The notes below the pieces were generated by a model that did no database searches, had not been told where the DNA came from, and saw only the letters and a list, made by a program, of their open reading frames with translations. The position numbers and the translations under genes were made by a program. From positions 107,667 to 171,666 of the forward strand of contig VCMS01000218.1 of assembly GCA_022539475.1 (NCBI GenBank): DNA of 64,000 nucleotides, in the 5' to 3' direction. The DNA comes from Gracilaria domingensis (lineage: Eukaryota > Rhodophyta > Florideophyceae > Gracilariales > Gracilariaceae). Shown here piece after piece: positions 1 to 64,000 of the stretch (its first letter is position 1; every line of letters begins with the position of its first letter).

Positions 1-702
1 GACACTTCCGTATACTTCACCTTGCAATCACCGTGCTTCTCACACACTTGCTTGTAGCTGTTCAGCGCGCATACACCGTTCACGTCGCACACGCGAAGCA
101 AATGACCCTCTGTTCCGCATGGAAGCCCGTTCATGCACAGTGTCTTAGCCATTGTACCCTCTCGCAATATACCGTCACTGAAGCCATTGGTGTTGAGCCA
201 TTCTGTCTCCACGCAAGGCGGCGCAGGCCCGGGAGGTGGTGCAGACGGTTGCTCAAGTTTGCACTTGTCCACGCCGCCTTGCAGAGCGCTCATTGCGCAC
301 GAGTTGCAGTACCCTCCATTACAAAAATTATCTGAGCACATAGAGTTATCAGAGCACAAGCATTTCCCGGCCTCCGATTCTGCCACCAAAATGTTTATGC
401 ATGTGTTTCCAAACTCTTCGGAAGATACGCATGCACAGGAAAGCGCACCTGTGAATCACATAAAGTTTTCATACACACAACATGAGTCAGAACTATTGCC
501 ACGTTACGCCCAAAAACTCTGTTAACAACGTACAATCTGAAATAGCGTTACAAGGAATGGTATTTAGCTTGGAAAGCCTCGAAGAACTATTTACAGAGCT
601 CATCAGCTTATTGAAGGCCGACGGCTCATTCTCCGCAAACGCACACGGAACAAAAAGTGCGACGACGAACACGGCGACAATAACCTTAAAAGAAGAGAAC
701 AT
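1..702 (-). CDS. Secreted cysteine-rich protein, spliced, C-terminus beyond window
   Basis: The minus-strand ATG at 702 opens a classic signal peptide: a short polar start, about 15 hydrophobic residues (VIVAVFVVALFVP) and a CAFA/EN cleavage-like site. Exon 1 runs 702-534. A GTACGT donor and a TTCACAG acceptor define an 85-nt intron (533-449). Splicing moves the frame into a long open Cys-rich exon (448 to the window edge) with pairs such as CLCSDNSMC, CNGGYC and CNSC, then a second Cys-rich stretch with CMNGLPC and CDVNGVC. Without splicing the ORF stops eleven codons after the splice site. The protein is probably extracellular and disulfide-bonded. I do not recognise a named family; the spacing recalls EGF-like or disintegrin-type modules. 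The C-terminus lies outside the window. Confidence 0.65.
449..533 (-). other. Spliceosomal intron, 85 nt
   Basis: On the minus strand the segment begins GTACGT and ends TTCACAG. Its length is 1 modulo 3 and it is phase 1. Removing it joins the signal-peptide exon to the Cys-rich exon, creating a Cys codon across the junction. It contains in-frame stops, so unspliced reading fails. Confidence 0.6.
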
Positions 703-1659
703 TATGGATTAACCTCGTCGAGTATGTTCCTGCCGTTCAACACTTCTGTCAAAAGTGCCTGATTTTTGACACTGTAGCTTGTTGGGTCTGGCGCGCGCGT
801 ATCGAATACGGAGTATGCTCTTTATAGCGAACTAGAACACGATCATTGACAACCAGCGCAGAATATTGCACCACTGAAGACCGTGTATTCGAGTTTGTTT
901 ACGTTTATTTCCATGTCCGCAACTGTGCGTGACTGTGGCAGGACAAAGATTTGAAAGATGCGGAATCGCTTTATATCTACCTGCCGATATACATTGCCTT
1001 GCATAAGCCGAACCAGATAAGGGCATACGCAGGCGTGGGAATGAGTGGTGCTCCAAACTATCATGACGAATTGTACATCAGTGCGTTTTCTGTTTTGCAG
1101 ATGTTGTACAGTTTTGAAGCTGGCCATAACGGCCCAACTCACTCATCACCAAAAGTGAGTACAACAGACGCCAGAAGTGGTCGGAAGCCGTTTTTTTTTC
1201 CAATTGCAAGACTGTGTAAACCGAAAAAAAAGCATCGATACCTTTGTACCGACAATATCAAGAGGGCTCCGGACGTCTGAATCATAGAGTGTCAGCAGGA
1301 AGTATACTGAGAAGGTCGTTATTGATGTGGCAAATTGTTGTGCACTAGTCGAGCTGTGAAGTATTGCGCCCTCTGATGCAATAACCAATACATCTTGTCA
1401 GTGTTGCTTGCAGAGGCTCGCGCAGTATTTCTGTTCAGAGAAACATAAGAACTAGGTACAAAAGAATGTTCGTAAGCCATTTAAGTCGTAATCTTGCTCA
1501 CAAAGTATCCAAGTCTTAAGAACATTTTTGAATTCATGGTGCTAGCTACCTTCGTAGGTTTGAAAATGTATTTCGAAGCTGATCAACGACGAAATCCTTG
1601 TGAGATTCACCCATGTATAATATTGCTCTGCTTCCGAGGTTATACACAGCCTGTGTGAG

Positions 1660-1698
1660 AATTCTTTAGTACTGTGCTGAGCACAGTATTAAAGAATT
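1660..1698. repeat. Inverted repeat, 19-base arms
   Basis: Arms AATTCTTTAGTACTGTGCT and AGCACAGTATTAAAGAATT pair with one mismatch (G opposite T in the stem). No T-run or neighbouring gene end makes it an obvious terminator. It could be a MITE relic. Confidence 0.55.
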
Positions 1699-2551
1699 TT
1701 CATTTGATTGCTCGCAAAATTCGCTTGTAGCTTCTCGAACGAAATGACTCAACGCGAGGCAGCCGTTGTTTACACAATTCTGATTACCTGAAAACATTCA
1801 AAAATCAATGGCTACCGAACAGGCTGCGTGGGCGATTTGGGACAGATCGCTGGCATGTGATTCGATGTTTCCAATAGGTGGAATCCGGAGTTCAAATTCA
1901 ACATTGAATCTTCTTCTGGGTTCCAGGTGAAGGTTGGCCCTCGTAGGCAAACTGTTTACAGAAGAAGGTGACTCTTTACCTCTGGATCCCACATGAAGGT
2001 GAAAATGTCCACTCTCAGAAAATGATCACTACCCGAACAATCTGCTTGGGTTTCTGAGCTGATGATTGCCTACCGCCACCTTCATTGAGCAACAAAGGGC
2101 TGCTCCGGGGTGCGTGGTGGTAGCGACATGATGCCGCCCCATCTCCAATATCATGATGGCGATGGATCGGTTTGACATTCCGCTCCCGCACCGCGACATC
2201 ACCGCGCCCATTACGCACTAGCTACAGCTCCGAAACGATTTAATGGCGCGCGTGCTACACGAGTTGGTGGAGACGTCTGGAATGTTGCTACTATTTGCAG
2301 AAAGATGTACGCCCTGGTGGGGAAGATATTGGACGAGATGTGTGCAATAATGTCAAAATGGGTTGGTTCGAACCATAGGCGAGTTGCCGCGGTAGTCCTG
2401 GTGCGTTGCTGGAGTCCAAGAAGGACAAGCAAACGCGATTGTTGTGCACAGAAGAAAGACTAGTAGTCAAAGAGTAGAGTTGTAAAACGATGATTGATAG
2501 ATGTCTTTACTGAGAACTGTTGAGTATCATACCTTATGTATAGGTTTCCAC

Positions 2552-2667
2552 AATCTTCGACGCTTGTCTGTGGACTATGATTGAGGTAGCGTGGGGGTCG
2601 GCTTGTCCCAATGGACAAGTCACAATTTATTGTATCTTCGACGCTTGTCTGTGGACTATGATTGAGG
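2552..2667. repeat. Short direct repeat pair
   Basis: The motif ATCTTCGACGCTTGTCTGTG and the bases that follow it occur at 2552-2586 and again at 2633-2667, almost identical over about 34 bp. They lie just upstream of the degenerate F-box copy. Function is unknown. Confidence 0.6.
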
Positions 2668-2793
2668 GAGCTAAGTTTCTTGAAGCTGTCGACTAATTAC
2701 AGCATCTATTGACACTCAAATGTGTTCCACATTGGGCCAAGCATAGTAGTGACATCCGCGTAATGCTCATGCCAGAAACTGCAATCATTAACT

Positions 2794-4088
2794 GTGTATA
2801 ATTCTGCGCCAAACTGCTCAACTGGCCCGCAGATCGCTCATGATGATTCACAAATAACGCATTTGACGTTGGGAGAGAATGTGCTGGACGATGTGGTGAC
2901 GACGATTCCCGACGACGTGATGCAAAGCTTATTGCTGACGCTGCGTGGCGACAAAGAAAGACTCAACACGTTGCGTGTCCTGCGACTGAGCGAAATGAAG
3001 CGCGACGGGTTGCAAGCGCGGTTGGAGCTGTTCGGGGTTTGCTCAGGGTTAGAGGAACTACGGATTGTGGACGTTGAAGGCGGGGCCGAGGGAAGCGGTA
3101 AATCATGTGCACACGCTGACTATCGTGCGACCGCACACCTACACTTTGAAGAAGTTGCATGAGACGGGATGTTCGCCGAAAACTCTGCGTCTGATAAGGG
3201 TGGAGGGGGATACGCTAAGGATGTTTTACAGCATATGGACGCCGCTGACGCGCTCTAGCACGAGCTTGATCGTGACATCGAATATACTTGGGGGAGAATA
3301 TCCTCCAACAGTCATTAGATTGCAACGCCGGAGGTGTTTGCTGGTACGGTACTCCGTCCAGGAACATGGAGGGGCCCCCGGTAACGTTCTATATGAACTC
3401 CTGGCTTGTCTCCTACGAGAAAAATGAGCCCTGGCCCCGCTCGGTACGGCAACGTCGTTTCGCACAGCGGCCCGAAAGGATAGCGCTGCACAGCGCGGTG
3501 ACGGTGCAAGCTTTTTTGCGGGATGGCGGTGAAAGGATGAGATTCTTCTTAAGCGACGGTCTAAGCGCGCCGGAGGACCACGTTGACACGCTTGGCGTGA
3601 CATTGCCACCGATGTGCAGTGAGGATAGATAACGCCATGCATGATGGCGGCCGCGAGCCTAGTAGAGCGGCGCGAGGGTTGCGGCGCTCTTGGCAACGCA
3701 AGTACACGTGTAAAGCGAGTTCACATGCCGGCAACGTGCACACGCGTCTTTGCGGCTCTCAAGGACGTGGTGCTTCCGAGGCAGGTGCGAACTGTACCTT
3801 TGTACCGACGGTAGGCGGCGTGGACTCCGCCGACACAGGCAGTTACCCAAGGGTACTTGCGCAGTTTACCGGCCACGTTGGCGAGTTTGTCGAAGAACAA
3901 CGCTGAGGGTGGCTTTGCAGTTGGTGTGGGTGGCGACCCTGGAGCTGGTCGATCAGGACGTTGAGGATGACGTTGAGCGCAAGGTGCTGCTGAAGCGCGC
4001 GGAGGCGGCATGTCGGGACGCGGAGGCGAAGGGGCTGTGCGCCATTGGAGTTCGCAGCGCGATTGAGCGTTGGCTTCGCGAGAAGTGA
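2794..4088 (+). pseudogene. Degenerate F-box family copy
   Basis: This region resembles the intact gene at 4286-5770 but is spread over three frames. The 2794-3162 ORF matches the stretch after the F-box: PDDVMQSLLLTLR against PDDVTQGALFALR, then a shared LRVLRL/LRVVRL and a DVEGG/DAEGG. The 3750-4088 ORF ends with the family C-terminus, VLLKRAEAACRDAEAKGLCA against VLLKRGDTACRRAETKGLCA, and then IERWLREK. The F-box itself is missing and the middle is frameshifted. It is best read as the decayed member of a tandem pair, 5' to the working copy on the same strand. Confidence 0.7.
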
Positions 4089-4285
4089 CACGCCATGCGT
4101 ATGGCCAGCGATCGTGTGCTGTCCTCGGATGTCGTTCGCGCCGTGCAACATGCGAATTGTCGCGCCTTCAAGAGCGTCAAGAGCTTCAAGCGCGAAAAGT
4201 TCCATGACACGACAAAGCGAAACCCCAAAATACTTCACGCAGATTGAGACGTACTGGCTAAAGACCTGTCGCTCAATTACTCACA

Positions 4286-5770
4286 ATGATATCGAAACTT
4301 TCTGGAAGCACACGTAACGTAGGACTTTCACGACTCCCCGAAGACCTCCTGCTGCGCATTCTACGCGCGCTGGTGAGGGAAGACGGCACGTACAACAGCG
4401 ACAATCTACGCGACATGTGGAACGTGGCGACGACATGTCGAACACTGTACGCCATGACTTTGAAGATAATGCGCACCTTTTGCATGACGCGCTTGGAGAT
4501 GGTTGAAGGCATAACGCGCAATGCAGTGGTGGCTATGCCCGATGATGTCACACAGGGCGCTCTGTTCGCGCTGCGCATCAGCTACCAGCACTCGTTCTGT
4601 CGAGCACTCCGCGTTGTGCGACTTGGCGCCATGGAACGCCACCAACTGCAGACGGTTTTCAAACGGCTGCACCGGTGCTCTAAATGGTTGGAGATTGGCT
4701 TCGTGGATGCCGAAGGAGGAGTGAAATTGCCCAACGAATTGAAACGTCGTATCTCCAGACTATCGATCACGTCGCCGCGGTGGTACACGATAAGGGCGCT
4801 GCGTGAGGCGTTCTATGGGCCGAAGATACTGCAAATGTGTTGTGTGGACGACGACGCAGTGTTTGAGTTGGCCAACGCATGGGAGACGTTGACACGCATT
4901 GCCGGGATAATTGACGTGACATGGACATGCGGCTTGACGCCTGGGCACAAGTATGATGGTATGTTTCACCTCCCAGTCAGCAGCGCGCAGCTTACGAGTA
5001 TGGAGATTGATTCGAGACGCCGCACCGTGCCGTTGGGCCCGCAATACGCGTCGAGCTTTCGCTCAAGGAACTACTGGGACCCTATAAATGTAGTTGGCTG
5101 GAAGGCGGTGCGGATGAAACATTGGCTACGAGGTCGAAGGTGTAGAAGTTCGTACTTGATACAAAAGTTTGAGCTGGAGCTAGATATGCTGGAGGAGGAA
5201 GGAATGCTGACGGTGGTGGTGGAGTCTCTGACGCAAGCGAAGGAACTGTTGTTGGATGACGGCGCGCTGATGAAGGAATTTGCGCAAGAGGTGGTGGTGG
5301 GAGGCGACAGGCCTATTGACAGGCTGCAGGTCCTCGTGCCGTCGGTTTGTGATAGCGAGCGGTTAACGGCGATTACCGCGGCATGGCTTGCAGTAGAGGT
5401 GGCCGCAGCAAGCGACGTACGAGAGCTGGTAGTGAGCTCATTAGTGTTCAACGAGCTTGCGGATGTCCCTTTACCCGCGACTGTGAGAAGCGTGGGCGTA
5501 GTGGACCACTTCACGACCAGCACGTTCTTGCACGCGCTGCCAGCCTCCCTGGAGAGAATGGCAACCGATGCGGCGGCATCGAAAGTGCGCCGGTCGGTTT
5601 GGATGCAGTCGATGCGGCTTTGCGATGGCGGTGATGCAATCGGAATGGAGGTTTTGCTGAAGCGCGGGGACACGGCGTGTCGACGTGCAGAGACGAAGGG
5701 ACTGTGTGCGACGGGCGTGCGCGGTGTCATCGAGCAATGGTTGCTCAAGAGAACGCATGAGGACGTCTGA
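4286..5770 (+). CDS. F-box domain protein, 494 aa
   Basis: The ATG at 4286 gives an F-box near the N-terminus (residues ~14-60): LSRLPEDLLLRILRAL, then a loop, then the conserved RDMWNVATTCRTLY. F-box proteins normally dock target-binding domains onto Skp1-Cullin1 ubiquitin ligases. The rest (~60-490) is Leu-rich and helical with short repeated phrases such as LRVVRLGAM and LTRIAGIIDV. It may be a degenerate leucine-rich-repeat-like substrate domain, though I see no clean LRR consensus. The C-terminus is a basic amphipathic block shared with the pseudogene upstream. The reading frame is uninterrupted and no intron is needed. Naming the F-box is safe; substrate and pathway are unknown. Confidence 0.75.
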   Translation: MISKLSGSTRNVGLSRLPEDLLLRILRALVREDGTYNSDNLRDMWNVATTCRTLYAMTLKIMRTFCMTRLEMVEGITRNAVVAMPDDVTQGALFALRISYQHSFCRALRVVRLGAMERHQLQTVFKRLHRCSKWLEIGFVDAEGGVKLPNELKRRISRLSITSPRWYTIRALREAFYGPKILQMCCVDDDAVFELANAWETLTRIAGIIDVTWTCGLTPGHKYDGMFHLPVSSAQLTSMEIDSRRRTVPLGPQYASSFRSRNYWDPINVVGWKAVRMKHWLRGRRCRSSYLIQKFELELDMLEEEGMLTVVVESLTQAKELLLDDGALMKEFAQEVVVGGDRPIDRLQVLVPSVCDSERLTAITAAWLAVEVAAASDVRELVVSSLVFNELADVPLPATVRSVGVVDHFTTSTFLHALPASLERMATDAAASKVRRSVWMQSMRLCDGGDAIGMEVLLKRGDTACRRAETKGLCATGVRGVIEQWLLKRTHEDV

Positions 5771-6147
5771 GATTAGTATCGGAAGCTCAAACGCAATCAC
5801 AGCATTCTAGTTATTTATTAACATGAAGAAGAGGGAGAATGTCTTTGGCTCTACCCTCCAGATCTTGGGTCACGAAATGAACTCCGAACCATAGCTTCTG
5901 ATGGGCACCACTTGAAGGGCGCTTTTAGAGGCTTTCGGCATGCTTCGTGAGTTGAATCTTGGAACAGCAGCCACACTTTGTAGAGTCTAGGCTGCGGCCG
6001 TTGCTGCCGATGTTGCATTACTAAATGCCTGTGCAGCATCGAATCATGAAGATGTAGAAGATGTACATGCTGTTGCGGCAGCAATTGTTGCTGCTAAAGT
6101 TATGCCTGTTGCTTATTCTACAGTTGCAGACAACAACGGGCGTGAGC
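5771..6147. other. Intergenic, no gene seen
   Basis: A 377-bp gap between the convergent ends of the F-box gene (+) and the KIX gene (-). A short minus-strand His/Gln-rich ORF here has no family resemblance and is probably chance. Confidence 0.5.
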
Positions 6148-6822
6148 TTATAGGGCTGGCAAGTTCAGCCTAATCGGCATGTGTTCCTCACTCTGAACAC
6201 GCATTACGTCCGGGGGGCACGGGTGAAAAGTCCTGCGCAGCGCGGCGGTGGCAACTGTGACGGCGGATGCGGCTTCAGCTGCGGCTTCCGCTGCGGTTTT
6301 GGCGGCGGCTGCGGCTTCCGCGGCGGCTTCCGCTGCGGCTTCCGCTGCATCTTCCGCGGCGGCTTCCGCTGCGGTTCTGGCAGCGACTGCGGCTTTGGCC
6401 GCGGCTTTGGCCGCGGCCTCCGCTGCGACTTCCGCAGCGACAGCGCCTTCTTGAGCGCGGCCCGTTTGCTCTTGAGCGCGTTTGGGCTTCTCGATGCGGG
6501 TGAGAATCATGGCTATCTTCTCGAGGTAGTCCTGCCGAGAGAAGGCGTCGCGAAAAACGCCGTCTTCGAAGCGGCGCGCTTGAACCATGAGACTTTCATC
6601 GAAATCGGGTTGACAAGCTTCTGCATGGGGTGGAGACAAACGGTTAGTATGAGTGGAACGAGAAGGGGGCTTGTAGGAGGTAGCCATTCTATCTCCACGC
6701 GACTTTGAACGCAAGGGCTGAGACTGAGACGTACCGGTTAGCTTCTCTAGAACATGTTGACGGACCTTGATACGGTCCGCCTTTGTCAGCTCGAATTTCC
6801 ATGTTGCCTGTGGTGGTTCCAT
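6148..6822 (-). CDS. KIX-domain protein with alanine-rich tail (Med15/CBP-type KIX), spliced
   Basis: The ATG at 6822 starts MEPPQATWKFELTKADR, the first helix of a KIX domain (Trp, then R..V..H.LEKL). A 114-nt intron (6734-6621) splits the domain. Spliced, the chain runs straight into FDESLMVQARRFEDGVFRDA and then SRQDYLEKIAMILTRIEK, matching KIX helices 2 and 3, including the small acidic FE and A.SR..Y motifs. KIX domains bind activation domains in Mediator tail subunit 15 and CBP/p300. After residue ~110 of the unspliced ORF comes a long run of Ala with interspersed Glu and Lys (AAEAAAKAA type), probably a single long helix, then a short Pro-containing tail. Spliced length is about 186 aa, much smaller than Med15, so it may be a free-standing KIX adaptor. 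Confidence 0.65.
   Translation of the reverse strand: MEPPQATWKFELTKADRIKVRQHVLEKLTGTSQSQPLRSKSRGDRMATSYKPPSRSTHTNRLSPPHAEACQPDFDESLMVQARRFEDGVFRDAFSRQDYLEKIAMILTRIEKPKRAQEQTGRAQEGAVAAEVAAEAAAKAAAKAAVAARTAAEAAAEDAAEAAAEAAAEAAAAAKTAAEAAAEAASAVTVATAALRRTFHPCPPDVMRVQSEEHMPIRLNLPAL
6621..6734 (-). other. Spliceosomal intron, 114 nt, in-frame
   Basis: On the minus strand it starts GTACGT, carries a textbook ATACTAACC branch site and ends CCCCATGCAG. It is a multiple of three with no stop, so an ORF caller reads through it. Removing it makes the KIX domain contiguous. Confidence 0.7.
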
Positions 6823-7517
6823 GGTAGTACGAAAGATGAATAGAAGCGCGACGCAATAAAACTGTGAAGGAACGAAGAAGCTCGCGGAGAGTTGCAGAAG
6901 AGAAGGAGGTCAACGAGAAGACTCAAGACACGAATGAGAAGAGAAACTGCGCGGGCTGCTACTCTTTGTACCTGTTAGCGTGCAATGACCAGTCTTATCA
7001 TGATGATGATGATCAGAGAACATTGGATCATCCGTGGTCCCCAATGACATTGTAGGCCACGTGACACCATATTCTCCTGAGGAACGATGAGCTCGTCTGA
7101 CAGATCGCCTTGCATTGTCGCGGCGACGGAGCTTGCGTAATTTTGCATGGGCAGGTGACTCTTCCCGCCAGCTGTGGAGGTCTTGGATCGAAGTGTTTGC
7201 ATCACCGCGCGTGTCAGTAGGAGGGCAGAGGGAAAATATGTGCCCAGTGATGAGCATGTCCTTGCGGGCACTTGCCCGACGACATTCCGCCGGACGCAAT
7301 AATGTTTTCGCGCCGAGGACGCGAGTCGCTACGCGAAGTGCGGCTGCGTTGCGCTATACACATGCGGCTTGAGGCTGCTTTGAAGCTACCGCGGCTGTTT
7401 TTTGCGCTCAGGCCCATCTTTCTAGTGCAATAACCAGATATTGGGCATGGACTTGTATCTAGAATATTGCCTGTGGTCCTGCCCGACGAAGCCTAGAAAG
7501 GGACCCGATAGAACACT
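6823..7517. other. Intergenic, no secure gene
   Basis: A His-rich minus ORF (6910-7299, including HHHH from ATGATGATGATG) and other short ORFs overlap with no motif. The region probably holds the KIX gene's promoter. Confidence 0.4.
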
Positions 7518-7820
7518 GACTCGATGAAGGCTACTTTAAAGAGGATGCAGCAGATGGAGGGCGCGTCAGGCATGGACGAGATTGGGCTGAACGACCTCAA
7601 CTCGCTGTTCGAGACAATTCCGCGCGGGTAGCGCCATGAAAGCATTTTGCGGACCCGATGAAAGACCAACAGGCAACGCTAAGGAGTATAAGGGTACCAA
7701 AGGTAGCCCTCCTACCTCTCTCACAAACCTTACCAGTTTTTACGGACCAAACATTCAGGACATGGAACTTAAGACGTCATTCTCGCTCAGCTTTCCAGAG
7801 CCCTTCAAGACTTCAAAGGT
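7518..7820 (+). pseudogene. GET3/ArsA fragment, duplicated copy A
   Basis: From 7518 the plus strand matches 14288-14565 of the larger GET3-like gene: DSMKATLKRMQQMEGASGM, then LNSLFETIP, then a stop. After ~110 nt of diverged, possibly intronic, sequence comes VILAQLSRALQDF, matching the larger copy's IILAQVVKALEDF. Nothing N-terminal to it is present, so it carries no P-loop and cannot be a working ATPase. It marks the left edge of the duplicated block that continues into the NB-ARC/WD40 gene. Confidence 0.7.
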
Positions 7821-7829
7821 CAATCGTGA

Positions 7830-9142
7830 GCGTAACGGCAGGTTCTCTCTATGTGTTCCTGTAACCGTGCTACAAATAGATATAATCGCGTCATCATGGA
7901 CATATCGGCAGTTTTGAGTGGCATTGAGTGGTTTTCTGGTCTGCCATACTCCTAGAAGAATGATTGCGATATGTGAGCTCAAAAGAACCAGCGGCAGGCT
8001 GCAGGTTTGGTGTTGACAGAAACATGGTTGAATATCTTGATTCAAGGCCGTATGAAAGCTATGGCTTAAACAATCTATATCGGGAGCCCTTGGTGAAGCA
8101 GCGTAAACGCGAAGTGTTTTCAACTCAGTAATGAAGTGCAAAAGCTGGCCATAAAGAAGAGAGGCAGAGAGACGAAGACGTGAGCGTAGAGTCAAGCTAT
8201 AGCTTTTCTTTGTAGTGGGTTGGGGTGGCGTTTGGGGAGTTCGTGTAAAGGAAATCACCGTTGCTGGGAGAGCAGCAGAGAGCGAGGCTGTTTGCGCGTG
8301 TATTCATGGGCAGATAATCTACCCTGGGATTCATCGGTGATCTGATTTGCACACGAAGGAAGTAGTACTAAAAAAGTAACATTGAGAGTCACTCTCAGAA
8401 GTTCAAAATTCAGTTCTTCCCAAAACTGCTGTATCCGGGCAGCAGTAACAAGTCTAAACGAAGAGCTGCATAGCTGCAACATCTTTGTGTTGAACTCTAT
8501 AGCTATAGTGAAATGTCGGAATGGCTGGATGTCGTTTCCGTGCGCCCATATAATGCATTGCTTCAGTTTCAAGCTGCATCCAGTCTTGATGCACTGGGTA
8601 CCAGGGGTAGTTCTGTTTCAAACCCGAGAGATCATCGTATCATGATGATACGTCATACGTAGCTTGGAAACACTTTGTGCTGCGCGACTTGAGCAGATCT
8701 AAAGAAAAATTATACAATTGCTTCACATTTCCCACTGAACGCATGTGTTTCTCGTTGACGAATAGAAGAACACAAATTCCTCGATACCGCTGATTTCCGA
8801 ACCTGTGGGTCAGTTTGATAGTGCGTATCCTGCTGGACGCTAAATCGCTCATCACAAGAGTCTTGTCACATGCACTGAGAATGAAGCGAACGGGTACACT
8901 GAAGCCCTTTACATACATCAAAGTATGCTTTACAAAGCGAGCCGTTCCGACGTTATCCGTCTGTAGTACAGTCTGTACTACAGACTGCATATAACAACAC
9001 TCAGCATTCCTGGAAACGTTCTAGATTATTGTCATTTGATATATGTTCGCCACCTGCACGAATGCAGTTTCACACATACTTGTGAGTTGTTTGGTGACAT
9101 CTCCCAAATGAATTGCTTCTTTCAAAACAACAATTTGTTTTG
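7830..9142 (-). repeat. Segmental duplication, copy A flank, with ORF remnants
   Basis: This DNA lies 3' of the minus-strand WD40 gene and is repeated at 15210-15960 plus 20104-20740. Two minus-strand ORFs, 8640-8990 and 8255-8572, are conserved in copy B at the amino-acid level: ILSACDKTL, RYRG.C, LFVNE.HMR..NVKQLYN, and LNTK.LQLCSSSFRL. That suggests they were once coding, perhaps as further exons or a neighbouring gene. I recognise no family. As they stand they have no convincing starts. Confidence 0.5.
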
Positions 9143-10567
9143 TTATGGATCATGAAACTTGCAGATAATCACTCCTCCGTCGCTCATCGCGTACACCGTA
9201 GTTTTCGCGCTCCAGTAGGACGTCCAGACGTCCACATCACTGGGCATCTCCGCTATTGTGAACATATCGTTACCACGCAAAACTGTTACTTTCGAACCTT
9301 TCAATTTCCAAGAAACGCCTTCCTTCGCTGTGTTTACCGCTTCTTTCGAAGCGGGGTCAGACCAAGGGCTTGTCCACGTCAAAGTGGTACCATCAGAAAG
9401 CACGGCACTAATGGCACTCGCGTCATCAGATTCCAAGTTAAAGAATATGCGTTCAGGTATACCTGCCACATTCCAAACATGAATGGCCTCGGATGTACTT
9501 TGTCCTATATTCCACACCCGCACACTGTCGTCAAACGAACCGGAAGCCACCAGCGTGCCATCGCTACTGAACGCGACGCACCGAACCGAATCTGTGTGCC
9601 CAGTGAACGAGTGCAGCTGCGTGCCATCGCACACGCGCCACACTCGCACGCTGTCGTCATCCGAACCGGAAGCCACCAGCGTGCCATCGCCACTGAACGC
9701 GACGCACCGAACCGAATCTGTGTGCCCAGTGAACGAATGGAGCTGCGTGCCGTCGCACACGCGCCACACCCGCACGCTTTCGTCATCCGAACCAGAAGCC
9801 ACCAGCGTGCCATCGCCGCTGAACGCCACGCAGTTGACCGAACGTGTGTGCCCAGTGAACGAGTGCAGCTGCGTGCCATCGCCCACGCGCCACACCCGCA
9901 CGCCTTTGTCACCCGAACCGGAAGCCACCAGCGTGCCATCGCTACTGAACGCGACGCACCAAACCCGATGTGTGTGCCCAGTGAACGAGTGCAGCTGCTT
10001 GCCATCGCACACGCGCCACACTCGCACGCTTTCGTCTTCCGAACCGGAAGCCAGCAGCGTGCCATCGCCACTGAACGCGACGCACCAAACCGAATTTGTG
10101 TGCCCAGTGAGTGGCACGTGCGACAACCGATTGTCATTGCACACAAATGTTACTTCCAAACTGCCATCTTCGAATCCAAGCACAAACGTTTCCGCGGAGT
10201 GAATAGCCCATGCGCTCGCTTCTTGAAACCGTGCTTGGCTCTGAGTGCCATTCAAGTCTATTTCGTTCAACCCTTTCCCCTGTTGGTAAACCTGCACTTT
10301 TGTAGTGCTGCTTCCTTCACTGGCCACACAAATCGCGAACTTACCATCGTAACTGAGCTCCGGGTAGGATGGAACCTCGTGAGGTCCATTCTCCGCTACT
10401 TGTTGCTCTGGGTCATAAAACGTTAAGGTATCTGCTTTGCGATTCCATAGTGCCACAGTTGACAAGTCTTTGGAGATCCACATCGGAAGTCCATATTCAC
10501 TTACATCCCAACGTGCCTCCTCCCTTTCATCCTGTGGAGCCAGAAACGGCTGTACGGTTGAAGCCAC
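9143..10567 (-). CDS. WD40-repeat C-terminal half of a STAND-type NB-ARC/WD40 protein
   Basis: The 474-aa ORF contains five WD40 repeats at about residues 150-360, each 42 aa, of the form TGHT..V.CVAFSGDGTLVASGS.D.SVRVWRVCDG.QLHSF. The DNA repeats are exactly 126 bp apart and nearly identical, so the array is young or kept uniform by recombination. WD40 arrays fold into propellers and act as the sensor in STAND ATPases. The ORF overlaps the end of the NB-ARC ORF by 67 nt in another frame. A one-base indel in the GGGG run near 10580 would fuse the two into one protein of about 1,150 residues. Non-repeat beta-rich sequence flanks the array. Confidence 0.8.
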   Translation of the reverse strand: MASTVQPFLAPQDEREEARWDVSEYGLPMWISKDLSTVALWNRKADTLTFYDPEQQVAENGPHEVPSYPELSYDGKFAICVASEGSSTTKVQVYQQGKGLNEIDLNGTQSQARFQEASAWAIHSAETFVLGFEDGSLEVTFVCNDNRLSHVPLTGHTNSVWCVAFSGDGTLLASGSEDESVRVWRVCDGKQLHSFTGHTHRVWCVAFSSDGTLVASGSGDKGVRVWRVGDGTQLHSFTGHTRSVNCVAFSGDGTLVASGSDDESVRVWRVCDGTQLHSFTGHTDSVRCVAFSGDGTLVASGSDDDSVRVWRVCDGTQLHSFTGHTDSVRCVAFSSDGTLVASGSFDDSVRVWNIGQSTSEAIHVWNVAGIPERIFFNLESDDASAISAVLSDGTTLTWTSPWSDPASKEAVNTAKEGVSWKLKGSKVTVLRGNDMFTIAEMPSDVDVWTSYWSAKTTVYAMSDGGVIICKFHDP

Positions 10568-12594
10568 GCACCCCTCTCAAAAGTTTCTATGCTTTCTAGA
10601 AACATGCATATGCTTCTACCCTCTTTCTTTTCCAGACGTCCAAACATATGAAACCCAAGTGAGTACCGGTGCTTGCTTATGCTCGGCCAACAACTCTGCA
10701 GTGCCCTTTGCAACGCTTTCACTTCTTCCTCCACTTCGATTCCAGCCTCAATGACCCGCCCAAAGTTTACTGCCACACCAATCCATCCCCTCCTGTCTTC
10801 TAGCCATCGCATCATGAATCTCGCGTCGCATAGCAACCCCCATAATTCCTTTTCGCGCCTTGCTTCTACAAGGTGGTGTCCCAAGTTTTCTATCATGTAC
10901 TCCTCCTCATGTCCAAGCTCCCACCATGGACGATACCAGTTGTCTCCGAACCGATTCATTTCTGTACTCTGCCCAAGAAAGGACTCCAGAACTTCTTCAT
11001 GATACTTTGCTATGCCCTTTTCTTTGTCATCAACGTTCTCTCGACATAGATCAATGATTTTGTCATGCGCTCGAATGAATTTACCCGCCCTCTTCTCGCG
11101 AATCACCTCCACTAAACACATCTCTTTCATGCGCTTAACCAGCCGCAACGTGTCCTTCTTCTCGAGCCCCCATAATCGTTGCAACACGCCTATTGGCATC
11201 CGCTTCTGCTTTTGCATTATACACAATCTCTTGAATTTGTCTTTAACTGACCAGCTGCAACCTTCTTGAAGACAATCTTTCTCCAGTCTTTGTTCCACAA
11301 GGTTCAGACTTCCAGACACTATACGTTGTAGGCTCCGATCATAATCTCCAATGCTTTCGCGAGTTAGATCACCTTCGTTTACTATATCCTGCACCCACTC
11401 ACCAATGACTTCAGATGCTTCCTCCACATCGAAACAGTCCTCAACTTCCTCTCTCAACATCGCACCAGCTATTGAAAGACACAACACCCATCCCCCGCAT
11501 TCCTCCAGAACCTTCTCCAACGCACGTCTACATTCCTCACTCTCCTTCTCCCACTCCAGTACATCTGCTTTCTTTTCGCTCCCCAAGTATGATAGAAGCA
11601 CCTCCCTAGAAACATTTCCAGTCGTCGGCAAATACATGAATGATACAGCGTCGTCACATATATCTCCGATCTTTTTGTCACGGCTTGAGACCACAACAGT
11701 ACACTTGCTTCCACAACTCAGATAATCTTGCAACCACGAAAGCACATCCTTGTTCTTATCCCACACATCATCGATAACAAGCAAGACCTTCTTTGACTCA
11801 AACAAGTGACATAGCTTTCTAAGCGCAACTCTCACACTCAAATTGTTCTCATTGCCCATTCCTTCTTCCAGTTGTGTGCCTCCGCAGTTTAACGCACATA
11901 TTCTAATCTGGTCTAGTAAACCAGCATCATCGAGGTCCTCCCCAAACGAAAACCAATGCACTCCGTCTTCAAAATGTTCCTCAACTCGAGAATCTGTGCA
12001 AAGCCACTTCAGTGCCACAGTCTTGCCCATGCCGCCTGGTCCGTGCGCACAGTACATTGGAATCCTATCACTAACAGTTGATGAGAGCACAAGGTGCCTC
12101 AGCTTTGCTTCACGTACCATCTCTCCATTTCCATTCGTTTTGTCGCAGTGGACATAAGGGTTCTCCGGTAGGTGTGGCTTGTAGTGATAGACGATAAACG
12201 AATCCGCATATTGGTTCAAACTGGCCATAGTGCGATCGACTTGTTGCTGAACTTTTTCAATGATGTTGCGGGCTTGCACAAGATTCTCATTGTCCCTTAC
12301 GACATGTGTGTCCAGCACACCTTTTCTGTTTTCAGGTAGCACCTTATCTAGCTCTTTTTTCGCCTTTGACAGATCTTGGGTCCATTTAAGGACTTTGTCC
12401 TGCAATCCCTTTTGCTCAAGCAAAGGACGAAATCGATCGATGTCCTTACATAGCCCATCTCTGTGTCTATCAAGCCCGTCCAAGTCTTGCGGTATTCGTT
12501 TACCACGTCGAACTCTTTGTCCAAACTTGACCCCTTCTTGTACAACAAACGACGCAGTTGATGCCGTAGCCGAGGTTATCTCCGCTCCACCCAT
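10501..12594 (-). CDS. NB-ARC (STAND) ATPase, N-terminal half of NB-ARC/WD40 protein
   Basis: I chose the ATG at 12594 because the frame upstream has only a TTG start. Residues 1-150 are helical and charged, like the signalling or oligomerisation domains of STAND proteins. The NB-ARC follows: Walker A GPGGMGKT at ~185-192, Walker B VLLVIDDVW at ~270-278, an SSRD sensor, and a GGWVLCLSIAG segment in the GLPL position. A winged-helix-like region and a helical tail come next. NB-ARC proteins are nucleotide-switched scaffolds, commonly used in self/non-self recognition and cell death. The ORF ends by running out of frame where the WD40 ORF begins, so the pair is probably one gene with a frameshift or base-calling error. 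Confidence 0.8.
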   Translation of the reverse strand: MGGAEITSATASTASFVVQEGVKFGQRVRRGKRIPQDLDGLDRHRDGLCKDIDRFRPLLEQKGLQDKVLKWTQDLSKAKKELDKVLPENRKGVLDTHVVRDNENLVQARNIIEKVQQQVDRTMASLNQYADSFIVYHYKPHLPENPYVHCDKTNGNGEMVREAKLRHLVLSSTVSDRIPMYCAHGPGGMGKTVALKWLCTDSRVEEHFEDGVHWFSFGEDLDDAGLLDQIRICALNCGGTQLEEGMGNENNLSVRVALRKLCHLFESKKVLLVIDDVWDKNKDVLSWLQDYLSCGSKCTVVVSSRDKKIGDICDDAVSFMYLPTTGNVSREVLLSYLGSEKKADVLEWEKESEECRRALEKVLEECGGWVLCLSIAGAMLREEVEDCFDVEEASEVIGEWVQDIVNEGDLTRESIGDYDRSLQRIVSGSLNLVEQRLEKDCLQEGCSWSVKDKFKRLCIMQKQKRMPIGVLQRLWGLEKKDTLRLVKRMKEMCLVEVIREKRAGKFIRAHDKIIDLCRENVDDKEKGIAKYHEEVLESFLGQSTEMNRFGDNWYRPWWELGHEEEYMIENLGHHLVEARREKELWGLLCDARFMMRWLEDRRGWIGVAVNFGRVIEAGIEVEEEVKALQRALQSCWPSISKHRYSLGFHMFGRLEKKEGRSICMFLESIETFERGAWLQPYSRFWLHRMKGRRHVGM

Positions 12595-12683
12595 TGTCGC
12601 CAGCGGCCGTTGTGCTTGCCGTCCTCGAAGATTTCGGTGTACAAACAGGTTGATTTTACTACTGCTGGCCGGTACCAAGAGCA

Positions 12684-12944
12684 GTGGCAAGCGAGCTGGT
12701 GCAGAATATGGGGGCTTCGTTGAAAGTGACAGAATCAGGGGTTGCAGGTGGTCGAACGTGGTTCATGAGGCAGCTCGTAAGCTCTCGAGTCGAACAAATC
12801 GCTTTTAGGGACATTGGACATGGTGCGATTGCAGCCTTTGGACAAAGTTTGCATGAAGTACCGGAGGCTTCACAATTGGATTGTCGTACAATACCGCACC
12901 TTGGTGGTCGCCCTGGAGCGAACCGTTCTGCAGTAATAAGTTAA
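12684..12944 (+). CDS. Small hypothetical protein, 86 aa
   Basis: An ATG-started ORF (MASELVQNMGAS...) leaves the same intergenic space as the NB-ARC gene, head to head with it. Composition is ordinary and no domain is recognised. It may equally be 5' UTR or chance. Confidence 0.25.
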   Translation: MASELVQNMGASLKVTESGVAGGRTWFMRQLVSSRVEQIAFRDIGHGAIAAFGQSLHEVPEASQLDCRTIPHLGGRPGANRSAVIS

Positions 12945-13038
12945 ACTGCATTGGCCGTCCATGACCGACGCCTATCGCTGGAGTTCAGCGGCTGGACACT
13001 GCAGTACGCGGCGTGTCCACTTACGAAGGTAGTACAAC

Positions 13039-13356
13039 GTGGTTTCAAATGTTTCGTTCGTTTGTACAAAAAGCTGTGGTGCGCGCAATGATTTCTCGCG
13101 AAACAAATGTGACTGTGGCGGATTGAAGTATTCCGCAAGGAATGAGCGAGGTCGACTGCGGGTGAGCGCTGGCGGGAGCAAAAAGCTTCTACCAAGGTAC
13201 AGTAGCATTGAACAAGGGCCATACCCTCTCTCAGCTCTGGAGCAGGCTCGGCCGCATCTCACGAGATGGGAAGATTTGAACCTTCAAAGTTTGGAGGTTT
13301 GTGTGAAAGTTGAAAATCGAGTTTTGCGCAACTTTGGCGTGAAAAGTTCGCACTGA
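13039..13356 (+). CDS. Small protein with possible RanBP2-type zinc finger
   Basis: The 105-aa ORF begins near a C-x3-C-x3-N-x6-C-x-C pattern (CTKSCGARNDFSRNKCDCGG). This resembles the RanBP2/ZRANB zinc finger, where the Asn and four Cys are the signature, but the last Cys spacing is one short. The remainder is basic and unremarkable. It sits between the NB-ARC and GET3-like genes. A pseudogene or chance match is possible. Confidence 0.3.
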   Translation: MVSNVSFVCTKSCGARNDFSRNKCDCGGLKYSARNERGRLRVSAGGSKKLLPRYSSIEQGPYPLSALEQARPHLTRWEDLNLQSLEVCVKVENRVLRNFGVKSSH

Positions 13357-13412
13357 AAACGGATGCGCCAGATCTCATCGCATGCGCGCGCCATGCGCGC
13401 GTAGCGTTGGTA

Positions 13413-13545
13413 GTACCAACTTGGTACTACCAAGTACGAGATTTGGCCTTCTGTCGTACCAACTTGGTACTACCAAGTACGAGATTTGGCCTTCTGTCGT
13501 ACCAACTTGGTACGACAGAAGGTCGCCAAGTTGGTACGACAGAAG
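13413..13545. repeat. Palindromic 43-bp repeats upstream of GET3-like gene
   Basis: A 43-bp unit starting GTACCAACTTGGTAC (itself a palindrome) occurs at 13413 and 13456. A third core at 13499 is followed by the unit's tail in inverted orientation (GACAGAAGG.C). The array ends about 65 bp before the GET3-like ATG, so it could be a promoter or operator-like element or a foldback relic. Confidence 0.75.
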
Positions 13546-13610
13546 GCCACATCTCGCGCCGCAATTCCGCCGTCGCGCCGCACCGCCACCGCCCACCGCC
13601 CACCGCCACG

Positions 13611-14458
13611 ATGAACGCGCTGTTCGTGCCGCCGACGGCGCCGCCGCTCGCGCGCGGGCGCGCGCCGCGCGGCGCGCCACTGATGGTGCTGGGCATTCCG
13701 CGCGTGTTTGGGCGGCGCGTCAAGGACGAGCAGCGCGTGCAGATGGTGGAGCCGGCGCCGGAGGCGATGAGGAAGGAGGGCGCGCTGCAATGGGCGCACG
13801 CGCACCCGTTTCAGGCGGCGGTGCTAGTGTCGCTGTGTCTGGTGCTGATTCGGCGCTCGATCGCCGTGCTGGCGCCGGGCGGCGGCGGCGCCGTGGACAA
13901 GGGCGCGGCCGGGGGACGTGCGGTGGCTACGGCGGCGCAGCAGCAGCGGGGCGGCGCGGAAGTGGACGCGGCGACTGCGGGCGCGGCGGCGAAGGGGTCG
14001 AGGCTGCGCGCGGTGCCGAGTCGACACGAGACGAGGGAGGAGGCGCTGGACCTGCTGGGCAACACGGCGCGCAAGTACATCATCGTGGGCGGCAAGGGCG
14101 GCGTGAGCAAGACGTCCATGTCGGCGGCAGTGGCGACGGCGTTTGCGGACCGCGGGCAGACGACGCTGATTGTGTCGACGGACCCCGTGCACTCGCTGTC
14201 GGACGCGTTTGGACAGAGCGTGTCGGGCGTGGACGCGGTGCCGGTGATGGGCATCGACAACCTGTACGCGCAGGAGGTAAGTCCGGACTCGATGAAGGCT
14301 ACGTTCAAGATGATGCAGCAGATGGATGGCGCGTCGGACATGGAGGAGATGGGGCTGGACAACCTCAACTCGCTGTTCGAGACGATCCCGCCCGGGCAGT
14401 GCCAAGAACGTTTCCTGCGAGCGCGATGCTCCTGCAAAGTTCAGCGCCAAGGAGGATA
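13611..14458 (+). CDS. GET3/ArsA-type ATPase, truncated N-terminal part
   Basis: The ATG at 13611 follows GC-rich leader. Residues ~1-60 are basic and Arg/Pro-rich. A hydrophobic segment (AAVLVSLCLVLI) at ~67-87 could be a membrane or organelle-targeting part. A linker precedes the ATPase at ~145: YIIVGGKGGVSKTSMSAAVA at ~156-175, then STDPVHSLSDAFGQ, the switch I/A-loop region typical of GET3/ArsA. The deviant P-loop normally reads GKGGVGKT; here the third-position Gly is Ser. GET3 proteins are dimeric ATPases delivering tail-anchored proteins, and plastid forms exist. The frame ends soon after FETIPPG, although IILAQVVKALEDF, resembling the family continuation, appears 100 nt later. At best the gene needs an intron with a weak (GC) donor, and the catalytic C-terminal half is absent. 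Very high GC sets it apart from its neighbours. Confidence 0.65.
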
Positions 14459-15956
14459 GGGGTACCTCTCTTGCCACCCTTACCAGGTTTTACGAAACAT
14501 TCAGGACATGGAACGCAAGAAATCATCCTCGCGCAGGTCGTCAAAGCCCTTGAAGACTTCTAAAGTCACTCTTGAACATAGCGGCAATGAGATATCCTCT
14601 CTGACAGCTGCTGTGCAGCCGGTTCAGAACATGATTTATCGTATGATACTACTGACAAGCAGTCTTTCGGACATTGTCATTTTTGGAGACGATGCCACCG
14701 TGTGGAAGATACTTGACAATGTTGATTGTGATTTACTTCTTAGTAATGAGTTTGATTCTGAATCATAAGAATCGAATCACACTTGTATTGACTATATCTA
14801 CCGATCGATTGACTACCAACCGAACAACAAACAACTCAGGACGACCTTCTTATATCGAACCCACAAATCATTGACTAAGTGAAGAGTACTACGAATGCAA
14901 TCACCACGTCCTGTAATTAACACATAAGAACATTTCTAATGGTTATGTGCTTTGATACTCTAGATACAGTAACTCATGCAATATCCTTGAAGAAGCACAT
15001 AAGTTAGGACTAGGTTGATTTAAATCTAAACCCACTCAAGCGTTTCTTTCTTGCTCCTGTTCTCCATTTTGTAATCTCATTTGGGGATGGATTTCTACGC
15101 AGTAGAGAGCATACCATGGGAAGAAGGTTGTGTGATTGTCTGTGTCAAGCAACGACATTTCAACCATAATCTCCGTCTACACCGAGGTTCTCCATACGTT
15201 TTTATATGACCTTGCTGCAAATAGAACTGAACGCGTTTTCATGGACATATCGGCAGTTGTGAGCGGAATGGAGTGGTTATCTGCACTTCCATATGTATAG
15301 AAGAATGAATGCGATGTGTGAACTCAAAAGGACAGGCGACAGGCTACACGTTGGGTGTTGACGCAAACATGGTTCAATATAGCGATTCGAGGCCGTATGA
15401 AAGCTACGGCTTCAACGTTCTATATCGAGAGCCCTTGATGAAGCAGCATAAACACAAAGTGTTTTCAATTCAGCAATGAAGTGCAACAGCTGACCATAAA
15501 GAAGAGAGGGAACCAAGACGTGAGTGTAGAGCCAAGCTACGGCATTTCTTCTGTGGTCTTTTGTGGTTCTTCTGTGGTCTTTTGTGGTAGCGTTTGAAGA
15601 GTGTCGCTTAAAGGAAGTAGAGATTTTACCATGGGATTCGTCGATGATCTGAGTTGCACACGAAACAAGTACCACTGTACCTGCTCTTTCTATTTCAAGA
15701 AGCCTTGCCATGAGAGCGACTATTCCAAACCTGCAAAACACTTGTCTCTCCAACGTGTAAGAATTGGAACTCGGCAGAACGAACATCGAAAGGCTTAATA
15801 CGAGGCCAGTCGCAAGATTTAGAAACACCAAGATTCTCAAGCACAATACCGTTCTCCCAGAGACTGTGCATATCGGGAATAGCAAGTCTAAAAGAAGAAC
15901 TGCATAGCTGCAACGTCTTTGTGTTCAACTCTATAGCTAAAGTGAAGTGTCCGAAT
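14459..15956. repeat. Segmental duplication copy B, part 1
   Basis: After the GET3-like fragment this stretch repeats the copy A flank (7830-8530), for example ATGGACATATCGGCAGTT, then AAGCAGCATAAACACAAAGT, in the same order and orientation, with moderate divergence. It contains the minus-strand ORF remnant 15695-16000, homologous to 8255-8572. There is no intact gene. It is interrupted at 15973 by the LINE. Confidence 0.7.
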
Positions 15957-15973
15957 AGCTGGATGTCTTCTTC
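15957..15973. repeat. LINE target-site duplication, left
   Basis: AGCTGGATGTCTTCTTC, matching 20087-20103 (AGCTGGATGTCATCTTC) with one mismatch. Confidence 0.8.
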
Positions 15974-16023
15974 TTCTTTAATGCGGACAATGGTCCTCAA
16001 TTACAGGACCAAAGTAAAACTAT

Positions 16024-18159
16024 CTACAGATATTTTTCTCTCGCTAAAAAGGCTAAGAGCTGATGAGGGTGTTCTCTGATCAAAGTTTGCAAATCTAAAT
16101 CGCGTTGTTTAGCTAAAACAGGGATCGTGTGTCTCCGGGATGCGTTCGTCAAAAGGCACCGTTGAACAAAATGTTCCGCGCTTTTCTTCACATTCAAGCC
16201 ACATTCGCATCTCATTGTCTTCTTTTGCATACATGAAACAACAGGATGGAGAAAAGAAACATGGCCGGTGTAAAACTGAGCTATTAAGACTTCTGCCTTG
16301 CGAGCTCTAGCGGAGCTTCCAATGAAATCTAGTACCGATGAAAAGATACACTTAGCTCTCGATGAGACCTTCAATTTTGCTTTCACATCCAGCATATTTT
16401 TTTCCACTTTCACTTGCTCGTGGAGAGGGAAATTAAGCTCACTTCTAGCCAAGGAGTCAACACAATCATTCTGTGAAATATTGCAGTAACTCGGGGTCCA
16501 ACACAAGTATACTGTGCAGCGTTTGCTGAGAGTATGTAAAAGTGTGGCGAGTTTTTGAAGGTGGTGCGGTTGCTTTCGTATGTTGTCTTGTAACGCTAGC
16601 ACAATTGAGAGGGAGTCTGTGAATATTCGAATAATTCCGCAGAAGCCTTCCCGAATGTGTAATAGTGCGGGTGTCATGCTAGCAATTTCTGCTGTGTACG
16701 AGCATACATCAATACAGGCAGGGACAACCTTTGTGAGGTCGTCCTCGCCTAGTCGGTATATGACAAAGGCTCCAGCGGCGAGAGTTTCGGGTCTCAGAAA
16801 GACCATTTTTAGTGTATCCCCATCTGTATTGATGCCAGAAGTTCCGCTGTCGTCCAATATGTATGCCATCTGAAAGGTGTCGTCGTAGTCAACCCAAATC
16901 GTTGGGCGGGTCTGACGTTTGGCGACAAACCTGGATATTGCATCGTTCGAATCCTCACATTTGATTGTATTAGCTTTTCCACAGTACCATCCCTGTTTCC
17001 ATCTTACTGCAACTCGGTTGGTGACCGTGTTCTGTGGGGGAGGTTTCCCAACTGAGCCATCACACCAGATGTCGCAGTCACCACGGGGGAACTGGTTAAT
17101 CAGACGTTTTGTCGCTTCGCGTTGGATGTCCTCCGGATCATCCTTGCTGCACGACGCAGTCAGAAAATGGATTTTGGTCAGTTGCAATAACCCTGTTTCG
17201 TTGGGTAATGGTGCGCGTGGGAGCTGCAACAGTCCTTGCTGAGATGGGTGTTCTTCGGCGAGTTGTTTAAGTGTTGGACGTCGTGATCGTATTCGTGGTG
17301 TCACTTCAGCAGTAAGAAACGTTTTCAGTGGTGTATTGTTTCGCATTCGCATCGTTTTCTCGTATAGAACAGACGCCTTACACCGCGCTATTTCTTGTAA
17401 TGATGGTAGAGCGGTGAGCTCCCTCAGGGCGTCGATTGGCGCTGATGAGACAAACCCGGTTTGGATTCTTAATGCGTCGTTTCGGGCTCTCTCCAGTGCA
17501 TCAACTCCCACCTTGATGGAATTCGATATGATGGTTCCTGTCGCGTACGCTGCAATTGGTTCTGCGAATCCTTTCCGGACTATCTCAATCGTGCGCCAGT
17601 CTGCGCCCCACGATTTGCCTGTCAGAGCACACATTACTCTGCTCCGTCGTTTGTATTTCAAAACGACTTGTTTGAGGTGTTGCGAAAAGCTCAGTTTGGA
17701 GTCAAGCAGGGCACCGAGGAATTTGGCGCAGTCACTGGGTCTCACTACAACGCCGTTGATGCTGAGCGTATAGTTGTCTTCGTTCTGTCTCCAATTTGAG
17801 AGTGTGAATGGAACAACGACAGTCTTGGAGGGGTTCATTCTGATGTCATTCTGTTTGCAGTACTGTGCTAGGCCGTTGAATGCTCGTTGGAGTAACTCTT
17901 GACACTCATCGGGACTTTTTGCCGATACCCACAATAGAGTATCGTCTGCGAACAGATTGACCTCAGCGTTACCTTCGGTTTCTATGACGTGTTCGGGAAG
18001 ATCGGAGACGTAGGCAATCCATAATGCAGGCGAAAGCGTTCCTCCTTGCGCAATCTTCGCGGTACTCTCCTGTCGTTGGTTGTGTTTGTGTTCCAGCGAC
18101 ATTTCCAGTGGCGGTCCATGACGAAGCTCTGGAGCCACCTCCAGAGCTGGGGAGGACAC
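16024..18159 (-). CDS. LINE reverse transcriptase C-terminus, RNase H and terminal Cys/His motif
   Basis: It starts one frame away from the upstream RT ORF. GGTLSPALWIAYVSDL and NLFADDTLLW carry the second catalytic Asp pair (FADD). An RNase H domain follows, with its acidic residues visible: IWCDGSV, SYTAEIASM, IRIFTDSLS and NDCVDSLAR. The tail has CECGLNVKKSAEHFVQRC, the Cys/His signature common after RNase H in I-type LINEs. Overall length and order match one EN-RT-RH polyprotein broken by a single frameshift near 18.1 kb. Confidence 0.8.
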   Translation of the reverse strand: MSSPALEVAPELRHGPPLEMSLEHKHNQRQESTAKIAQGGTLSPALWIAYVSDLPEHVIETEGNAEVNLFADDTLLWVSAKSPDECQELLQRAFNGLAQYCKQNDIRMNPSKTVVVPFTLSNWRQNEDNYTLSINGVVVRPSDCAKFLGALLDSKLSFSQHLKQVVLKYKRRSRVMCALTGKSWGADWRTIEIVRKGFAEPIAAYATGTIISNSIKVGVDALERARNDALRIQTGFVSSAPIDALRELTALPSLQEIARCKASVLYEKTMRMRNNTPLKTFLTAEVTPRIRSRRPTLKQLAEEHPSQQGLLQLPRAPLPNETGLLQLTKIHFLTASCSKDDPEDIQREATKRLINQFPRGDCDIWCDGSVGKPPPQNTVTNRVAVRWKQGWYCGKANTIKCEDSNDAISRFVAKRQTRPTIWVDYDDTFQMAYILDDSGTSGINTDGDTLKMVFLRPETLAAGAFVIYRLGEDDLTKVVPACIDVCSYTAEIASMTPALLHIREGFCGIIRIFTDSLSIVLALQDNIRKQPHHLQKLATLLHTLSKRCTVYLCWTPSYCNISQNDCVDSLARSELNFPLHEQVKVEKNMLDVKAKLKVSSRAKCIFSSVLDFIGSSARARKAEVLIAQFYTGHVSFLHPVVSCMQKKTMRCECGLNVKKSAEHFVQRCLLTNASRRHTIPVLAKQRDLDLQTLIREHPHQLLAFLAREKYL

Positions 18160-18935
18160 CCCATTTTTGCGAGCTTAACGAAGAGACGCGGGTGCGGGAC
18201 GCAGTCATACGCTTTAGAAAAGTCACAAAAGACAGCCAAAACCTTCTCCATTTGGTCCCAGGCGTTTCGGATGCTTTCCGTTACAGCTCCGATGGGTTCT
18301 TCGGTGCTGCGCCCCATTCGAAATCCAGCCTGTTGCGGAGGCAGCTTTGCTTCCAGCCATTGCATGAACAATTTGTTCACCATTCTTTCCGCTATACGCG
18401 CTATAACGGGTGTTAGTGAGATTGGTCTGAATCTGCCTGCAGCGCCAGGTTTGGGTATCGGTACAAGGGTCGAGAGTCTCCATTTCGCTGGGGTGACACC
18501 TTCGGTGAAGGTTCTGTTTATGAGATGCAGAAGCCGTTGAACACCTAGTTCGGGAAGATTCTTCATGAAGGCGATTTCAATTTCATCTGGGCCCGCAGCT
18601 CGGTTTTCGTCCATGTCTGAGATTGCCGTTAAAAAATGTCTCTCGTCGAACTGTACCAACTGTGTGGTCCTGATTTCCTGTTGGTATCGCTTTAGGTGAT
18701 GTACGTATTCTGATCTTCTTTGCTTAACTCTTTGTTCTGGGCGTGCATTTTTCAGTTCCGTCTTTATGAACCATTTGGCTCTTTTCAGATCTGACCAATG
18801 CTCTCCCTCAGGTAGGCACATCGAGGGTGCCGTTCGTCGGCCATCGTCCATCGCACGTAAGATTTTCCAAAGTTTCCAATCGTCCGTCTGCGGCTTCAAT
18901 CCGGTTACTAGCTCTCTCCATGACCATCTCTTCAA
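17982..18935 (-). CDS. LINE reverse transcriptase, fingers/palm part
   Basis: It continues the endonuclease frame after one TAG. Visible RT blocks are ENRAAGPDEIEIAFMKNLP, LVPIPKPG, RPISLTPVIARIAERMV, QAGFRMGRSTEE and VFCDFSKAYDCVPH, the last holding the first catalytic Asp. After DRHWKCRW the frame is lost; the remaining RT resumes in the overlapping ORF 16024-18159. Confidence 0.8.
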   Translation of the reverse strand: MKRWSWRELVTGLKPQTDDWKLWKILRAMDDGRRTAPSMCLPEGEHWSDLKRAKWFIKTELKNARPEQRVKQRRSEYVHHLKRYQQEIRTTQLVQFDERHFLTAISDMDENRAAGPDEIEIAFMKNLPELGVQRLLHLINRTFTEGVTPAKWRLSTLVPIPKPGAAGRFRPISLTPVIARIAERMVNKLFMQWLEAKLPPQQAGFRMGRSTEEPIGAVTESIRNAWDQMEKVLAVFCDFSKAYDCVPHPRLFVKLAKMGCPPQLWRWLQSFVMDRHWKCRWNTNTTNDRRVPRRLRKEERFRLHYGLPTSPIFPNTS

Positions 18936-19055
18936 GTTATCTATCGTTCTTTTTGCCTCTTGCCTTCTTTCCTGCAGTGTATTCTGTGTGTCCTCGCAGG
19001 GGTTTTCTTGCCACGCTTTGAAAGCATTGACGCGGTTTTGAATCGCAACTGATGC

Positions 19056-20099
19056 CTACTCGCACCACCACGGTGACCTGCGTCTGCGTCGCCCTCTTGG
19101 CACTGCCTTCCCCGCAGCGACTTTTATTGCAGTAACAAACGCTTTGCTTTCGTGATCAACGGTCCAATCTGGTTGAAATGGGTTGGCACGGAGTTCTTTC
19201 TTAACATTCTTGACAAATTCCTTCCAGTTAGCTTGTTTCATGCTCCACCTGAGCTGCTTTCGCTGGTCAATAGGCGGTATGTCAATGGTCAGTGTGCAAG
19301 GATGATGATTGGAAAACGGGAGTTCTGCTGCCTCCCATGTTGCATATGGAAGCCACATTGTGGGGATCAGGGTGATATCGATGGCGCTGGTAGTGCCACT
19401 TGATGGCTCTGTGCGCGTAGGGACTCCATCTGTGTTCATCAAAATGCGGTTTTGGCTATCGAAGTATTCTTCTAGATCCATCCCTGCTGGTTCCGCTCGT
19501 TGTGGGAACCAAGACCCACATATGTTGCAGTCTGCAAGTATGACATGGTGTTCGGAGAACAGGTGATACCATGTGGAGTGGCGTAATGTCGGTGGGATGT
19601 ACACATTTGTGAGTTTGAGGGGTCCCTTTATGGTTCGGACTGATACAGTTACTGATTCTATTCCTGGTGTGGTGCTTTCTTCGTTTACAAGTTCCGCTTG
19701 AAATCCCTGCTGTACGTAGATTGCAACGCCCCCGCCCCGTCGACCAGCCGCCGTGAATCCAGGTTGCCGATCACATCGTCCAATTGCTTCATATCCATCG
19801 ATCTTTGGGGTACGATCTTGCTCAAGCAGAAAAGTCTCTTGCAAGCCAAGAATGTCGATTTGGCGGTCATTAGCTAGTTTGGATAGCTCGGAGCGCTTTG
19901 CGACGCCATGAAGACCACGGCAGTTTAGCTGTATAATGCGGATCTTCTTCGCTTTTTTTTGATTTTGACAACATCTCATCAGTTCTTGGCCTCCGTCGGA
20001 GATCCATCTGCCAACTCGTTTCGCTCTGATCGCACGAATGCGGATCAGACCCAGGCACACCGCGTGGAGGCGAGTAGCATATGCCCAGCTGGATGTCAT
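19056..20099 (-). CDS. LINE apurinic-type endonuclease
   Basis: Residues ~55-310 show an APE-like fold: IRIIQLNCRGL, then ILGLQETFL (catalytic Glu), RGGGVAIYV, LTNVYIPP, VILADCNI in place of the usual GDFN, and SNHHPCTLTID at the SDH position. It nicks target DNA to prime reverse transcription. The ADCN variant in place of GDFN suggests damage. A TAG at 19056 separates it from the RT segment, which continues in the same frame. The start codon used falls inside the target-site duplication, so the native N-terminus is missing. Confidence 0.8.
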   Translation of the reverse strand: MTSSWAYATRLHAVCLGLIRIRAIRAKRVGRWISDGGQELMRCCQNQKKAKKIRIIQLNCRGLHGVAKRSELSKLANDRQIDILGLQETFLLEQDRTPKIDGYEAIGRCDRQPGFTAAGRRGGGVAIYVQQGFQAELVNEESTTPGIESVTVSVRTIKGPLKLTNVYIPPTLRHSTWYHLFSEHHVILADCNICGSWFPQRAEPAGMDLEEYFDSQNRILMNTDGVPTRTEPSSGTTSAIDITLIPTMWLPYATWEAAELPFSNHHPCTLTIDIPPIDQRKQLRWSMKQANWKEFVKNVKKELRANPFQPDWTVDHESKAFVTAIKVAAGKAVPRGRRRRRSPWWCE

Positions 20100-20103
20100 C
20101 TTC
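20087..20103. repeat. LINE target-site duplication, right
   Basis: AGCTGGATGTCATCTTC, followed by TGCGTCCATATAATGCG, which is the direct continuation seen in uninterrupted copy A (8530-8560). Confidence 0.8.
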
Positions 20104-20740
20104 GTGCGTCCATATAATGCGTTGTTTCAGTTTCAAACTGCATCCAGTCTTGATGCACTATGTACGTCTGTTTGAAAACCGAGAGATGTTACGTCATCCG
20201 TAGCATAGAAACATTTTGTGCTGCAAACAAACGTTATACAATTGCTTCACATTTGGCACCCAACGCATGTGTTCCTCGTTAACGAATAGAGGAACACAAT
20301 CTCCTCTATACCGTTCATTTTCGAACCTGTAGGTCATTGTGATGGTGGATATTCTTCTGGACGCTGAGTCTATCACTATCACACAAAGAGTTTTGTCACA
20401 TGCACTGAGAATGATCCTTCCGTTCGGAAGATATCCGTCTATAGTAAAGACTGCATATAACAACACGCAGCATTCCTGGAACCGTTCTACATTATTGTCA
20501 CTGGATATATGTTCGCCACCTGCACCAATGCAGTTTCACACATACTTGTGAGTTGTTTGGTGACATCTCACACATGAATTGCTTCTTTCGAAACAACAAT
20601 TTTTCAGTCGCTTGTTGCGGACCATGAAACTTGCCGATAATCATTCTTTCATTCATCACCGCGAACACAGCAGTTTTGGTGCTCCAGTGTGAGGTCCAAG
20701 TTTCCAAACTGGCAGGCAACTCCTCTATCCCCATGACACT
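20104..20740 (-). pseudogene. Segmental duplication copy B, part 2, with WD40-gene C-terminal fragment
   Basis: It continues copy B after the LINE. The minus ORF 20498-20761 matches the very C-terminus of the WD40 protein (WTSHWSTKTAVFAV..IIGKFHGP against WTSYWSAKTTVYAM..IICKFHDP). The 20194-20466 ORF matches 8640-8990. Homology stops abruptly near 20740, so the NB-ARC and propeller are absent from this copy. Confidence 0.7.
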
Positions 20741-20744
20741 ACGG

Positions 20745-20865
20745 TGACGATTTTTCGTCACCTAATTCGTTCGGTGCATTCGGTGATTTCGTCCCTTTTC
20801 ACCGAATTTTCGTCCCGCCGTCCCATTCGTCGGTGAACCTCACCGAGCCGCGGTGAGCTCACATA
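20745..20865. repeat. Cluster of CGGTGA/TCACCG hairpins
   Basis: Within 120 bp there are at least three inverted repeats: GGTGACGA..TCGTCACC, TTCGGTGA..TCACCGAA and TCGGTGA..TCACCGA. They start exactly where the segmental duplication stops and precede the PiggyBac-type coding remnant. They may be the transposon's subterminal transposase-binding repeats. I could not find a matching right end near 36.7 kb. Confidence 0.5.
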
Positions 20866-20981
20866 GCGCATCAGTACGGTCACCAAGCGTATTTGCCTCA
20901 CAATACGTAAAGCTTCACACGAATTTCGGTAGTACACTCGTCGAATGAATCTGCCGTCTTTTGCTAACAATCAAAGCAGCT

Positions 20982-21975
20982 ATGTCAAAGCATTCCGCCG
21001 CCAAGTCGCAGTGTGCAAACGCTCGCCAAGTTGAAACATTTGTTCCAAGTCCAGAAAAATCCAGCAATCCACAAGATAACGTTAATACCTCCGGCTCCAA
21101 CGTTTAATATGCTCTATGAAGATGATCAAACCCAATCCGATAACTTTCCATCCTACATACACCCAAAAAGATTAATTTTTGAAGAGGACACTCACCACGA
21201 AGTCGGCACAACCAACGCAAACAGCTCAATGACAACAAGACAAAATCTTAATCACTACATCCAACAACACGATATCTCTTCAAAAACTAGCAACAAAAAT
21301 GATCCGACCTACAAAGAATCTTTGTTGAATACAACGTCATTGACCAGCTCCGATTCGTCAAATACTCCTGAAGAGTTTATTGTATCCGACAATGAAGTTC
21401 ACTACTTGCATACGGACAGAAACGAATTTGTTGCAAAGAATAGTCGCGATAAACCAACATCTAACGGAATGAAAGCTCAAACTGTAGCTGTCGTTGATGT
21501 TTGGTCTTCACTTTTCTGCAATGAGATAAATTACACTTTTGAGGATACATTAGATTCCATTGACTCGATTTAAAACGTAGATATTAAGATGGACGAAGAT
21601 AGTCAACGAGGAAATCTAGGAGAGAGACTAAGTGCCAGAAAATATAGCTCCCTGTTTGAGTCAATGGAGCTTAATGTAGATGGAATTAATTCAGAGTTTG
21701 GAAAACTGTTTGTTGAAGAAGCAAATGCTGTTATTCCGAATGTGACAAAAGAAGTTCAAGAATCTCCACAAAAAGAAGCAGATACCAGTTAATCTGGTAT
21801 ATCTCGTCTTGATGCTTTCGATGTCTTTCTGCCAAACTACGTTCTTACCAAAATTTCCAGCAATATAAACAGAGTGCTGAAAGCTCGTCGGCAGCAGCAA
21901 ACTAACGCGATAGAGCTCAAACGGGTGATTATATTACATGAATTAGCAACATCGTATTCAACGTGTGTTAATACT
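20982..21975 (+). pseudogene. PiggyBac-type transposase, N-terminal part (decayed)
   Basis: An ATG at 20982 opens 41 codons. After a frameshift near 21105 a Ser/Thr/Asp/Glu-rich frame follows (21013-21573). Two in-frame TAA codons (21571 and 21790) interrupt it, but between and after them the frame stays open to 21975, where the Ty3 element is inserted after ATACT. A disordered acidic N-terminus is usual in PiggyBac transposases. The last 60 codons join the next exon-like pieces at 32791 and 33596 without a stop once the insertions are removed. Confidence 0.65.
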
Positions 21976-22714
21976 TGTAGTGCAATGCCTGCAAGCAGGA
22001 AACACCACGAAGATGTTCGGGATCTTCTTCTGCTCAAGGCAACCCAGTGAACAGAGCCTCTCTCGAATGGTAAAACTAGCGATGTGTAAGACCGAGGCCA
22101 AACAGTCAAGACGTGGCGTTGAGAGTTGAGTTGGGAAGGGTGACTCACACTCGACTGTAGCAGCCTCGAAAGACGGACGAAACCACAGAGTGAGGAAAGG
22201 GAAAGAGTGGGAAAGAGAAAAAGGTAAGAGAGGTACGGTGTATCGCCGGGGTACTCCCTCTACAGGGTCGAACGTGACAGCAGATGGTTATAACACTCCC
22301 AAAGTTGGGTTCTGCGGTGACGCAGGGTGGATAGCCGCACCGTGACAACGGAGAGTTCCTCCGATAAGGAGTTGTGCACCGCCGAAGGCGAGAGTGGCTA
22401 GAGCCAAGATTCTTGAAGTAGGATCACCCTGGCTAGGGACCTTTACTGGTGCGACGGCGGCGACGGCGTCGCACTAAGTAGTGTACTGACTAAAATTAGT
22501 AAATATTATTAACTAAGCATCCCAATAATTGTGGCAGACGCCCACGTGTAGTGGCCAACCTCTGATCAGCTTCACCGTGTCCCACGTGTCCAAACCATCT
22601 CAATGGCAACCACTAGTAACTACTAGTCATAAACTGGTGTGTACCAGGCAAACTCGTGAACGGGAAATATGACTAAGTCCAGCGAAATTCCTCATACATG
22701 AGCGTTGCACTACA
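21976..22714 (-). repeat. Ty3 3' LTR, 739 bp
   Basis: Ends TGTAGTGCAA...TTGCACTACA form a perfect 10-bp inverted terminal repeat. It is about the same length as, and inverted relative to, the solo LTR at 32851-33590. Confidence 0.9.
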
Positions 22715-22727
22715 TCTCCCCCTCCTT
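22715..22727 (-). promoter_or_regulatory. Polypurine tract of the Ty3 element
   Basis: On the minus strand AAGGAGGGGGAGA directly precedes the TGTAG end of the 3' LTR, the position of the plus-strand primer. Confidence 0.75.
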
Positions 22728-22936
22728 AGGCGGTAAAACAACCTCGACGAGGGCAGGATGGCGCCGAGCCAAGAGGATATAAGTACAGCGCTCCCCGGTC
22801 CTCCGGTATGTCCTTCTCTTTCCCCCGTCTCAACGACGTGCTCCCTGCTTCTGCAGCCCTCGTACCTCCTCAGAGTACCGTACATGCTCTTGGTACTGCG
22901 GTCAACTTTCCTCCGACACCCTAACTAGACCTCACG

Positions 22937-24547
22937 ATGAGTGGACTTCCTCCGAACCAGCCTCAGAACCAAACACCGTTCCCCCAAGGGGGCTTCACCC
23001 GATTCCGATCCGTTCCACTCCCTCAACAGGGCTTTAACCCGTCCGCGGGGCAACAGAAAAACGCCGTTGGGTCCTCTGCGCAGCATGCCGCTCTCGCGGG
23101 GCCCGTCGTCGGCTTCCACCGAGGTGTGACCTGGCCATCCTTCAACTCCCTTGCAGGGCTCAACCCGGCGAACCGGCGACATGCAAGACGTCTCCGGCTC
23201 GCGCCGTGGTTCCACCCGACTGCGGTGTTCAATGAAAGCCTCATTACTGCGTATGCCGATGGGCGCAACACCCTTCCGGGGGACCTCCCAGCGATGGTGA
23301 CCACTTCATGGGATTGGCGTACGCGAATCGCCATCCCTGTTCATCAGGTCGCACGAGAGAACCGGCAATCCCGGGAAGAGACCCACGCGAATTTCGAATC
23401 GGGGGCCTACAAACGGCAAGGCCGGGCGCCCTTCGAGTTCCCAATCTCACCGGGGATGGACTTTGACGTGGCCTATTACCGCACCCTCGGGGAAATTAGT
23501 TACTGCGACCGCTTAGCGGAATTGGAAACCTTCGCCTGGCGAGGTATGCCCGTTGCACGGCAGGAAGCCATGTGCTGGACACGACCGATTCTTCGGGCTG
23601 AGTTTCGCTATCTCCCGCGCCGCTCGCGGTCCAACTTCCTTCAGAACTTCATCCGCCATGAGAGGCGGTCTCGATCCCAACTTGGGTATTTTGCTCCGTA
23701 TCAGAACGTTGAAATCCGCCACATCGCGGCGGCGCACCGACAGGATCGGTACGTTCCTCTACCAGAGTGGTGGAGCTACTTCGAGACGTGTCGGGGGTGC
23801 TACATCGAGTTGCCCCCGGTATTCACCTACTTAGAGTCGTACCTGCTAACGGATCCCAGAACTGGGTTGTGGTCGGTTGTCGTCAGCGAGTGGGCTGTCC
23901 GCACCGCGGCATTTATCCTCGCAGAGACATACGACCAGTATCGGCTGTGGTTCATTCCTCCCCGCGTGCGGGCGGCCATCAGAAGTTTGGACTTGGAAGT
24001 CCCTCTCGGGGGTCGTGCAAACAAGGACGAGGTGTTGAGCCTTCTCGATTATATCGATAGTGTCGAGTGGACCGAAGTGCCTCTGTCTCAGAGTAGTCGT
24101 GGAGATTTCCCGAACACGGGTGGGTACGGCCCAGGTCTGGGATGAAATACCGCTCTTGCGGGCGATTTTGTCTTCTTCGACCCGTGGGAGTATCGGGAGA
24201 TTACCGCTGAGGAAGCGGGTGAGCTCCGTTCTGCTCCCCGGCGCGTGCCGATCGATCACCCGACTGGGTTCGTGAACTCCGATGAGTATTACCGAGAGTA
24301 CCTCGGGGGAGATCCAATGGTGGACAATCAGCCCGAGGACACGGGAGGCGACGACATCGAAATGGTCGAAGAAGTCGACGCAACCCTTGCGGGGGAGAAC
24401 GCCGGCTTTGCTAGGGTTGTCGGCTCCGCCTCGGCGGCTGAATTCGTCGCTCCTGCTCCGGTTCCCATTCCGGTACCCACACCGGCTCAGATTCCGGTTC
24501 AGCCGGCTCTTCCCGCTGTTGCGGCTGCTGCAGCTTCTCCCCGCTAG
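22937..24547 (+). CDS. Accessory ORF antisense to pol, inside the Ty3 element
   Basis: The ATG at 22937 opens 402 codons to a TGA at 24143. The same frame then continues to 24547, giving about 536 codons with one nonsense codon. The N-terminus is Pro/Gln/Gly-rich (PPNQPQNQ). The centre is Trp/Arg/Tyr-rich and globular-looking (WFHPTAVF, YLPRRSRSNFLQNFIRHERR). The C-terminus is acidic, then a Pro/Val/Ala repeat (VPIPVPTPAQIPVQP). No family is recognised. A TATAAG at 22778 could serve as its promoter. Extra ORFs between pol and the 3' LTR, sense or antisense, are known in some Ty3 lineages, with varied or unknown roles. Confidence 0.6.
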
Positions 24548-25095
24548 CGGATTTGAACGAAGATGCGATCATCGCTCGCTTCGTCCGCGGCGCAGGTTTG
24601 GGTGCTAGTGCGGCCTCTGGCGACGTCACCGCTATGGCGGATGTCCTTGGCTCAACGCCTTGGCGGTATGCCTCCTCAGGATGAGGGCGATGGCGGCGGC
24701 CAGTGATTGGGGGCAGAGCTTCCCCATGCGTGGGTAATTACCTGTTCACAGTAGCATAGCCTTGGGATAAAAGATCCTTTGCTTCATACACGTCTTCGAC
24801 GGTGTCCTTCTTCCTTGCCGGCACAGCCGGCCAATGCGATCATCGCACGATGCGTTGCGAAAGACGCATCATTCCGAGGGGAAAAACCATGCTCATGGTG
24901 TGGCCGTGATGGCGTTACCAGCGAGCTGGATGAAAAACCCTCAGGCATGAGCCTTCTTTCCGAAAATCGGTGTTCTTACGGCGAGAGCCGGTCGAACCGT
25001 CAATGCGGCGGACATCCCACCAAGGTGGTATGTGCTCAATTCCCATCGCACGACGTGTGTTACTAACATGAAGTCCATCCTTTTCCACGACAACT

Positions 25096-26531
25096 TTATC
25101 CCACTTGGGCATTCTCCAGTGTGGCTGGTGTGGCCGTTCCCGCGTTGCGGTGGTACTGTACGACCTTTGAGCGCGGTAGGTGCTCGATTGGTTCGTCAGT
25201 ATCCCACGATGGGCCATAGCCGTACCAACGAACGTGGTAATGTAAAATACCCTTCTGGTCCCAGTAATGCCCGATATTTTGGTCGACGATATACTCCTGC
25301 ACGTACACCTGCCGGCCTTGCCGTGTTATGGTTACTTCATCCGCTGACAACCCTTGTGGGGGAGCGGTTCCCGTGCCGGGGGTAGCATCGCGCGCCTGGC
25401 TCTTCGTGGCCAGTTTCCTCCATGGAGGAGCATTCGATATGTCGCTGCGTACCGCTAGTCGGCGTGGGTCCTTCCGCTTCGGCGGTGTTGGGGGAACAGC
25501 ATGCTCGCCCTGTCCGCTTGCGGCGGGAGGCTCCACCTCAGGTGGCTTTACAACCGTGCGTGCACGTGATTGTAGCGACCGTTGGCGGTCAAGCTCCTTC
25601 GGGAGAACGGCCTCCCTGTTACAGGTGACCTCCAACGGCTGCGCCGTTGGCCCTTGAGTTTCTTTGCTGGAATTTCCGTTCTGAACGGTTACTTTCGGGC
25701 TACCTGGGTTATCGGCACCGCCGGCGGCTTGCGATCTCGCGATTTCGGCGTGCGGCTGCACTTGCGCCGATATTTCATGCCCAGTACTTGGTGTTGTACC
25801 GTCCATGACGTGAACTCTTCCTGGAATGTCCGGCATTCTCGCGGCAGAACCGCCGGGTCCTACCGAGCCACTCGGGACTTCATTTTCCTCAGCTCGTGCC
25901 TGCTCCGCAGGGTTTCCCAGACTTCCTGGTTGTTCTGCATGGCGTTGCGCGGTGGGTTGCGATGTCGATGCGCTTTCCCCAGTGGAGCTTCGTTCCGACG
26001 ACGTCGGCCTGGTGCCGGCGACGTCCTTCGACTTCGCTTCACCCAGCGCGGCTGGTAAGCCACGAGGCTCTGTTGACTTAAGCGAATCCGCTTCTGCGTG
26101 CGTGTCCTTACCCGGCGACGGTGTAGACTTCCCGGCAACGGGGCTGTGTGTGCGGCGAGCGAGCCGAGCGTGCGTTGCGGACGCGATGCTCGCTGGCGTA
26201 CCGGAACATCCGGAGAGCACGGTACAGTCCATGCTTCACGGTTGTATTCACGACGCGACGTCGGCAAAGAACTCTCAGCAAAGCTGAGAACCTCCTCCCT
26301 CTCCTTAGATGGAGCGGCGTGGGGAGTAACAGAATGTCCCGCATCGCGTAGACGTGAACCCAGCGATGGGACAAAAACGAGGGTGCCATGTTGGCGATCA
26401 TTTTCCGACACAGTCGGCTGGGCCGACTCTATCGGGAGATCTGTAAGGCCTCGATGGGGGTGGGGCAGGACGGAGGGTCTTGTCACCACATTTGTTTCCG
26501 GTGTTACCGGCGTTGTTGACTCCGTAGACAC
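25096..26531 (-). CDS. Ty3 pol tail: disordered linker and chromodomain
   Basis: Two overlapping minus ORFs (25860-26531 and 25096-26232) cover a Pro/Ser/Thr-rich linker after integrase, ending in a chromodomain at roughly 25140-25310: YVQEYIVDQNIG, then YHVRWYGYG, then WDTDEPIEHL. The aromatic positions and WxxxxPxExL pattern are clear. Chromodomains on chromovirus integrases steer insertion toward marked chromatin. Frame changes separate it from integrase. Confidence 0.75.
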
Positions 26532-27027
26532 GGGCTCTGTACCAGACGGGGGAACCTCAGACGAGGGTGGAGGGCCAATATCACGCGGTCGCGGGAGATC
26601 CGCTCATGCGCGTCGGCGATCTCTACCACCACCCTTTCCGGTGCGACCGAGATTACCTTAAAGGTGCATCCGCCACAGGCGAGAGCTTATGACGTTTGCC
26701 CTTCTCTGGGTTGTAGTGTTCCTTTCGGACGAAGACATGGTTGCCAACAGTAAGTGGTTCAGGAGTTCTTCCTTGCAAGCCAGCATCAAAATCACGCTTC
26801 TAAGCGGCTTGGGCTTTCGCCATTGATTTCCGGGCAGCCGCTACTAACTTCGTTAGCGAAGCCTTCCATTGTCGGCGATAATCACCCACAGATGGGAAAC
26901 TGCCCAAGGTAGCTCGTGATTCTAACGCCAATGGCGGGGGTGTCCGTGATAAAACCAGTTCGAATGGGGAAACACCAGCAGTCCTGTGTACCTGCGTGTT
27001 GTACGCAAAGGTTAACGCGTCGGTGTA

Positions 27028-28068
27028 TCAGTCCCATGTTTTTAGGTGGTCAGCAACGTAATAACGGAGAGATGCCAGCATTGTACGGTTGTACCGTTCA
27101 ACTTGCCCATTACATTGGGGGTGGTAACTGGTCGTGAACAGGTTCTTCACGTTCATGATGCGACATACATCCTGGAAGAACCGGGATGCGAATTGCTTTC
27201 CGTTATCGGATAACAACTCCACAGGAGGACCGTACACGAAGATCCAGTGCGTGGCGAACGCCTGCGCGACTGTGAACGCGGTGATCCTCTTTAGAGGTAC
27301 TGTCCGAACCAGTTTTGAGAACCGATCCGTGATAACGAGAAGGAATTTATTTCCTCTCCGAGTGGTAAGCAATGGTCCGAGAATATCGATTGCCACAAAT
27401 TCAAGCAGCACCCTGGCAGGGAATGGTTTCACTTTCTTGGAGTTCTTCCGAAGTTTCACGCGATTTCGCGCGCAATCGGCACAGAAGCGTACCGTAGCGT
27501 AACAATCCACCACCATGGCGGGCCAGTAGAAGTCTCTCCTCAAAGTGAGGTACAACTTTCTTCCACCTGCGTAGCCACCTAACTTTGCGAAATGCGAAAG
27601 GTGTAGGATCCTCGTCTGCAACGAGTGTGGTACGACAACTTGTGGGCGTGACTCGACTGTCCTTACGAGATAGCCGATGTCGTTGACCTCGAATGGGAGG
27701 GTGGCTCCACCGTTAAGTCGGGCACGGATCGTGATGTAGAACGGGTCTCCATGTTGTTCTCGGATCATTTCTTCCGGTGATACCGGTACAAAATTTCCCG
27801 GTAGGGGCTTTACAGCCTCGGCTTTGCCAGCAACAAGCAGTTCATCAAACTCAGCGTCCATATCGTCCCAGTCATCTGGCCATTCGTCAAGCCGCCACTT
27901 CGGGGGTTCTGGTTCATCGTCGTCCACGACGAAGCAAGGAATGTCATCGTCCTCAACGACCAGAGTCTCCCCATTCGTGGTAAGCGCGACAGCGCGTCCG
28001 CCTGGGTGTTCAGGGTCCCTTTTTTGTATACGACGTCGAAGTTGAATTCCGCTAGGCGGAGCCTTCAC
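27028..28068 (-). CDS. Ty3 integrase
   Basis: The zinc-binding HHCC segment is visible (HLSHFAKLGG, then CADCARN). The catalytic triad is complete: AIDILGPL, LLSDNGKQF and HPQCNGQVERYN supply D, D and E. The ORF starts within the linker between RNase H and integrase and stops just after LKTWD, short of the usual GPY/F region, so the C-terminus is frameshifted. Confidence 0.85.
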   Translation of the reverse strand: MKAPPSGIQLRRRIQKRDPEHPGGRAVALTTNGETLVVEDDDIPCFVVDDDEPEPPKWRLDEWPDDWDDMDAEFDELLVAGKAEAVKPLPGNFVPVSPEEMIREQHGDPFYITIRARLNGGATLPFEVNDIGYLVRTVESRPQVVVPHSLQTRILHLSHFAKLGGYAGGRKLYLTLRRDFYWPAMVVDCYATVRFCADCARNRVKLRKNSKKVKPFPARVLLEFVAIDILGPLLTTRRGNKFLLVITDRFSKLVRTVPLKRITAFTVAQAFATHWIFVYGPPVELLSDNGKQFASRFFQDVCRIMNVKNLFTTSYHPQCNGQVERYNRTMLASLRYYVADHLKTWD

Positions 28069-28532
28069 CGCATGAGGCGGCCTGGTGAGTCAGAGATATT
28101 CATCAACCACCTCAACGAAGAATGATCCGTGTACACTGTGAAGTGCACACCTAGCAGATAGGGACGGAGGGTAGATAATGCCCATGCGACTGCAACGCAG
28201 TCCTTCTCCGAAACGGAGTAGTTCCGTTCATGAACGTTAAGCTGACGTGACCAGTACCCTACGGGTTTTCGTTCTCCTTCGCGAGTGGTTTGGAACAGTG
28301 CGCAGCCTACTTGGTAGTCGCTCGAGTCCGTGTCCACGGAAAAAGGCAATACCGGTTTTGGTAACGATAGGATCGGTGCTGATGTAACAACCTCCTTCAA
28401 GGAGTTGAAGGCTTCCGCTTGTGTGGGCGTGAAGGGGTCCAGTTTTAGTGGCTGACCTTTTCGCAAGAGAGCGTTGAGGGGAGCCGCAATGTCCGAAAAG
28501 TTCGGTACAAACCGTCTGTAGACGTTGACCAA
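28065..28532 (-). CDS. Ty3 RNase H
   Basis: Shows RT thumb sequence, then the RNase H signature: FSVDTDSSDYQVGCALFQ, YSVSEKDCVAVAWAL and VYTDHSSLRWL, with acidic residues in order. It is separated from RT by a frameshift near 28.6 kb and from integrase by a stop or frameshift near 28067. Confidence 0.8.
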   Translation of the reverse strand: MVNVYRRFVPNFSDIAAPLNALLRKGQPLKLDPFTPTQAEAFNSLKEVVTSAPILSLPKPVLPFSVDTDSSDYQVGCALFQTTREGERKPVGYWSRQLNVHERNYSVSEKDCVAVAWALSTLRPYLLGVHFTVYTDHSSLRWLMNISDSPGRLMR

Positions 28533-28612
28533 CCCTAGGAAGGAGCGTAATTCCGTTTGAGATCGCGGTTCCTTCGCCTTGGCGAGTGACTTGATGCGAG
28601 CTTCCTCGATCG

Positions 28613-30181
28613 TCAGCCGTCCTGGAGGGATAATGTGTCCAAGGTGCTTGACGTGTCGGTGAAGAATTCACACTTCCTCAGCTTGAGAGTTATTCCTGCA
28701 TCACGCAGGGTGGTCATCACGTCCCTGACATGGGTGAGAGGATCGTCCAGATTACTGGAAAACACGATGATATCGTCAAGGTAGACGAGACAGGTCCGCC
28801 ACTTGAAGCGGCTCAACAAGATCTCGATGGCACGCTGGATTGTAGCGGGCGCGTTGGTTAGGCCGAAGGGCATCCGCTTGAAGCGGTAGGAGCCCGAGTG
28901 GCACACGAACGCAGTCTTATCGCGGTCTTCCTCCCTGACGGGGACTTGCCAGTATCCCCAATTAGCATGCATTGCAGTGAACACGGTAGCGTTACCGAGC
29001 GAATCGATACACTCATCCTTACGAGGGATTGAGTAAACGTCTCTTACCGTCACGGCATTGAGCAGGCGATAGTCGACACAGAACCTCCAGGTTCCGTCGG
29101 TTTTGAGAGCCAGTACCACTGAGGATGCCCACGGCGATTGCGCGTGTTCGATGACACCTGCGCGGAGCATCTTGTCCACTTGGAACTGTTCTTCTTCCCG
29201 AGCTTTCGGTCCTGCCCTGTAAAGGGGTTGTGAAACCGGATGCGTGTTCGGTAACAAATCGATACGGTGTTCCGTTGCATTTATCTCTCCAAGAGAGCCA
29301 TCCCACATTGGGGTAAACTCCCGTAAAATGTCACTTAGACGTTCACGGTGTGACTCCGGTACATGACCAAGATCAAGTTCCTCGAGCGCCTTCAAGGGGT
29401 CAACTTTGTCGTAGCTCGTGGGTTTACGCTCTTCTGTCCCTGACACAGGGTGTGGTTCCGAGTCAGTCGGTTGCTTCTCCGTTGCGACGGCAGTGGTACT
29501 CGTGGAAGCGGCTGGAATTGCGACTCCCTCCCCCTCCTTAGATGAGGCGACGTCCTCTTCGGAGGTAACTAGTCTGAGAACATCGGCAGCCGTCATCTTC
29601 GTTGGAAGCATCGCGAGTGGGTGCGGTGTCACAGACCCAATGACTTGGTTCTTCACCAGATACTGGGGGGTGCTGCCAAGGTTGGCAACGAGTATCCGAA
29701 ACGGAGTATCCGGTGTGACTTGCACAACGCCATTCGCGACAGCGAGTTGGCACTTCTCGTACAACGAGGTAAGCGGTTGAATAACCCGAAAACCGTGTTG
29801 ACGGGAATTAACCGACACCATCATTTGGGACTCAGGCGGGATGCGGATCGACACGGCGACGCGGAGCTTGGTGGACTCGCGCGACGCCGGTGCCGGGGCC
29901 TGCGCAGCAGGGAGTGGAACTTGCTTCCGCGATGACCGCTTCAGCGGACGACGGACGATCGGTACCGACGAACCGTCGTCGAGTTCTACACGCCTGAGGC
30001 GGGGCCTGATTGCATCGACAAACCTGTCGCAGTAATCGCAACTCAAAATGACTGGGGCAGCCAATGACCGACAAACGATGAAGTCGACCTTCACCACGGA
30101 AGTTCCCAAACGCACGACTAAGTCAATTGTTCTCACCGTAGTTAACGGGTTGTTCTTCGCGTCAGCGACATCAGGGAGCAC
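28613..30181 (-). CDS. Ty3 reverse transcriptase with upstream protease-RT linker
   Basis: RT motifs are plain: WRFCVDYRLLNAVT, MPFGLTNAPATIQ and CLVYLDDIIVFS. In the block that normally reads LDxxSGYWQ this copy has AMHANWGYWQV, so the first catalytic Asp is His (codon 28967-28969). The polymerase should therefore be inactive. The N-terminal half carries protease C-terminal sequence (LSCDYCDRF) and a disordered linker. The protease active site is in the next ORF upstream, in another frame. Confidence 0.85.
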   Translation of the reverse strand: MLPDVADAKNNPLTTVRTIDLVVRLGTSVVKVDFIVCRSLAAPVILSCDYCDRFVDAIRPRLRRVELDDGSSVPIVRRPLKRSSRKQVPLPAAQAPAPASRESTKLRVAVSIRIPPESQMMVSVNSRQHGFRVIQPLTSLYEKCQLAVANGVVQVTPDTPFRILVANLGSTPQYLVKNQVIGSVTPHPLAMLPTKMTAADVLRLVTSEEDVASSKEGEGVAIPAASTSTTAVATEKQPTDSEPHPVSGTEERKPTSYDKVDPLKALEELDLGHVPESHRERLSDILREFTPMWDGSLGEINATEHRIDLLPNTHPVSQPLYRAGPKAREEEQFQVDKMLRAGVIEHAQSPWASSVVLALKTDGTWRFCVDYRLLNAVTVRDVYSIPRKDECIDSLGNATVFTAMHANWGYWQVPVREEDRDKTAFVCHSGSYRFKRMPFGLTNAPATIQRAIEILLSRFKWRTCLVYLDDIIVFSSNLDDPLTHVRDVMTTLRDAGITLKLRKCEFFTDTSSTLDTLSLQDG

Positions 30182-30482
30182 GCTGCGGCGGGATACGTTC
30201 CCGCAATTGCGGTGTGAGAAGTGACTTCACGATGAAGTTCAGACCTGCACCTGAGTCTGGTACAGTCAGGTAACGCACCATAAACTGGGGGCTCAGGCCA
30301 AGGTCATCGTACACCTTATAGTTTCGCTTGGCCATCACGATGATTCGGTACGGGATCCGGTTATTCTTTACCCGTATCCACGGTCGACGCAGAACACCGA
30401 GGTGCTCCGAATCTGCGTCTGCGGCGTCTTTGCTCGACAGGACTTTCACCGGGGAGCGAGGAAATGACGCCTCGGGCGTCAA
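30171..30482 (-). CDS. Ty3 aspartic protease segment
   Basis: A short ORF carrying TVPDSGAGLNFI, the retropepsin active-site motif (DSGA, 30246-30257). It overlaps the RT ORF by 11 nt in another frame, consistent with one frameshifted gag-pol. Confidence 0.7.
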   Translation of the reverse strand: MTPEASFPRSPVKVLSSKDAADADSEHLGVLRRPWIRVKNNRIPYRIIVMAKRNYKVYDDLGLSPQFMVRYLTVPDSGAGLNFIVKSLLTPQLRERIPPQRAP

Positions 30483-30832
30483 TAGCCTTAACTCTGAGGA
30501 CGCCTCTCCGGAAAGGGAGACTCCCTCGTTCAGTTTCCCTGAACTTCCGCCTGCGGCGGCTGCTCAGTTCTCTGTTGATCACCGTGGTCGTAACGCACAT
30601 CTCCCCGGTGTGTTTGCTTCCCTTCCTCGGCAAAGAGTGGTTGAGCTCATTGGCCGCGGGGTCCCGCGTTAGTGGTATGGGGTTCGGCAACGGGCCGAGG
30701 GTTTGGATGCACAGGTGGTGCTTGGAAATTCCGCTGCGGCGGTGGTGCTGCAACGGCGTGTGAGAAGTCCGTCTTCGCACGCAAGTACGACGTCATAGGG
30801 ACGGTTTTCTTCTTCTCCGGAGTCAAAGCTTC

Positions 30833-31651
30833 CTAGTGCACCGTGACCATGGGCATATCCTTCATCGAGAGGAGGCAGTGCGGCGAGATGTGACCATGCG
30901 TATAGCAAAGGTGACAGATCGGCGTCACCATTCCCGAACGCAGGGTACCATCCCGAGAATCGGTGAAACCTACCCTGGGGCGTGTGTCCTTCCATCCAGG
31001 CCGTTGAAAACGGGTTGCTCCGTTCGCATACGTAATCCTTGGTCCGTTCACATGGTTGGAATCTGCGTAAAGCAGCGTACCCTCCCGAGCGGTATCGAAA
31101 GAAGACTCCGTCGTAGACGGTAGTTCCGTAGTTGGAATGGAACTCAGGCCTTCCTGGGCCAACTGGACGTTGTCATACCCCTTTGGGGAGGCCTCGCTCG
31201 CTAGCAGCGACAACGATGGGGAGCGAGTCTCCATCATCAACGCCTTGACGGACTTCGACCTGAGAACGGGACCTCGTGCACGAAGTGCATCACTCTCCGC
31301 TCGAGCGTACTGGACTAACTCGAGGTAGGTGATCTTCCGCTTATCCTCGCGGTAGCGGGCGACCAAGGTCTGGATAGCCGGGTAAAGGCCGTTGACGAAC
31401 ATCGTACAACGTTCCCCTGCGGGGTAGACATTACCACAACGGGGGAAAGCCTTGTTCAGGCGTACCGAATAATCGGTTTCCGTCTCTCCAGACTTCTGCC
31501 GGGTGTCCCGGAGTGCCAGGATGGCCGTGCCGATTGCATCTTTAGTGTCGTACGAGCGCAGCAAGTACTGGACCGCTTCTGGCCAGCACGTAACCTCTCC
31601 TTCAGAGGCACGAGATGAGCCTCTTACAGAGTTGAACTGGTCTTCGGCCAC
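30833..31651 (-). CDS. Ty3 Gag, capsid and zinc knuckle
   Basis: Resembles the retrotransposon Gag domain (WPEAVQYLLRSYD, SGETETDYSVRLNKAF, FVNGLYPAIQTLV) and ends with a CCHC knuckle, CHLCYTHGHISPHC (C-x2-C-x4-H-x4-C). The upstream ORFs 31624-31863 and 31876-32781 belong to the same Gag in other frames. The knuckle binds element RNA. Confidence 0.8.
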   Translation of the reverse strand: MAEDQFNSVRGSSRASEGEVTCWPEAVQYLLRSYDTKDAIGTAILALRDTRQKSGETETDYSVRLNKAFPRCGNVYPAGERCTMFVNGLYPAIQTLVARYREDKRKITYLELVQYARAESDALRARGPVLRSKSVKALMMETRSPSLSLLASEASPKGYDNVQLAQEGLSSIPTTELPSTTESSFDTAREGTLLYADSNHVNGPRITYANGATRFQRPGWKDTRPRVGFTDSRDGTLRSGMVTPICHLCYTHGHISPHCLLSMKDMPMVTVH

Positions 31652-31875
31652 TCCCCGTAAGAAGTACGGTAACGCAATGTAGGCTGGCCTTCGTTCATTC
31701 CGAGAACATCGGCCTCCGCCACGAAACGGGCGAGAAAATCAAGCACCAGGACTGGGTCGTCTCCAGAAAATGTCTGGTTACGCAGTGAGAGCTGCATACG
31801 GCGGATGCAGTCCTTCGCCTTACCCCTCCCACGAGGTGTGCGATCCAATGAGGAATCCTCCAAACGGTAGTACCG

Positions 31876-32781
31876 CTACGAAAGTAACTTTCGATACATC
31901 GGGTTCGTCGGGTTCAGCTCCTTCAGCCCGCAGTGTTTCCGTCCCTTCGACCGAGTACGAACAACACCTTGGGTGGCCGATGACCGCTTTGAGCGTGATG
32001 AGTGCCCTGCACGACCATCGTCAGATGAGGAATCGGATGAATCCGAACTGTCCGGAACATCCGGTGCGTCGTCTGACGAACTCGAGTCCGAGTCAGAGTA
32101 CTGATTGTCCTCCTTGACCTTCCGCCTACGGCGAGATTTGTCCCGACCGGTGTTCTTGTCGCGATGCGACACTTCAACTGGCTCCGCCGGAGTGGCGAGT
32201 TCCGCGATAGCGGCCTTCTCCAACGTCTCCAGACGGCTTCGAATCCGATCGAATCGGGTCTCAATTCCTTCCACGAAGGCAACGGGTCCTCTAATACATT
32301 CCAGCACAAAGTTGACATCGGACCGTAGGATACGGAGATACTCTGCGACCTCCTTCACAGAAAATGTGCGAACTTCCTCCCGGAGAGTCTGGACTTCTCC
32401 GGCGAGGGAATCATGGGCTCCCATAAGGGAATTGTGAGCAGCTCGCAGCATGCGAATCTGCTCTTCCAGGGTTGTGCCCTGGGGATTGTCAACCCTCTCC
32501 CGACGGGATTGAGTCGCCTCGGCGGTAGCCTTTACCTGCCCGGCAGGAGCCGGTTCGGCAACGGCAGATGCCGGAGCAATCCCATCAGTGGAAGGGATCA
32601 ACGAGGAAAACGGAAGTGTCAGGCGCCCCGGTGGGTTAGACGTCCGCGAGGACGGCCTGTTACCCAGGGTAGATCCAGGGCGAACTGTTATCCTCGACGG
32701 AGGCCGACCATCCGTCGGATTACCACCGTTGGTCGAACTATGACCAAGTTCAGCGAAATTCCTCATACATGAGCGTTGCAC
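31876..32781 (-). CDS. Ty3 Gag N-terminal region
   Basis: A Ser/Asp/Pro-rich, coiled-coil-containing ORF (heptads around LEEQIRMLRAAHNSL). Its apparent start lies inside the ~50-nt LTR remnant, so the native start has been deleted and replaced by LTR sequence. A stop at 31876 and a frameshift near 31.67 kb separate it from the capsid part. Confidence 0.65.
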   Translation of the reverse strand: MQRSCMRNFAELGHSSTNGGNPTDGRPPSRITVRPGSTLGNRPSSRTSNPPGRLTLPFSSLIPSTDGIAPASAVAEPAPAGQVKATAEATQSRRERVDNPQGTTLEEQIRMLRAAHNSLMGAHDSLAGEVQTLREEVRTFSVKEVAEYLRILRSDVNFVLECIRGPVAFVEGIETRFDRIRSRLETLEKAAIAELATPAEPVEVSHRDKNTGRDKSRRRRKVKEDNQYSDSDSSSSDDAPDVPDSSDSSDSSSDDGRAGHSSRSKRSSATQGVVRTRSKGRKHCGLKELNPTNPMYRKLLS

Positions 32782-32785
32782 TACA
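32736..32785 (-). repeat. Remnant of Ty3 5' LTR, about 50 bp
   Basis: Same sequence and orientation as the terminal 50 bp of the left LTR, ending TTGCACTACA, followed by the target-site copy ATACT. Homology stops into gag. Confidence 0.8.
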
Positions 32786-32790
32786 ATACT

Positions 32791-32850
32791 ATGACATCTC
32801 CGGAGAATGTGGAGTTCTTCTTTCAGATGGGCATTAGTGGTCAGCGCTAC
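32791..32850 (+). pseudogene. PiggyBac-type transposase, 20-codon segment between two insertions
   Basis: Exactly 60 bp with no stop, in the frame that continues from 21975 and into 33596. It includes FFFQMGISGQRY, which with the following NEIW forms the family's MSR.RF.EI-like motif. Confidence 0.7.
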
Positions 32851-33590
32851 TGTAGTGCAACGCTCATGTATGAGGAATTTCGCTGGACTTAGTCATAATT
32901 CCCGTTCACGGGTTTGCCTGGTACACGCCAGTATATGACTAGTAGTAACTAGTGGTTGCCATCGAAATGGTTCGGACACGTGGGACACGATGGAGCTGAT
33001 CGGAGGTTGGCCACTACACGTGGGCGTCTGCCACAATTATTGGGATGCTTAGTTAATATTATTTATTAATTTTAGTCAGTACAATACTTAGTGCGACGCC
33101 GTCGCCGCCGTCGCACCAGTAATGTTCCCCAACCAGGGTGATCCTACTTCAAGAATCTTGGCTCTAGCCACTCTCGCCTTCGGCGATGCAAAACTCCTTA
33201 TCGGAGGGACTCCCTGTTGTCAAGGTGCGGCTATCCACCCTGCGTCCCCGCAGAACCCAACTTTGGGAGTGTTTCACCTTTGTTGTTTGTGTTCGACCCT
33301 GTATAGAGAATACCCCGGCGATGCGCCGTGTCTCTCTTACCCCTTTCTCTCTTTCCCACTCTTTCCCTTTCCCCACTCTGTGGTTTCGTCCCTCTTTCGA
33401 GGCTGCTACACTCACGTGTGAGTCACCCTTCCCAACTCAACTCTCAACACCCCGTCTTGACGGTCTGGCCCCGGTCTTACACAGGGCTAGTTGTACCATT
33501 CCAGAGAGGCTCTGTTCACCCGGCTGCCCTGAGCAGAGGAAGATCCCGAACATCTTCGTGGTGTTTCCTGCTCGCAGGCATTGCACTACA
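32851..33590 (+). repeat. Solo LTR of the same Ty3 family, opposite orientation
   Basis: Starts TGTAGTGCAACG and ends ATTGCACTACA, 740 bp. It is flanked by GCTAC (32846-32850) and GTTAC (33591-33595), a 5-bp target duplication with one change. It lies 60 bp from the larger element. Short ORFs within it are not genes. Confidence 0.85.
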
Positions 33591-33595
33591 GTTAC

Positions 33596-35587
33596 AACGA
33601 GATCTGGGCTGCGCTAAGCTGTACTATGGAACGAAGACAGCGAGTAGAAGATTGCGGCTACGGCTGGTCCCATTTGCCCCGTCGAGCTAATGCGCTCGTG
33701 ACAGAGCTTGAAGATGAATTTGCGGCAATCAATCGTCTTTTTTTGTTAGTACCAATGCGCCCAATATTCTCATTTGATGATCATCATCAAAGGCTTCGCT
33801 TTCGTGCAGTGGCACAACTCACCTTAATGAGTCACATTAATAACCCAAAGAAGGCCTTAGGTCCTGTTAATAATGCTGTATGCTCTGCTCTCAATCGGGT
33901 ATTTTTGGCCAGTCATTACACAAGAGTGGGTGAGAAGTCAATTGATGCATGGGAGAGACTCGTGAGATTAATTCAGGGCGTTCCGACAACAGGGCCAATT
34001 AGGCCCATGGTTGAATTTATGTTCGCTGCAGATCGTGGATATAGTCATAAGGAGGCTATTGACCTTTTGAAGGACAGGCTTGGTGCAACCATTCTTGGCG
34101 CCCACAAGCGCTCACTAGATTATCGGTTTATCTTTGGTGATGGACCATTGCAAAACGCCCACAAAGGTGTTGCTATAAGTGAAAAAGGATGCCGTGGGGG
34201 TTATTCTGCTACCCGAAAACCGAAGATGTCTTCAATTCGCCCTGTAGAGGCAGTTGTATACCGCGAAAGCTACAGTGGACGTGTCGCAGCTGTCATTCAC
34301 AACAATGACGCTATGTTTAAAGCCTCTAAATTCACATTGGTCCCGAAGACAGGATATAAGCATATAAAGGGTCGTGAAGAGCTCGAGGAGTTTCACAGGG
34401 TTTATGAGAGACACGAAAACTCATGTAATGCTACAACCGGAAGCTATTTGTCTCGGTTGAAGGTGGCGCAATATATTGCCGGCATCAAAGAGGTAACATT
34501 GCTACATTCGCAGGATCCTGGGTGGTTCCTAGCTCGCGCTTTTCAGTTTACCCCCCGAACTACGAACAATTTCATTCGAGCTCTTGCAAACAACTTTGTG
34601 CCGAATAAGCGTGCACTCTCTGACCTTGTGCGAGGGCAAAGCAGTGGCTACAGTGGAGTACAATTTCCTGATAACTCGAAGGATGTTGCCAACTGCCTGA
34701 CCCTGCGATTGAAAGCCGTGTGCCATGTTTTGAATGTGCGTCTATCATCTGCTCCCACTCAAAGTGACTTCGCGGAACCCAAATCACTTATTTTGTCTTC
34801 AAAAATGAGTGTTATAGAATCAAAGACGAGAGCAGAGTTATTGAAAGCAATGAGCAAGGTTAGACACACGGTTCCAAATGGATTCAGGAAACCTCAAATC
34901 GTGGAGAAGGTGAAAGAACTGCAAACAAGCGTACAAAATGGGTCAATAATTCTTGAAAAAAGTCAATCTGAATCCGTAACGCCAGAAGAATTGCTAGAAT
35001 CGGACAAAAAGCAGCTTTTGGAAGTTCTCTACACACTTTCATTGAGGTCATGGGTTATAAAGCCCTTGGTAAGCACAGCCGGAATGAAGAAAGGATCTTT
35101 CAACGAGGCACAGGTTTTGAGAGCGCTGCCACATTTTTGTGACAAGCATAACGCTTCTCAATGGCTTTCAACCAGTGTGAAAGGTCCTGAAATGCATTGT
35201 ATTATAGAGTACATTCGTACTGTTGGCTTGATATCTTCAAGAACGGATCAAATGGTGTCTGACAGCCCCGATACGGTGATGTCCTACGCTGGAGAGGGTG
35301 ATAGCCGTCATTTCTGCGCTGTTGAGATCAAAACAATGACCGCAGTTAAGACCATTGAAGCAGCAGTAAACCTGCGAAATAGGTGTGGATCACTGTCGGT
35401 AGTGCAAAGCGTTGGGAACAATAAAGATACGCTCAAATTATTTCAAGAACTGGTACCCTCTGCGGACCATCGTCTGCAATGCTTACATCAAGCAATGTGC
35501 TTGAAAGCAACTGAGATCTGTTTTTGCTGTGGCAAAGGGGAGTTGTGGCGTTGGAGAAATTATATACTCTGCCTCGATCCAGTTTGA
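33596..35587 (+). pseudogene. PiggyBac-type transposase core with YqaJ-like nuclease segment
   Basis: The ORF here formally starts at 33581, but its first residues come from the solo LTR. Catalytic candidates are FSFDDH (33766-33783) and FAADRGY (Asp 34031-34033), in the spacing of PiggyBac DDD transposases. The third Asp lies in the next segment. Between them is an insertion with SDSPDTVM, then CAVEIKT (35318-35335) and a Q-rich helix, the SPD..ExK arrangement of YqaJ/lambda-exonuclease folds. Near 35545 the frame shifts; the alternate frame continues GEIIYSASIQFDGLL up to the 141-bp insertion. A cut-and-paste transposase is the known role of the family. This copy is broken. Confidence 0.7.
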
Positions 35588-35649
35588 TGGATTGCTGCTT
35601 TCGCAGTACAGCTACGTGCTGGCAGCTATAAGAGTTGGCGCTTTTCGCT

Positions 35650-35790
35650 CCCTAGTAGAATCATAAGGGAAAATACGGGGTGTGCACGTGTTTATTTAGA
35701 AAATTTTGGTGGTCAGAATTGCAATCTACTCCGTGCGCGTGCCTTGCACACCCCGTATTCACCCTCGGACAAAACATGATTCTCCTAGGG
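35650..35790. mobile_element. 141-bp inverted-repeat (MITE-like) insertion
   Basis: Ends CCCTAGTAGAATCAT and ATGATTCTCCTAGGG pair 14/15. A second inner inverted repeat (AATACGGGGTGTGCA) pairs 15/15. It is flanked by GCT on both sides, a possible 3-bp target duplication. Taking out the insert plus one GCT leaves the transposase frame continuous (AFRWVGKSAIH). Confidence 0.65.
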
Positions 35791-36674
35791 GCTGGGTTGG
35801 AAAGAGCGCAATTCATATTCAAAAGCAATATGATGATATGCTGAAATCCTCACATGCGACTGACCTACATTCCTATGCAACCTACTACAGTCTAAGTGAG
35901 GCCTACAGAAGGTTAGTGGCTACAACGGGAACTTTGCCACCAAGCAGGATGATTCGGCCAACAATTCTCATGTACTGGAACCATTTGAAAGGCGGGGTGG
36001 ATAAATTTAGTCGTGCGCTTACTTTATTGTGCTTTAGCAACTCATCAGAGAACCCCATTGTTAGTATAATTGGACGCCTTCTCTGTGCACAGGTGAAGAA
36101 TGCCGCTGTGGTTCATAGGCTTTCAAGACTCAAAACCAGTGGTGCTCTTCCAGAATCTTGGGAATCAGGTAAGGGTGGGAAAGGGTATCGAGAACTGCGT
36201 CACGATATTTCTCGAGTGGCCTCTTTTGCAGGGCTTGCCAGGCAATTGGCAAAAGAATACAAGGAGGTGCATCGAAGCGATAATTCGAAAGTCGGAACAT
36301 GTGAAAGTTGGAACTTTGAACCCCATGCAGAACGTGATACATTACATACCACTGATATAAAACCTTTATACAAGCGGAACATTATTCAGAAGTACAACAT
36401 ACAAGAGGACAGACAGAGACGGTTGTCATCATCACAATCGCATAATAAGGTGAAAGGAAGAAGCACCTACTGTTCTTTATGTTCGTGTTCTCACAGCATA
36501 AGGAAGGATGGAAAAGAACATCGGAAGAAGGGAGGATGTCGCCAAAAACTGTGGTGCTCGGTCTGCAAGCAGGCCATATGCACAGGTTGCTGGGACCGGT
36601 GGCACACTCAATCTGTATTGGTTAGAGCACAAATTCTTGCTTCTGAATTACAACAAATTCAACAGAGTACCTGA
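35706..36674 (+). pseudogene. PiggyBac-type transposase C-terminal part
   Basis: Real homology starts at about 35793. RMIRPTILMYWNHLKGGVDK holds the GGVD motif (Asp 36000-36002), the last catalytic Asp of PiggyBac transposases. The C-terminus is a Cys/His cluster: YCSLCSC, then CRQKLWCSVCKQAICTGCW, then H, like the RING/PHD-type Cys-rich domain that binds transposon ends. The first ~29 residues of the ORF are from the MITE-like insert. Confidence 0.7.
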
Positions 36675-36820
36675 AGAAACGATGGAAAGGACAACAAAGT
36701 ACGAATTTGGTATAGTTTACTATTTGGTTTCTGGACAGAAAACTAACAGCTAAGATAGGGGTGAATTAGCCGTCCATTTTGTCTAAAGCCTCAATGTTCG
36801 CACCAAGATGCTGCAGATTT

Positions 36821-37726
36821 TCATCTTGACAAAGAGAGATGCGCTCTGTGGCGCCATTTGAAAAGGAGATTTACAAAGTTATCGATAAGAAGGGACCGCG
36901 TGGTGTCCGAAGTGCGGCGAAAAGAAATGTAAAGAGAATGACCGAAGAGCAATTCGATTGCTGCAACTCTAGTTAGGCGCGGAGAGAGCTGGACCGGATC
37001 AACACGCAGAACGATCCGCAGAATGGATTTTATGATCTCATATTCGTCTTCTTGCACAGCCGTTCGGTGCTGAACCGTCTGTTTCGACGCAGAAGCTCTC
37101 CTTGTGTCCACAGTTTGATTCATCCCAAGAGATGCCCTTCTCGACCCAGTGGGCTTCGTAGCGGAGGTAGACTTTGTTTGACCTGTCCGCTTCGTAGCTG
37201 GGGATGCTCTCGTCTCCATAGACCGCTTCGTAACAGACGACGGACCTGCCCGCGCAGGTGGTACTGATGCGCTACCTCTCGGTGTTGATGAACTTTGAAT
37301 TGGCTCCGTGCGGCTTGTCAGCGTCATCATCTCACTCATAGCGCTCACCGTTCGTCGCCTGGACGCCGGATTGCTGACTGCCACCGGTTCTATCATTTTC
37401 TCATCCCAAGGAGCGGCCGTCCGGAGATCCTGGATGTATTGTGGAAGATCCAGGCCCTCCACCCGGTAAGAGTAGAACGTCTGACCGCTTCGACTGATGA
37501 GAATATTATGAACCACCACAAGACCTGGGTCTAATTGCTTCCCGTTCAACTCGCGGCGTAAAACACTTCCAATTCCATGCAACAACGCTTCCCCGACTAT
37601 CACCTTTCTTTCGTTCTCAATATCCATCTGGAGAGAAACCCGCATTCCACCTTGCAATGATCGAGTGCTCCGCCGAGTGCGAGGAGTCACGCTTTGCGGA
37701 CGTTTTCGAACACGAGGTGGCTTCAT
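36821..37726 (-). CDS. Paralogue of the 50.6-kb Ser/Thr-rich basic protein (partial module copy)
   Basis: Close to 50554-51250 at DNA and protein level: RKR.QSVTPRTRRSTR, DLPQYIQDLRTAAPWDEKM, repeated SATKPT/SPATKRT/MNQT blocks. Here the reading frame is intact where the other copy lost one C. The last ~75 residues (RVDPVQLSPRLTRVAAIELL...) differ completely and form an ordinary-looking helical tail. The ParB and oxygenase parts are absent. Mid-protein A/T/S/K-rich repeats suggest disorder and nucleic-acid or chromatin contact. No enzymatic function is recognised. Confidence 0.6.
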   Translation of the reverse strand: MKPPRVRKRPQSVTPRTRRSTRSLQGGMRVSLQMDIENERKVIVGEALLHGIGSVLRRELNGKQLDPGLVVVHNILISRSGQTFYSYRVEGLDLPQYIQDLRTAAPWDEKMIEPVAVSNPASRRRTVSAMSEMMTLTSRTEPIQSSSTPRGSASVPPARAGPSSVTKRSMETRASPATKRTGQTKSTSATKPTGSRRASLGMNQTVDTRRASASKQTVQHRTAVQEDEYEIIKSILRIVLRVDPVQLSPRLTRVAAIELLFGHSLYISFRRTSDTTRSLLIDNFVNLLFKWRHRAHLSLSR

Positions 37727-38000
37727 GTTGAACGGCTATTGCAGTGAAAGATGTATATGAACAATACGCTCGCTCTGGACGATACAACAACGAAGGCGAA
37801 CCTTTAAATGGCGATTTACGCTGGGCACCCCCGCTTTCGGCAGCTCCTCCCAGCGTACTGCCAGTCTCGTCCCTGTCCTGTCCGTGGCCGCTCGCACGTT
37901 GATTGTACGCTTTAGAGTTGTGGAGTTCGCGCAATGAAGACTCACGCGAGCAATGGTCGCGCTCTCTAATCGTGCTCTTCAAATCGTCTGTCTCTTGCAG
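37727..38000 (-). promoter_or_regulatory. Promoter-containing 5' flank, copy of the 50.3-kb region
   Basis: Reads outward from the ATG at 37726. It includes the ~75-bp block with TTTAAATGGCGA..TACGCTGGGCACCCCC also found at 49157-49235 and, inverted, 50395-50490. Homology to 50.3 kb stops near 38000. Confidence 0.6.
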
Positions 38001-38612
38001 ATGCTAGTTTTTGGCGAGGGTCGTCCAGAAATTGGCAAGGGTCGTCCAGTAAATTTTTTGAAAAAATATCGAGATCAATTATTTCAAAATTTGGAGATAA
38101 TTGCTTGGGTCGTCCAGAATCGCTGTGCAGTAAATACTGGTGGGTTTTCCACTCGTGCTAGTTCTTTAGTCGAGGGCTACCTGAACTGTATTTCGCGAAG
38201 TCTAGGTTCAGTTTCCATTAAGGTGCACATTACACGATACCTTCTGCGGAATGATACCCTGCAACGCATGGAATACTGGTGCTAGTACAGATGATGCCCA
38301 TTATGAAATCATACCGTTTTATTCGTATCTATTCTTCTATCGACCGCTTTTGCTAACCACTACTTCTCTATATTACTGGTACCATTTCCCCATGATGAAG
38401 CGGGTGTAGGCGCAATCTGCGGCAGACGCCGCAGACTGCACCTGCACCAAATTGCGCTATCGGTAGAACACATACGCACTCCGAGAGGATGAGGCGCGAA
38501 GCGCCTCATCCTCTCCGTTCCTCATGTAGGGAACCATGCCCAGATGCATGGTTCCCTACTTGAGGAACCTGCACCTGCAACTCGTGAGCTACCTCCGCAT
38601 CAAAAGTCATTT
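38001..38612. repeat. Intergenic DNA with hairpin cluster
   Basis: There is no gene. Three palindromes occur at 38417-38434 (CTGCGGCAGACGCCGCAG), 38483-38515 (15-bp perfect arms around GAA) and 38517-38568 (about 22-bp arms). The last two lie back to back one base apart. Confidence 0.6.
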
Positions 38613-39505
38613 ACCTGTACACGCAAGCAGAAAGTATCCATAAGCTAGTCAATGCTCCGTTGGACACATTTGAAATGCGATGGAACGTACCATTGATAAA
38701 GCAAAACAGAAACGTTGCGCTAGAAAAGTCGAGGGACCTAGTAACTTGCAAAATGAAGAAGAAGAAGGAAAGGGATCGGTTAGATTACCAGCCCACCATC
38801 ATCGTAAAGCGCGAAAAGGTGTCGAAGCGAGAACTCACAAGCAAGGACACCAAGAATGCCCATGCAGCAAACATACCGCAAGATGCGATAAACGAGAGAG
38901 CAGCCTCTGTCCCAACCAAGTACCAGAATCGCCTATCCCGAACAGCCAGAGATCGATCTTGAGAGACGAAATGAAATTGGTCTTTTACCTCTATACGCAA
39001 GCAGAAAGTATCCATATGTTAGTCAATGCTCCGTTGGATACAGTTGAAATGCGATAGAACGTACCATTGATAAGAGCAAAACAGAAACGTTGCGCTAGGA
39101 AAGTCGAGGGACCTAGTAACTCGCAAACGGAAGAAGAAGCAGGAAAGGGATCGGTTAGATTACCAGCCCACCATCATCGTAAAGCGCGAAAAGGTGTCGA
39201 AGCGAGAACTCACAAGCAAGGACACCAAGAATGCCCATGCAGCAAACATACCGCAAGATGCGATTAACGAGAGAGCAGCCTATGTCCCAACCAAGTACCA
39301 GAATCGCCTATTCCGAACAGCCAGAGATCGATCTTGAGAGACGAAATGAAATTGGTCGTTTTCCTGTATACGCAAGCAGAAAGTATCCATAAGTTAGTCA
39401 ATGCTCCGTTGGATACAGTTGAAATGCGATAGAACGTACCATTGATAAGAGCAAAACAGAAACGTTGCGCTAGAAAAGTCGAGGGACCTAGTAACTCGCA
39501 AAAGT
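38613..39505 (+). repeat. Tandem repeat, about 375-bp unit, 2.4 copies
   Basis: Units start at 38613, 38987 and 39362 with the motif TATACGCAAGCAGAAAGTA and match closely throughout; the third is cut at 39505. Each unit stays open in two plus frames (for example KKKERDRLDYQPTIIVKREK or HHHRKARKGVEARTHKQGHQ), but the frames change between units. I treat it as a satellite or array of a decayed gene piece rather than a CDS. Confidence 0.75.
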
Positions 39506-40181
39506 AACCCAAAGCCGTTTTCTTGCCGTGTACATGTCGCAGAGCGCGAAGAGACGTGGTGAGGATTGGTTAGTTTAGAACAAAGATACGTAGAAGGAAA
39601 ATGAAGCACGTACGAAAAGACTGCACGGAATACATCCGTGAGATACGGATGCTGTCCGCTTTATGGAGGCGTCCGACGAGGGCGGAGAAAGAGAATGAGG
39701 TACGCTTCATGTCCGCTTAATGGAATCCATTCTCAGCACGCTACTTCGTAATCCGTCGTACTTTTTTCCGCCCTCGCACTTCGTAGCGAGTGCGAGGGCG
39801 GAAAAAGGTACGACGGAGCGGAGTACAACGCGAGGATGGCACGGATCACGACGGTAACAAAAGGTCGGACGTCGGACGGGCGGCGGCGGCGGCGGAGGGA
39901 AGAGATTTATTTTTCTGTGCGAGATTGGACAAGTGTACAGCGTACAACGTTGGGAAACCGCAGGTTTATAACCAGTGGTAGATAATACGAGAAGTACACA
40001 ATTGTGTTGAGGTCGACGTGTACCTACGTTCCTTTTTGAACGAAAGCACGTGATTTAAACTCAAAATATATTCTCCGTTCTGAGCAAGACGTCGATATTG
40101 AGTGTCGCTCGACCTCCTTCTCCCTTCGGACGCCCTTCCCTTGCAGTCTTTGTCGTCGTTTCTCGTTCATTTCTTCTTCCC
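39506..40181. other. Upstream region of the Plavaka-like gene, with large hairpin
   Basis: No gene. A hairpin at 39752-39817 has ~29-bp arms (TCCGTCGTAC...TTCCGCCCTCGCACT) around TCGTAGCG. Related CCGCTT.ATGGA motifs precede it (39655-39725). It may be a transposon end. Confidence 0.5.
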
Positions 40182-40733
40182 ATGGTCTACTACTGTACAC
40201 ATAAGAAGCGTGGGTGCCCCTTCGTTACTCGCCGAGGAGTCTTATCTCTTCAACAGCATGTCAACCATTGCCCGTTTCGTCTGAAAGCAGCGCTGGAAGA
40301 CGACAATAGCCGGCCCATTCGGAGAAGCAAGCGTCTCAAGCTTTCCGCGCCCGCGCCCGCATCTTCCGAAACGGTCACTGCCCCTTGTCGCCTTCCCGAG
40401 CCTCCAGTGTCCGAGGACATCGTCGACCCCACTCCGTGCGCCCCTCCTATTCCGGACACTTCGCATTGTGTTTCTCCTTCCCCGGGTCCCGCGTCATTAG
40501 AGCGAGAACACGGAAGCAGTTCCCGCCCAGTGCCTTCTGAGGAGGCCCTTGGTGATTTGCATATGGATTATCTCACGGTTTGTCTGGCTTCAGTAGCTTC
40601 CAACCTTGGTCATCGTGAGGCGGACGAGCTAATTGGGCTACTTCGGGACCCGCGATTCTCGCAAAAGCGATTCAACGAGACCATATCAAGTTCCAAGCGC
40701 TGTACAGAACTGAGGAACGCCATTTTCGAATGA
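40182..40733 (+). CDS. N-terminal part of Plavaka/KDZ-like transposase (zinc-finger region)
   Basis: I prefer the Met at 40182. The protein begins with a Cys/His motif (YYCTHKKRGCPF, then LQQHVNHCPF), like the N-terminal finger of Plavaka proteins, followed by a Pro/Ser-rich disordered stretch and a short helical block. The ORF stops at 40733, and the ORFs 40730-40987 and 40912-43359 continue in other frames. The two may be joined by a frameshift or short intron; a GTAAGT lies at 40781. Confidence 0.55.
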   Translation: MVYYCTHKKRGCPFVTRRGVLSLQQHVNHCPFRLKAALEDDNSRPIRRSKRLKLSAPAPASSETVTAPCRLPEPPVSEDIVDPTPCAPPIPDTSHCVSPSPGPASLEREHGSSSRPVPSEEALGDLHMDYLTVCLASVASNLGHREADELIGLLRDPRFSQKRFNETISSSKRCTELRNAIFE

Positions 40734-40911
40734 TACGCCTCAAAAACGGTTTCAATCGAACAACTTTCTCGCCAGAAGGATGTAAGTTCAGCGCCACCCT
40801 CTACACGAGAGAACCGGTTCAGACACTTGCGAAACAGCTCCAGTTGGCTAAAACGAAAAAACCTTCTTCCATCCTATATCTCAGACCCACTCCACGTAAA
40901 TATCTCACCCC

Positions 40912-43359
40912 ATGTCCGGCTCTCTCGCAAGAGACGCCACCTCAAAACTTAAGGAAATGGTCATGGGCTCTTTGGATAGTACAATAGTGTGGTACTCCCA
41001 AGAAATAAGTTACAGTGAATCTTTCGTAGGTCTTCTGCAGGTATACACCGAGAAGTATTCAACAACTCTAAAGCAAACATCGGTTACCGCCTATCCTCTT
41101 CACCTCATATTTCTCAACTTCTCCGACGAGCTTCGCCGTAAGTGTATCCGTGATGACCTCACAGTAGTGGCATACTTCCCTACCACACTGATCGAGGTTT
41201 CCGCATCTGAAGCAGACGCAATGCCATTCGTTTCTAGCAAGTCTCTACGCGAGTCCAGGATGCAAATCCTTCAAGAATCTCTTCGTCAATTCCTGGAGCC
41301 CATTCTAAATCTCACGCAGAAAGGTTTTCAGTTCATCGGGGAAGACAAACTAAGTCGAGTGTGCCATCCTCTGCTTGCAAGTTATTGTGCGGATATTTCT
41401 GAGGCTAAGGACATTCTGTCCATTCTTCATGGGACCAAAACGGAAAGCCCGTGTCATAGATGCAAAGCCCCTCGCTCATCTTTATGCAGTCCTATTCCCA
41501 CCTCATTCAATGGACGTTCTCAAAAGCACACGAAAAGCATCCGAAAAACATACACAGCTATCTTGCAACATGCACAGAAAGACGAGGCGGAAAGACATCC
41601 ACGTCGTGCGAGGGAGAGGAGATCTCAAGCGGATACTCTGATGCGTTCAAATTCCATATCTCTCATTCCTTCGTTCCTCGAAACTTCCGTAAGCCTTGGA
41701 ATGATCCCGGGATTGTCTCCATACAGTCTGTTCTCATTCGAACCATTACACAACTTGCATCTCGGCATCTCAAAGCTTATTAAAACGGCCACAATCGAGA
41801 GACTGCAGTCGGACACCCTGTGCACCACAATAGGAACATCTGCATCGCGTTCATTTCGAACGATACGCACCCAACTCCTCAACCATGCAAACGCAATTCT
41901 AGCTGCCATAGAACGCGATTCTCCTGCCAAAGGTTTACATATCGATTTCTCCACGCAGGAGAAAGGCAAATCTTTGAATGGTATCTTCACGAAAGACGGT
42001 CTCCGTGGAATGCTGGAGGCCAAAAACTACAAAGCACTTGACATGGTCTTTCCCTTCATAGGAGCATTCTTTGACATATGCTGTGGAGAACAGGACGTTG
42101 CCCCAATCACAACCGTTTTCTCTCAGTACTCGGACTTGCTCTCGACCTTATTCAGATACAATCGTGACCCGTATTGGACTGAAAGCTCTCTCCTGTGTCT
42201 TAGTTCGGAGATTGAAGCCTTCAAGCGTTCCGCAACAAAGACTCTGGCGGATTTTCATCCCTCCAGACTGGGAACTCTGAAGTTTCATCTTCTCGATCAT
42301 CTCGTGGACGATATTCGCCGTCTGGGAAGTATCAAGTACTACGACGCAGGCATATACGAACATGCACACCTGCTATTTAAAAGACACTACAAAAAGACGT
42401 CCAGAAGAACAGCAACGGCTGTGGAGGAGACTATTCGCTCCATTGAGCACGGACATGTTAGAAAGCAATGGAATGGCAATACTCCTTACCAGCGTAATCC
42501 AGGTTTACCAGGAACTTCCACACAGCTTCCTCGGTTTGCAATGAGAGGGCGTTCATTCACTTTACGAGCTCTTCAACATTGTGTTTCAAGTATGTCCAGT
42601 TCAAAAACATGGACTGCTGTTAGAGAAATGTTCTCAAGTACGGACACAAGGTCGATTCTTGATCAAATTGGTGAACAGGTCCTTCCTCCTTTCCTCAGTC
42701 TCGTGAAAGAAACACTGGATGAGCACTCTATTACATACTTCCCAGAAAAGACAAGGATAACTCTGGTGAATTCGGCCGTCGTGAAAGGCGGTTTCGTTCC
42801 GACTCTTGAACACTTCGATTCGTCTTCTAAGGCACTTAAGCTGGGACGACCCAAATACCCCATCATCCAACGTGTCTTCGCTTCTCCAGCATTTGGTCCC
42901 AGTAGAAAGCCAAAGTTTTCCACTGTATTGGTAAGCGGAGAAGATTCAGAGACTTGGGTTGCCCAGGTAGTCGCTCTGATTCGAATATCTCTCCTTGATT
43001 CTGCACTTACCGCACCAGAGGTGGCATTCGTCCGGTATTTCGAGGTTTTACCCCCCGCAACAAACATCGGCCACATATTGAAATGCATATCTTTACGGTG
43101 GGCTACAAACGATGAAAAGAACCACACTCTTCCGTTCCCTCGTCATTCCAAAGCGGAGACTATCGTAGAGTTAACTCCTTGGTACGGGATGGTTCCGGCT
43201 TCTGCACTACAGGGAACTGTCCATGTTGTTCGATCAAACTACCCTGCTCCACCTTTTTGTCCTCCACTTCAATGGTTTCAACACCGATTCTACATCAATC
43301 GATTCTATCATGATTCAGATGAAGGACCAACTGAGCACGTTGATCTTGTACAGCCTTAA
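40912..43359 (+). CDS. Plavaka/KDZ-like DNA transposase, main part
   Basis: The 815-aa ORF shows the arrangement of Plavaka-type CMC transposases: a CHRCKAPRS motif, a helical segment, then SFEPLHNLHLGISK in the position of the D..H...LG catalytic-region motif. A LGTLKFHLLDH block (KxHxxxH-like) comes further on, and the C-terminal beta-rich tail ends FYINRFYHD. The family moves DNA by cut and paste. The expected acidic residue before LHNLH is Glu here, which may matter. It ends 76 bp from the oppositely directed gene at 43436, so the two are tightly packed. Family assignment is from overall pattern, not a search. Confidence 0.55.
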   Translation: MSGSLARDATSKLKEMVMGSLDSTIVWYSQEISYSESFVGLLQVYTEKYSTTLKQTSVTAYPLHLIFLNFSDELRRKCIRDDLTVVAYFPTTLIEVSASEADAMPFVSSKSLRESRMQILQESLRQFLEPILNLTQKGFQFIGEDKLSRVCHPLLASYCADISEAKDILSILHGTKTESPCHRCKAPRSSLCSPIPTSFNGRSQKHTKSIRKTYTAILQHAQKDEAERHPRRARERRSQADTLMRSNSISLIPSFLETSVSLGMIPGLSPYSLFSFEPLHNLHLGISKLIKTATIERLQSDTLCTTIGTSASRSFRTIRTQLLNHANAILAAIERDSPAKGLHIDFSTQEKGKSLNGIFTKDGLRGMLEAKNYKALDMVFPFIGAFFDICCGEQDVAPITTVFSQYSDLLSTLFRYNRDPYWTESSLLCLSSEIEAFKRSATKTLADFHPSRLGTLKFHLLDHLVDDIRRLGSIKYYDAGIYEHAHLLFKRHYKKTSRRTATAVEETIRSIEHGHVRKQWNGNTPYQRNPGLPGTSTQLPRFAMRGRSFTLRALQHCVSSMSSSKTWTAVREMFSSTDTRSILDQIGEQVLPPFLSLVKETLDEHSITYFPEKTRITLVNSAVVKGGFVPTLEHFDSSSKALKLGRPKYPIIQRVFASPAFGPSRKPKFSTVLVSGEDSETWVAQVVALIRISLLDSALTAPEVAFVRYFEVLPPATNIGHILKCISLRWATNDEKNHTLPFPRHSKAETIVELTPWYGMVPASALQGTVHVVRSNYPAPPFCPPLQWFQHRFYINRFYHDSDEGPTEHVDLVQP

Positions 43360-43435
43360 ACATTAAGGGCTCCATCCTCTACATGTTCACCTTGTGGTGC
43401 CTTTTCTTGTGATCCTGTGTTACTTCCGAAATCGT

Positions 43436-45747
43436 TCATGTCCATTTCCTTGAACTCCATATCCCCTTCCTCGCATTCACCGACGAAGCAATCGCTAATA
43501 ACCCCAATCTTCGGCTCACACTGTCAATAAAAAATTGTTCTTCCACAGTGAGGTAAAGTCTTCCGTTCGACGGCATTCGATATCCAAATGTAGCCTCTCT
43601 CATGTCATTACCAAGAACCTTAGTCCAATCTTCCGTTGTCGTTCCAAAATTATGAAACTCGCTGGAATTGGTCCTCAAGACACGTTGCCTAACATCCCCC
43701 AGAACATTCTTTAAACACAGAGGTAGCAGTTCGGCAAACTTCTTTGTAAACAGTTTCTGTCTCTGGCCACCCCTTGACACATCCGTACTTAGAAGGCTCA
43801 CAACCGTCAACACCCAAGCGTCCAAACGTGCGAGCAACAGTATTGTGCCATCTAAAAAGGTGCCCGTATCCTTGTCTTCCACATCATACCCAATAAACTC
43901 CTTCAGCACTTGTACCCCGACACGGTTTCGGAAGAACAAGTCTTGATCTTCCGTCGGCATATCCTCCACATTGTCCGCATTGGAGTACTTTAGACGAACA
44001 AATGGGGCTTTTCTCCACCATGAAGTGTTCGGTACACCATTTTCGTCAAGACGCAGTATGTTCTCCTGCGCTTCCTTCAACTGCATTGTGAGTTCGTCAG
44101 CATTCTCTTCTACCAGCTTTGTTCTTCTCCAAATCAGATCGTACCCCAGGAGCAGAAATAGTTTATCCCTCGTATTTCTCTTACGAACGCCCACGACGTC
44201 ACTCATGGTCTGCCGCATTCTCTGCCTAAGGCACATATCTGCACAAAGTTCAGTATACACCTGTCGGTAAGAGATGCTTTTCTAATACCTTCCCAGCTCA
44301 ACTCCTTCAACTCGCTTTCAACCATTTTCTTCAGCAAAGCATCTGGCCCCCCCTCTACCGACGGTGTGAACATGCCAAAACTGCCCAAGAGCTCCACGGG
44401 GTTTTTAGGAACCATGTATGAACCACCTTCCTCCGGCTCAATAAGCCCTTCCCCACTCTCAGTTGCGTCTTCCACCTTCTCGGCACGGTTACCCCAATTT
44501 CGGGTGAGCGACTCACCTTCGAGCCATAGCGCACTTGTTCTCTCCTTGCCCACGTCAGCATGTTGTGTACACTGCTCGAGCAACCCCTCGAAACTCGTCG
44601 CACACCTCAATTTTATGCTTCTTTCGACCTGTCTGCCCAGGTTCACCAGCACGTGTACTCCTATCTCCCTCCTGTTTCAGTGCCCCTCTTAGCCCTTCAA
44701 TGACTAGATCCTTCTCTTCAAGCCTCTTTTTCAAAGCCGTACTCTGCTCTTGGGCGACCTTCACTAGAATTCCCCGAACCATCAAGTCCTCTTGTAGCGT
44801 CTTAACCTTTTCTTTCAAGCAATTCAGTTCATTTAAAAGATCAGGTCTGTTCATAGAGCTTGAATTCACACCAGTTTGGATATCTTCCGTTATTTCCCTA
44901 GCTTCTTCGGCGACAGGCCCCGGTAATGCCGCAGGATTCGGTGTTATTTCGTTATCGGAACTATCTCATGTGCCATAACCTTAGACACGACAGGCTGCAG
45001 GCGTTCTGTGTCCACCCTTGGTACGGCTCTGAGCTCCAACTCCCGTCTCTGTCCTCCTTCATGATATCGTATATCAGATGAATTGGGCCTCGTACGAGCT
45101 GAAACGGCCCCCGCTCTGGAAAGAGGGGAAGGTCGAAAAGTAACTCGTCTATCAGTTGTCTCTCGATTTCTTATTGTCTTTCTCCCTTGTCCGGACCCAT
45201 TGCGAGGCATGATACGATTCATAGCGGCCCCAGTTCTAGAAGACAGGGATGGACGTGACGATCTTAATATACTAGGGCTCTCACGACTTCTCGTCATTGT
45301 CCCTTGTTGTCCAGATCCACTGGGCGGCGTAACCCGCGCCCCAGTAGCTCCGGTCTTCGATATCGGCCGGGGACATGAAGGTTTTGGTGTCATACGAACC
45401 TCTTCGGTTCCAGTTGTCATGCCCTCCTGTCCTGACCCGCTGGGCCGAGTTACCTCATCTTCTTGAGGAGCAGAGACAGATGCACGATTTGCACTATCGG
45501 CAGTTGACGGCACGACATCGTTCGCTGATCCACGAATTCTTGACGCAATCCCGGAAGACGCTCCGCTGCGAGATGGGCGAGAGAGTCCTGTAGAAGGACG
45601 CCCACTGACTCTCTCCTTCGTCGAGGACGACTTCCGTTTAGGAAGTGCGGTGCTTGTAGCCTGATTCGTATCATCCGATGCTCTTCTCTTCTTCTGTCCA
45701 CTCTTGTTCCGCTGCGTACTATTTCGCTTTCTCGGCGTTATACCCAT
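43436..45747 (-). CDS. Basic, repeat-rich coiled-coil protein of the modification cluster (frameshifted)
   Basis: Four minus ORFs (44944-45747, 44555-44869, 44203-44652, 43436-44260) read as one ~765-aa protein if three single-base shifts near 44960, 44610 and 44255 are allowed. Each new frame continues without a stop at the switch. Residues 1-230 are Lys/Arg/Ser-rich with repeats of R.SGSGQ.G..T..RE. Next comes a coiled coil (LNELNCLKEKVKTLQEDL, then ALKKRLEEKDLVIEGL) and an alpha-helical C-terminal domain (LDAWVLTVVSLLS, RLYLTVEEQFFIDSVSRRLG). No known family. A basic tail plus coiled coil suggests a DNA-binding structural partner for the neighbouring enzymes. Confidence 0.5.
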
Positions 45748-45784
45748 GCTGTGGAGATAAACAGGGTAATGAAACGAAATTGTT

Positions 45785-45813
45785 GGGGAGGGGGGAGGGG
45801 GTGGGGGGGGGGT
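45785..45813 (+). repeat. Guanine-rich tract, potential G-quadruplex
   Basis: Runs of 4, 6, 5 and 10 G separated by single bases, just upstream of the minus-strand gene start at 45747 and past the methyltransferase stop. Confidence 0.7.
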
Positions 45814-45994
45814 GCATGGTTCAGATATTCCGGGAGACTCCGCAGTTCCTGCTTTTTAGGAATTTGAGGTGCCCAATGGGTCGCAAATATCGCCGTTACA
45901 GATGAAGAGCTCCAGTGTACATGTACAACAACGCGTATTGCAGGCAGCTGCAACACTCACAAGCATATTTACTTTCTATTCGTACTGAACTCAT

Positions 45995-48574
45995 CTATTG
46001 CTCCAATGTCAGAGCCCAGTCCCAGGCGTACTGCTCTCCGTAGTTGAAATACAACTCTTCGCCCCTCTCAATATCTCTTACTGCTCTACAACGAAGTAGA
46101 GCATAGTTAGAAAGGTCTGACTTGAACTGTATCACGGACTTCGCTTCCACCACCTGCACATTGGCACTTCGAGTCCTGTTTGACCGGGGCTCCGATAAAT
46201 CGGGATCCCCGGCATGATATCCGGCGTCGTTAATGTAGCCCCCGATACAAAAAGGCGCCGGGACAATGTAGACTTCGCTCTCCTTTCTATCCTGAGCCTG
46301 TCCTGGTCTGTTCCTCAGGTGCAGAAACTCCGTACCAGTCACAGTGACCATCATAGAAAACAACTTGTACCGCACTGGAGTTGCTCCGAGACAGCCACTT
46401 CCATACGTTAAGTGTCTTTCCTTCCGGTTCGTCAGATCCGTGTATACCAAAGTTCCATAGAAATGACAGATAGTTTCCCCAGCCAATATCTTATGTTCCG
46501 TGAACACCCCCATACCAGCACGGGGATGTCGAATCTTAGAAGATGCTATATGTAAGCGATAGCGATTGGCTTCAACAGTCAACAGCATATGCATATCCAT
46601 AAGATTCAGAGCTCCTCGGTACTTCCCCTCCCAAAGATCTACAGTACGCTGTCCACACTTCTCGACAAAGTCCCAGTCCTTCCAGTATCTTCCTAGGAAC
46701 TGAGTAATATGTCCAGGCATCACTTGGTACTGGGGGTAACCAAATGGAGCCTCCCATTCAAGCCGACCTCGGTCCCGATGTGGAACCCGTTCATAGGTCG
46801 TTGAAGCCGCATCCACCACCTCCTGTTCAACCAGGATGTCATTCTTCCCCCCGCGAATAACTTCGGCCATAAGAGTCGTTAGATGGTGCTTCGCATGGCT
46901 GAAACATGGCCTATTCTTCTCGCACCCCAAGAACTTCCTATGCTTTGTCAGCGATAGGCACGCCATACCCGTAGAAAAAGTTCCCGCGAACATGTCCATG
47001 ACAAGATCACCCGGTCTTGTGAAGCGACATATCAACTCCTTCATCAACTCCCTCGACTTCTGCTCCGGTCTTATGTACTGCCCACCTGGTACTGAACTAC
47101 CTGGCTCATGTACCTTCCATGTCAACCACTCCCCCGCCCTCGGTTTGGGCACCCGGTCAATTACATTCCTGTTAGCCGGGAAAGTGGAAGGAATGAAATT
47201 GTTCTCCTCAAATGGAGTAAGACTGGCTTCCTCCGATGGTCGCAATCCACGCTTCACCCCATGAACGGCGTACTCCGTTACGGGCTGTATCCCAAACTTC
47301 CGTGGATTCCCTCCAACATTACTGCGATCCCGGATGAACACCAGTGGATTCGCATCCACTTTAAACGAAGGCATGAGTTCTGGTTTACCTTCGCTTCCAG
47401 CTTCATCTTTCGTACTCGCCGTTTCCGAAAGTATCCTGTGCCACACATGAAACTGTGCCATGGCACAGAATATAATGAAGTGCCCACCTGACCGAAGCGC
47501 GGAACTTATTAAGTCAGCCGTACGGATCATGTCTTCCTCACTGAAGACATCGTGACCACTATTCCGTTTGTTCCTCTTCCTTCGAGTGTTAAAGGGAGGG
47601 TCTGTTAGGACAAGCTGTGCCTCACCCCATAAAATCTCACTCTGATTCACAAACGTTTCGTGTGTGTGCCTCAGGTCCTTCATGTCACAGTTGTACGCTA
47701 CAAAGTGTGACTTTCTCATCCCCTTCCACACCTTGTCCATATTCATTCGAAGGAGACTGGATATCCCCTTCATGGGCGGCTCAATACCAGTCTTTTGGAT
47801 GTTGTAACCGGCAACCCGAGATTCATGCTCCGCAAGATTCACCGGCTTCTCGAACTCGTCGCTATCGGAGCTCACGAGGTTCATATACTCTCGACGAGGT
47901 GGGGGTGGGGCAGACTTGGTCGAAGAAGGTTCGGCATTACCGGAAGTTTTAGGGGTTTTCGTCAGTTCAATATCAGGTTTCGCGTGAATGCCGACATGGA
48001 ACCCTGCCGCATGACGCATATCCTGTATCGGTTTCCATAGCAACTCCGAAAACTTCTGAAATCGAGCAGGCAACTCACCGGAGTCAGAGCTAGATACGGT
48101 ATCCATCCGTATCTCCGAAAACTCTATCCAGTTCCTCATCTGATCAACCCGTAAGCTATAGAGGCTATCGTGGGTGCATATGGTTTCGAGGTCTGTCAAA
48201 AACTCCTTAGCCAGTATTCGCAGGTTTGTATCGCATTCATCACTCAAGGTCTCCACCGATCCACTAGTACTGCTCTGTGGCACATCCTTTGTGTTGAATC
48301 GAGTACTCTGGCTCGGCGGGGCATAACCAGACTCTCGTATCTCTAGCGCTGTATACTTCAAAGTCTGCATATTCATNNNNNNNNNNNNNNNNNNNNNNNN
48401 NNNNNNNNNNNNNNNNNNNNNNNNNNNNNNNNNNACTCTATGCCCATACGACCTCACTGATAGCGAATCCCAGTCGATCACAGTTGTCTTTGGAAACGAC
48501 GTAAAAGTGGGTATGTACACAGATGGTGCATGGTTCACTTTTCGTTTCTTTTTCGGTTGTTTCTTCTTCATCAT
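45995..48574 (-). CDS. DNA amino-methyltransferase (beta-class N6A/N4C) fused to SET domain
   Basis: The basic N-terminus (KKKQPKKKRKV) looks like a nuclear-localisation signal. After ~58 unknown bases and a disordered part comes a DNA methyltransferase. Catalytic motif IV is LTDPPFN (about residue 321-327), followed ~200 residues later by GDLVMDMFAGTFST (motif I, SAM binding) and KFLGCEKN. That order is the beta class, as in CcrM/HinfI enzymes; DPPF favours N6-adenine over N4-cytosine. The C-terminal ~190 residues are a SET domain: GMGVFTEHKILAGETI, then GGYINDAG, then NVQVVEA, and GEELYFNYGEQYAWDW. SET domains methylate lysines. A single chain with both activities is unusual. The frame across the N-gap is arbitrary, so the first 65 residues are uncertain. 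Confidence 0.8.
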   Translation of the reverse strand: MMKKKQPKKKRKVNHAPSVYIPTFTSFPKTTVIDWDSLSVRSYGHRXXXXXXXXXXXXXXXXXXXXMNMQTLKYTALEIRESGYAPPSQSTRFNTKDVPQSSTSGSVETLSDECDTNLRILAKEFLTDLETICTHDSLYSLRVDQMRNWIEFSEIRMDTVSSSDSGELPARFQKFSELLWKPIQDMRHAAGFHVGIHAKPDIELTKTPKTSGNAEPSSTKSAPPPPRREYMNLVSSDSDEFEKPVNLAEHESRVAGYNIQKTGIEPPMKGISSLLRMNMDKVWKGMRKSHFVAYNCDMKDLRHTHETFVNQSEILWGEAQLVLTDPPFNTRRKRNKRNSGHDVFSEEDMIRTADLISSALRSGGHFIIFCAMAQFHVWHRILSETASTKDEAGSEGKPELMPSFKVDANPLVFIRDRSNVGGNPRKFGIQPVTEYAVHGVKRGLRPSEEASLTPFEENNFIPSTFPANRNVIDRVPKPRAGEWLTWKVHEPGSSVPGGQYIRPEQKSRELMKELICRFTRPGDLVMDMFAGTFSTGMACLSLTKHRKFLGCEKNRPCFSHAKHHLTTLMAEVIRGGKNDILVEQEVVDAASTTYERVPHRDRGRLEWEAPFGYPQYQVMPGHITQFLGRYWKDWDFVEKCGQRTVDLWEGKYRGALNLMDMHMLLTVEANRYRLHIASSKIRHPRAGMGVFTEHKILAGETICHFYGTLVYTDLTNRKERHLTYGSGCLGATPVRYKLFSMMVTVTGTEFLHLRNRPGQAQDRKESEVYIVPAPFCIGGYINDAGYHAGDPDLSEPRSNRTRSANVQVVEAKSVIQFKSDLSNYALLRCRAVRDIERGEELYFNYGEQYAWDWALTLEQ
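48377..48434. other. Assembly gap, 58 N
   Basis: Unknown bases inside the methyltransferase N-terminal region. The true length is not shown. Confidence 0.95.
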
Positions 48575-48674
48575 TCGGATGTTGTCGTTCTCTCCATTAT
48601 GTGGCCGAGGTATGATAAGTATATAACGACCTCAAATGGGTTCACAGCTGTTGGTGGGATGAACACTGTCGTCT

Positions 48675-49127
48675 TCAGAACTGCTTTCTCCTGGTCATGA
48701 AATAACCAACCAGGCATCGCACCGGTAGGTATATACCCATATCCATAGAGAGAAGGAAAAAATCGCGCAGTCTCTGGTCCTCATCCCCGTCCTTCTTGTC
48801 AAGAAGCTTCGTTACAAGATATCGCTGTTCCACAGGTTTGTTATTCACAACACTCTTTCGCAGCTGTTGCAGTGTCAAGTTCTGCAGGTTCTTGGAGTTA
48901 GTGGCCTCCTCAAACATCTTCCTTGCCTCCGGAATATCCTTATAGTTCTCGGCGCAGAACTCTATTAACCCTCTAAACCCCACGTCCCGTGGCCGATCAG
49001 GGCCTCCATCGCTGTTTGCCAAAGCATCGCGAAGAACCAAGAAAAGTCTGACATATGCATGGAACGCCGGAGGCGGAGCACTCATGTCGATAGGATGTAT
49101 CTCCTCTCCAACATCGGTGGAATCCAT
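48675..49127 (-). CDS. Small helical protein, first gene of the leftward set
   Basis: The ATG at 49127 gives 150 aa with no repeats, a Leu-rich helical C-terminus (LRDFFLLSMDMGIYL) and an acidic, Pro-containing start. It lies immediately downstream of the shared promoter block and 100 bp before the methyltransferase gene. No family is recognised. Expression with the methyltransferase is likely from the layout. Confidence 0.55.
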   Translation of the reverse strand: MDSTDVGEEIHPIDMSAPPPAFHAYVRLFLVLRDALANSDGGPDRPRDVGFRGLIEFCAENYKDIPEARKMFEEATNSKNLQNLTLQQLRKSVVNNKPVEQRYLVTKLLDKKDGDEDQRLRDFFLLSMDMGIYLPVRCLVGYFMTRRKQF

Positions 49128-49139
49128 CGCTTCAGCGCA

Positions 49140-49240
49140 AACAACGGAGGCGAGCCTTTAAATGGCGACTTACGCTGGGCACCCCCGCTTTCGGCAGCTC
49201 CTCCCAGCGCACTGCCAGTCTCGTCCGTGTCCGTGTCCGC
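49140..49240 (-). promoter_or_regulatory. Shared promoter block, leftward copy
   Basis: Directly upstream of the ATG at 49127. Contains CTTTAAATGGCGACTTACG (a TATA-like TTTAAA), then GCTGGGCACCCCCGCTTTCG and GCAGCTCCTCCCAGCGCACT. The same block lies upstream of 50554 (inverted) and 37726. Confidence 0.65.
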
Positions 49241-49399
49241 TCGGAGCGATAGCGTCGCGTGTCGGAGCGATAGCGTCGCGTGTCGGCCACGTCGCGATTC
49301 GGAGCTATTGCAACGGTCCCGTATTGTGCTAAAAGTCGCGGATCAAGTGGGTGTGAAGCGCTAGTTTTCTCTAGTTTGATATATGTGTACGGCGTGTGC

Positions 49400-50195
49400 A
49401 GCGAAATCACTGCCGGAAGTGCCGGGAGGAGTGTTTTGGGAGGTCTCCGGAAGGCGCCGGAATGTGACCAGAACGTGCCCGCGGGCGGGGGGGTCCGGTC
49501 GTGTTAGGGTAGGTACCCTAACACGACCGGACCCCCCCGCCCGCGGGCATAAAATCGCACATTTTTCAAAAAATCGTCCAAAATGTGCCCGCGGGCGGGG
49601 GGTCCAGTCGTGTTAGGGTACCTACCCTAACACGACCGACCCCCCCCGCCCGCGGGCACGTTTTGGACGATTTTTTGCACCCTCCGGAGACCTCCCAAAA
49701 CACTCCTCCCGGCACTTCTTGTACCCACTGCGTCACCTCAGTGAACCATCCCGGAAATTAGGGAGTGTCTGGAGGGTGGAGAAGACGGGATGGTCACCTC
49801 AGTGCACCATCCCGGAAATTAGGGAGTGTCTGGAGGGTGAAGATGACGGGATGGTGCACTAAGGTGACGCAGTGGGTACAGGAAGTGCCGGGAGGAGTGT
49901 TTTGGGAGGTCTCCGGAGGGTGCCAGAATGTGGCCAGAACGTGCCCGCGGGCGGGGGGGGTCGGTCGTGTTAGGGTACCTACCCTAACACGACCGACCCC
50001 CCCCCCCCGCCCGCGGGCACGTTTTGGGCGATTTTTTGAAAAATGTGCGATTTTATGCCCGCGGGCGGGGGGTCCGGTCGTGTTAGGGTACCTACCCTAA
50101 CACGACCGACCCCCCCCGCCCGCGGGCATAAAATCGCAACATTCCGGTGCCTTCCCGGGACCTCCCAAAACACGCCGCCGCGCAGTGATTTCGCT
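49400..50195. mobile_element. Foldback element of nested palindromes, 796 bp
   Basis: Outer ends AGCGAAATCACTGC are inverted copies. Each arm (~340 bp) holds two palindromes of 73-95 bp: 49476-49549, 49570-49676, 49939-50021 and 50046-50138. All share the core CCCGCGGGCGGGG..TCGTGTTAGGGTA and its complement. The two arms are themselves inverted around a 120-bp centre containing two direct repeats (CCATCCCGGAAATTAGGGAG). No ORF is credible. It separates the two divergent promoter copies. Confidence 0.85.
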
Positions 50196-50297
50196 ACACC
50201 CGGCCGCCGGTACGTTGGCGCCGCTGTCCACGTGTATTGGCGGGAGTAGGCTGTACATGGAAGTGAATGAGTGTACTCTTGACTACTATGCAAAGCA

Positions 50298-50553
50298 TTT
50301 GAAGAGCATGATTAGAGAACGCGACCATTGCTCGCGTGAGTCATCATTGCGCGAACTCCACGACTCTAAAGCGTACAATCAGCGTGCGAGCGGCCACGGA
50401 CAGGACACGGACGAGACTGGCAGTGCGCTGGGAGGAGCTGCCGAAAGCGGGGGTGCCCAGCGTAAGTCGCCTTTTAAAGGCTCGCCTCCGTTGTTGTATC
50501 GTCCGAGCGAGCGTATTGTTGATATACACCTTTCACTGCAATAGCTGTTCAAC
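50298..50553 (+). promoter_or_regulatory. Shared promoter block, rightward copy
   Basis: Inverted relative to 49140-49240. GTCGCCTTTTAAAGG supplies the TATA-like box ~80 bp before the ATG at 50554. Its upstream part (GAGCATGATTAGAGAACGCG) matches the 37.9-kb copy but not the 49.2-kb one. Confidence 0.65.
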
Positions 50554-51467
50554 ATGAAGCCAACTCGTGTTCGAAAGCGTACGCAAAGCGTGACTCCTCG
50601 CACTCGGCGGAGCACTCGATTATTGCAAGGTGGAATGCGGGTTTCTCTGCAGATGGATATTGAGGATGAAGGAAAGGTGATAGTCGGGGAAGCGTTGTTG
50701 CATGGAATTGGAAGTGTTCTACGCCGCGAGTTGCACGGGAAGCAATTGGACCAGGTCTTGTGGTGGTTCATAATATTCTCATCAGTCGAAGCGGTCAGAC
50801 GTTCTACCCTTACCGGGCGGAGGGCCTGGATCTTCCACAATATATCCAGGATCTCCGGACGGCCGCTCCTTGGGATGAGAAAATGATGGAACCGGTGGCA
50901 GCCAGCATTCCGGCGTCGAAGCGAGGAACGGTGAGCGCTATGAGTGAGGTGATGACGCCGACAAGCCGCACGGAGCCAATTCGAAGTTCATCAACACCGA
51001 GAGGTAGCGCATCAGTAGCACCTCCGCGGGCAGGTCCGTCGTCTATTACGAAGCGGTCTATGGAGACGAGAGCATCCCCAGCTACGAAGCGGACAGGTCA
51101 AACAAAGTCTACCTCCGCTACGAAGCCCACTGCGTCGAAAAGGGCTTCTCCTGCGATGAATCAGACCGTCGACACAAGGGGAACTTCTGCGTCGAAACAG
51201 ACGGTTCAGCAGGGGACGGCTGTGCAAGAGGAGGAAGATGAGATCATGAAAGGTCCCCTTCCAGACGCGGATGCGCAATCCGCGCAAGGAGCTGGTCCAT
51301 CTGTACCCCAAACTGCACCAGAAACTGCGGAGCAGCAGGACGATGACGTTGTGCTTCTGTCCGCAAGAATGGCACGTTCAAGTGTTCTGGCGAGCGGTCT
51401 GGAACACAAGGGACACCTACTCGGAGCAAGACGTACAGACGAATTCGTCAGAAGGTACCAAAGGTGA
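50554..51467 (+). CDS. Basic Ser/Thr-rich N-terminal region of the rightward gene (one-base frameshift)
   Basis: MKPTRVRKRTQSVTPRTRR begins the protein. At ~50750 the frame breaks because GACCAGG here corresponds to GACCCAGG in the intact paralogue at 37.5 kb, and reading resumes in the ORF 50760-51467 (DLPQYIQDLRTAAPWDEKM). The middle has tandem A/T/S/P/K repeats (SPATKRT, SATKPT, SPAMNQT). In a third frame (YRRIRQKVPKVNLNQYRM) the sequence runs straight into the ParB-like ORF, so the two ORFs are probably one protein. Confidence 0.6.
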
Positions 51468-53635
51468 ACCTCAATCAGTACCGGATGGTTGTTGTTACTG
51501 TTGACATCACTCTGGTGGACACTCCGCCCAATTTACTCCGTGGAGTAAGTAAACGCCACGTTGAAGCCCTTGTGAAGAGTATGGAGGAGCGGGGGATATT
51601 GCAGTCGATGGGTTCTCCAGTGGTGGCCTTACAAGATGCTACTACGGGAGAGAGGGATACTGACAAGGGACGCCTAACGAAGAAGTGCTTCATTGTAGAT
51701 GGTTTGCATCGTCTGAAAGCTATACAATATTTGGCAGCGACTGGTGCACCGAAGTGGAAGCGATTAGCCAAGTTTTGGCGTTGCAATCTGCTGATACGAA
51801 GAGATGGGAGGCCCATTGGGATGAAGGAATTGTTATGTGTTGCTTCGTACCTCAATGAGTCGACGAGTACCATGCGAAGGATGATGTTTGCAGACAAGAT
51901 ACACTCTATAGTTAGTGTGGTCGCCATTCTAATTGAAGATGTTGAGGGGGTGACGCCGGCAGACGTGGATCCTGCAGAAGTGACAGAAGTGTTGAAGGAG
52001 AGCCAACTGATTGGGACTGTGCAAGAGCGTCAGTACCTGAGATATGCCAATGTCGCCCTGCAACTCATGTCTCGTGAGGGAATGCTGGCCCATTTCGAGG
52101 ATATATGTGAGACTGTGAGTGACATAGGTCTCACACATCTGTCCCATACTCCGCTATATGTTTTGGATGCCGAGGAGTTTTCCTTCATTCTTGATTGTCT
52201 TCAGATGTTTCTATTGAAGGGCAAGTCGACGAAGACAAAGCAATGGAAAAGCTTTGAGGAGGTTCGAGGTTTCTTTTATGATAGAGCAGTGTCTCTGTTC
52301 CGCGCGGCTAGAGCAGTGAGGAATGAACTGAACGAGGAAGAGTCCATGGAAGTGTTCCTGAAACGCGAAGTCAGTCTTTCTGCTCCATCGAATGAAGATG
52401 ACGTTGAAGACCCAGACAACAACGCAGCTGTGTATCAGTTCCTTTTGGGACAAGTTGTGAACTTCAACACATTGCCGCGTGTTCGGAGCAGGACGAACTC
52501 AATTAGAACTGCCACGACTTCCGTTCAGAATCGATTGCGGACGATGCTCAAGGTAATTCCGCCCCCCGCACCAGTGAAGCAGTCCGTGACGAAGAGGAGG
52601 ACTCCCGCTGCTGCTGCTGCAACATCTGCCAGTGAAGAAGGGGAGCCGCGAAGAAGTGCACGAGAACGGGCGCAGGTGAGTTATAGGGAAATTGAGCACG
52701 GCCGAAATCGAGGTGCCATAGAAGTTCTGGATAGCTCTGAAGAAGAACAGCGGGCTCCGCCGAGGAAGAAACGGAGAAAGACTTTCACACAACAGATGAG
52801 ATCTACTCTGAACAGCATGACACCGGATGACCTGATGTCTCAACTAAATGAACATGTGCTGAGAGGAAGGTCGATGAAGGTTCAGTTCGTGGCATTGGGA
52901 GAGGGAGCGAATGCAGAGAACGCAGGCAGTTCTGCATTTGTGGATGACGATGAGCTTCTTTCTGTGACAGTTCCACGGGTTGTCACCGTCGAGAAAGATG
53001 CTGCGCCAGACGATCAGCAAGAGACAGGTGGGGGGTCATTTGATGACGAGTTACCTACAGCTCTTCCGGAATCTGAGGAGCACGGACTTGTTCGAGGTGA
53101 CCCATATGATGGCCCACTGAACCCATCATGGTGCGGGTATGCCAGGCTGAGACCGCAGGAATGGCAAGGGAAGAACGTAATTGAGCACAAGGACCCCTGG
53201 CTCAGAGTCATTCACTTGCCGAAGGGACATAGGTCGGAGCTGCTAAGTGTCTCGAATCTCAGAGATGTACACCATCTTGTCTTTTGGCACGCTGCAAGGG
53301 CTGAACATCGCCTACGGGCGGAGACATTTGGTATGCAGTATCCTCGTACTCGACCGACAGGTATGGATGATGAAGAGGTGCTGTGGGTTGCTGCGAAGGA
53401 GCATGACGAATTTGGGCAAATGTTCTTCGCCCGAATGCAAGCTGAGCTAAGGCAGAATGGATATTGCGTGCTTGATGGTTTGCGACGGATAATGGTGTCC
53501 CTAAATGGGAGGAGTTGGAAGAAGTTCGGGAGTTCGGAGATGTGTCGGGGAAGTTGGTGGACTTCTTCGAGAATGAGTATGGAGCGATGCCGGATATACG
53601 GAAAGGAGAGGAACAGAAGTCGTTTGTTCAAATAA
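51464..53635 (+). CDS. ParB-like domain protein, N-terminal part of ParB-oxygenase fusion
   Basis: The annotated frame starts at a GTG; a Met lies at 51485, and the natural chain may come from further upstream. Residues 8-90 match the ParB/sulfiredoxin-like fold: VVTVDITLVDTPPN, then HVEALVKSMEERGIL, then CFIVDGLHRLKAIQYL with the DGxHR signature (79-83). ParB-like domains bind DNA and hydrolyse CTP or act as nucleases. A helical region follows, then a basic, Ser-rich linker with acidic patches (EVLDSSEEE, PPRKKRRK). The end (VLDGLRRIMVSLNG) leaves the frame at ~53500, where the oxygenase frame takes over. Confidence 0.65.
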   Translation: MNLNQYRMVVVTVDITLVDTPPNLLRGVSKRHVEALVKSMEERGILQSMGSPVVALQDATTGERDTDKGRLTKKCFIVDGLHRLKAIQYLAATGAPKWKRLAKFWRCNLLIRRDGRPIGMKELLCVASYLNESTSTMRRMMFADKIHSIVSVVAILIEDVEGVTPADVDPAEVTEVLKESQLIGTVQERQYLRYANVALQLMSREGMLAHFEDICETVSDIGLTHLSHTPLYVLDAEEFSFILDCLQMFLLKGKSTKTKQWKSFEEVRGFFYDRAVSLFRAARAVRNELNEEESMEVFLKREVSLSAPSNEDDVEDPDNNAAVYQFLLGQVVNFNTLPRVRSRTNSIRTATTSVQNRLRTMLKVIPPPAPVKQSVTKRRTPAAAAATSASEEGEPRRSARERAQVSYREIEHGRNRGAIEVLDSSEEEQRAPPRKKRRKTFTQQMRSTLNSMTPDDLMSQLNEHVLRGRSMKVQFVALGEGANAENAGSSAFVDDDELLSVTVPRVVTVEKDAAPDDQQETGGGSFDDELPTALPESEEHGLVRGDPYDGPLNPSWCGYARLRPQEWQGKNVIEHKDPWLRVIHLPKGHRSELLSVSNLRDVHHLVFWHAARAEHRLRAETFGMQYPRTRPTGMDDEEVLWVAAKEHDEFGQMFFARMQAELRQNGYCVLDGLRRIMVSLNGRSWKKFGSSEMCRGSWWTSSRMSMERCRIYGKERNRSRLFK

Positions 53636-53943
53636 TCAACGATGATGAAGGATGGAAGGACGGTAGCGATGGACCATTTGAGGGGAGAGTGATGTCGACA
53701 CGTTGGGGTACGGTGGAGAAGCCGGAGGATAATGAGGAGCTCAGGTGGGTTGTAAGGTCGCGTGCTTTACTTGATGTTCGAATGGGTACAATTGCTGCGG
53801 CTTTGGGACTATGGGACAATGAAAGGGAAGCTGTGAAGATGTACACTCCGAAAACTGGTGGTCGATTTCTGGGGACGACGAGAAAGTGCAAGCGCCAGAC
53901 GCTGCACACCGACTCAGTGGTCTGGTTACGAAGGAAACAATGA
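53515..53943 (+). CDS. Oxygenase-like domain, HxD half
   Basis: Continues the ParB-like gene in another frame: VREFGDVSGKLVDFFENEYG, an alpha/beta part (ALLDVRMGTIAAALGLW) and then KRQTLHTDS. HTD (53905-53913) fits the iron-binding His-x-Asp of 2-oxoglutarate/Fe(II) oxygenases. A frameshift near 53.92 kb puts the rest in frame 53858-54466, which then shares the frame of the ParB ORF. Confidence 0.55.
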   Translation: MEEVREFGDVSGKLVDFFENEYGAMPDIRKGEEQKSFVQIINDDEGWKDGSDGPFEGRVMSTRWGTVEKPEDNEELRWVVRSRALLDVRMGTIAAALGLWDNEREAVKMYTPKTGGRFLGTTRKCKRQTLHTDSVVWLRRKQ

Positions 53944-54466
53944 ATACTGGCAACCCCGGATACTTTGTAATGGCCTCTGGAAAGAGGGCTTTCCTCTCTG
54001 GGTGAGCGCTGGAAGCCATCAACTGGTGGGGATGAACAACCAACAGTTGCGAGTGATGTCGGAGGTGTATCCAGCGAAGAAGATAATCATCCCACCGTAC
54101 TCTGTATTCGTGGGCCGTGGTGATGTGACACATGCTGGAGCAAGTGGGAAGGACAAGGTGGATAGGCCCGAGTCTATGGATTTGCTGGTTAGATACCACA
54201 TGTACATGGTACCAGAGGGCTACGCACTACCTGATGCTGTTCATCGGGTGCGGGATTTCCGACCCACGTTTGTCAATGGTGACGAGGAGGAGGAGGCGGA
54301 GGATGAACTGTTGTCCGATAAGGAGGGTGGGGCGGTTGACATGGACGAAGACCAAGTGGTCGTGGAGATTGGTGTGGAAGCGGACGCCGGTAGAACCGAA
54401 GTGCTCGAGAGTAGTAGTGATGACGATTTGCCAATAATGAGGCTGCGAGCGCCTCGAAGTGGATGA
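53858..54466 (+). CDS. Oxygenase-like domain, distal His/Arg half, acidic tail
   Basis: Natural sequence starts at about QWSGYEGNNEYW. Next, KIIIPPYSVFVGRGDVTHAG (His at 54131) and LLVRYHMYMV (Arg near 54192) match the second half of a double-stranded beta-helix, where the third iron ligand His and the 2-oxoglutarate-binding Arg sit. The GDxxHAGA...RxHxY pattern is one I associate with cupin/oxygenase-like proteins of algae, oomycetes and large viruses. The tail is Glu/Asp-rich (EEEEAEDELLSDKEGG). Activity on DNA bases is possible by analogy with TET/JBP but is not shown. Confidence 0.55.
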   Translation: MVDFWGRRESASARRCTPTQWSGYEGNNEYWQPRILCNGLWKEGFPLWVSAGSHQLVGMNNQQLRVMSEVYPAKKIIIPPYSVFVGRGDVTHAGASGKDKVDRPESMDLLVRYHMYMVPEGYALPDAVHRVRDFRPTFVNGDEEEEAEDELLSDKEGGAVDMDEDQVVVEIGVEADAGRTEVLESSSDDDLPIMRLRAPRSG

Positions 54467-54730
54467 GAATGAGATGATTAGTAAATTATGTGTGTCTTGC
54501 GAGTATTAAGAGTAGTATACTATTACAAGGCTATACATATGAACATAGAAAAGGTGCGGCAGGCTGGTAATTGAACAAATGTCAAACGTCTTTGGTCCAG
54601 TTGCGTCTAATTGCAACATGCCAAATGCTCGGTATCGTTAACATCATTGGTGGCACCAGTCAATTCGCAATTGAACATGTAGCGTCCTAACATTTCTGAA
54701 ACTGCACTTAAGGTTGCTTTTAAGAGAAGT

Positions 54731-55639
54731 GTGAAACTGAGAAGTCTATACAGTTCCTGTCTATGCGGTACTTGTGGCAGTATGGTGACTGTATCAGGAA
54801 AAATGGCAGAGGAACAGAGAGATTTGGCGGAAATTTCACCAAATACCTTGTCTAAGTTCATATATGCCAATGGTTACGGTATAAGTTCCGTTGATGGAAC
54901 GTTGAGAAGAGAAGGAGAGTCAATTCCAGAAGAAGTTGTGAAGTGTATGAAGTTCATTGACGAACGTGTTGGTTTCGGACTTGTCACAGGGGGTGATGTG
55001 GGCGACGTGGAGGGGAAAATGGAAGGACTCGGAGACTATAAGTTTGGTGTCTCGGCGAATCATGGAGCTTTCCTGCGTTTCTCTGACGAGACGGAAATTA
55101 AGGGTGCATTCAATGATCACACCCTTGACCACACTGTTGACGGACTACTGTTCCTGGCAAGGGATTTGAATAGGAGGCATGGTATTGTGAATGATGATGA
55201 CAAGGGGTTCGTGGAGACCAGAAGTGATAGTGGCCTTCCCAATTTCGTGTACAACAAACTGTGGCAGTGGAAAGAAGAAGTGGATTCTGCTATTGGGGAC
55301 CTGTTGCAGAAGATGGATGCGTTTGTTATCTATCCCGGCGATAAAAGTTGCGAAATTGTGGACAAGCGATACACAAAAGGAAGCGGAGGAGAAAATCTTG
55401 TGGATAATGAACCGAGATTTATTGATACGGATGACGTCGTGACGTTCGGAAGTGCTTTGAGCGACGGGCCTTTGCATGAGGTAGGCGTGTACGGCGTTCA
55501 CGTCAAAGAAGATTGTATCCCGGGTGGAGTACACAACCTGTTCGAAAGCGTGGAGGATGTACATTCGACAATTATGTTGGTGGCTCTGTTGTACGGCTAC
55601 GAGGAAAAGCAGCACGATAAAAACCACCATGATTCATAA
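54731..55639 (+). CDS. HAD-superfamily phosphatase paralogue, probably inactive
   Basis: About 300 aa, aligned end to end with the gene at 55692-56642. Residue ~25 (54803) is the likelier Met. Motif I reads GISSVDGTL, where the active copy has VISDIDGTL: the nucleophile Asp is Ser (codon 54887-54889). Motif II TGR is TGG, and motif IV reads FGSALSDGPL. HAD-IIB/trehalose-phosphatase-type enzymes need the first Asp, so this copy should not hydrolyse phosphate esters. The ORF is otherwise intact, which suggests a regulatory pseudoenzyme or early decay. It converges on its paralogue with 52 bp between stops. Confidence 0.65.
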   Translation: MKLRSLYSSCLCGTCGSMVTVSGKMAEEQRDLAEISPNTLSKFIYANGYGISSVDGTLRREGESIPEEVVKCMKFIDERVGFGLVTGGDVGDVEGKMEGLGDYKFGVSANHGAFLRFSDETEIKGAFNDHTLDHTVDGLLFLARDLNRRHGIVNDDDKGFVETRSDSGLPNFVYNKLWQWKEEVDSAIGDLLQKMDAFVIYPGDKSCEIVDKRYTKGSGGENLVDNEPRFIDTDDVVTFGSALSDGPLHEVGVYGVHVKEDCIPGGVHNLFESVEDVHSTIMLVALLYGYEEKQHDKNHHDS

Positions 55640-55691
55640 AAGGGTATTGAGATATATACGACACTTTTATTACTGAGATCTCATATTATAG

Positions 55692-56642
55692 CTAAGTATT
55701 AAAGGCATCGTAGCACTTGAAACAAATTCCAAGAGCATTTCTAAACCATTGACACTTGCATTTTCTGTACCCGTACAGTTCTGCCACCCTTCTGATGGTC
55801 TCATGCACGTCCTCCACCCCATCAACAAGATATGTTACCGCTGCTGGATGGTCTTCTCCCTTCACATGAACTGCCAGGGTTGCCATTTCATATAGAGGGC
55901 CATCATTGGAAGCATTCCCGAAAGCAACGATTAAATGTGTGTCGAACTGGGGGTCGTTTTCAACCAAGGCTAGCGCCCCACTATTTTTCGTGAAACGAAT
56001 GTCCCCTATGTCACAGTTTTCATCTTGAGGGTACGCAATCAGGTTCGGAAAGGATGTCAACACTTTTGAAATACCGGAGTTAGCTTCTGTTTTCCACTTC
56101 GACAGTCCATTGTACGTGAAGTTAGGGAGTCCACTGTCTTTTCTAGTGCTCACCACTGCTTTTTGACGCTCTTCGTGAAGTCCGTGCGATTCATTTAAGG
56201 AGAATGCAAGTCTCTCAAGTTCGGCTGCACATCTTTCGTAGCCTTCCCTGTCAAGGTCCTGATCAATTTCGGTACCATTGGATAATCTCACCCGTGCGCC
56301 TTGGTTTCCAGAGATGCCAAAAGTGTAGCCACCCAGGTGCTCCATGAAACTCTCGGCATCCTCTATATCTCGCCCAGTAGCAATTCCGAAACCAACGCGT
56401 GCGTTGATGTACTTCATGCATTTGACTGTTTCGGCAGGAATGTTCTCCCCAGCTCTTTTCAGAGTACCGTCAATATCACTAATCACGGCGTAGCCATTTT
56501 CGAATATTTCGTTAGCCAGCTGCTGAGGAGTTACTTCTTGGGCTCTAACTTCTGAGTTATACATGTTTTGAAAGCTTTCGAAAGGGTTCGTTTTGCAAAT
56601 GGGTGTGGGTATACGAATGAGAAGGATGTGATTGATGTTCAC
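55692..56642 (-). CDS. HAD-superfamily (IIB-like) phosphatase
   Basis: 316-aa ORF; MYNSEV (56564) is an alternative start. Canonical motifs: ISDIDGTL (residues ~55-61, nucleophile and acid Asp), FGIATGRD (motif II), FGISGNQGA, and FGNASNDGPLYEMA (motif IV, metal Asp). It resembles trehalose-6-phosphate or sucrose-phosphate phosphatases and Cof-type HADs. Substrate is unknown. A Cys-rich tail (YRKCKCQWFRNALGICFKC) is unusual and could bind metal or form disulfides. The paralogue lies on the other strand. Confidence 0.7.
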   Translation of the reverse strand: MNINHILLIRIPTPICKTNPFESFQNMYNSEVRAQEVTPQQLANEIFENGYAVISDIDGTLKRAGENIPAETVKCMKYINARVGFGIATGRDIEDAESFMEHLGGYTFGISGNQGARVRLSNGTEIDQDLDREGYERCAAELERLAFSLNESHGLHEERQKAVVSTRKDSGLPNFTYNGLSKWKTEANSGISKVLTSFPNLIAYPQDENCDIGDIRFTKNSGALALVENDPQFDTHLIVAFGNASNDGPLYEMATLAVHVKGEDHPAAVTYLVDGVEDVHETIRRVAELYGYRKCKCQWFRNALGICFKCYDAFNT

Positions 56643-59600
56643 AAGGTGTTTCGTAGTATAAAAAGAGTCTAAGAACGACCATATACGGGTATTGTAGTAC
56701 TGTTTTAAAACGTTACTAGGAGGAGAAGTTTTTGCATCGATTTGAAGTAAAGAAAGGATGATTTAGTCATAAATTATATGTACGGGTTCAAGTGGGTAAA
56801 GAAAACTGTAAATATCTTTAACATGAGCTTAGAAATCAAGAAGAGTAAAACAACCTCCATTACGGGTTGAAACCCATAAAAGGTTTACCTTACTTTATAC
56901 GGGTGCCCCAAGTAATGCAAACGCTTAGTTCTTCAGAAATATCACAATTTTTGTACTTGTTTCGTTACTAGTATCGTGCACTTTAATGATATGGAATGAC
57001 CATTTTCTATCTAGCAAAATCTTAGCGAAGTATTAGTGATAAGGGATGTAGGATTTAAAGGGGCATATTTGAACCTCAGAAGGACGAACAATATCGTCTG
57101 TGTTCTGCAAAGTGGAATATAGTCTGTTCGCTTTGGAAACTAAGCTAGTTTTGGAGCTATTTGGGGCGCGCGAGGGGGTGGCAGAGGCTGGCACTCAAAA
57201 AATTAAGAAATTTTGGAATATTAAATTCCATTTTGCGCAGTTTAGTTCTTGGGTCTCCTAGTTTTTGTAGAGGTTCTACTTCGCCGCACCACCCCATTCA
57301 CTCTTTTCCGCGACCCTCTCTCAAAACTGCACTCGTGCTAGTTTGCGTTTCCATTTTCCTCTGAGTTGCAACAAAAATCACAACTCATCCCACCTCAATC
57401 ATCCCAACGTTCCTTCCCATCCAAACCGCAATCACTCTTTACTCATTTTTCGCCGATCCTGCGTTCGGATCCTTCCTCTTCGTCTCCCCAAAAGCTTTTC
57501 TGTAGAAGTACGGGTAGCAACCCTCCCCAATCCCGTACACCCGCGTCGCCCAAAAACAGCTTCCCATTCCTCCCCATCCTTTTCTCCTTATGCGCCGCCT
57601 GATTTCGTTGGGCCGTTCGCAGTTTCATGCCCTACGTAAAAACCCAGTCAAGACCGGAGCCCCGATTGCCTCCTTTGGCACCTCTTCCATCACCATCCTC
57701 TTCTCCTTACGCCTCTTCGTCAGACGGCTCTTCCGGTGCCCAAAACTACCAGCCTTCGCCTTCGTTGTCAAAAAGAACTCCTTCTGTGCCGCAACCCTTC
57801 CCGCACTTCCCATCTCTGTCCTTCCTTCTACATCCAATTTCAACATCCTTTCCTCCACCAACCCTTGTCTTGTGCAGAACACTTTCACCGCCTTCTCCAG
57901 CACGTCTATCACGTTTCTAAGGACAATAAGCTTCTCTTGCGCAACTCATCTAGGCCTCCTGGCGCACATTATAGTACACCATACACGTTTTATCTCATCT
58001 CCATCTCTTAAACGAACAAAAAGCTGCGCAGGATTAATATCTTCTCAACCGTAGGCTCACTATCAGCCCCACTCAGCAGCACACCGCCCATTTCAATCAT
58101 AATATTCACAATCAAATAGTAAAAGTACAATCCATAACATTGCCACCCTTGCTTTTATCTTTATCACCAAATACATCTTTGTGCCTTTTTCTCCGCAAAC
58201 TGTTTTCAATCTTTAACGTCCTTTAAAGCATGGATATTTTGCCATTTTTTATAACCACCTCCACCTTCCATTTTACCTACGTCTACGCTTAACCATCATT
58301 TGTCCTTTTCTTCGCGCATATACAGTCTTTATCTGCCAAGTACTTGTTGTTTGACATCCGAACGGCCTTTTCAATGGCGTCAAAGGTACCTCTCTCCCAT
58401 CCAATGACGTATGATGATCATTGTCTTTACCGTATTCGTTAGACGTCATTAAAACCCGGGCTCTTACTAGATCAAAGAAATCAATGCGGTACCGTGCAAG
58501 CAAGGAGTGTTAAGCTATTCGGCCTTCTGAGCTCGTGGCACACTTTCTTTTGTTCACCTAAATTCGTCCCATTCCTCTTATCGAAGTTCTCATCGGACGA
58601 TCTTCTGTACAAACCCCCATCTTTCACTATTTAACGCCAACTAATTATCTTCCTACAATATCATTAAATAGTTTTTTTAACCACCTTGCCTTGACCCGGA
58701 TTAATCTCCCATCGAAGGTTGAGAAAACGTTAAAGTCGCTCTCAATGATTCACAGTTCTCTTTCAAGTTGTGGAGGGCAGCGCCGCTTCTTTTCAATGAT
58801 CGTTGTTTCTCAGCATGCCATGCAATAAGTTGTTAATCGTTGTTGTGGAACATGCGTCAGTGACAAGATCGTTAGAGGCATGGGTTGCGGATGTTGATTG
58901 GTGGTCGAGCGTGGACAATGAGTGCTAATGACGAAATGGAGAGGATTGCAAAGCAGAAATGTTTCGCTGTGCTCCTAGGCATCTGTGAACTATTTCAGGC
59001 GATACATTATATACTCTGTTCTACAGCTGAATGAAAACTCCTTTCGTGCCGCTATGAACGGTTTTTGATAGAGTTGGTTGTTTTTGTGTTGTTAGTAGAC
59101 GTTTACTCGCAGAGATTCAAATGCAAGTGAGAAGGACGATGCAAAGAGCAACAGATGGTTTTCGTTTTGTGTAGCAAAGAGATAGTCTACATGTGGTGCA
59201 CTGCGGGACGTCAGTAGTACGACGGGGACGAGCTACTCTGTGCTTGCTCTCCTGAAAAGCACGGCGAGCACAATGGCTCGGATGTTGTATGGCAGTTAAA
59301 AGTGGAGAGTCATAGTTTAACTACTGGTTTGAACGGTTGAAATCAAACTCAAGTACGCTTATAAGGTTGAAGATCTCGAGCACTGGCGTCTTTTCAAAAT
59401 CACGGAGAAGAACTCGCATGAGCGTGGAGTCACCATTGCGCACGGCCAACGTTGGTGCTTTTTACTTGTCAAATGAGCGCGAGAGCGAAATGTACTTGCA
59501 CGCACCGACGCGCACGTGTATACATTTTGTACTGAGAAGGGGCCGAAAGATAGGCGGTACAGCAACGCAACGTGCGCGCCACCAGCACAGCGCCGCTGTG

Positions 59601-59691
59601 GGCTCGGCAACAATCGATCAAACAACCCCCATTCCCTGGTAGAAAATTGCCAAAAGTTTCGATGTTCAGAAGGTTGTGATGTTTAACCAAA
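56643..59691. other. About 3 kb without a secure gene
   Basis: AT-rich to about 57.1 kb, then strongly pyrimidine-rich on the plus strand (57.25-58.1 kb). Coding strands elsewhere in the window are purine-rich, so a minus-strand gene is possible here; the best piece is the minus ORF 57625-57912. From 58.1 to 59.7 kb I see no gene or repeat family. Confidence 0.4.
57625..57912 (-). CDS. Possible small basic protein
   Basis: A minus ORF of 95 aa with natural composition (LEKAVKVFCTRQGLVEERML, then SRLTKRRKEKRMV). It stays open 14 codons further upstream to a TGA. It may be an exon of a spliced gene; overlapping plus ORFs are Pro/Ser low-complexity. No family, low certainty. Confidence 0.25.
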   Translation of the reverse strand: MIDVLEKAVKVFCTRQGLVEERMLKLDVEGRTEMGSAGRVAAQKEFFLTTKAKAGSFGHRKSRLTKRRKEKRMVMEEVPKEAIGAPVLTGFLRRA

Positions 59692-60166
59692 GTGGTGCAT
59701 AGGTTCTCCATAGGTGTTTATTTAATTCCGAGGAACATAAATTATGATTTTAGGTGGTGGTTAGGTTGTCGGCGTATGCCAGGTGTCCATTGCTGCAACA
59801 GCTTGTACGAGATTAACAGCTCGTATCGCCAGAACTGGCCACCCGGCATGCTCATGTCACCTAAGCGTTACAAGCAGCTCCAGGGCAGTGATGATCGGTA
59901 CCTGAAGTTCTTTGCCGGACGTGACTCTGTCAGTTGGTGCGAGAAGTTAGCCGTACGATCGCCAGTGGCTCCGGCTCGAAATTCGGGGCTCACTAGAGTT
60001 CTTTGCTGAGCTCGAGCTCTACTCCGAGCTTTCTAACATTCTTTACCCTGGTCTGTCAACATCAACCGAGCTTGGGTGCATGACCAGCAGGGATTGTTAC
60101 TACGAGTGTTAGCAGCCTTCCGAGCTTAACTTCTGTTCCGAGCTGAAGTGCCTCGTCGCGGGGATT
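59692..60166 (+). pseudogene. Cys-containing N-terminal region of the membrane protein gene (broken)
   Basis: The ORF 59692-60009 (CCNSLYEINSSYRQNWPPG...) shifts near 59.97 kb to a frame reading FFAELELYSELSNILYPGL, then GCMTSRDCYYEC, a TAG at 60105, and NFCSELKCLVAG, which runs in-frame into the Ser/Pro stalk at 60167. It looks like an extracellular disulfide domain. The start and any signal peptide are not found. Confidence 0.45.
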
Positions 60167-60282
60167 GTGACTCGGACAGTTAGCAGCCTACCGTCTCCTT
60201 CTCTTAGCCTCTCCGCCCCGACTATTCCAGGGGTGATTCCCAGCCATGGTTTGCCTATTAGCCAGAATGGAGCGTTGGGCTC

Positions 60283-60548
60283 TGTTGCTCCATCTGCATC
60301 AGTTGTGCCAACGGGTTCTATACTCTCGATTGTGTTAGCTTCTTCATCTACGTCATTCGGAAGCCTCTGCTGCCCCATCTGCATCAGTTGTGCCAACGAG
60401 TTCTATATTCTCGAATGGGTTAGCTTCTCCATCTACATCATTTGGAAGCGTTTCCTCTGTTGCCTTATCTGCATCAGTTGTGCCAACGAGTTCTATATTC
60501 TCGAACAGGTTAGCTTCTCCATCTACGTCATTCGGAAGCGTCTCTGGG
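60283..60548 (+). repeat. 90-bp tandem repeats in the stalk
   Basis: Three units begin at 60283, 60369 and 60459, each encoding PSASVVPT.SI.S..LAS.STSFGS. Units 2 and 3 are 90 bp; unit 1 is 86 bp, and the 4-bp loss explains the frame change between the ORFs 60167-60565 and 60390-63446. Confidence 0.75.
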
Positions 60549-63446
60549 TCGTTTTTGTCGATTAGCTTCTCACCCCCAAGCCCTACCGCAGAACTTAGTA
60601 GTGATACAGGAGTTAGTCCTAGTGAAGGGCTTGGTTCTGCTGCCGTCTCAGGTTCTTTTCTGTCCCCAAGTGTATCTTGTTTGGATGGATTAGCGTCTGC
60701 ATCTTCATCGTTCGGGTTTACTTCCGGATCTGTCATATCACCAAGTTCCTTGCTCTCTACACCAAGTGTAGAACCCAGTATTACTCCCGTGTTGGGTGCT
60801 GTAATATCTGCAAGTGTGAGCGGAGCAAGTCTGTCTGCCGGTATGTCCGGGTCCTTTTTGCGGCCGAGCTCCTCGCATTCGGGTGATCCTCTGTCCCCAT
60901 CTGCGTCGCCTGGAATTGTATCAGGATCGCTTGTCTCCCCGGGTGTATCTGTGTCGACAAGTTTCAGTATTGGTCTACCCACGTCTGGAAGCACTTTAGG
61001 AAGCTTGAGCTTTTCTCCAAGCTTTTCTCAGTCCAGTCCTTCTGGAGTAGTTCCCAGTCTTTCTGTGGAACCAAGTACAAGCTCACTGACAAGCCCGGGA
61101 ATGTTTGTGAGTCCGAGTGATTCACTAACATCACCCGGTGCGTCAGGATCTCTCGTATTACCGAGTTCTTCAGTATTGAACGGGATTGCTTCTGCTTCAG
61201 TGTCATTTGGGATTGTACCCGGATCATTCGTTTCGCCAAGTACCTCGTTTGTAAGCCCAACAGTGGAACCGAGTATTGTTTCAGGGTCGAGCCCGGGGAT
61301 TTCAGTCAGTGAGAGCGTCGCTCTTGGTTTTGCTGCAGTCTCTGGTTCTCTTTCTCCAAGCTCGTCGTTTTCTGGCAGTTTGGGTAGCATATCTCCTTCG
61401 CATGGAATCGTTACGGCGGAACTAAGTGTCTTGCCAAGTGTCTCCGCTGCAAGCGGGAAAGAAGTGGTAGCGAGCCCAACTATGGAACCCATTGGCAGTG
61501 TCGGCCTGAGTCCTGTGGCTTCAGTGAGTTTGGATGTCCCTACTCTTTCAGGTTCACTTGTGTCGCCGAGCAGTTCGTTTTCGGATGATGTGCTGTTGCC
61601 ATCTTCATCTCCTGGAATTGTTTCAGGGGTCCCGTTTTCTCCCAGTTTGTCCGAATCGACAAGTTTTAGTAGTGGATCACCTTCGTTTGGAAGCATAACG
61701 GGAGCAATAAGTTTGTCCCCGAGCTTAGCTCTGTCAAGTGCATCTGGAGTGGTTCCTAGTCTCACTCTGGAACCAAGCAATAGTGCAGTAGCAGGCCCAG
61801 ATATGTCACCGAGTCCAAACTTGATGTCAGTCAGTGCATCAGGACCCTCTTTGCCCCCGACCTCTCCGTCTTTCACCGCTTCGGAGGTGGATAACTTTGC
61901 TTCGCCGAGTGCAAGTGCTGTGAGGGAATCTTTTTCCCCTAGTCCAAGTTTGGACGGGGTTGAGCCAGTTCTATTGTCACCTAGTGAAGGTGTTGATTCA
62001 GAACAACTTTCGGGGTCCAATCCTGCGACAAGTGTGGACGAAACCTCTTCGACAGTTGTTTTGAGTCCAAGTGTATTGCCATCCCCGATAGTGCGACAAA
62101 GCTCACCTGTCGAAGAAGAGTCACCGACTATGTCTCTGGTGAGCCTTGAACCATGGGTACCATCAGTGAGTCCTTCGCCTAATGGAACTGCACTTGGGGT
62201 TGATCCCGCTGGCGAATCAGGCAACGATGATGGTAGTTCTCCACGTTTCATATCTCCCGTTATAGGGAGTGACAGTGGTAACGCCGACTCAGGTCGGGAT
62301 AGCTCCAGAGGTGGAGGATCTTTTCCTGGAGGCATTGGTGGTATGAGCGGCATAGCAGTAGGTTCTCTTGTTGTCGTTCTAGTTGTTGGCGTCGTGGTTT
62401 ACAGATCTTGTGCAGTATTTCCGGACTTTGGAAAAGCCCCGGTCTCATCGCCTTCAGAGAGTTCGAACCATGAAGGTATTCTGATGTCGAGCAGGATAAG
62501 CTTTGAGTCAGATGATGATGACGATGACGACTCACCATGGGCCCAAGTGTGGCGAAGTGCATCCGAACTGTCGGACTCAGTAGTGGAAATGGGGCAGGAA
62601 GCTGCTGCCGCGGTAGGGGGACAGTTTGCTGGCCTTATGAGGCCTGGTGCGGCACGTGTGCGTCCTCCTCAAGTGATAACCAGGCTAGCTGTCCCTGGGA
62701 TGTGTTTGGCGTTGAGTCAGTTGTCTCCTGATTCTACGGGATCAGACGCTACTTCCTCAACGTCAGCCCACTCTTCTGACCCCCCTTCCTTCCCGTCTCT
62801 AGGAGCATCATCTTCATCCCAAGAGCGATCAAACTCGGAACTAGGGGCTGAACTCCCACAGCAAGGGAAAAGGGGAGCTGCCGTGGCGGAGAAGCCGAGA
62901 CTGGATCTTTTGTTCGTTTTCAACTCATCAGGTGCCCTCTCGTGGAGAGATTATCGTAGACTGAAGGAGATCCTTTCTACTCCTGGAGGTGTGATTGACA
63001 ATGTACAAAAGCAAGTTCACGACGGATCTCGGGTTGGATTTTTGGAGTATGCGTATGACTCCGTGGTTGTTTCTGAGCTCGACAGGGATCTCGATGCCGT
63101 TAGGAGACGAATTCTGAGTTCATTCCAAGGCGATGCAAATAAATGGGACACTAACGACATGTATATATACGAAGTCGGAGATAAAATGTGGGGAAATGCA
63201 TTGAGAAAGGTGGACAGCTTGGTTAATGATCCTGAAAAGAACAACGATATTCATACAATAAGTGAGGGTGACATCGAAGAGCCACCAACTGTGCAAGCAA
63301 CAGAAGTACCACCAGCAATGAATGGGATGTGTAGGGAAGCCCATCTGGCCTTGAAATGGTCCAGGTATGAAATAATACCACCGGCCGCGAACAAGCACAT
63401 TCAGACACAACTGTTGAACGCTGAAGACTCCGGCGTGTCGTCTTGA
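60390..63446 (+). CDS. Ser/Pro-rich single-pass membrane protein with vWA-like domain
   Basis: Residues 1-645 are a Ser/Pro/Val/Gly stalk built from degenerate SP(S/G)..S.....SVEPS units, like heavily glycosylated wall or adhesion proteins. A Gly-rich hinge (GGSFPGGIGGMSG) precedes one membrane helix at ~651-676 (GIAVGSLVVVLVVGVVVY) followed by Arg. The inner side begins acidic (DDDDDDDSP). From ~830 a von Willebrand A-like fold appears: RLDLLFVFNSSGALSW in place of the metal-site DxSxS, and SRVGFLEYAYDSVVV. The frame breaks at 63440; the next ORF completes the domain. Altered first metal-site residues suggest no MIDAS. Role may be wall sensing or adhesion (inference). Confidence 0.6.
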   Translation: MPTSSIFSNGLASPSTSFGSVSSVALSASVVPTSSIFSNRLASPSTSFGSVSGSFLSISFSPPSPTAELSSDTGVSPSEGLGSAAVSGSFLSPSVSCLDGLASASSSFGFTSGSVISPSSLLSTPSVEPSITPVLGAVISASVSGASLSAGMSGSFLRPSSSHSGDPLSPSASPGIVSGSLVSPGVSVSTSFSIGLPTSGSTLGSLSFSPSFSQSSPSGVVPSLSVEPSTSSLTSPGMFVSPSDSLTSPGASGSLVLPSSSVLNGIASASVSFGIVPGSFVSPSTSFVSPTVEPSIVSGSSPGISVSESVALGFAAVSGSLSPSSSFSGSLGSISPSHGIVTAELSVLPSVSAASGKEVVASPTMEPIGSVGLSPVASVSLDVPTLSGSLVSPSSSFSDDVLLPSSSPGIVSGVPFSPSLSESTSFSSGSPSFGSITGAISLSPSLALSSASGVVPSLTLEPSNSAVAGPDMSPSPNLMSVSASGPSLPPTSPSFTASEVDNFASPSASAVRESFSPSPSLDGVEPVLLSPSEGVDSEQLSGSNPATSVDETSSTVVLSPSVLPSPIVRQSSPVEEESPTMSLVSLEPWVPSVSPSPNGTALGVDPAGESGNDDGSSPRFISPVIGSDSGNADSGRDSSRGGGSFPGGIGGMSGIAVGSLVVVLVVGVVVYRSCAVFPDFGKAPVSSPSESSNHEGILMSSRISFESDDDDDDDSPWAQVWRSASELSDSVVEMGQEAAAAVGGQFAGLMRPGAARVRPPQVITRLAVPGMCLALSQLSPDSTGSDATSSTSAHSSDPPSFPSLGASSSSQERSNSELGAELPQQGKRGAAVAEKPRLDLLFVFNSSGALSWRDYRRLKEILSTPGGVIDNVQKQVHDGSRVGFLEYAYDSVVVSELDRDLDAVRRRILSSFQGDANKWDTNDMYIYEVGDKMWGNALRKVDSLVNDPEKNNDIHTISEGDIEEPPTVQATEVPPAMNGMCREAHLALKWSRYEIIPPAANKHIQTQLLNAEDSGVSS

Positions 63447-63892
63447 TAAATGCGGGAGAATTGACCAAAGGTGGTGCAGGTGGTCAAGGATTGAAGTCTG
63501 CTTTCAAAGAGAAAATGGAAATGGAGAAGCTAGGAATACGTGTTGTTACAATTGGTATTGGAGAGGGCCAGGACCCTGAGCTTGCGAAGCTAGGGACTGG
63601 GAAGTCGTCTTTGAGCGCTTCTTCGGTTGCTGATGTCGTTACTTTAGTGCCGAAACTTGTTGAAATGATTGTAAGGTCGGATTATCGGTTTGACGGTCAA
63701 GTATTGCGAAGCGCACCGGTAATTAGGAAACGAATGAAGAAGTCCAGGGAAAAAGCCAAGGAAAAGAGGAAGCAGGTGTATAATGCTCTTCGTTTGAAGA
63801 ACAATGCCGCCGACAAAAACATTCGGAAAGGAATATCCAGGAGGGCTAGCGAGCTTCCTCCTTGGTTCACTGATAGCGATAATATTGACTAA
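63443..63892 (+). CDS. C-terminal part of vWA-like domain, basic tail
   Basis: It overlaps the previous ORF by 4 nt in another frame. Just upstream in this frame RRVVLINAGELT supplies the expected vWA beta strand, then IRVVTIGIGEGQDPELAKLG and ADVVTLVPKLVEMIV complete the fold. The tail is Lys/Arg-rich (RKRMKKSREKAKEKRKQ) and ends WFTDSDNID. It belongs to the same gene as 60390-63446, with a frameshift near 63440. Confidence 0.6.
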   Translation: MINAGELTKGGAGGQGLKSAFKEKMEMEKLGIRVVTIGIGEGQDPELAKLGTGKSSLSASSVADVVTLVPKLVEMIVRSDYRFDGQVLRSAPVIRKRMKKSREKAKEKRKQVYNALRLKNNAADKNIRKGISRRASELPPWFTDSDNID

Positions 63893-64000
63893 ACAACTTA
63901 GCTCGCGGTCTCAATTAGTGTAGCCGTAACATTCAAACATGCCTAAACTTATCTAACCAATATGAAAAAAACATAAAAGCAAACACTATGTCTAAACTTT

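Follow-up and report, generated by a model that had tools for sequence, protein, structure and literature searches.

A 23-kb transposon and its genes

The window, a stretch of 64,000 nucleotides from the red alga Gracilaria domingensis, contains a copy of a 23-kb DNA transposon with termini CGTCTGT...ACAGACG and a Plavaka transposase, and this copy is nested in another copy of the same high-copy element. The full form runs from the A end through a rightward transposase, a leftward ORF2, a leftward methyltransferase-SET fusion, a palindromic region, a rightward ParB-oxygenase gene, a rightward pseudoHAD, a leftward HAD and a leftward 367-aa ORF to the B end. Less damaged copies carry long single-exon genes for the transposase, the basic ORF2 protein, the methyltransferase-SET and the ParB-like/oxygenase-like protein. 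The window features are as follows.

37028..37984, minus strand: remnant from another copy, comprising the promoter and 5' part of its ParB-oxygenase gene, outside the unit (94% to 50297-51251, inverted)
37985..57094, no strand: in-window part of the full-length element of about 23 kb (shared A-end start; collinear with C5:513073-535972)
37985..38007, plus strand: A terminus CGTCTGTCTCTTGCAGATGCTAG (recurring A ends, genome-wide end pattern)
38606..39503, no strand: 375-bp subterminal tandem repeats
40098..43359, plus strand: Plavaka transposase (Pfam PF18759; 1091 aa in one exon in copy C187)
43356..45747, minus strand: ORF2, basic Ser/Arg-rich protein (798 aa in copies C591 and C187)
45995..49127, minus strand: predicted DNA methyltransferase-SET fusion (copy C465: 1045 aa)
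46037..46516, minus strand: SET domain (PF00856, E 1.8e-7 over the full profile length; 2.1e-8 in another copy)
46904..47617, minus strand: N6_N4_Mtase domain with DPPF and FAGT motifs (PF01555, 2.7e-15; PHROG 67, 1.2e-23)
49393..50202, no strand: 0.8-kb imperfect palindrome between the divergent genes, with four GTGTTAGGGTA/TACCCTAACAC cores (82% self-complementary)
50554..54463, plus strand: ParB-like/2OG-oxygenase-like protein (1295-aa open frame in copy C28)
54731..55639, plus strand: HAD-hydrolase relative with the nucleophilic Asp replaced (PF08282, 6.6e-5)
55692..56642, minus strand: HAD hydrolase with an intact DxDGT motif (PF08282, 1.5e-13)
57095..58112, plus strand: B end belonging to a related but diverged element that inserted into the B arm, outside the unit (76-79% identity to other copies' B ends)

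Ends, extent and copy number

Alignment of copies, the check that accompanied an earlier sequence-only reading of this locus, revealed shared ends: seven A ends at six loci begin at the same base, while their 60-bp flanks differ. Across the 78-Mb genome 1156 ends match the terminal pattern, versus none for a reversed-pattern control, and 25 of 26 facing neighbour end pairs less than 25 kb apart are of the A/B type; a further 22 neighbour pairs within that distance do not face each other, and three copies (C120a, C250, C361) are rearranged. Ten of the 12 A/B pairs examined are flanked by a 2-bp target-site duplication (TSD), comprising 9 of 10 pairs in one set plus C8:197779; the pairs at C5:513073 and C9:35606 have none. 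The element at C5:513073-535972, with which the window element is collinear, spans 22.9 kb from A to B with both arms present, although 3.1 kb of its sequence is N, while the B arm of the window element is broken at 57094 by another related element. The transposon has multiplied recently. A search of Rfam over 36000-60000 gave no match at gathering scores.

The sequence-only reading thus holds in that transposase and modification genes sit together, in a single transposon whose copies have common ends and 2-bp duplications, within boundaries that have moved. The unit begins at 37985 rather than 36821, the intervening 36821-37984 being debris of another copy. The "second promoter copy" is real as an inverted 5' part at 37028-37984, but lies outside the unit; the window element inserted into this remnant, which was not found beside the other A ends. 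Nor does the set end at 54466, since two HAD genes and the terminal arm lie beyond.

These data also bear on whether the association is an assembly artefact, in which unrelated repeats were joined at scaffold gaps. A 58-N gap does fall inside the window's methyltransferase gene, N runs occur in C5 and C167, and C120b, C246 and C187 stop at contig ends. Against this, the sequence of copy C120a runs through the position of the 58-N gap, the same gene order recurs in many contigs, and A and B ends pair with TSDs, so that the artefact reading is largely refuted and we hold it to be extremely improbable.

Transposase and ORF2

The window transposase frame is broken near 40733, yet the remaining ORF (40912-43359, plus strand) still matches PF18759 at 4.7e-15, and the intact 1091-aa ORF does so at 7.2e-19, both past the cut-off. 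The 2-bp TSDs agree with the 2 or 3 bp expected of Plavaka, and reading the L020 ORF by eye gives CHRC and HLLDH, then YEHAH, as candidates for the two motifs, C(2)C and H(3-4)H, that Kojima 2025 describes ahead of the last E. The termini match neither PlavakaA (TGT..ACA) nor PlavakaB (CATCA..TGATG). Of the original "Plavaka/KDZ-like" label only the first half survives: Plavaka alone passed the Pfam cut-off for the transposase, where KDZ would call for a Kyakuja, Dileera or Zisupton one, the TSDs are 2 bp versus the 7-8 bp reported for Kyakuja and Zisupton, and Kojima 2025 (PMC12730594) places Plavaka in the CMCT clade, apart from KDZ.

ORF2, noted earlier as a basic coiled-coil protein, shows up in the window as separate leftward ORFs (43436-45747). 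The protein is indeed basic and its middle looks coiled-coil-like by eye, but the separate ORFs are fragments of one 798-aa ORF, frameshifted in the window; a Pfam search with it gave no match. The 76-bp gap noted between transposase and ORF2 exists in the window, whereas in copy C187 the two genes overlap tail to tail by 4 nt.

A methyltransferase fused to a SET domain

The leftward methyltransferase-SET gene was correctly recognised: window ORF 45995-48574 on the minus strand carries both the N6_N4_Mtase (2.7e-15) and SET (1.8e-7) domains. What had passed for a separate small protein, at 48675-49127, belongs to the 1045-aa fusion as its N-terminus, severed by a frameshift in the window; the 58-N gap lies about 0.24 kb beyond. 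By its PF01555 match and a DPPF motif preceding an FxGxG-type motif, an order that we take to mark the beta class, the enzyme is predicted to be a beta-class N6/N4 DNA methyltransferase. It matches DpnA/CcrM types and, in libraries that held no eukaryotic proteins, phage and bacterial enzymes; its phage relatives, in 117 records, are all below 60% identity and none covers more than 80% of the query. The SET domain (PF00856), weakly similar to KMT2A (E 0.004), makes the protein a predicted SET histone lysine methyltransferase as well, and a PKKKRKV stretch in the fusion resembles a classical nuclear import signal. Searches of the same genome for PF12851, PF00145 and MT-A70 found none; PF12851 and MT-A70 were also without match in the control genomes, while PF00145 matched in 10 of 14, all prokaryotes, and a host gene could be masked by introns. 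None of the three negative results is therefore read as a sign of absence.

The palindrome and the ParB-like/oxygenase-like protein

Between the divergent genes, the palindrome stands out from shuffled sequence (z -28.8, 20 shuffles); a 10.3-kb element carries a shorter form with three cores. (TTAGGG)4 is absent from the assembly, which leaves the idea of tying the palindrome cores to host telomeres unsupported.

The rightward gene had been called a ParB-oxygenase. The window bears out a rightward ORF, 51464-53635, with oxygenase-like motifs further on in a gene that is frameshifted here; the ParB-like part, without Pfam support, derives from a PHROG 3264 match (E 0.0015) to residues 305-352 of copy C28, not to the window ORF. 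An HxD...H...R motif (H175-T-D177, H251 and R271, invariant in three aligned copies) makes the product look like a 2OG-Fe(II) oxygenase, a putative assignment made from motifs. The oxygenase region has no Pfam match at E<=10 and no credible PDB sequence match, and AlphaFold confidence is low for both the oxygenase (pLDDT 27.7) and ParB (pLDDT 37.9) parts. The TET/JBP kinship suggested earlier is unsupported on the same Pfam and PDB grounds; very distant kinship may remain, because Kojima's PE type (PMC12730594) was recognised by structure-based tools only.

HAD genes, phage-like pathways and viruses

The two HAD genes align at 48% identity; the rightward one, with its nucleophile replaced, likely encodes a pseudoenzyme. 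The 367-aa ORF near the B end has no family match. With ParB-like, oxygenase-like and HAD genes adjoining and a methyltransferase resembling phage and bacterial enzymes in the non-eukaryotic libraries compared, the cargo might be a phage-type base-hypermodification pathway, with the ParB-like protein for targeting DNA, the oxygenase for hydroxylating a base, and HAD and methyltransferase for helping to build or protect that modified base. We consider this improbable: no glycosyl- or nucleotidyltransferase was recognised among the ORFs searched, the ParB-oxygenase has no phage match, and a SET domain has no known part in pathways of this kind.

Tightly packed genes that lack introns, one pair of which overlaps by 4 nt, together with the phage-like methyltransferase, also invite the thought of an integrated virus, or a giant element of viral origin, using the Plavaka transposase as integrase, and the "Plavaka giant repeats" of Amoebidium, long intron-poor gene clusters (PMC11244446), lend it some colour. 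It is nevertheless very improbable, as no capsid, polymerase or packaging gene was recognised in the element ORFs searched, and methyltransferase, ParB-oxygenase, transposase and HAD were all without match in viral contigs, in a search sensitive to close relatives only.

Cargo linkage and selection

The cargo genes and the transposase recur as one unit. A ParB gene diverges 1.6-3.8 kb from 18 of 57 methyltransferase matches, where 0.19 would be expected at random; a ParB word lies at the expected offset for 43 of 89 SET words and a transposase word for 35 of 53, and copy counts in the linkage comparison are near-equal (232 versus 226). Among end pairs, 4 of the 5 that are at least 19 kb contain a perfect match to one of the listed SET or ParB words, as against none of the 20 shorter ones. 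Listed words for methyltransferase-SET or ParB are lacking from the 10.2-10.8 kb class, which is the commonest with 10 of 25 pairs, so that the cargo is seemingly dispensable in cis. The single short-class copy that was read has two internal deletions, and the shorter form, lacking most modification genes, arose by internal deletion. The earlier reading would have fallen had transposase and modification genes occurred in separate units only. They do not, because both share one transposon in full copies; shorter units without modification genes exist alongside.

The extra genes could still be passengers, captured from host, bacteria or virus and of no benefit to the element. In favour of this, no class is more frequent among the 25 pairs than the short derivatives, 36 of the 57 methyltransferase matches contain at least one stop, and several genes of the window copy carry frameshifts. 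In the dN/dS run used, in which codons near gaps were masked, the N-terminal part of the ParB-oxygenase gene gave 1.00, HAD and the 367-aa ORF gave 0.68 with intervals spanning 1, and intervals also spanned 1 for the methyltransferase domain alone (0.19-1.64), the ParB region (0.10-1.11) and the oxygenase (0.24-1.13). The transposase stood at 0.46 (0.33-0.64). Other cargo estimates speak against passengers: SET at 0.29 (0.13-0.73), the whole methyltransferase-SET at 0.48 (0.28-0.91), and the ParB-oxygenase linker and pseudoHAD, whose intervals also lie below 1. Moreover, 21 of the 57 matches are stop-free, 9 of them within a 1055-aa open frame, and dozens of copies show this gene arrangement. 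We thus rate the passenger reading as rather unlikely.

A self-marking transposon?

The explanation that we lean towards, as somewhat probable, is a high-copy Plavaka transposon whose modification cargo marks the element itself against silencing. The transposase would bind both ends and mobilise the unit in cut-and-paste fashion. Entering the nucleus, the methyltransferase-SET protein would methylate DNA adenine and histone lysine on or near the element, while the ParB-like/oxygenase-like protein, expressed from the same divergent promoter, would bind the element and oxidise a base or protein mark. Together the two may keep the element expressed despite host silencing, and shorter copies may use the proteins in trans. 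Since a fused methylating enzyme and an oxygenase-like partner are carried between the ends, the element could be both writer and editor of the marks on its own chromatin, and it is plausible that, as first proposed, the enzymes would mark or unmark DNA and histones for its benefit.

A bolder version, possible but doubtful, would grant the transposon its own epigenetic code: a fusion methylating DNA adenine and histones, a ParB-guided mark-editing oxygenase, and one palindrome with TTAGGG cores driving both, such that full-length copies stay awake and keep the shorter offspring awake as well. Should the enzymes do what their domains imply, this would be a selfish element in which one protein joins a DNA and a histone methyltransferase, accompanied by an oxygenase-like partner, and it would show that transposons can introduce new base marks to a eukaryotic lineage. 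A compact system with hundreds of similar copies in several sizes is well suited to asking whether such marks aid escape from silencing, cargo-bearing and cargo-free copies in one genome amounting to a natural experiment.

Comparison with known systems

Our literature search found no earlier report of this enzyme set, although its parts have counterparts, described here from the available portions of the sources. Oomycete HarbingerS and MuDR elements (cited in PMC12730594) are, like this one, DNA transposons with a captured SET histone methyltransferase; they belong to other transposase superfamilies, and no DNA methyltransferase-SET fusion is mentioned there. DIRS retrotransposons with Dam-like adenine methylases and dinoflagellate and charophyte retrotransposons with DNMT (PMC5890265) are likewise eukaryotic mobile elements encoding DNA methyltransferases, but they are retrotransposons with Dam-like or C5 enzymes, whereas the Gracilaria domingensis enzyme matches DpnA/CcrM types and is SET-fused.

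The closest known systems, as far as these sources extend, are the Plavaka giant repeats of Amoebidium and the TET-carrying Plavaka transposons of fungi. For the element described here, gene structure argues, if anything, against a fungal host. The former (PMC11244446) also form long clusters of intron-poor genes; many of those genes are tyrosine recombinases, unlike here, ParB and adenine go unmentioned, and ends and TSDs are undescribed in that portion. For the TET-Plavaka elements of Agaricales (PMC12730594), the cargo is a TET/JBP dioxygenase rather than the enzymes found here, the ends are TGT..ACA (PlavakaA) or CATCA..TGATG (PlavakaB) in place of CGTCTGT..ACAGACG, and ParB, a methyltransferase-SET fusion and a HAD gene are unmentioned in the part at hand. 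What the two share is a Plavaka transposase, the form of a DNA transposon, a short TSD and a base-modifying cargo, predicted in our case, which in Agaricales has been proposed to counter silencing (Kojima 2025, PMC12730594).

Structure and spread of the element

The Plavaka-transposase gene and its cargo lie within a DNA transposon with defined termini. A sharp left border at window position 37985 is common to the window and copies at five other loci, with differing sequence outside. This left (A) terminus starts CGTCTGTCTCTTGCAG, and the second (B) terminus, CGTCTGTGTTCTGCAAAG, lies about 3.7 kb past sequence matching window 57094. The both-ends pattern, at ≤2 mismatches, occurs 1156 times genome-wide, and a reversed-pattern control 0 times. 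Among 99 of 100 listed end places (one on C29 was dropped), 26 neighboring pairs face each other less than 25 kb apart, 25 of which combine an A end with a B end. Another 22 neighbors within that distance are non-facing. Flank comparison revealed a 2-bp target duplication in nine of ten A/B pairs, where chance agreement is 1 in 16. As for two further pairs examined whole, C8:197779 has the duplication CA and C5:513073 has none; an element on contig C167 with an A end at each side has AT flanks on both. Copy alignment, proposed in the sequence-only reading, yields both shared ends and target duplications.

C5:513073-535972 is 22.9 kb long, with an A end and a B end as its limits; the sequence retrieved includes 3082 N. 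It matches window 37985-47183 and 50139-57094 in the same order. The window copy is not traceable to its own B end: another element's B end runs from 57095, and the contig stops at 64000. The element whose B end starts at 57094|57095 is 76–79% identical to ours. On the left, the window copy sits inside another copy's ParB-oxygenase promoter region, and this accounts for the inverted block at 36.8–38 kb; the second promoter and rightward-gene N-terminus described there do exist, but belong to that other copy. Side observations in the window are:

9143-12690 (-), NB-ARC ORF beside a WD40-repeat ORF, as would result from an intron or frameshift splitting an Apaf-1-like gene
16024-20099 (-), LINE-like pieces with ORFs for an endonuclease and a reverse transcriptase
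21976-22714 and 32851-33590, 0.74-kb inverted repeat pair outside the element, 91% identical
25096-30181 (-), pieces of LTR-retrotransposon type, with reverse transcriptase, integrase and a chromodomain match below threshold
57095-58112, B end of the diverged (76–79%) relative, inserted into the window copy
60390-63446 (+), mucin-like Ser/Pro-rich ORF of 1018 aa, C-terminus vWA-like by eye; no Pfam match above cut-off

The window (G000:C218:107667-171666) stops at a contig end of a 77.9-Mb, 680-contig assembly. Probes from the left (44000-46000) and right (51600-53600) halves gave identities of 98–100% over the best 40 of 305 and best 40 of 318 candidates, respectively; with so many near-identical matches to both, the element is a high-copy repeat that spread recently. 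The family may total ~8 Mb (25 A/B pairs of mean length about 13.5 kb; about 578 end pairs), which is a coarse upper estimate, since many of the ends have no partner.

Linkage of the genes

Words of 30 bases, counted with ≤3 mismatches, occur genome-wide 341 times for the transposase, 232 for SET and 226 for the ParB region (controls, 0). Using 89 of 100 listed SET places (those on C1–C211), the co-occurrence test suggested earlier found the ParB word at the expected offset in at least 43 of 89, with one more close by in another arrangement, and the transposase word in at least 35 of the 53 on C1–C120, with one in another arrangement; these are lower bounds, as the lists contain perfect matches only. 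A diverging ParB-oxygenase lies within 8 kb (actual distance 1.6–3.8 kb) of 18 of 57 scored methyltransferase matches, where random placement expects 0.19; on C250 and C361 the two are near each other, but otherwise arranged. The ParB list combined 62 of 64 rows of one search, leaving out two short second pieces, with 4 of 40 rows from the probe search.

Between the diverging genes lies a putative shared regulatory region, the most likely role of this palindrome:

49393-50202, imperfect palindrome of 0.8 kb, 82% identical to its own reverse complement

It contains four GTGTTAGGGTA/TACCCTAACAC cores (TTAGGG cores), and its single-strand energy is −432 versus a shuffle mean of −165 kcal/mol (20 shuffles; z −28.8).

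Proteins encoded

Neither the transposase gene nor any of the three large cargo genes contains introns. Where copies are less damaged, the transposase is a single ORF of 1091 aa (Plavaka match, 7.2e-19), and ORF2, whose end overlaps the transposase ORF end by 4 nt, encodes 798 aa with a basic N-terminus and no Pfam match. The methyltransferase-SET fusion reaches 1045 aa in C465, with KKKQPKKKRKV, DPPF, FAGT and SET motifs; the "small protein" once read as a separate gene is its N-terminal part. Its 800-aa main part matches N6_N4_Mtase (2.3e-15) and SET (1.6e-7), the nearest solved structures by sequence being DpnA and CcrM for the methyltransferase and, weakly, KMT2A for SET. Many element copies are dead: 36 of the 57 scored methyltransferase matches contain a stop.

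The ParB-oxygenase has an open frame of 1295 aa in C28, its final part out of frame relative to C81, C25, C167 and C5, all four of which share ...HTD...GDVTHAG...VRYHMY. ParB-like similarity is weak (E 0.0015), and Pfam searches with the whole protein and with the oxygenase part alone gave no match. Beyond it lie the HAD genes:

54731-56642, tail-to-tail HAD pair, one catalytic Asp intact, one lost

The convergent pair is 48% identical. HAD keeps DIDGT where pseudoHAD has SVDGT (window and C167), and GNASND of HAD corresponds to GSALSD; across the compared copies neither has in-frame stops, and some have frameshifts. The 367-aa ORF in the B arm had no match in family searches.

Selection estimates support the view that the transposase and the methyltransferase-SET fusion are functional, and are only suggestive for the remaining genes.

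Table. dN/dS estimates, with intervals from a codon bootstrap; each gene is represented by 4 to 16 copies or pieces that are closely related.
Transposase: 0.46 (0.33–0.64)
ORF2: 0.73 (0.50–1.15)
Methyltransferase-SET, whole: 0.48 (0.28–0.91)
Methyltransferase-SET, N-terminus: 0.28 (0.08–0.85)
Methyltransferase domain: 0.43 (0.19–1.64)
SET domain: 0.29 (0.13–0.73)
ParB-oxygenase, N-terminus: 1.00 (0.62–1.87)
ParB-like part: 0.34 (0.10–1.11)
ParB-oxygenase linker: 0.47 (0.25–0.87)
Oxygenase part: 0.48 (0.24–1.13)
HAD: 0.68 (0.38–1.33)
PseudoHAD: 0.39 (0.19–0.93)
367-aa ORF: 0.68 (0.41–1.19)

Short derivatives

Ten of the 25 A/B pairs measure 10.2–10.8 kb and five ≥19 kb. Four of the five long pairs contain a listed SET or ParB word and none of the 20 others does, although a missing word is weak evidence because mismatched words are unlisted: C5:513073 lacks a listed SET word, yet its DNA matches the window through the SET region. 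Compared whole, the 10.3-kb copy C8:197779 corresponds to three stretches: window 37985-42980, window 49281-51475, and the B arm starting just past 57094. At the second junction an ORF joins the N-terminus of the ParB-oxygenase to a pseudoHAD-matching piece. These features mark the copy as a derivative of the long form. It retains a shorter palindrome with three cores, although the methyltransferase-SET gene is gone and little of the ParB-oxygenase gene is left.

Possible role of the cargo

Most likely, the cargo would provide the element's own chromatin marks, so that the element stays expressed. Linkage, unit structure and partial conservation are the supported steps toward this proposal; the chemistry of the cargo and its benefit to the element we infer from domain families. 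In the literature on Plavaka and transposon-borne methyltransferase, SET or ParB genes, of which subscription papers fall mostly outside coverage, we recognized no description of this gene set. A parallel is drawn in Kojima 2025 (PMC12730594), which describes the function of TET/JBP enzymes borne by transposons as without experimental validation, and argues that these enzymes have the same role.
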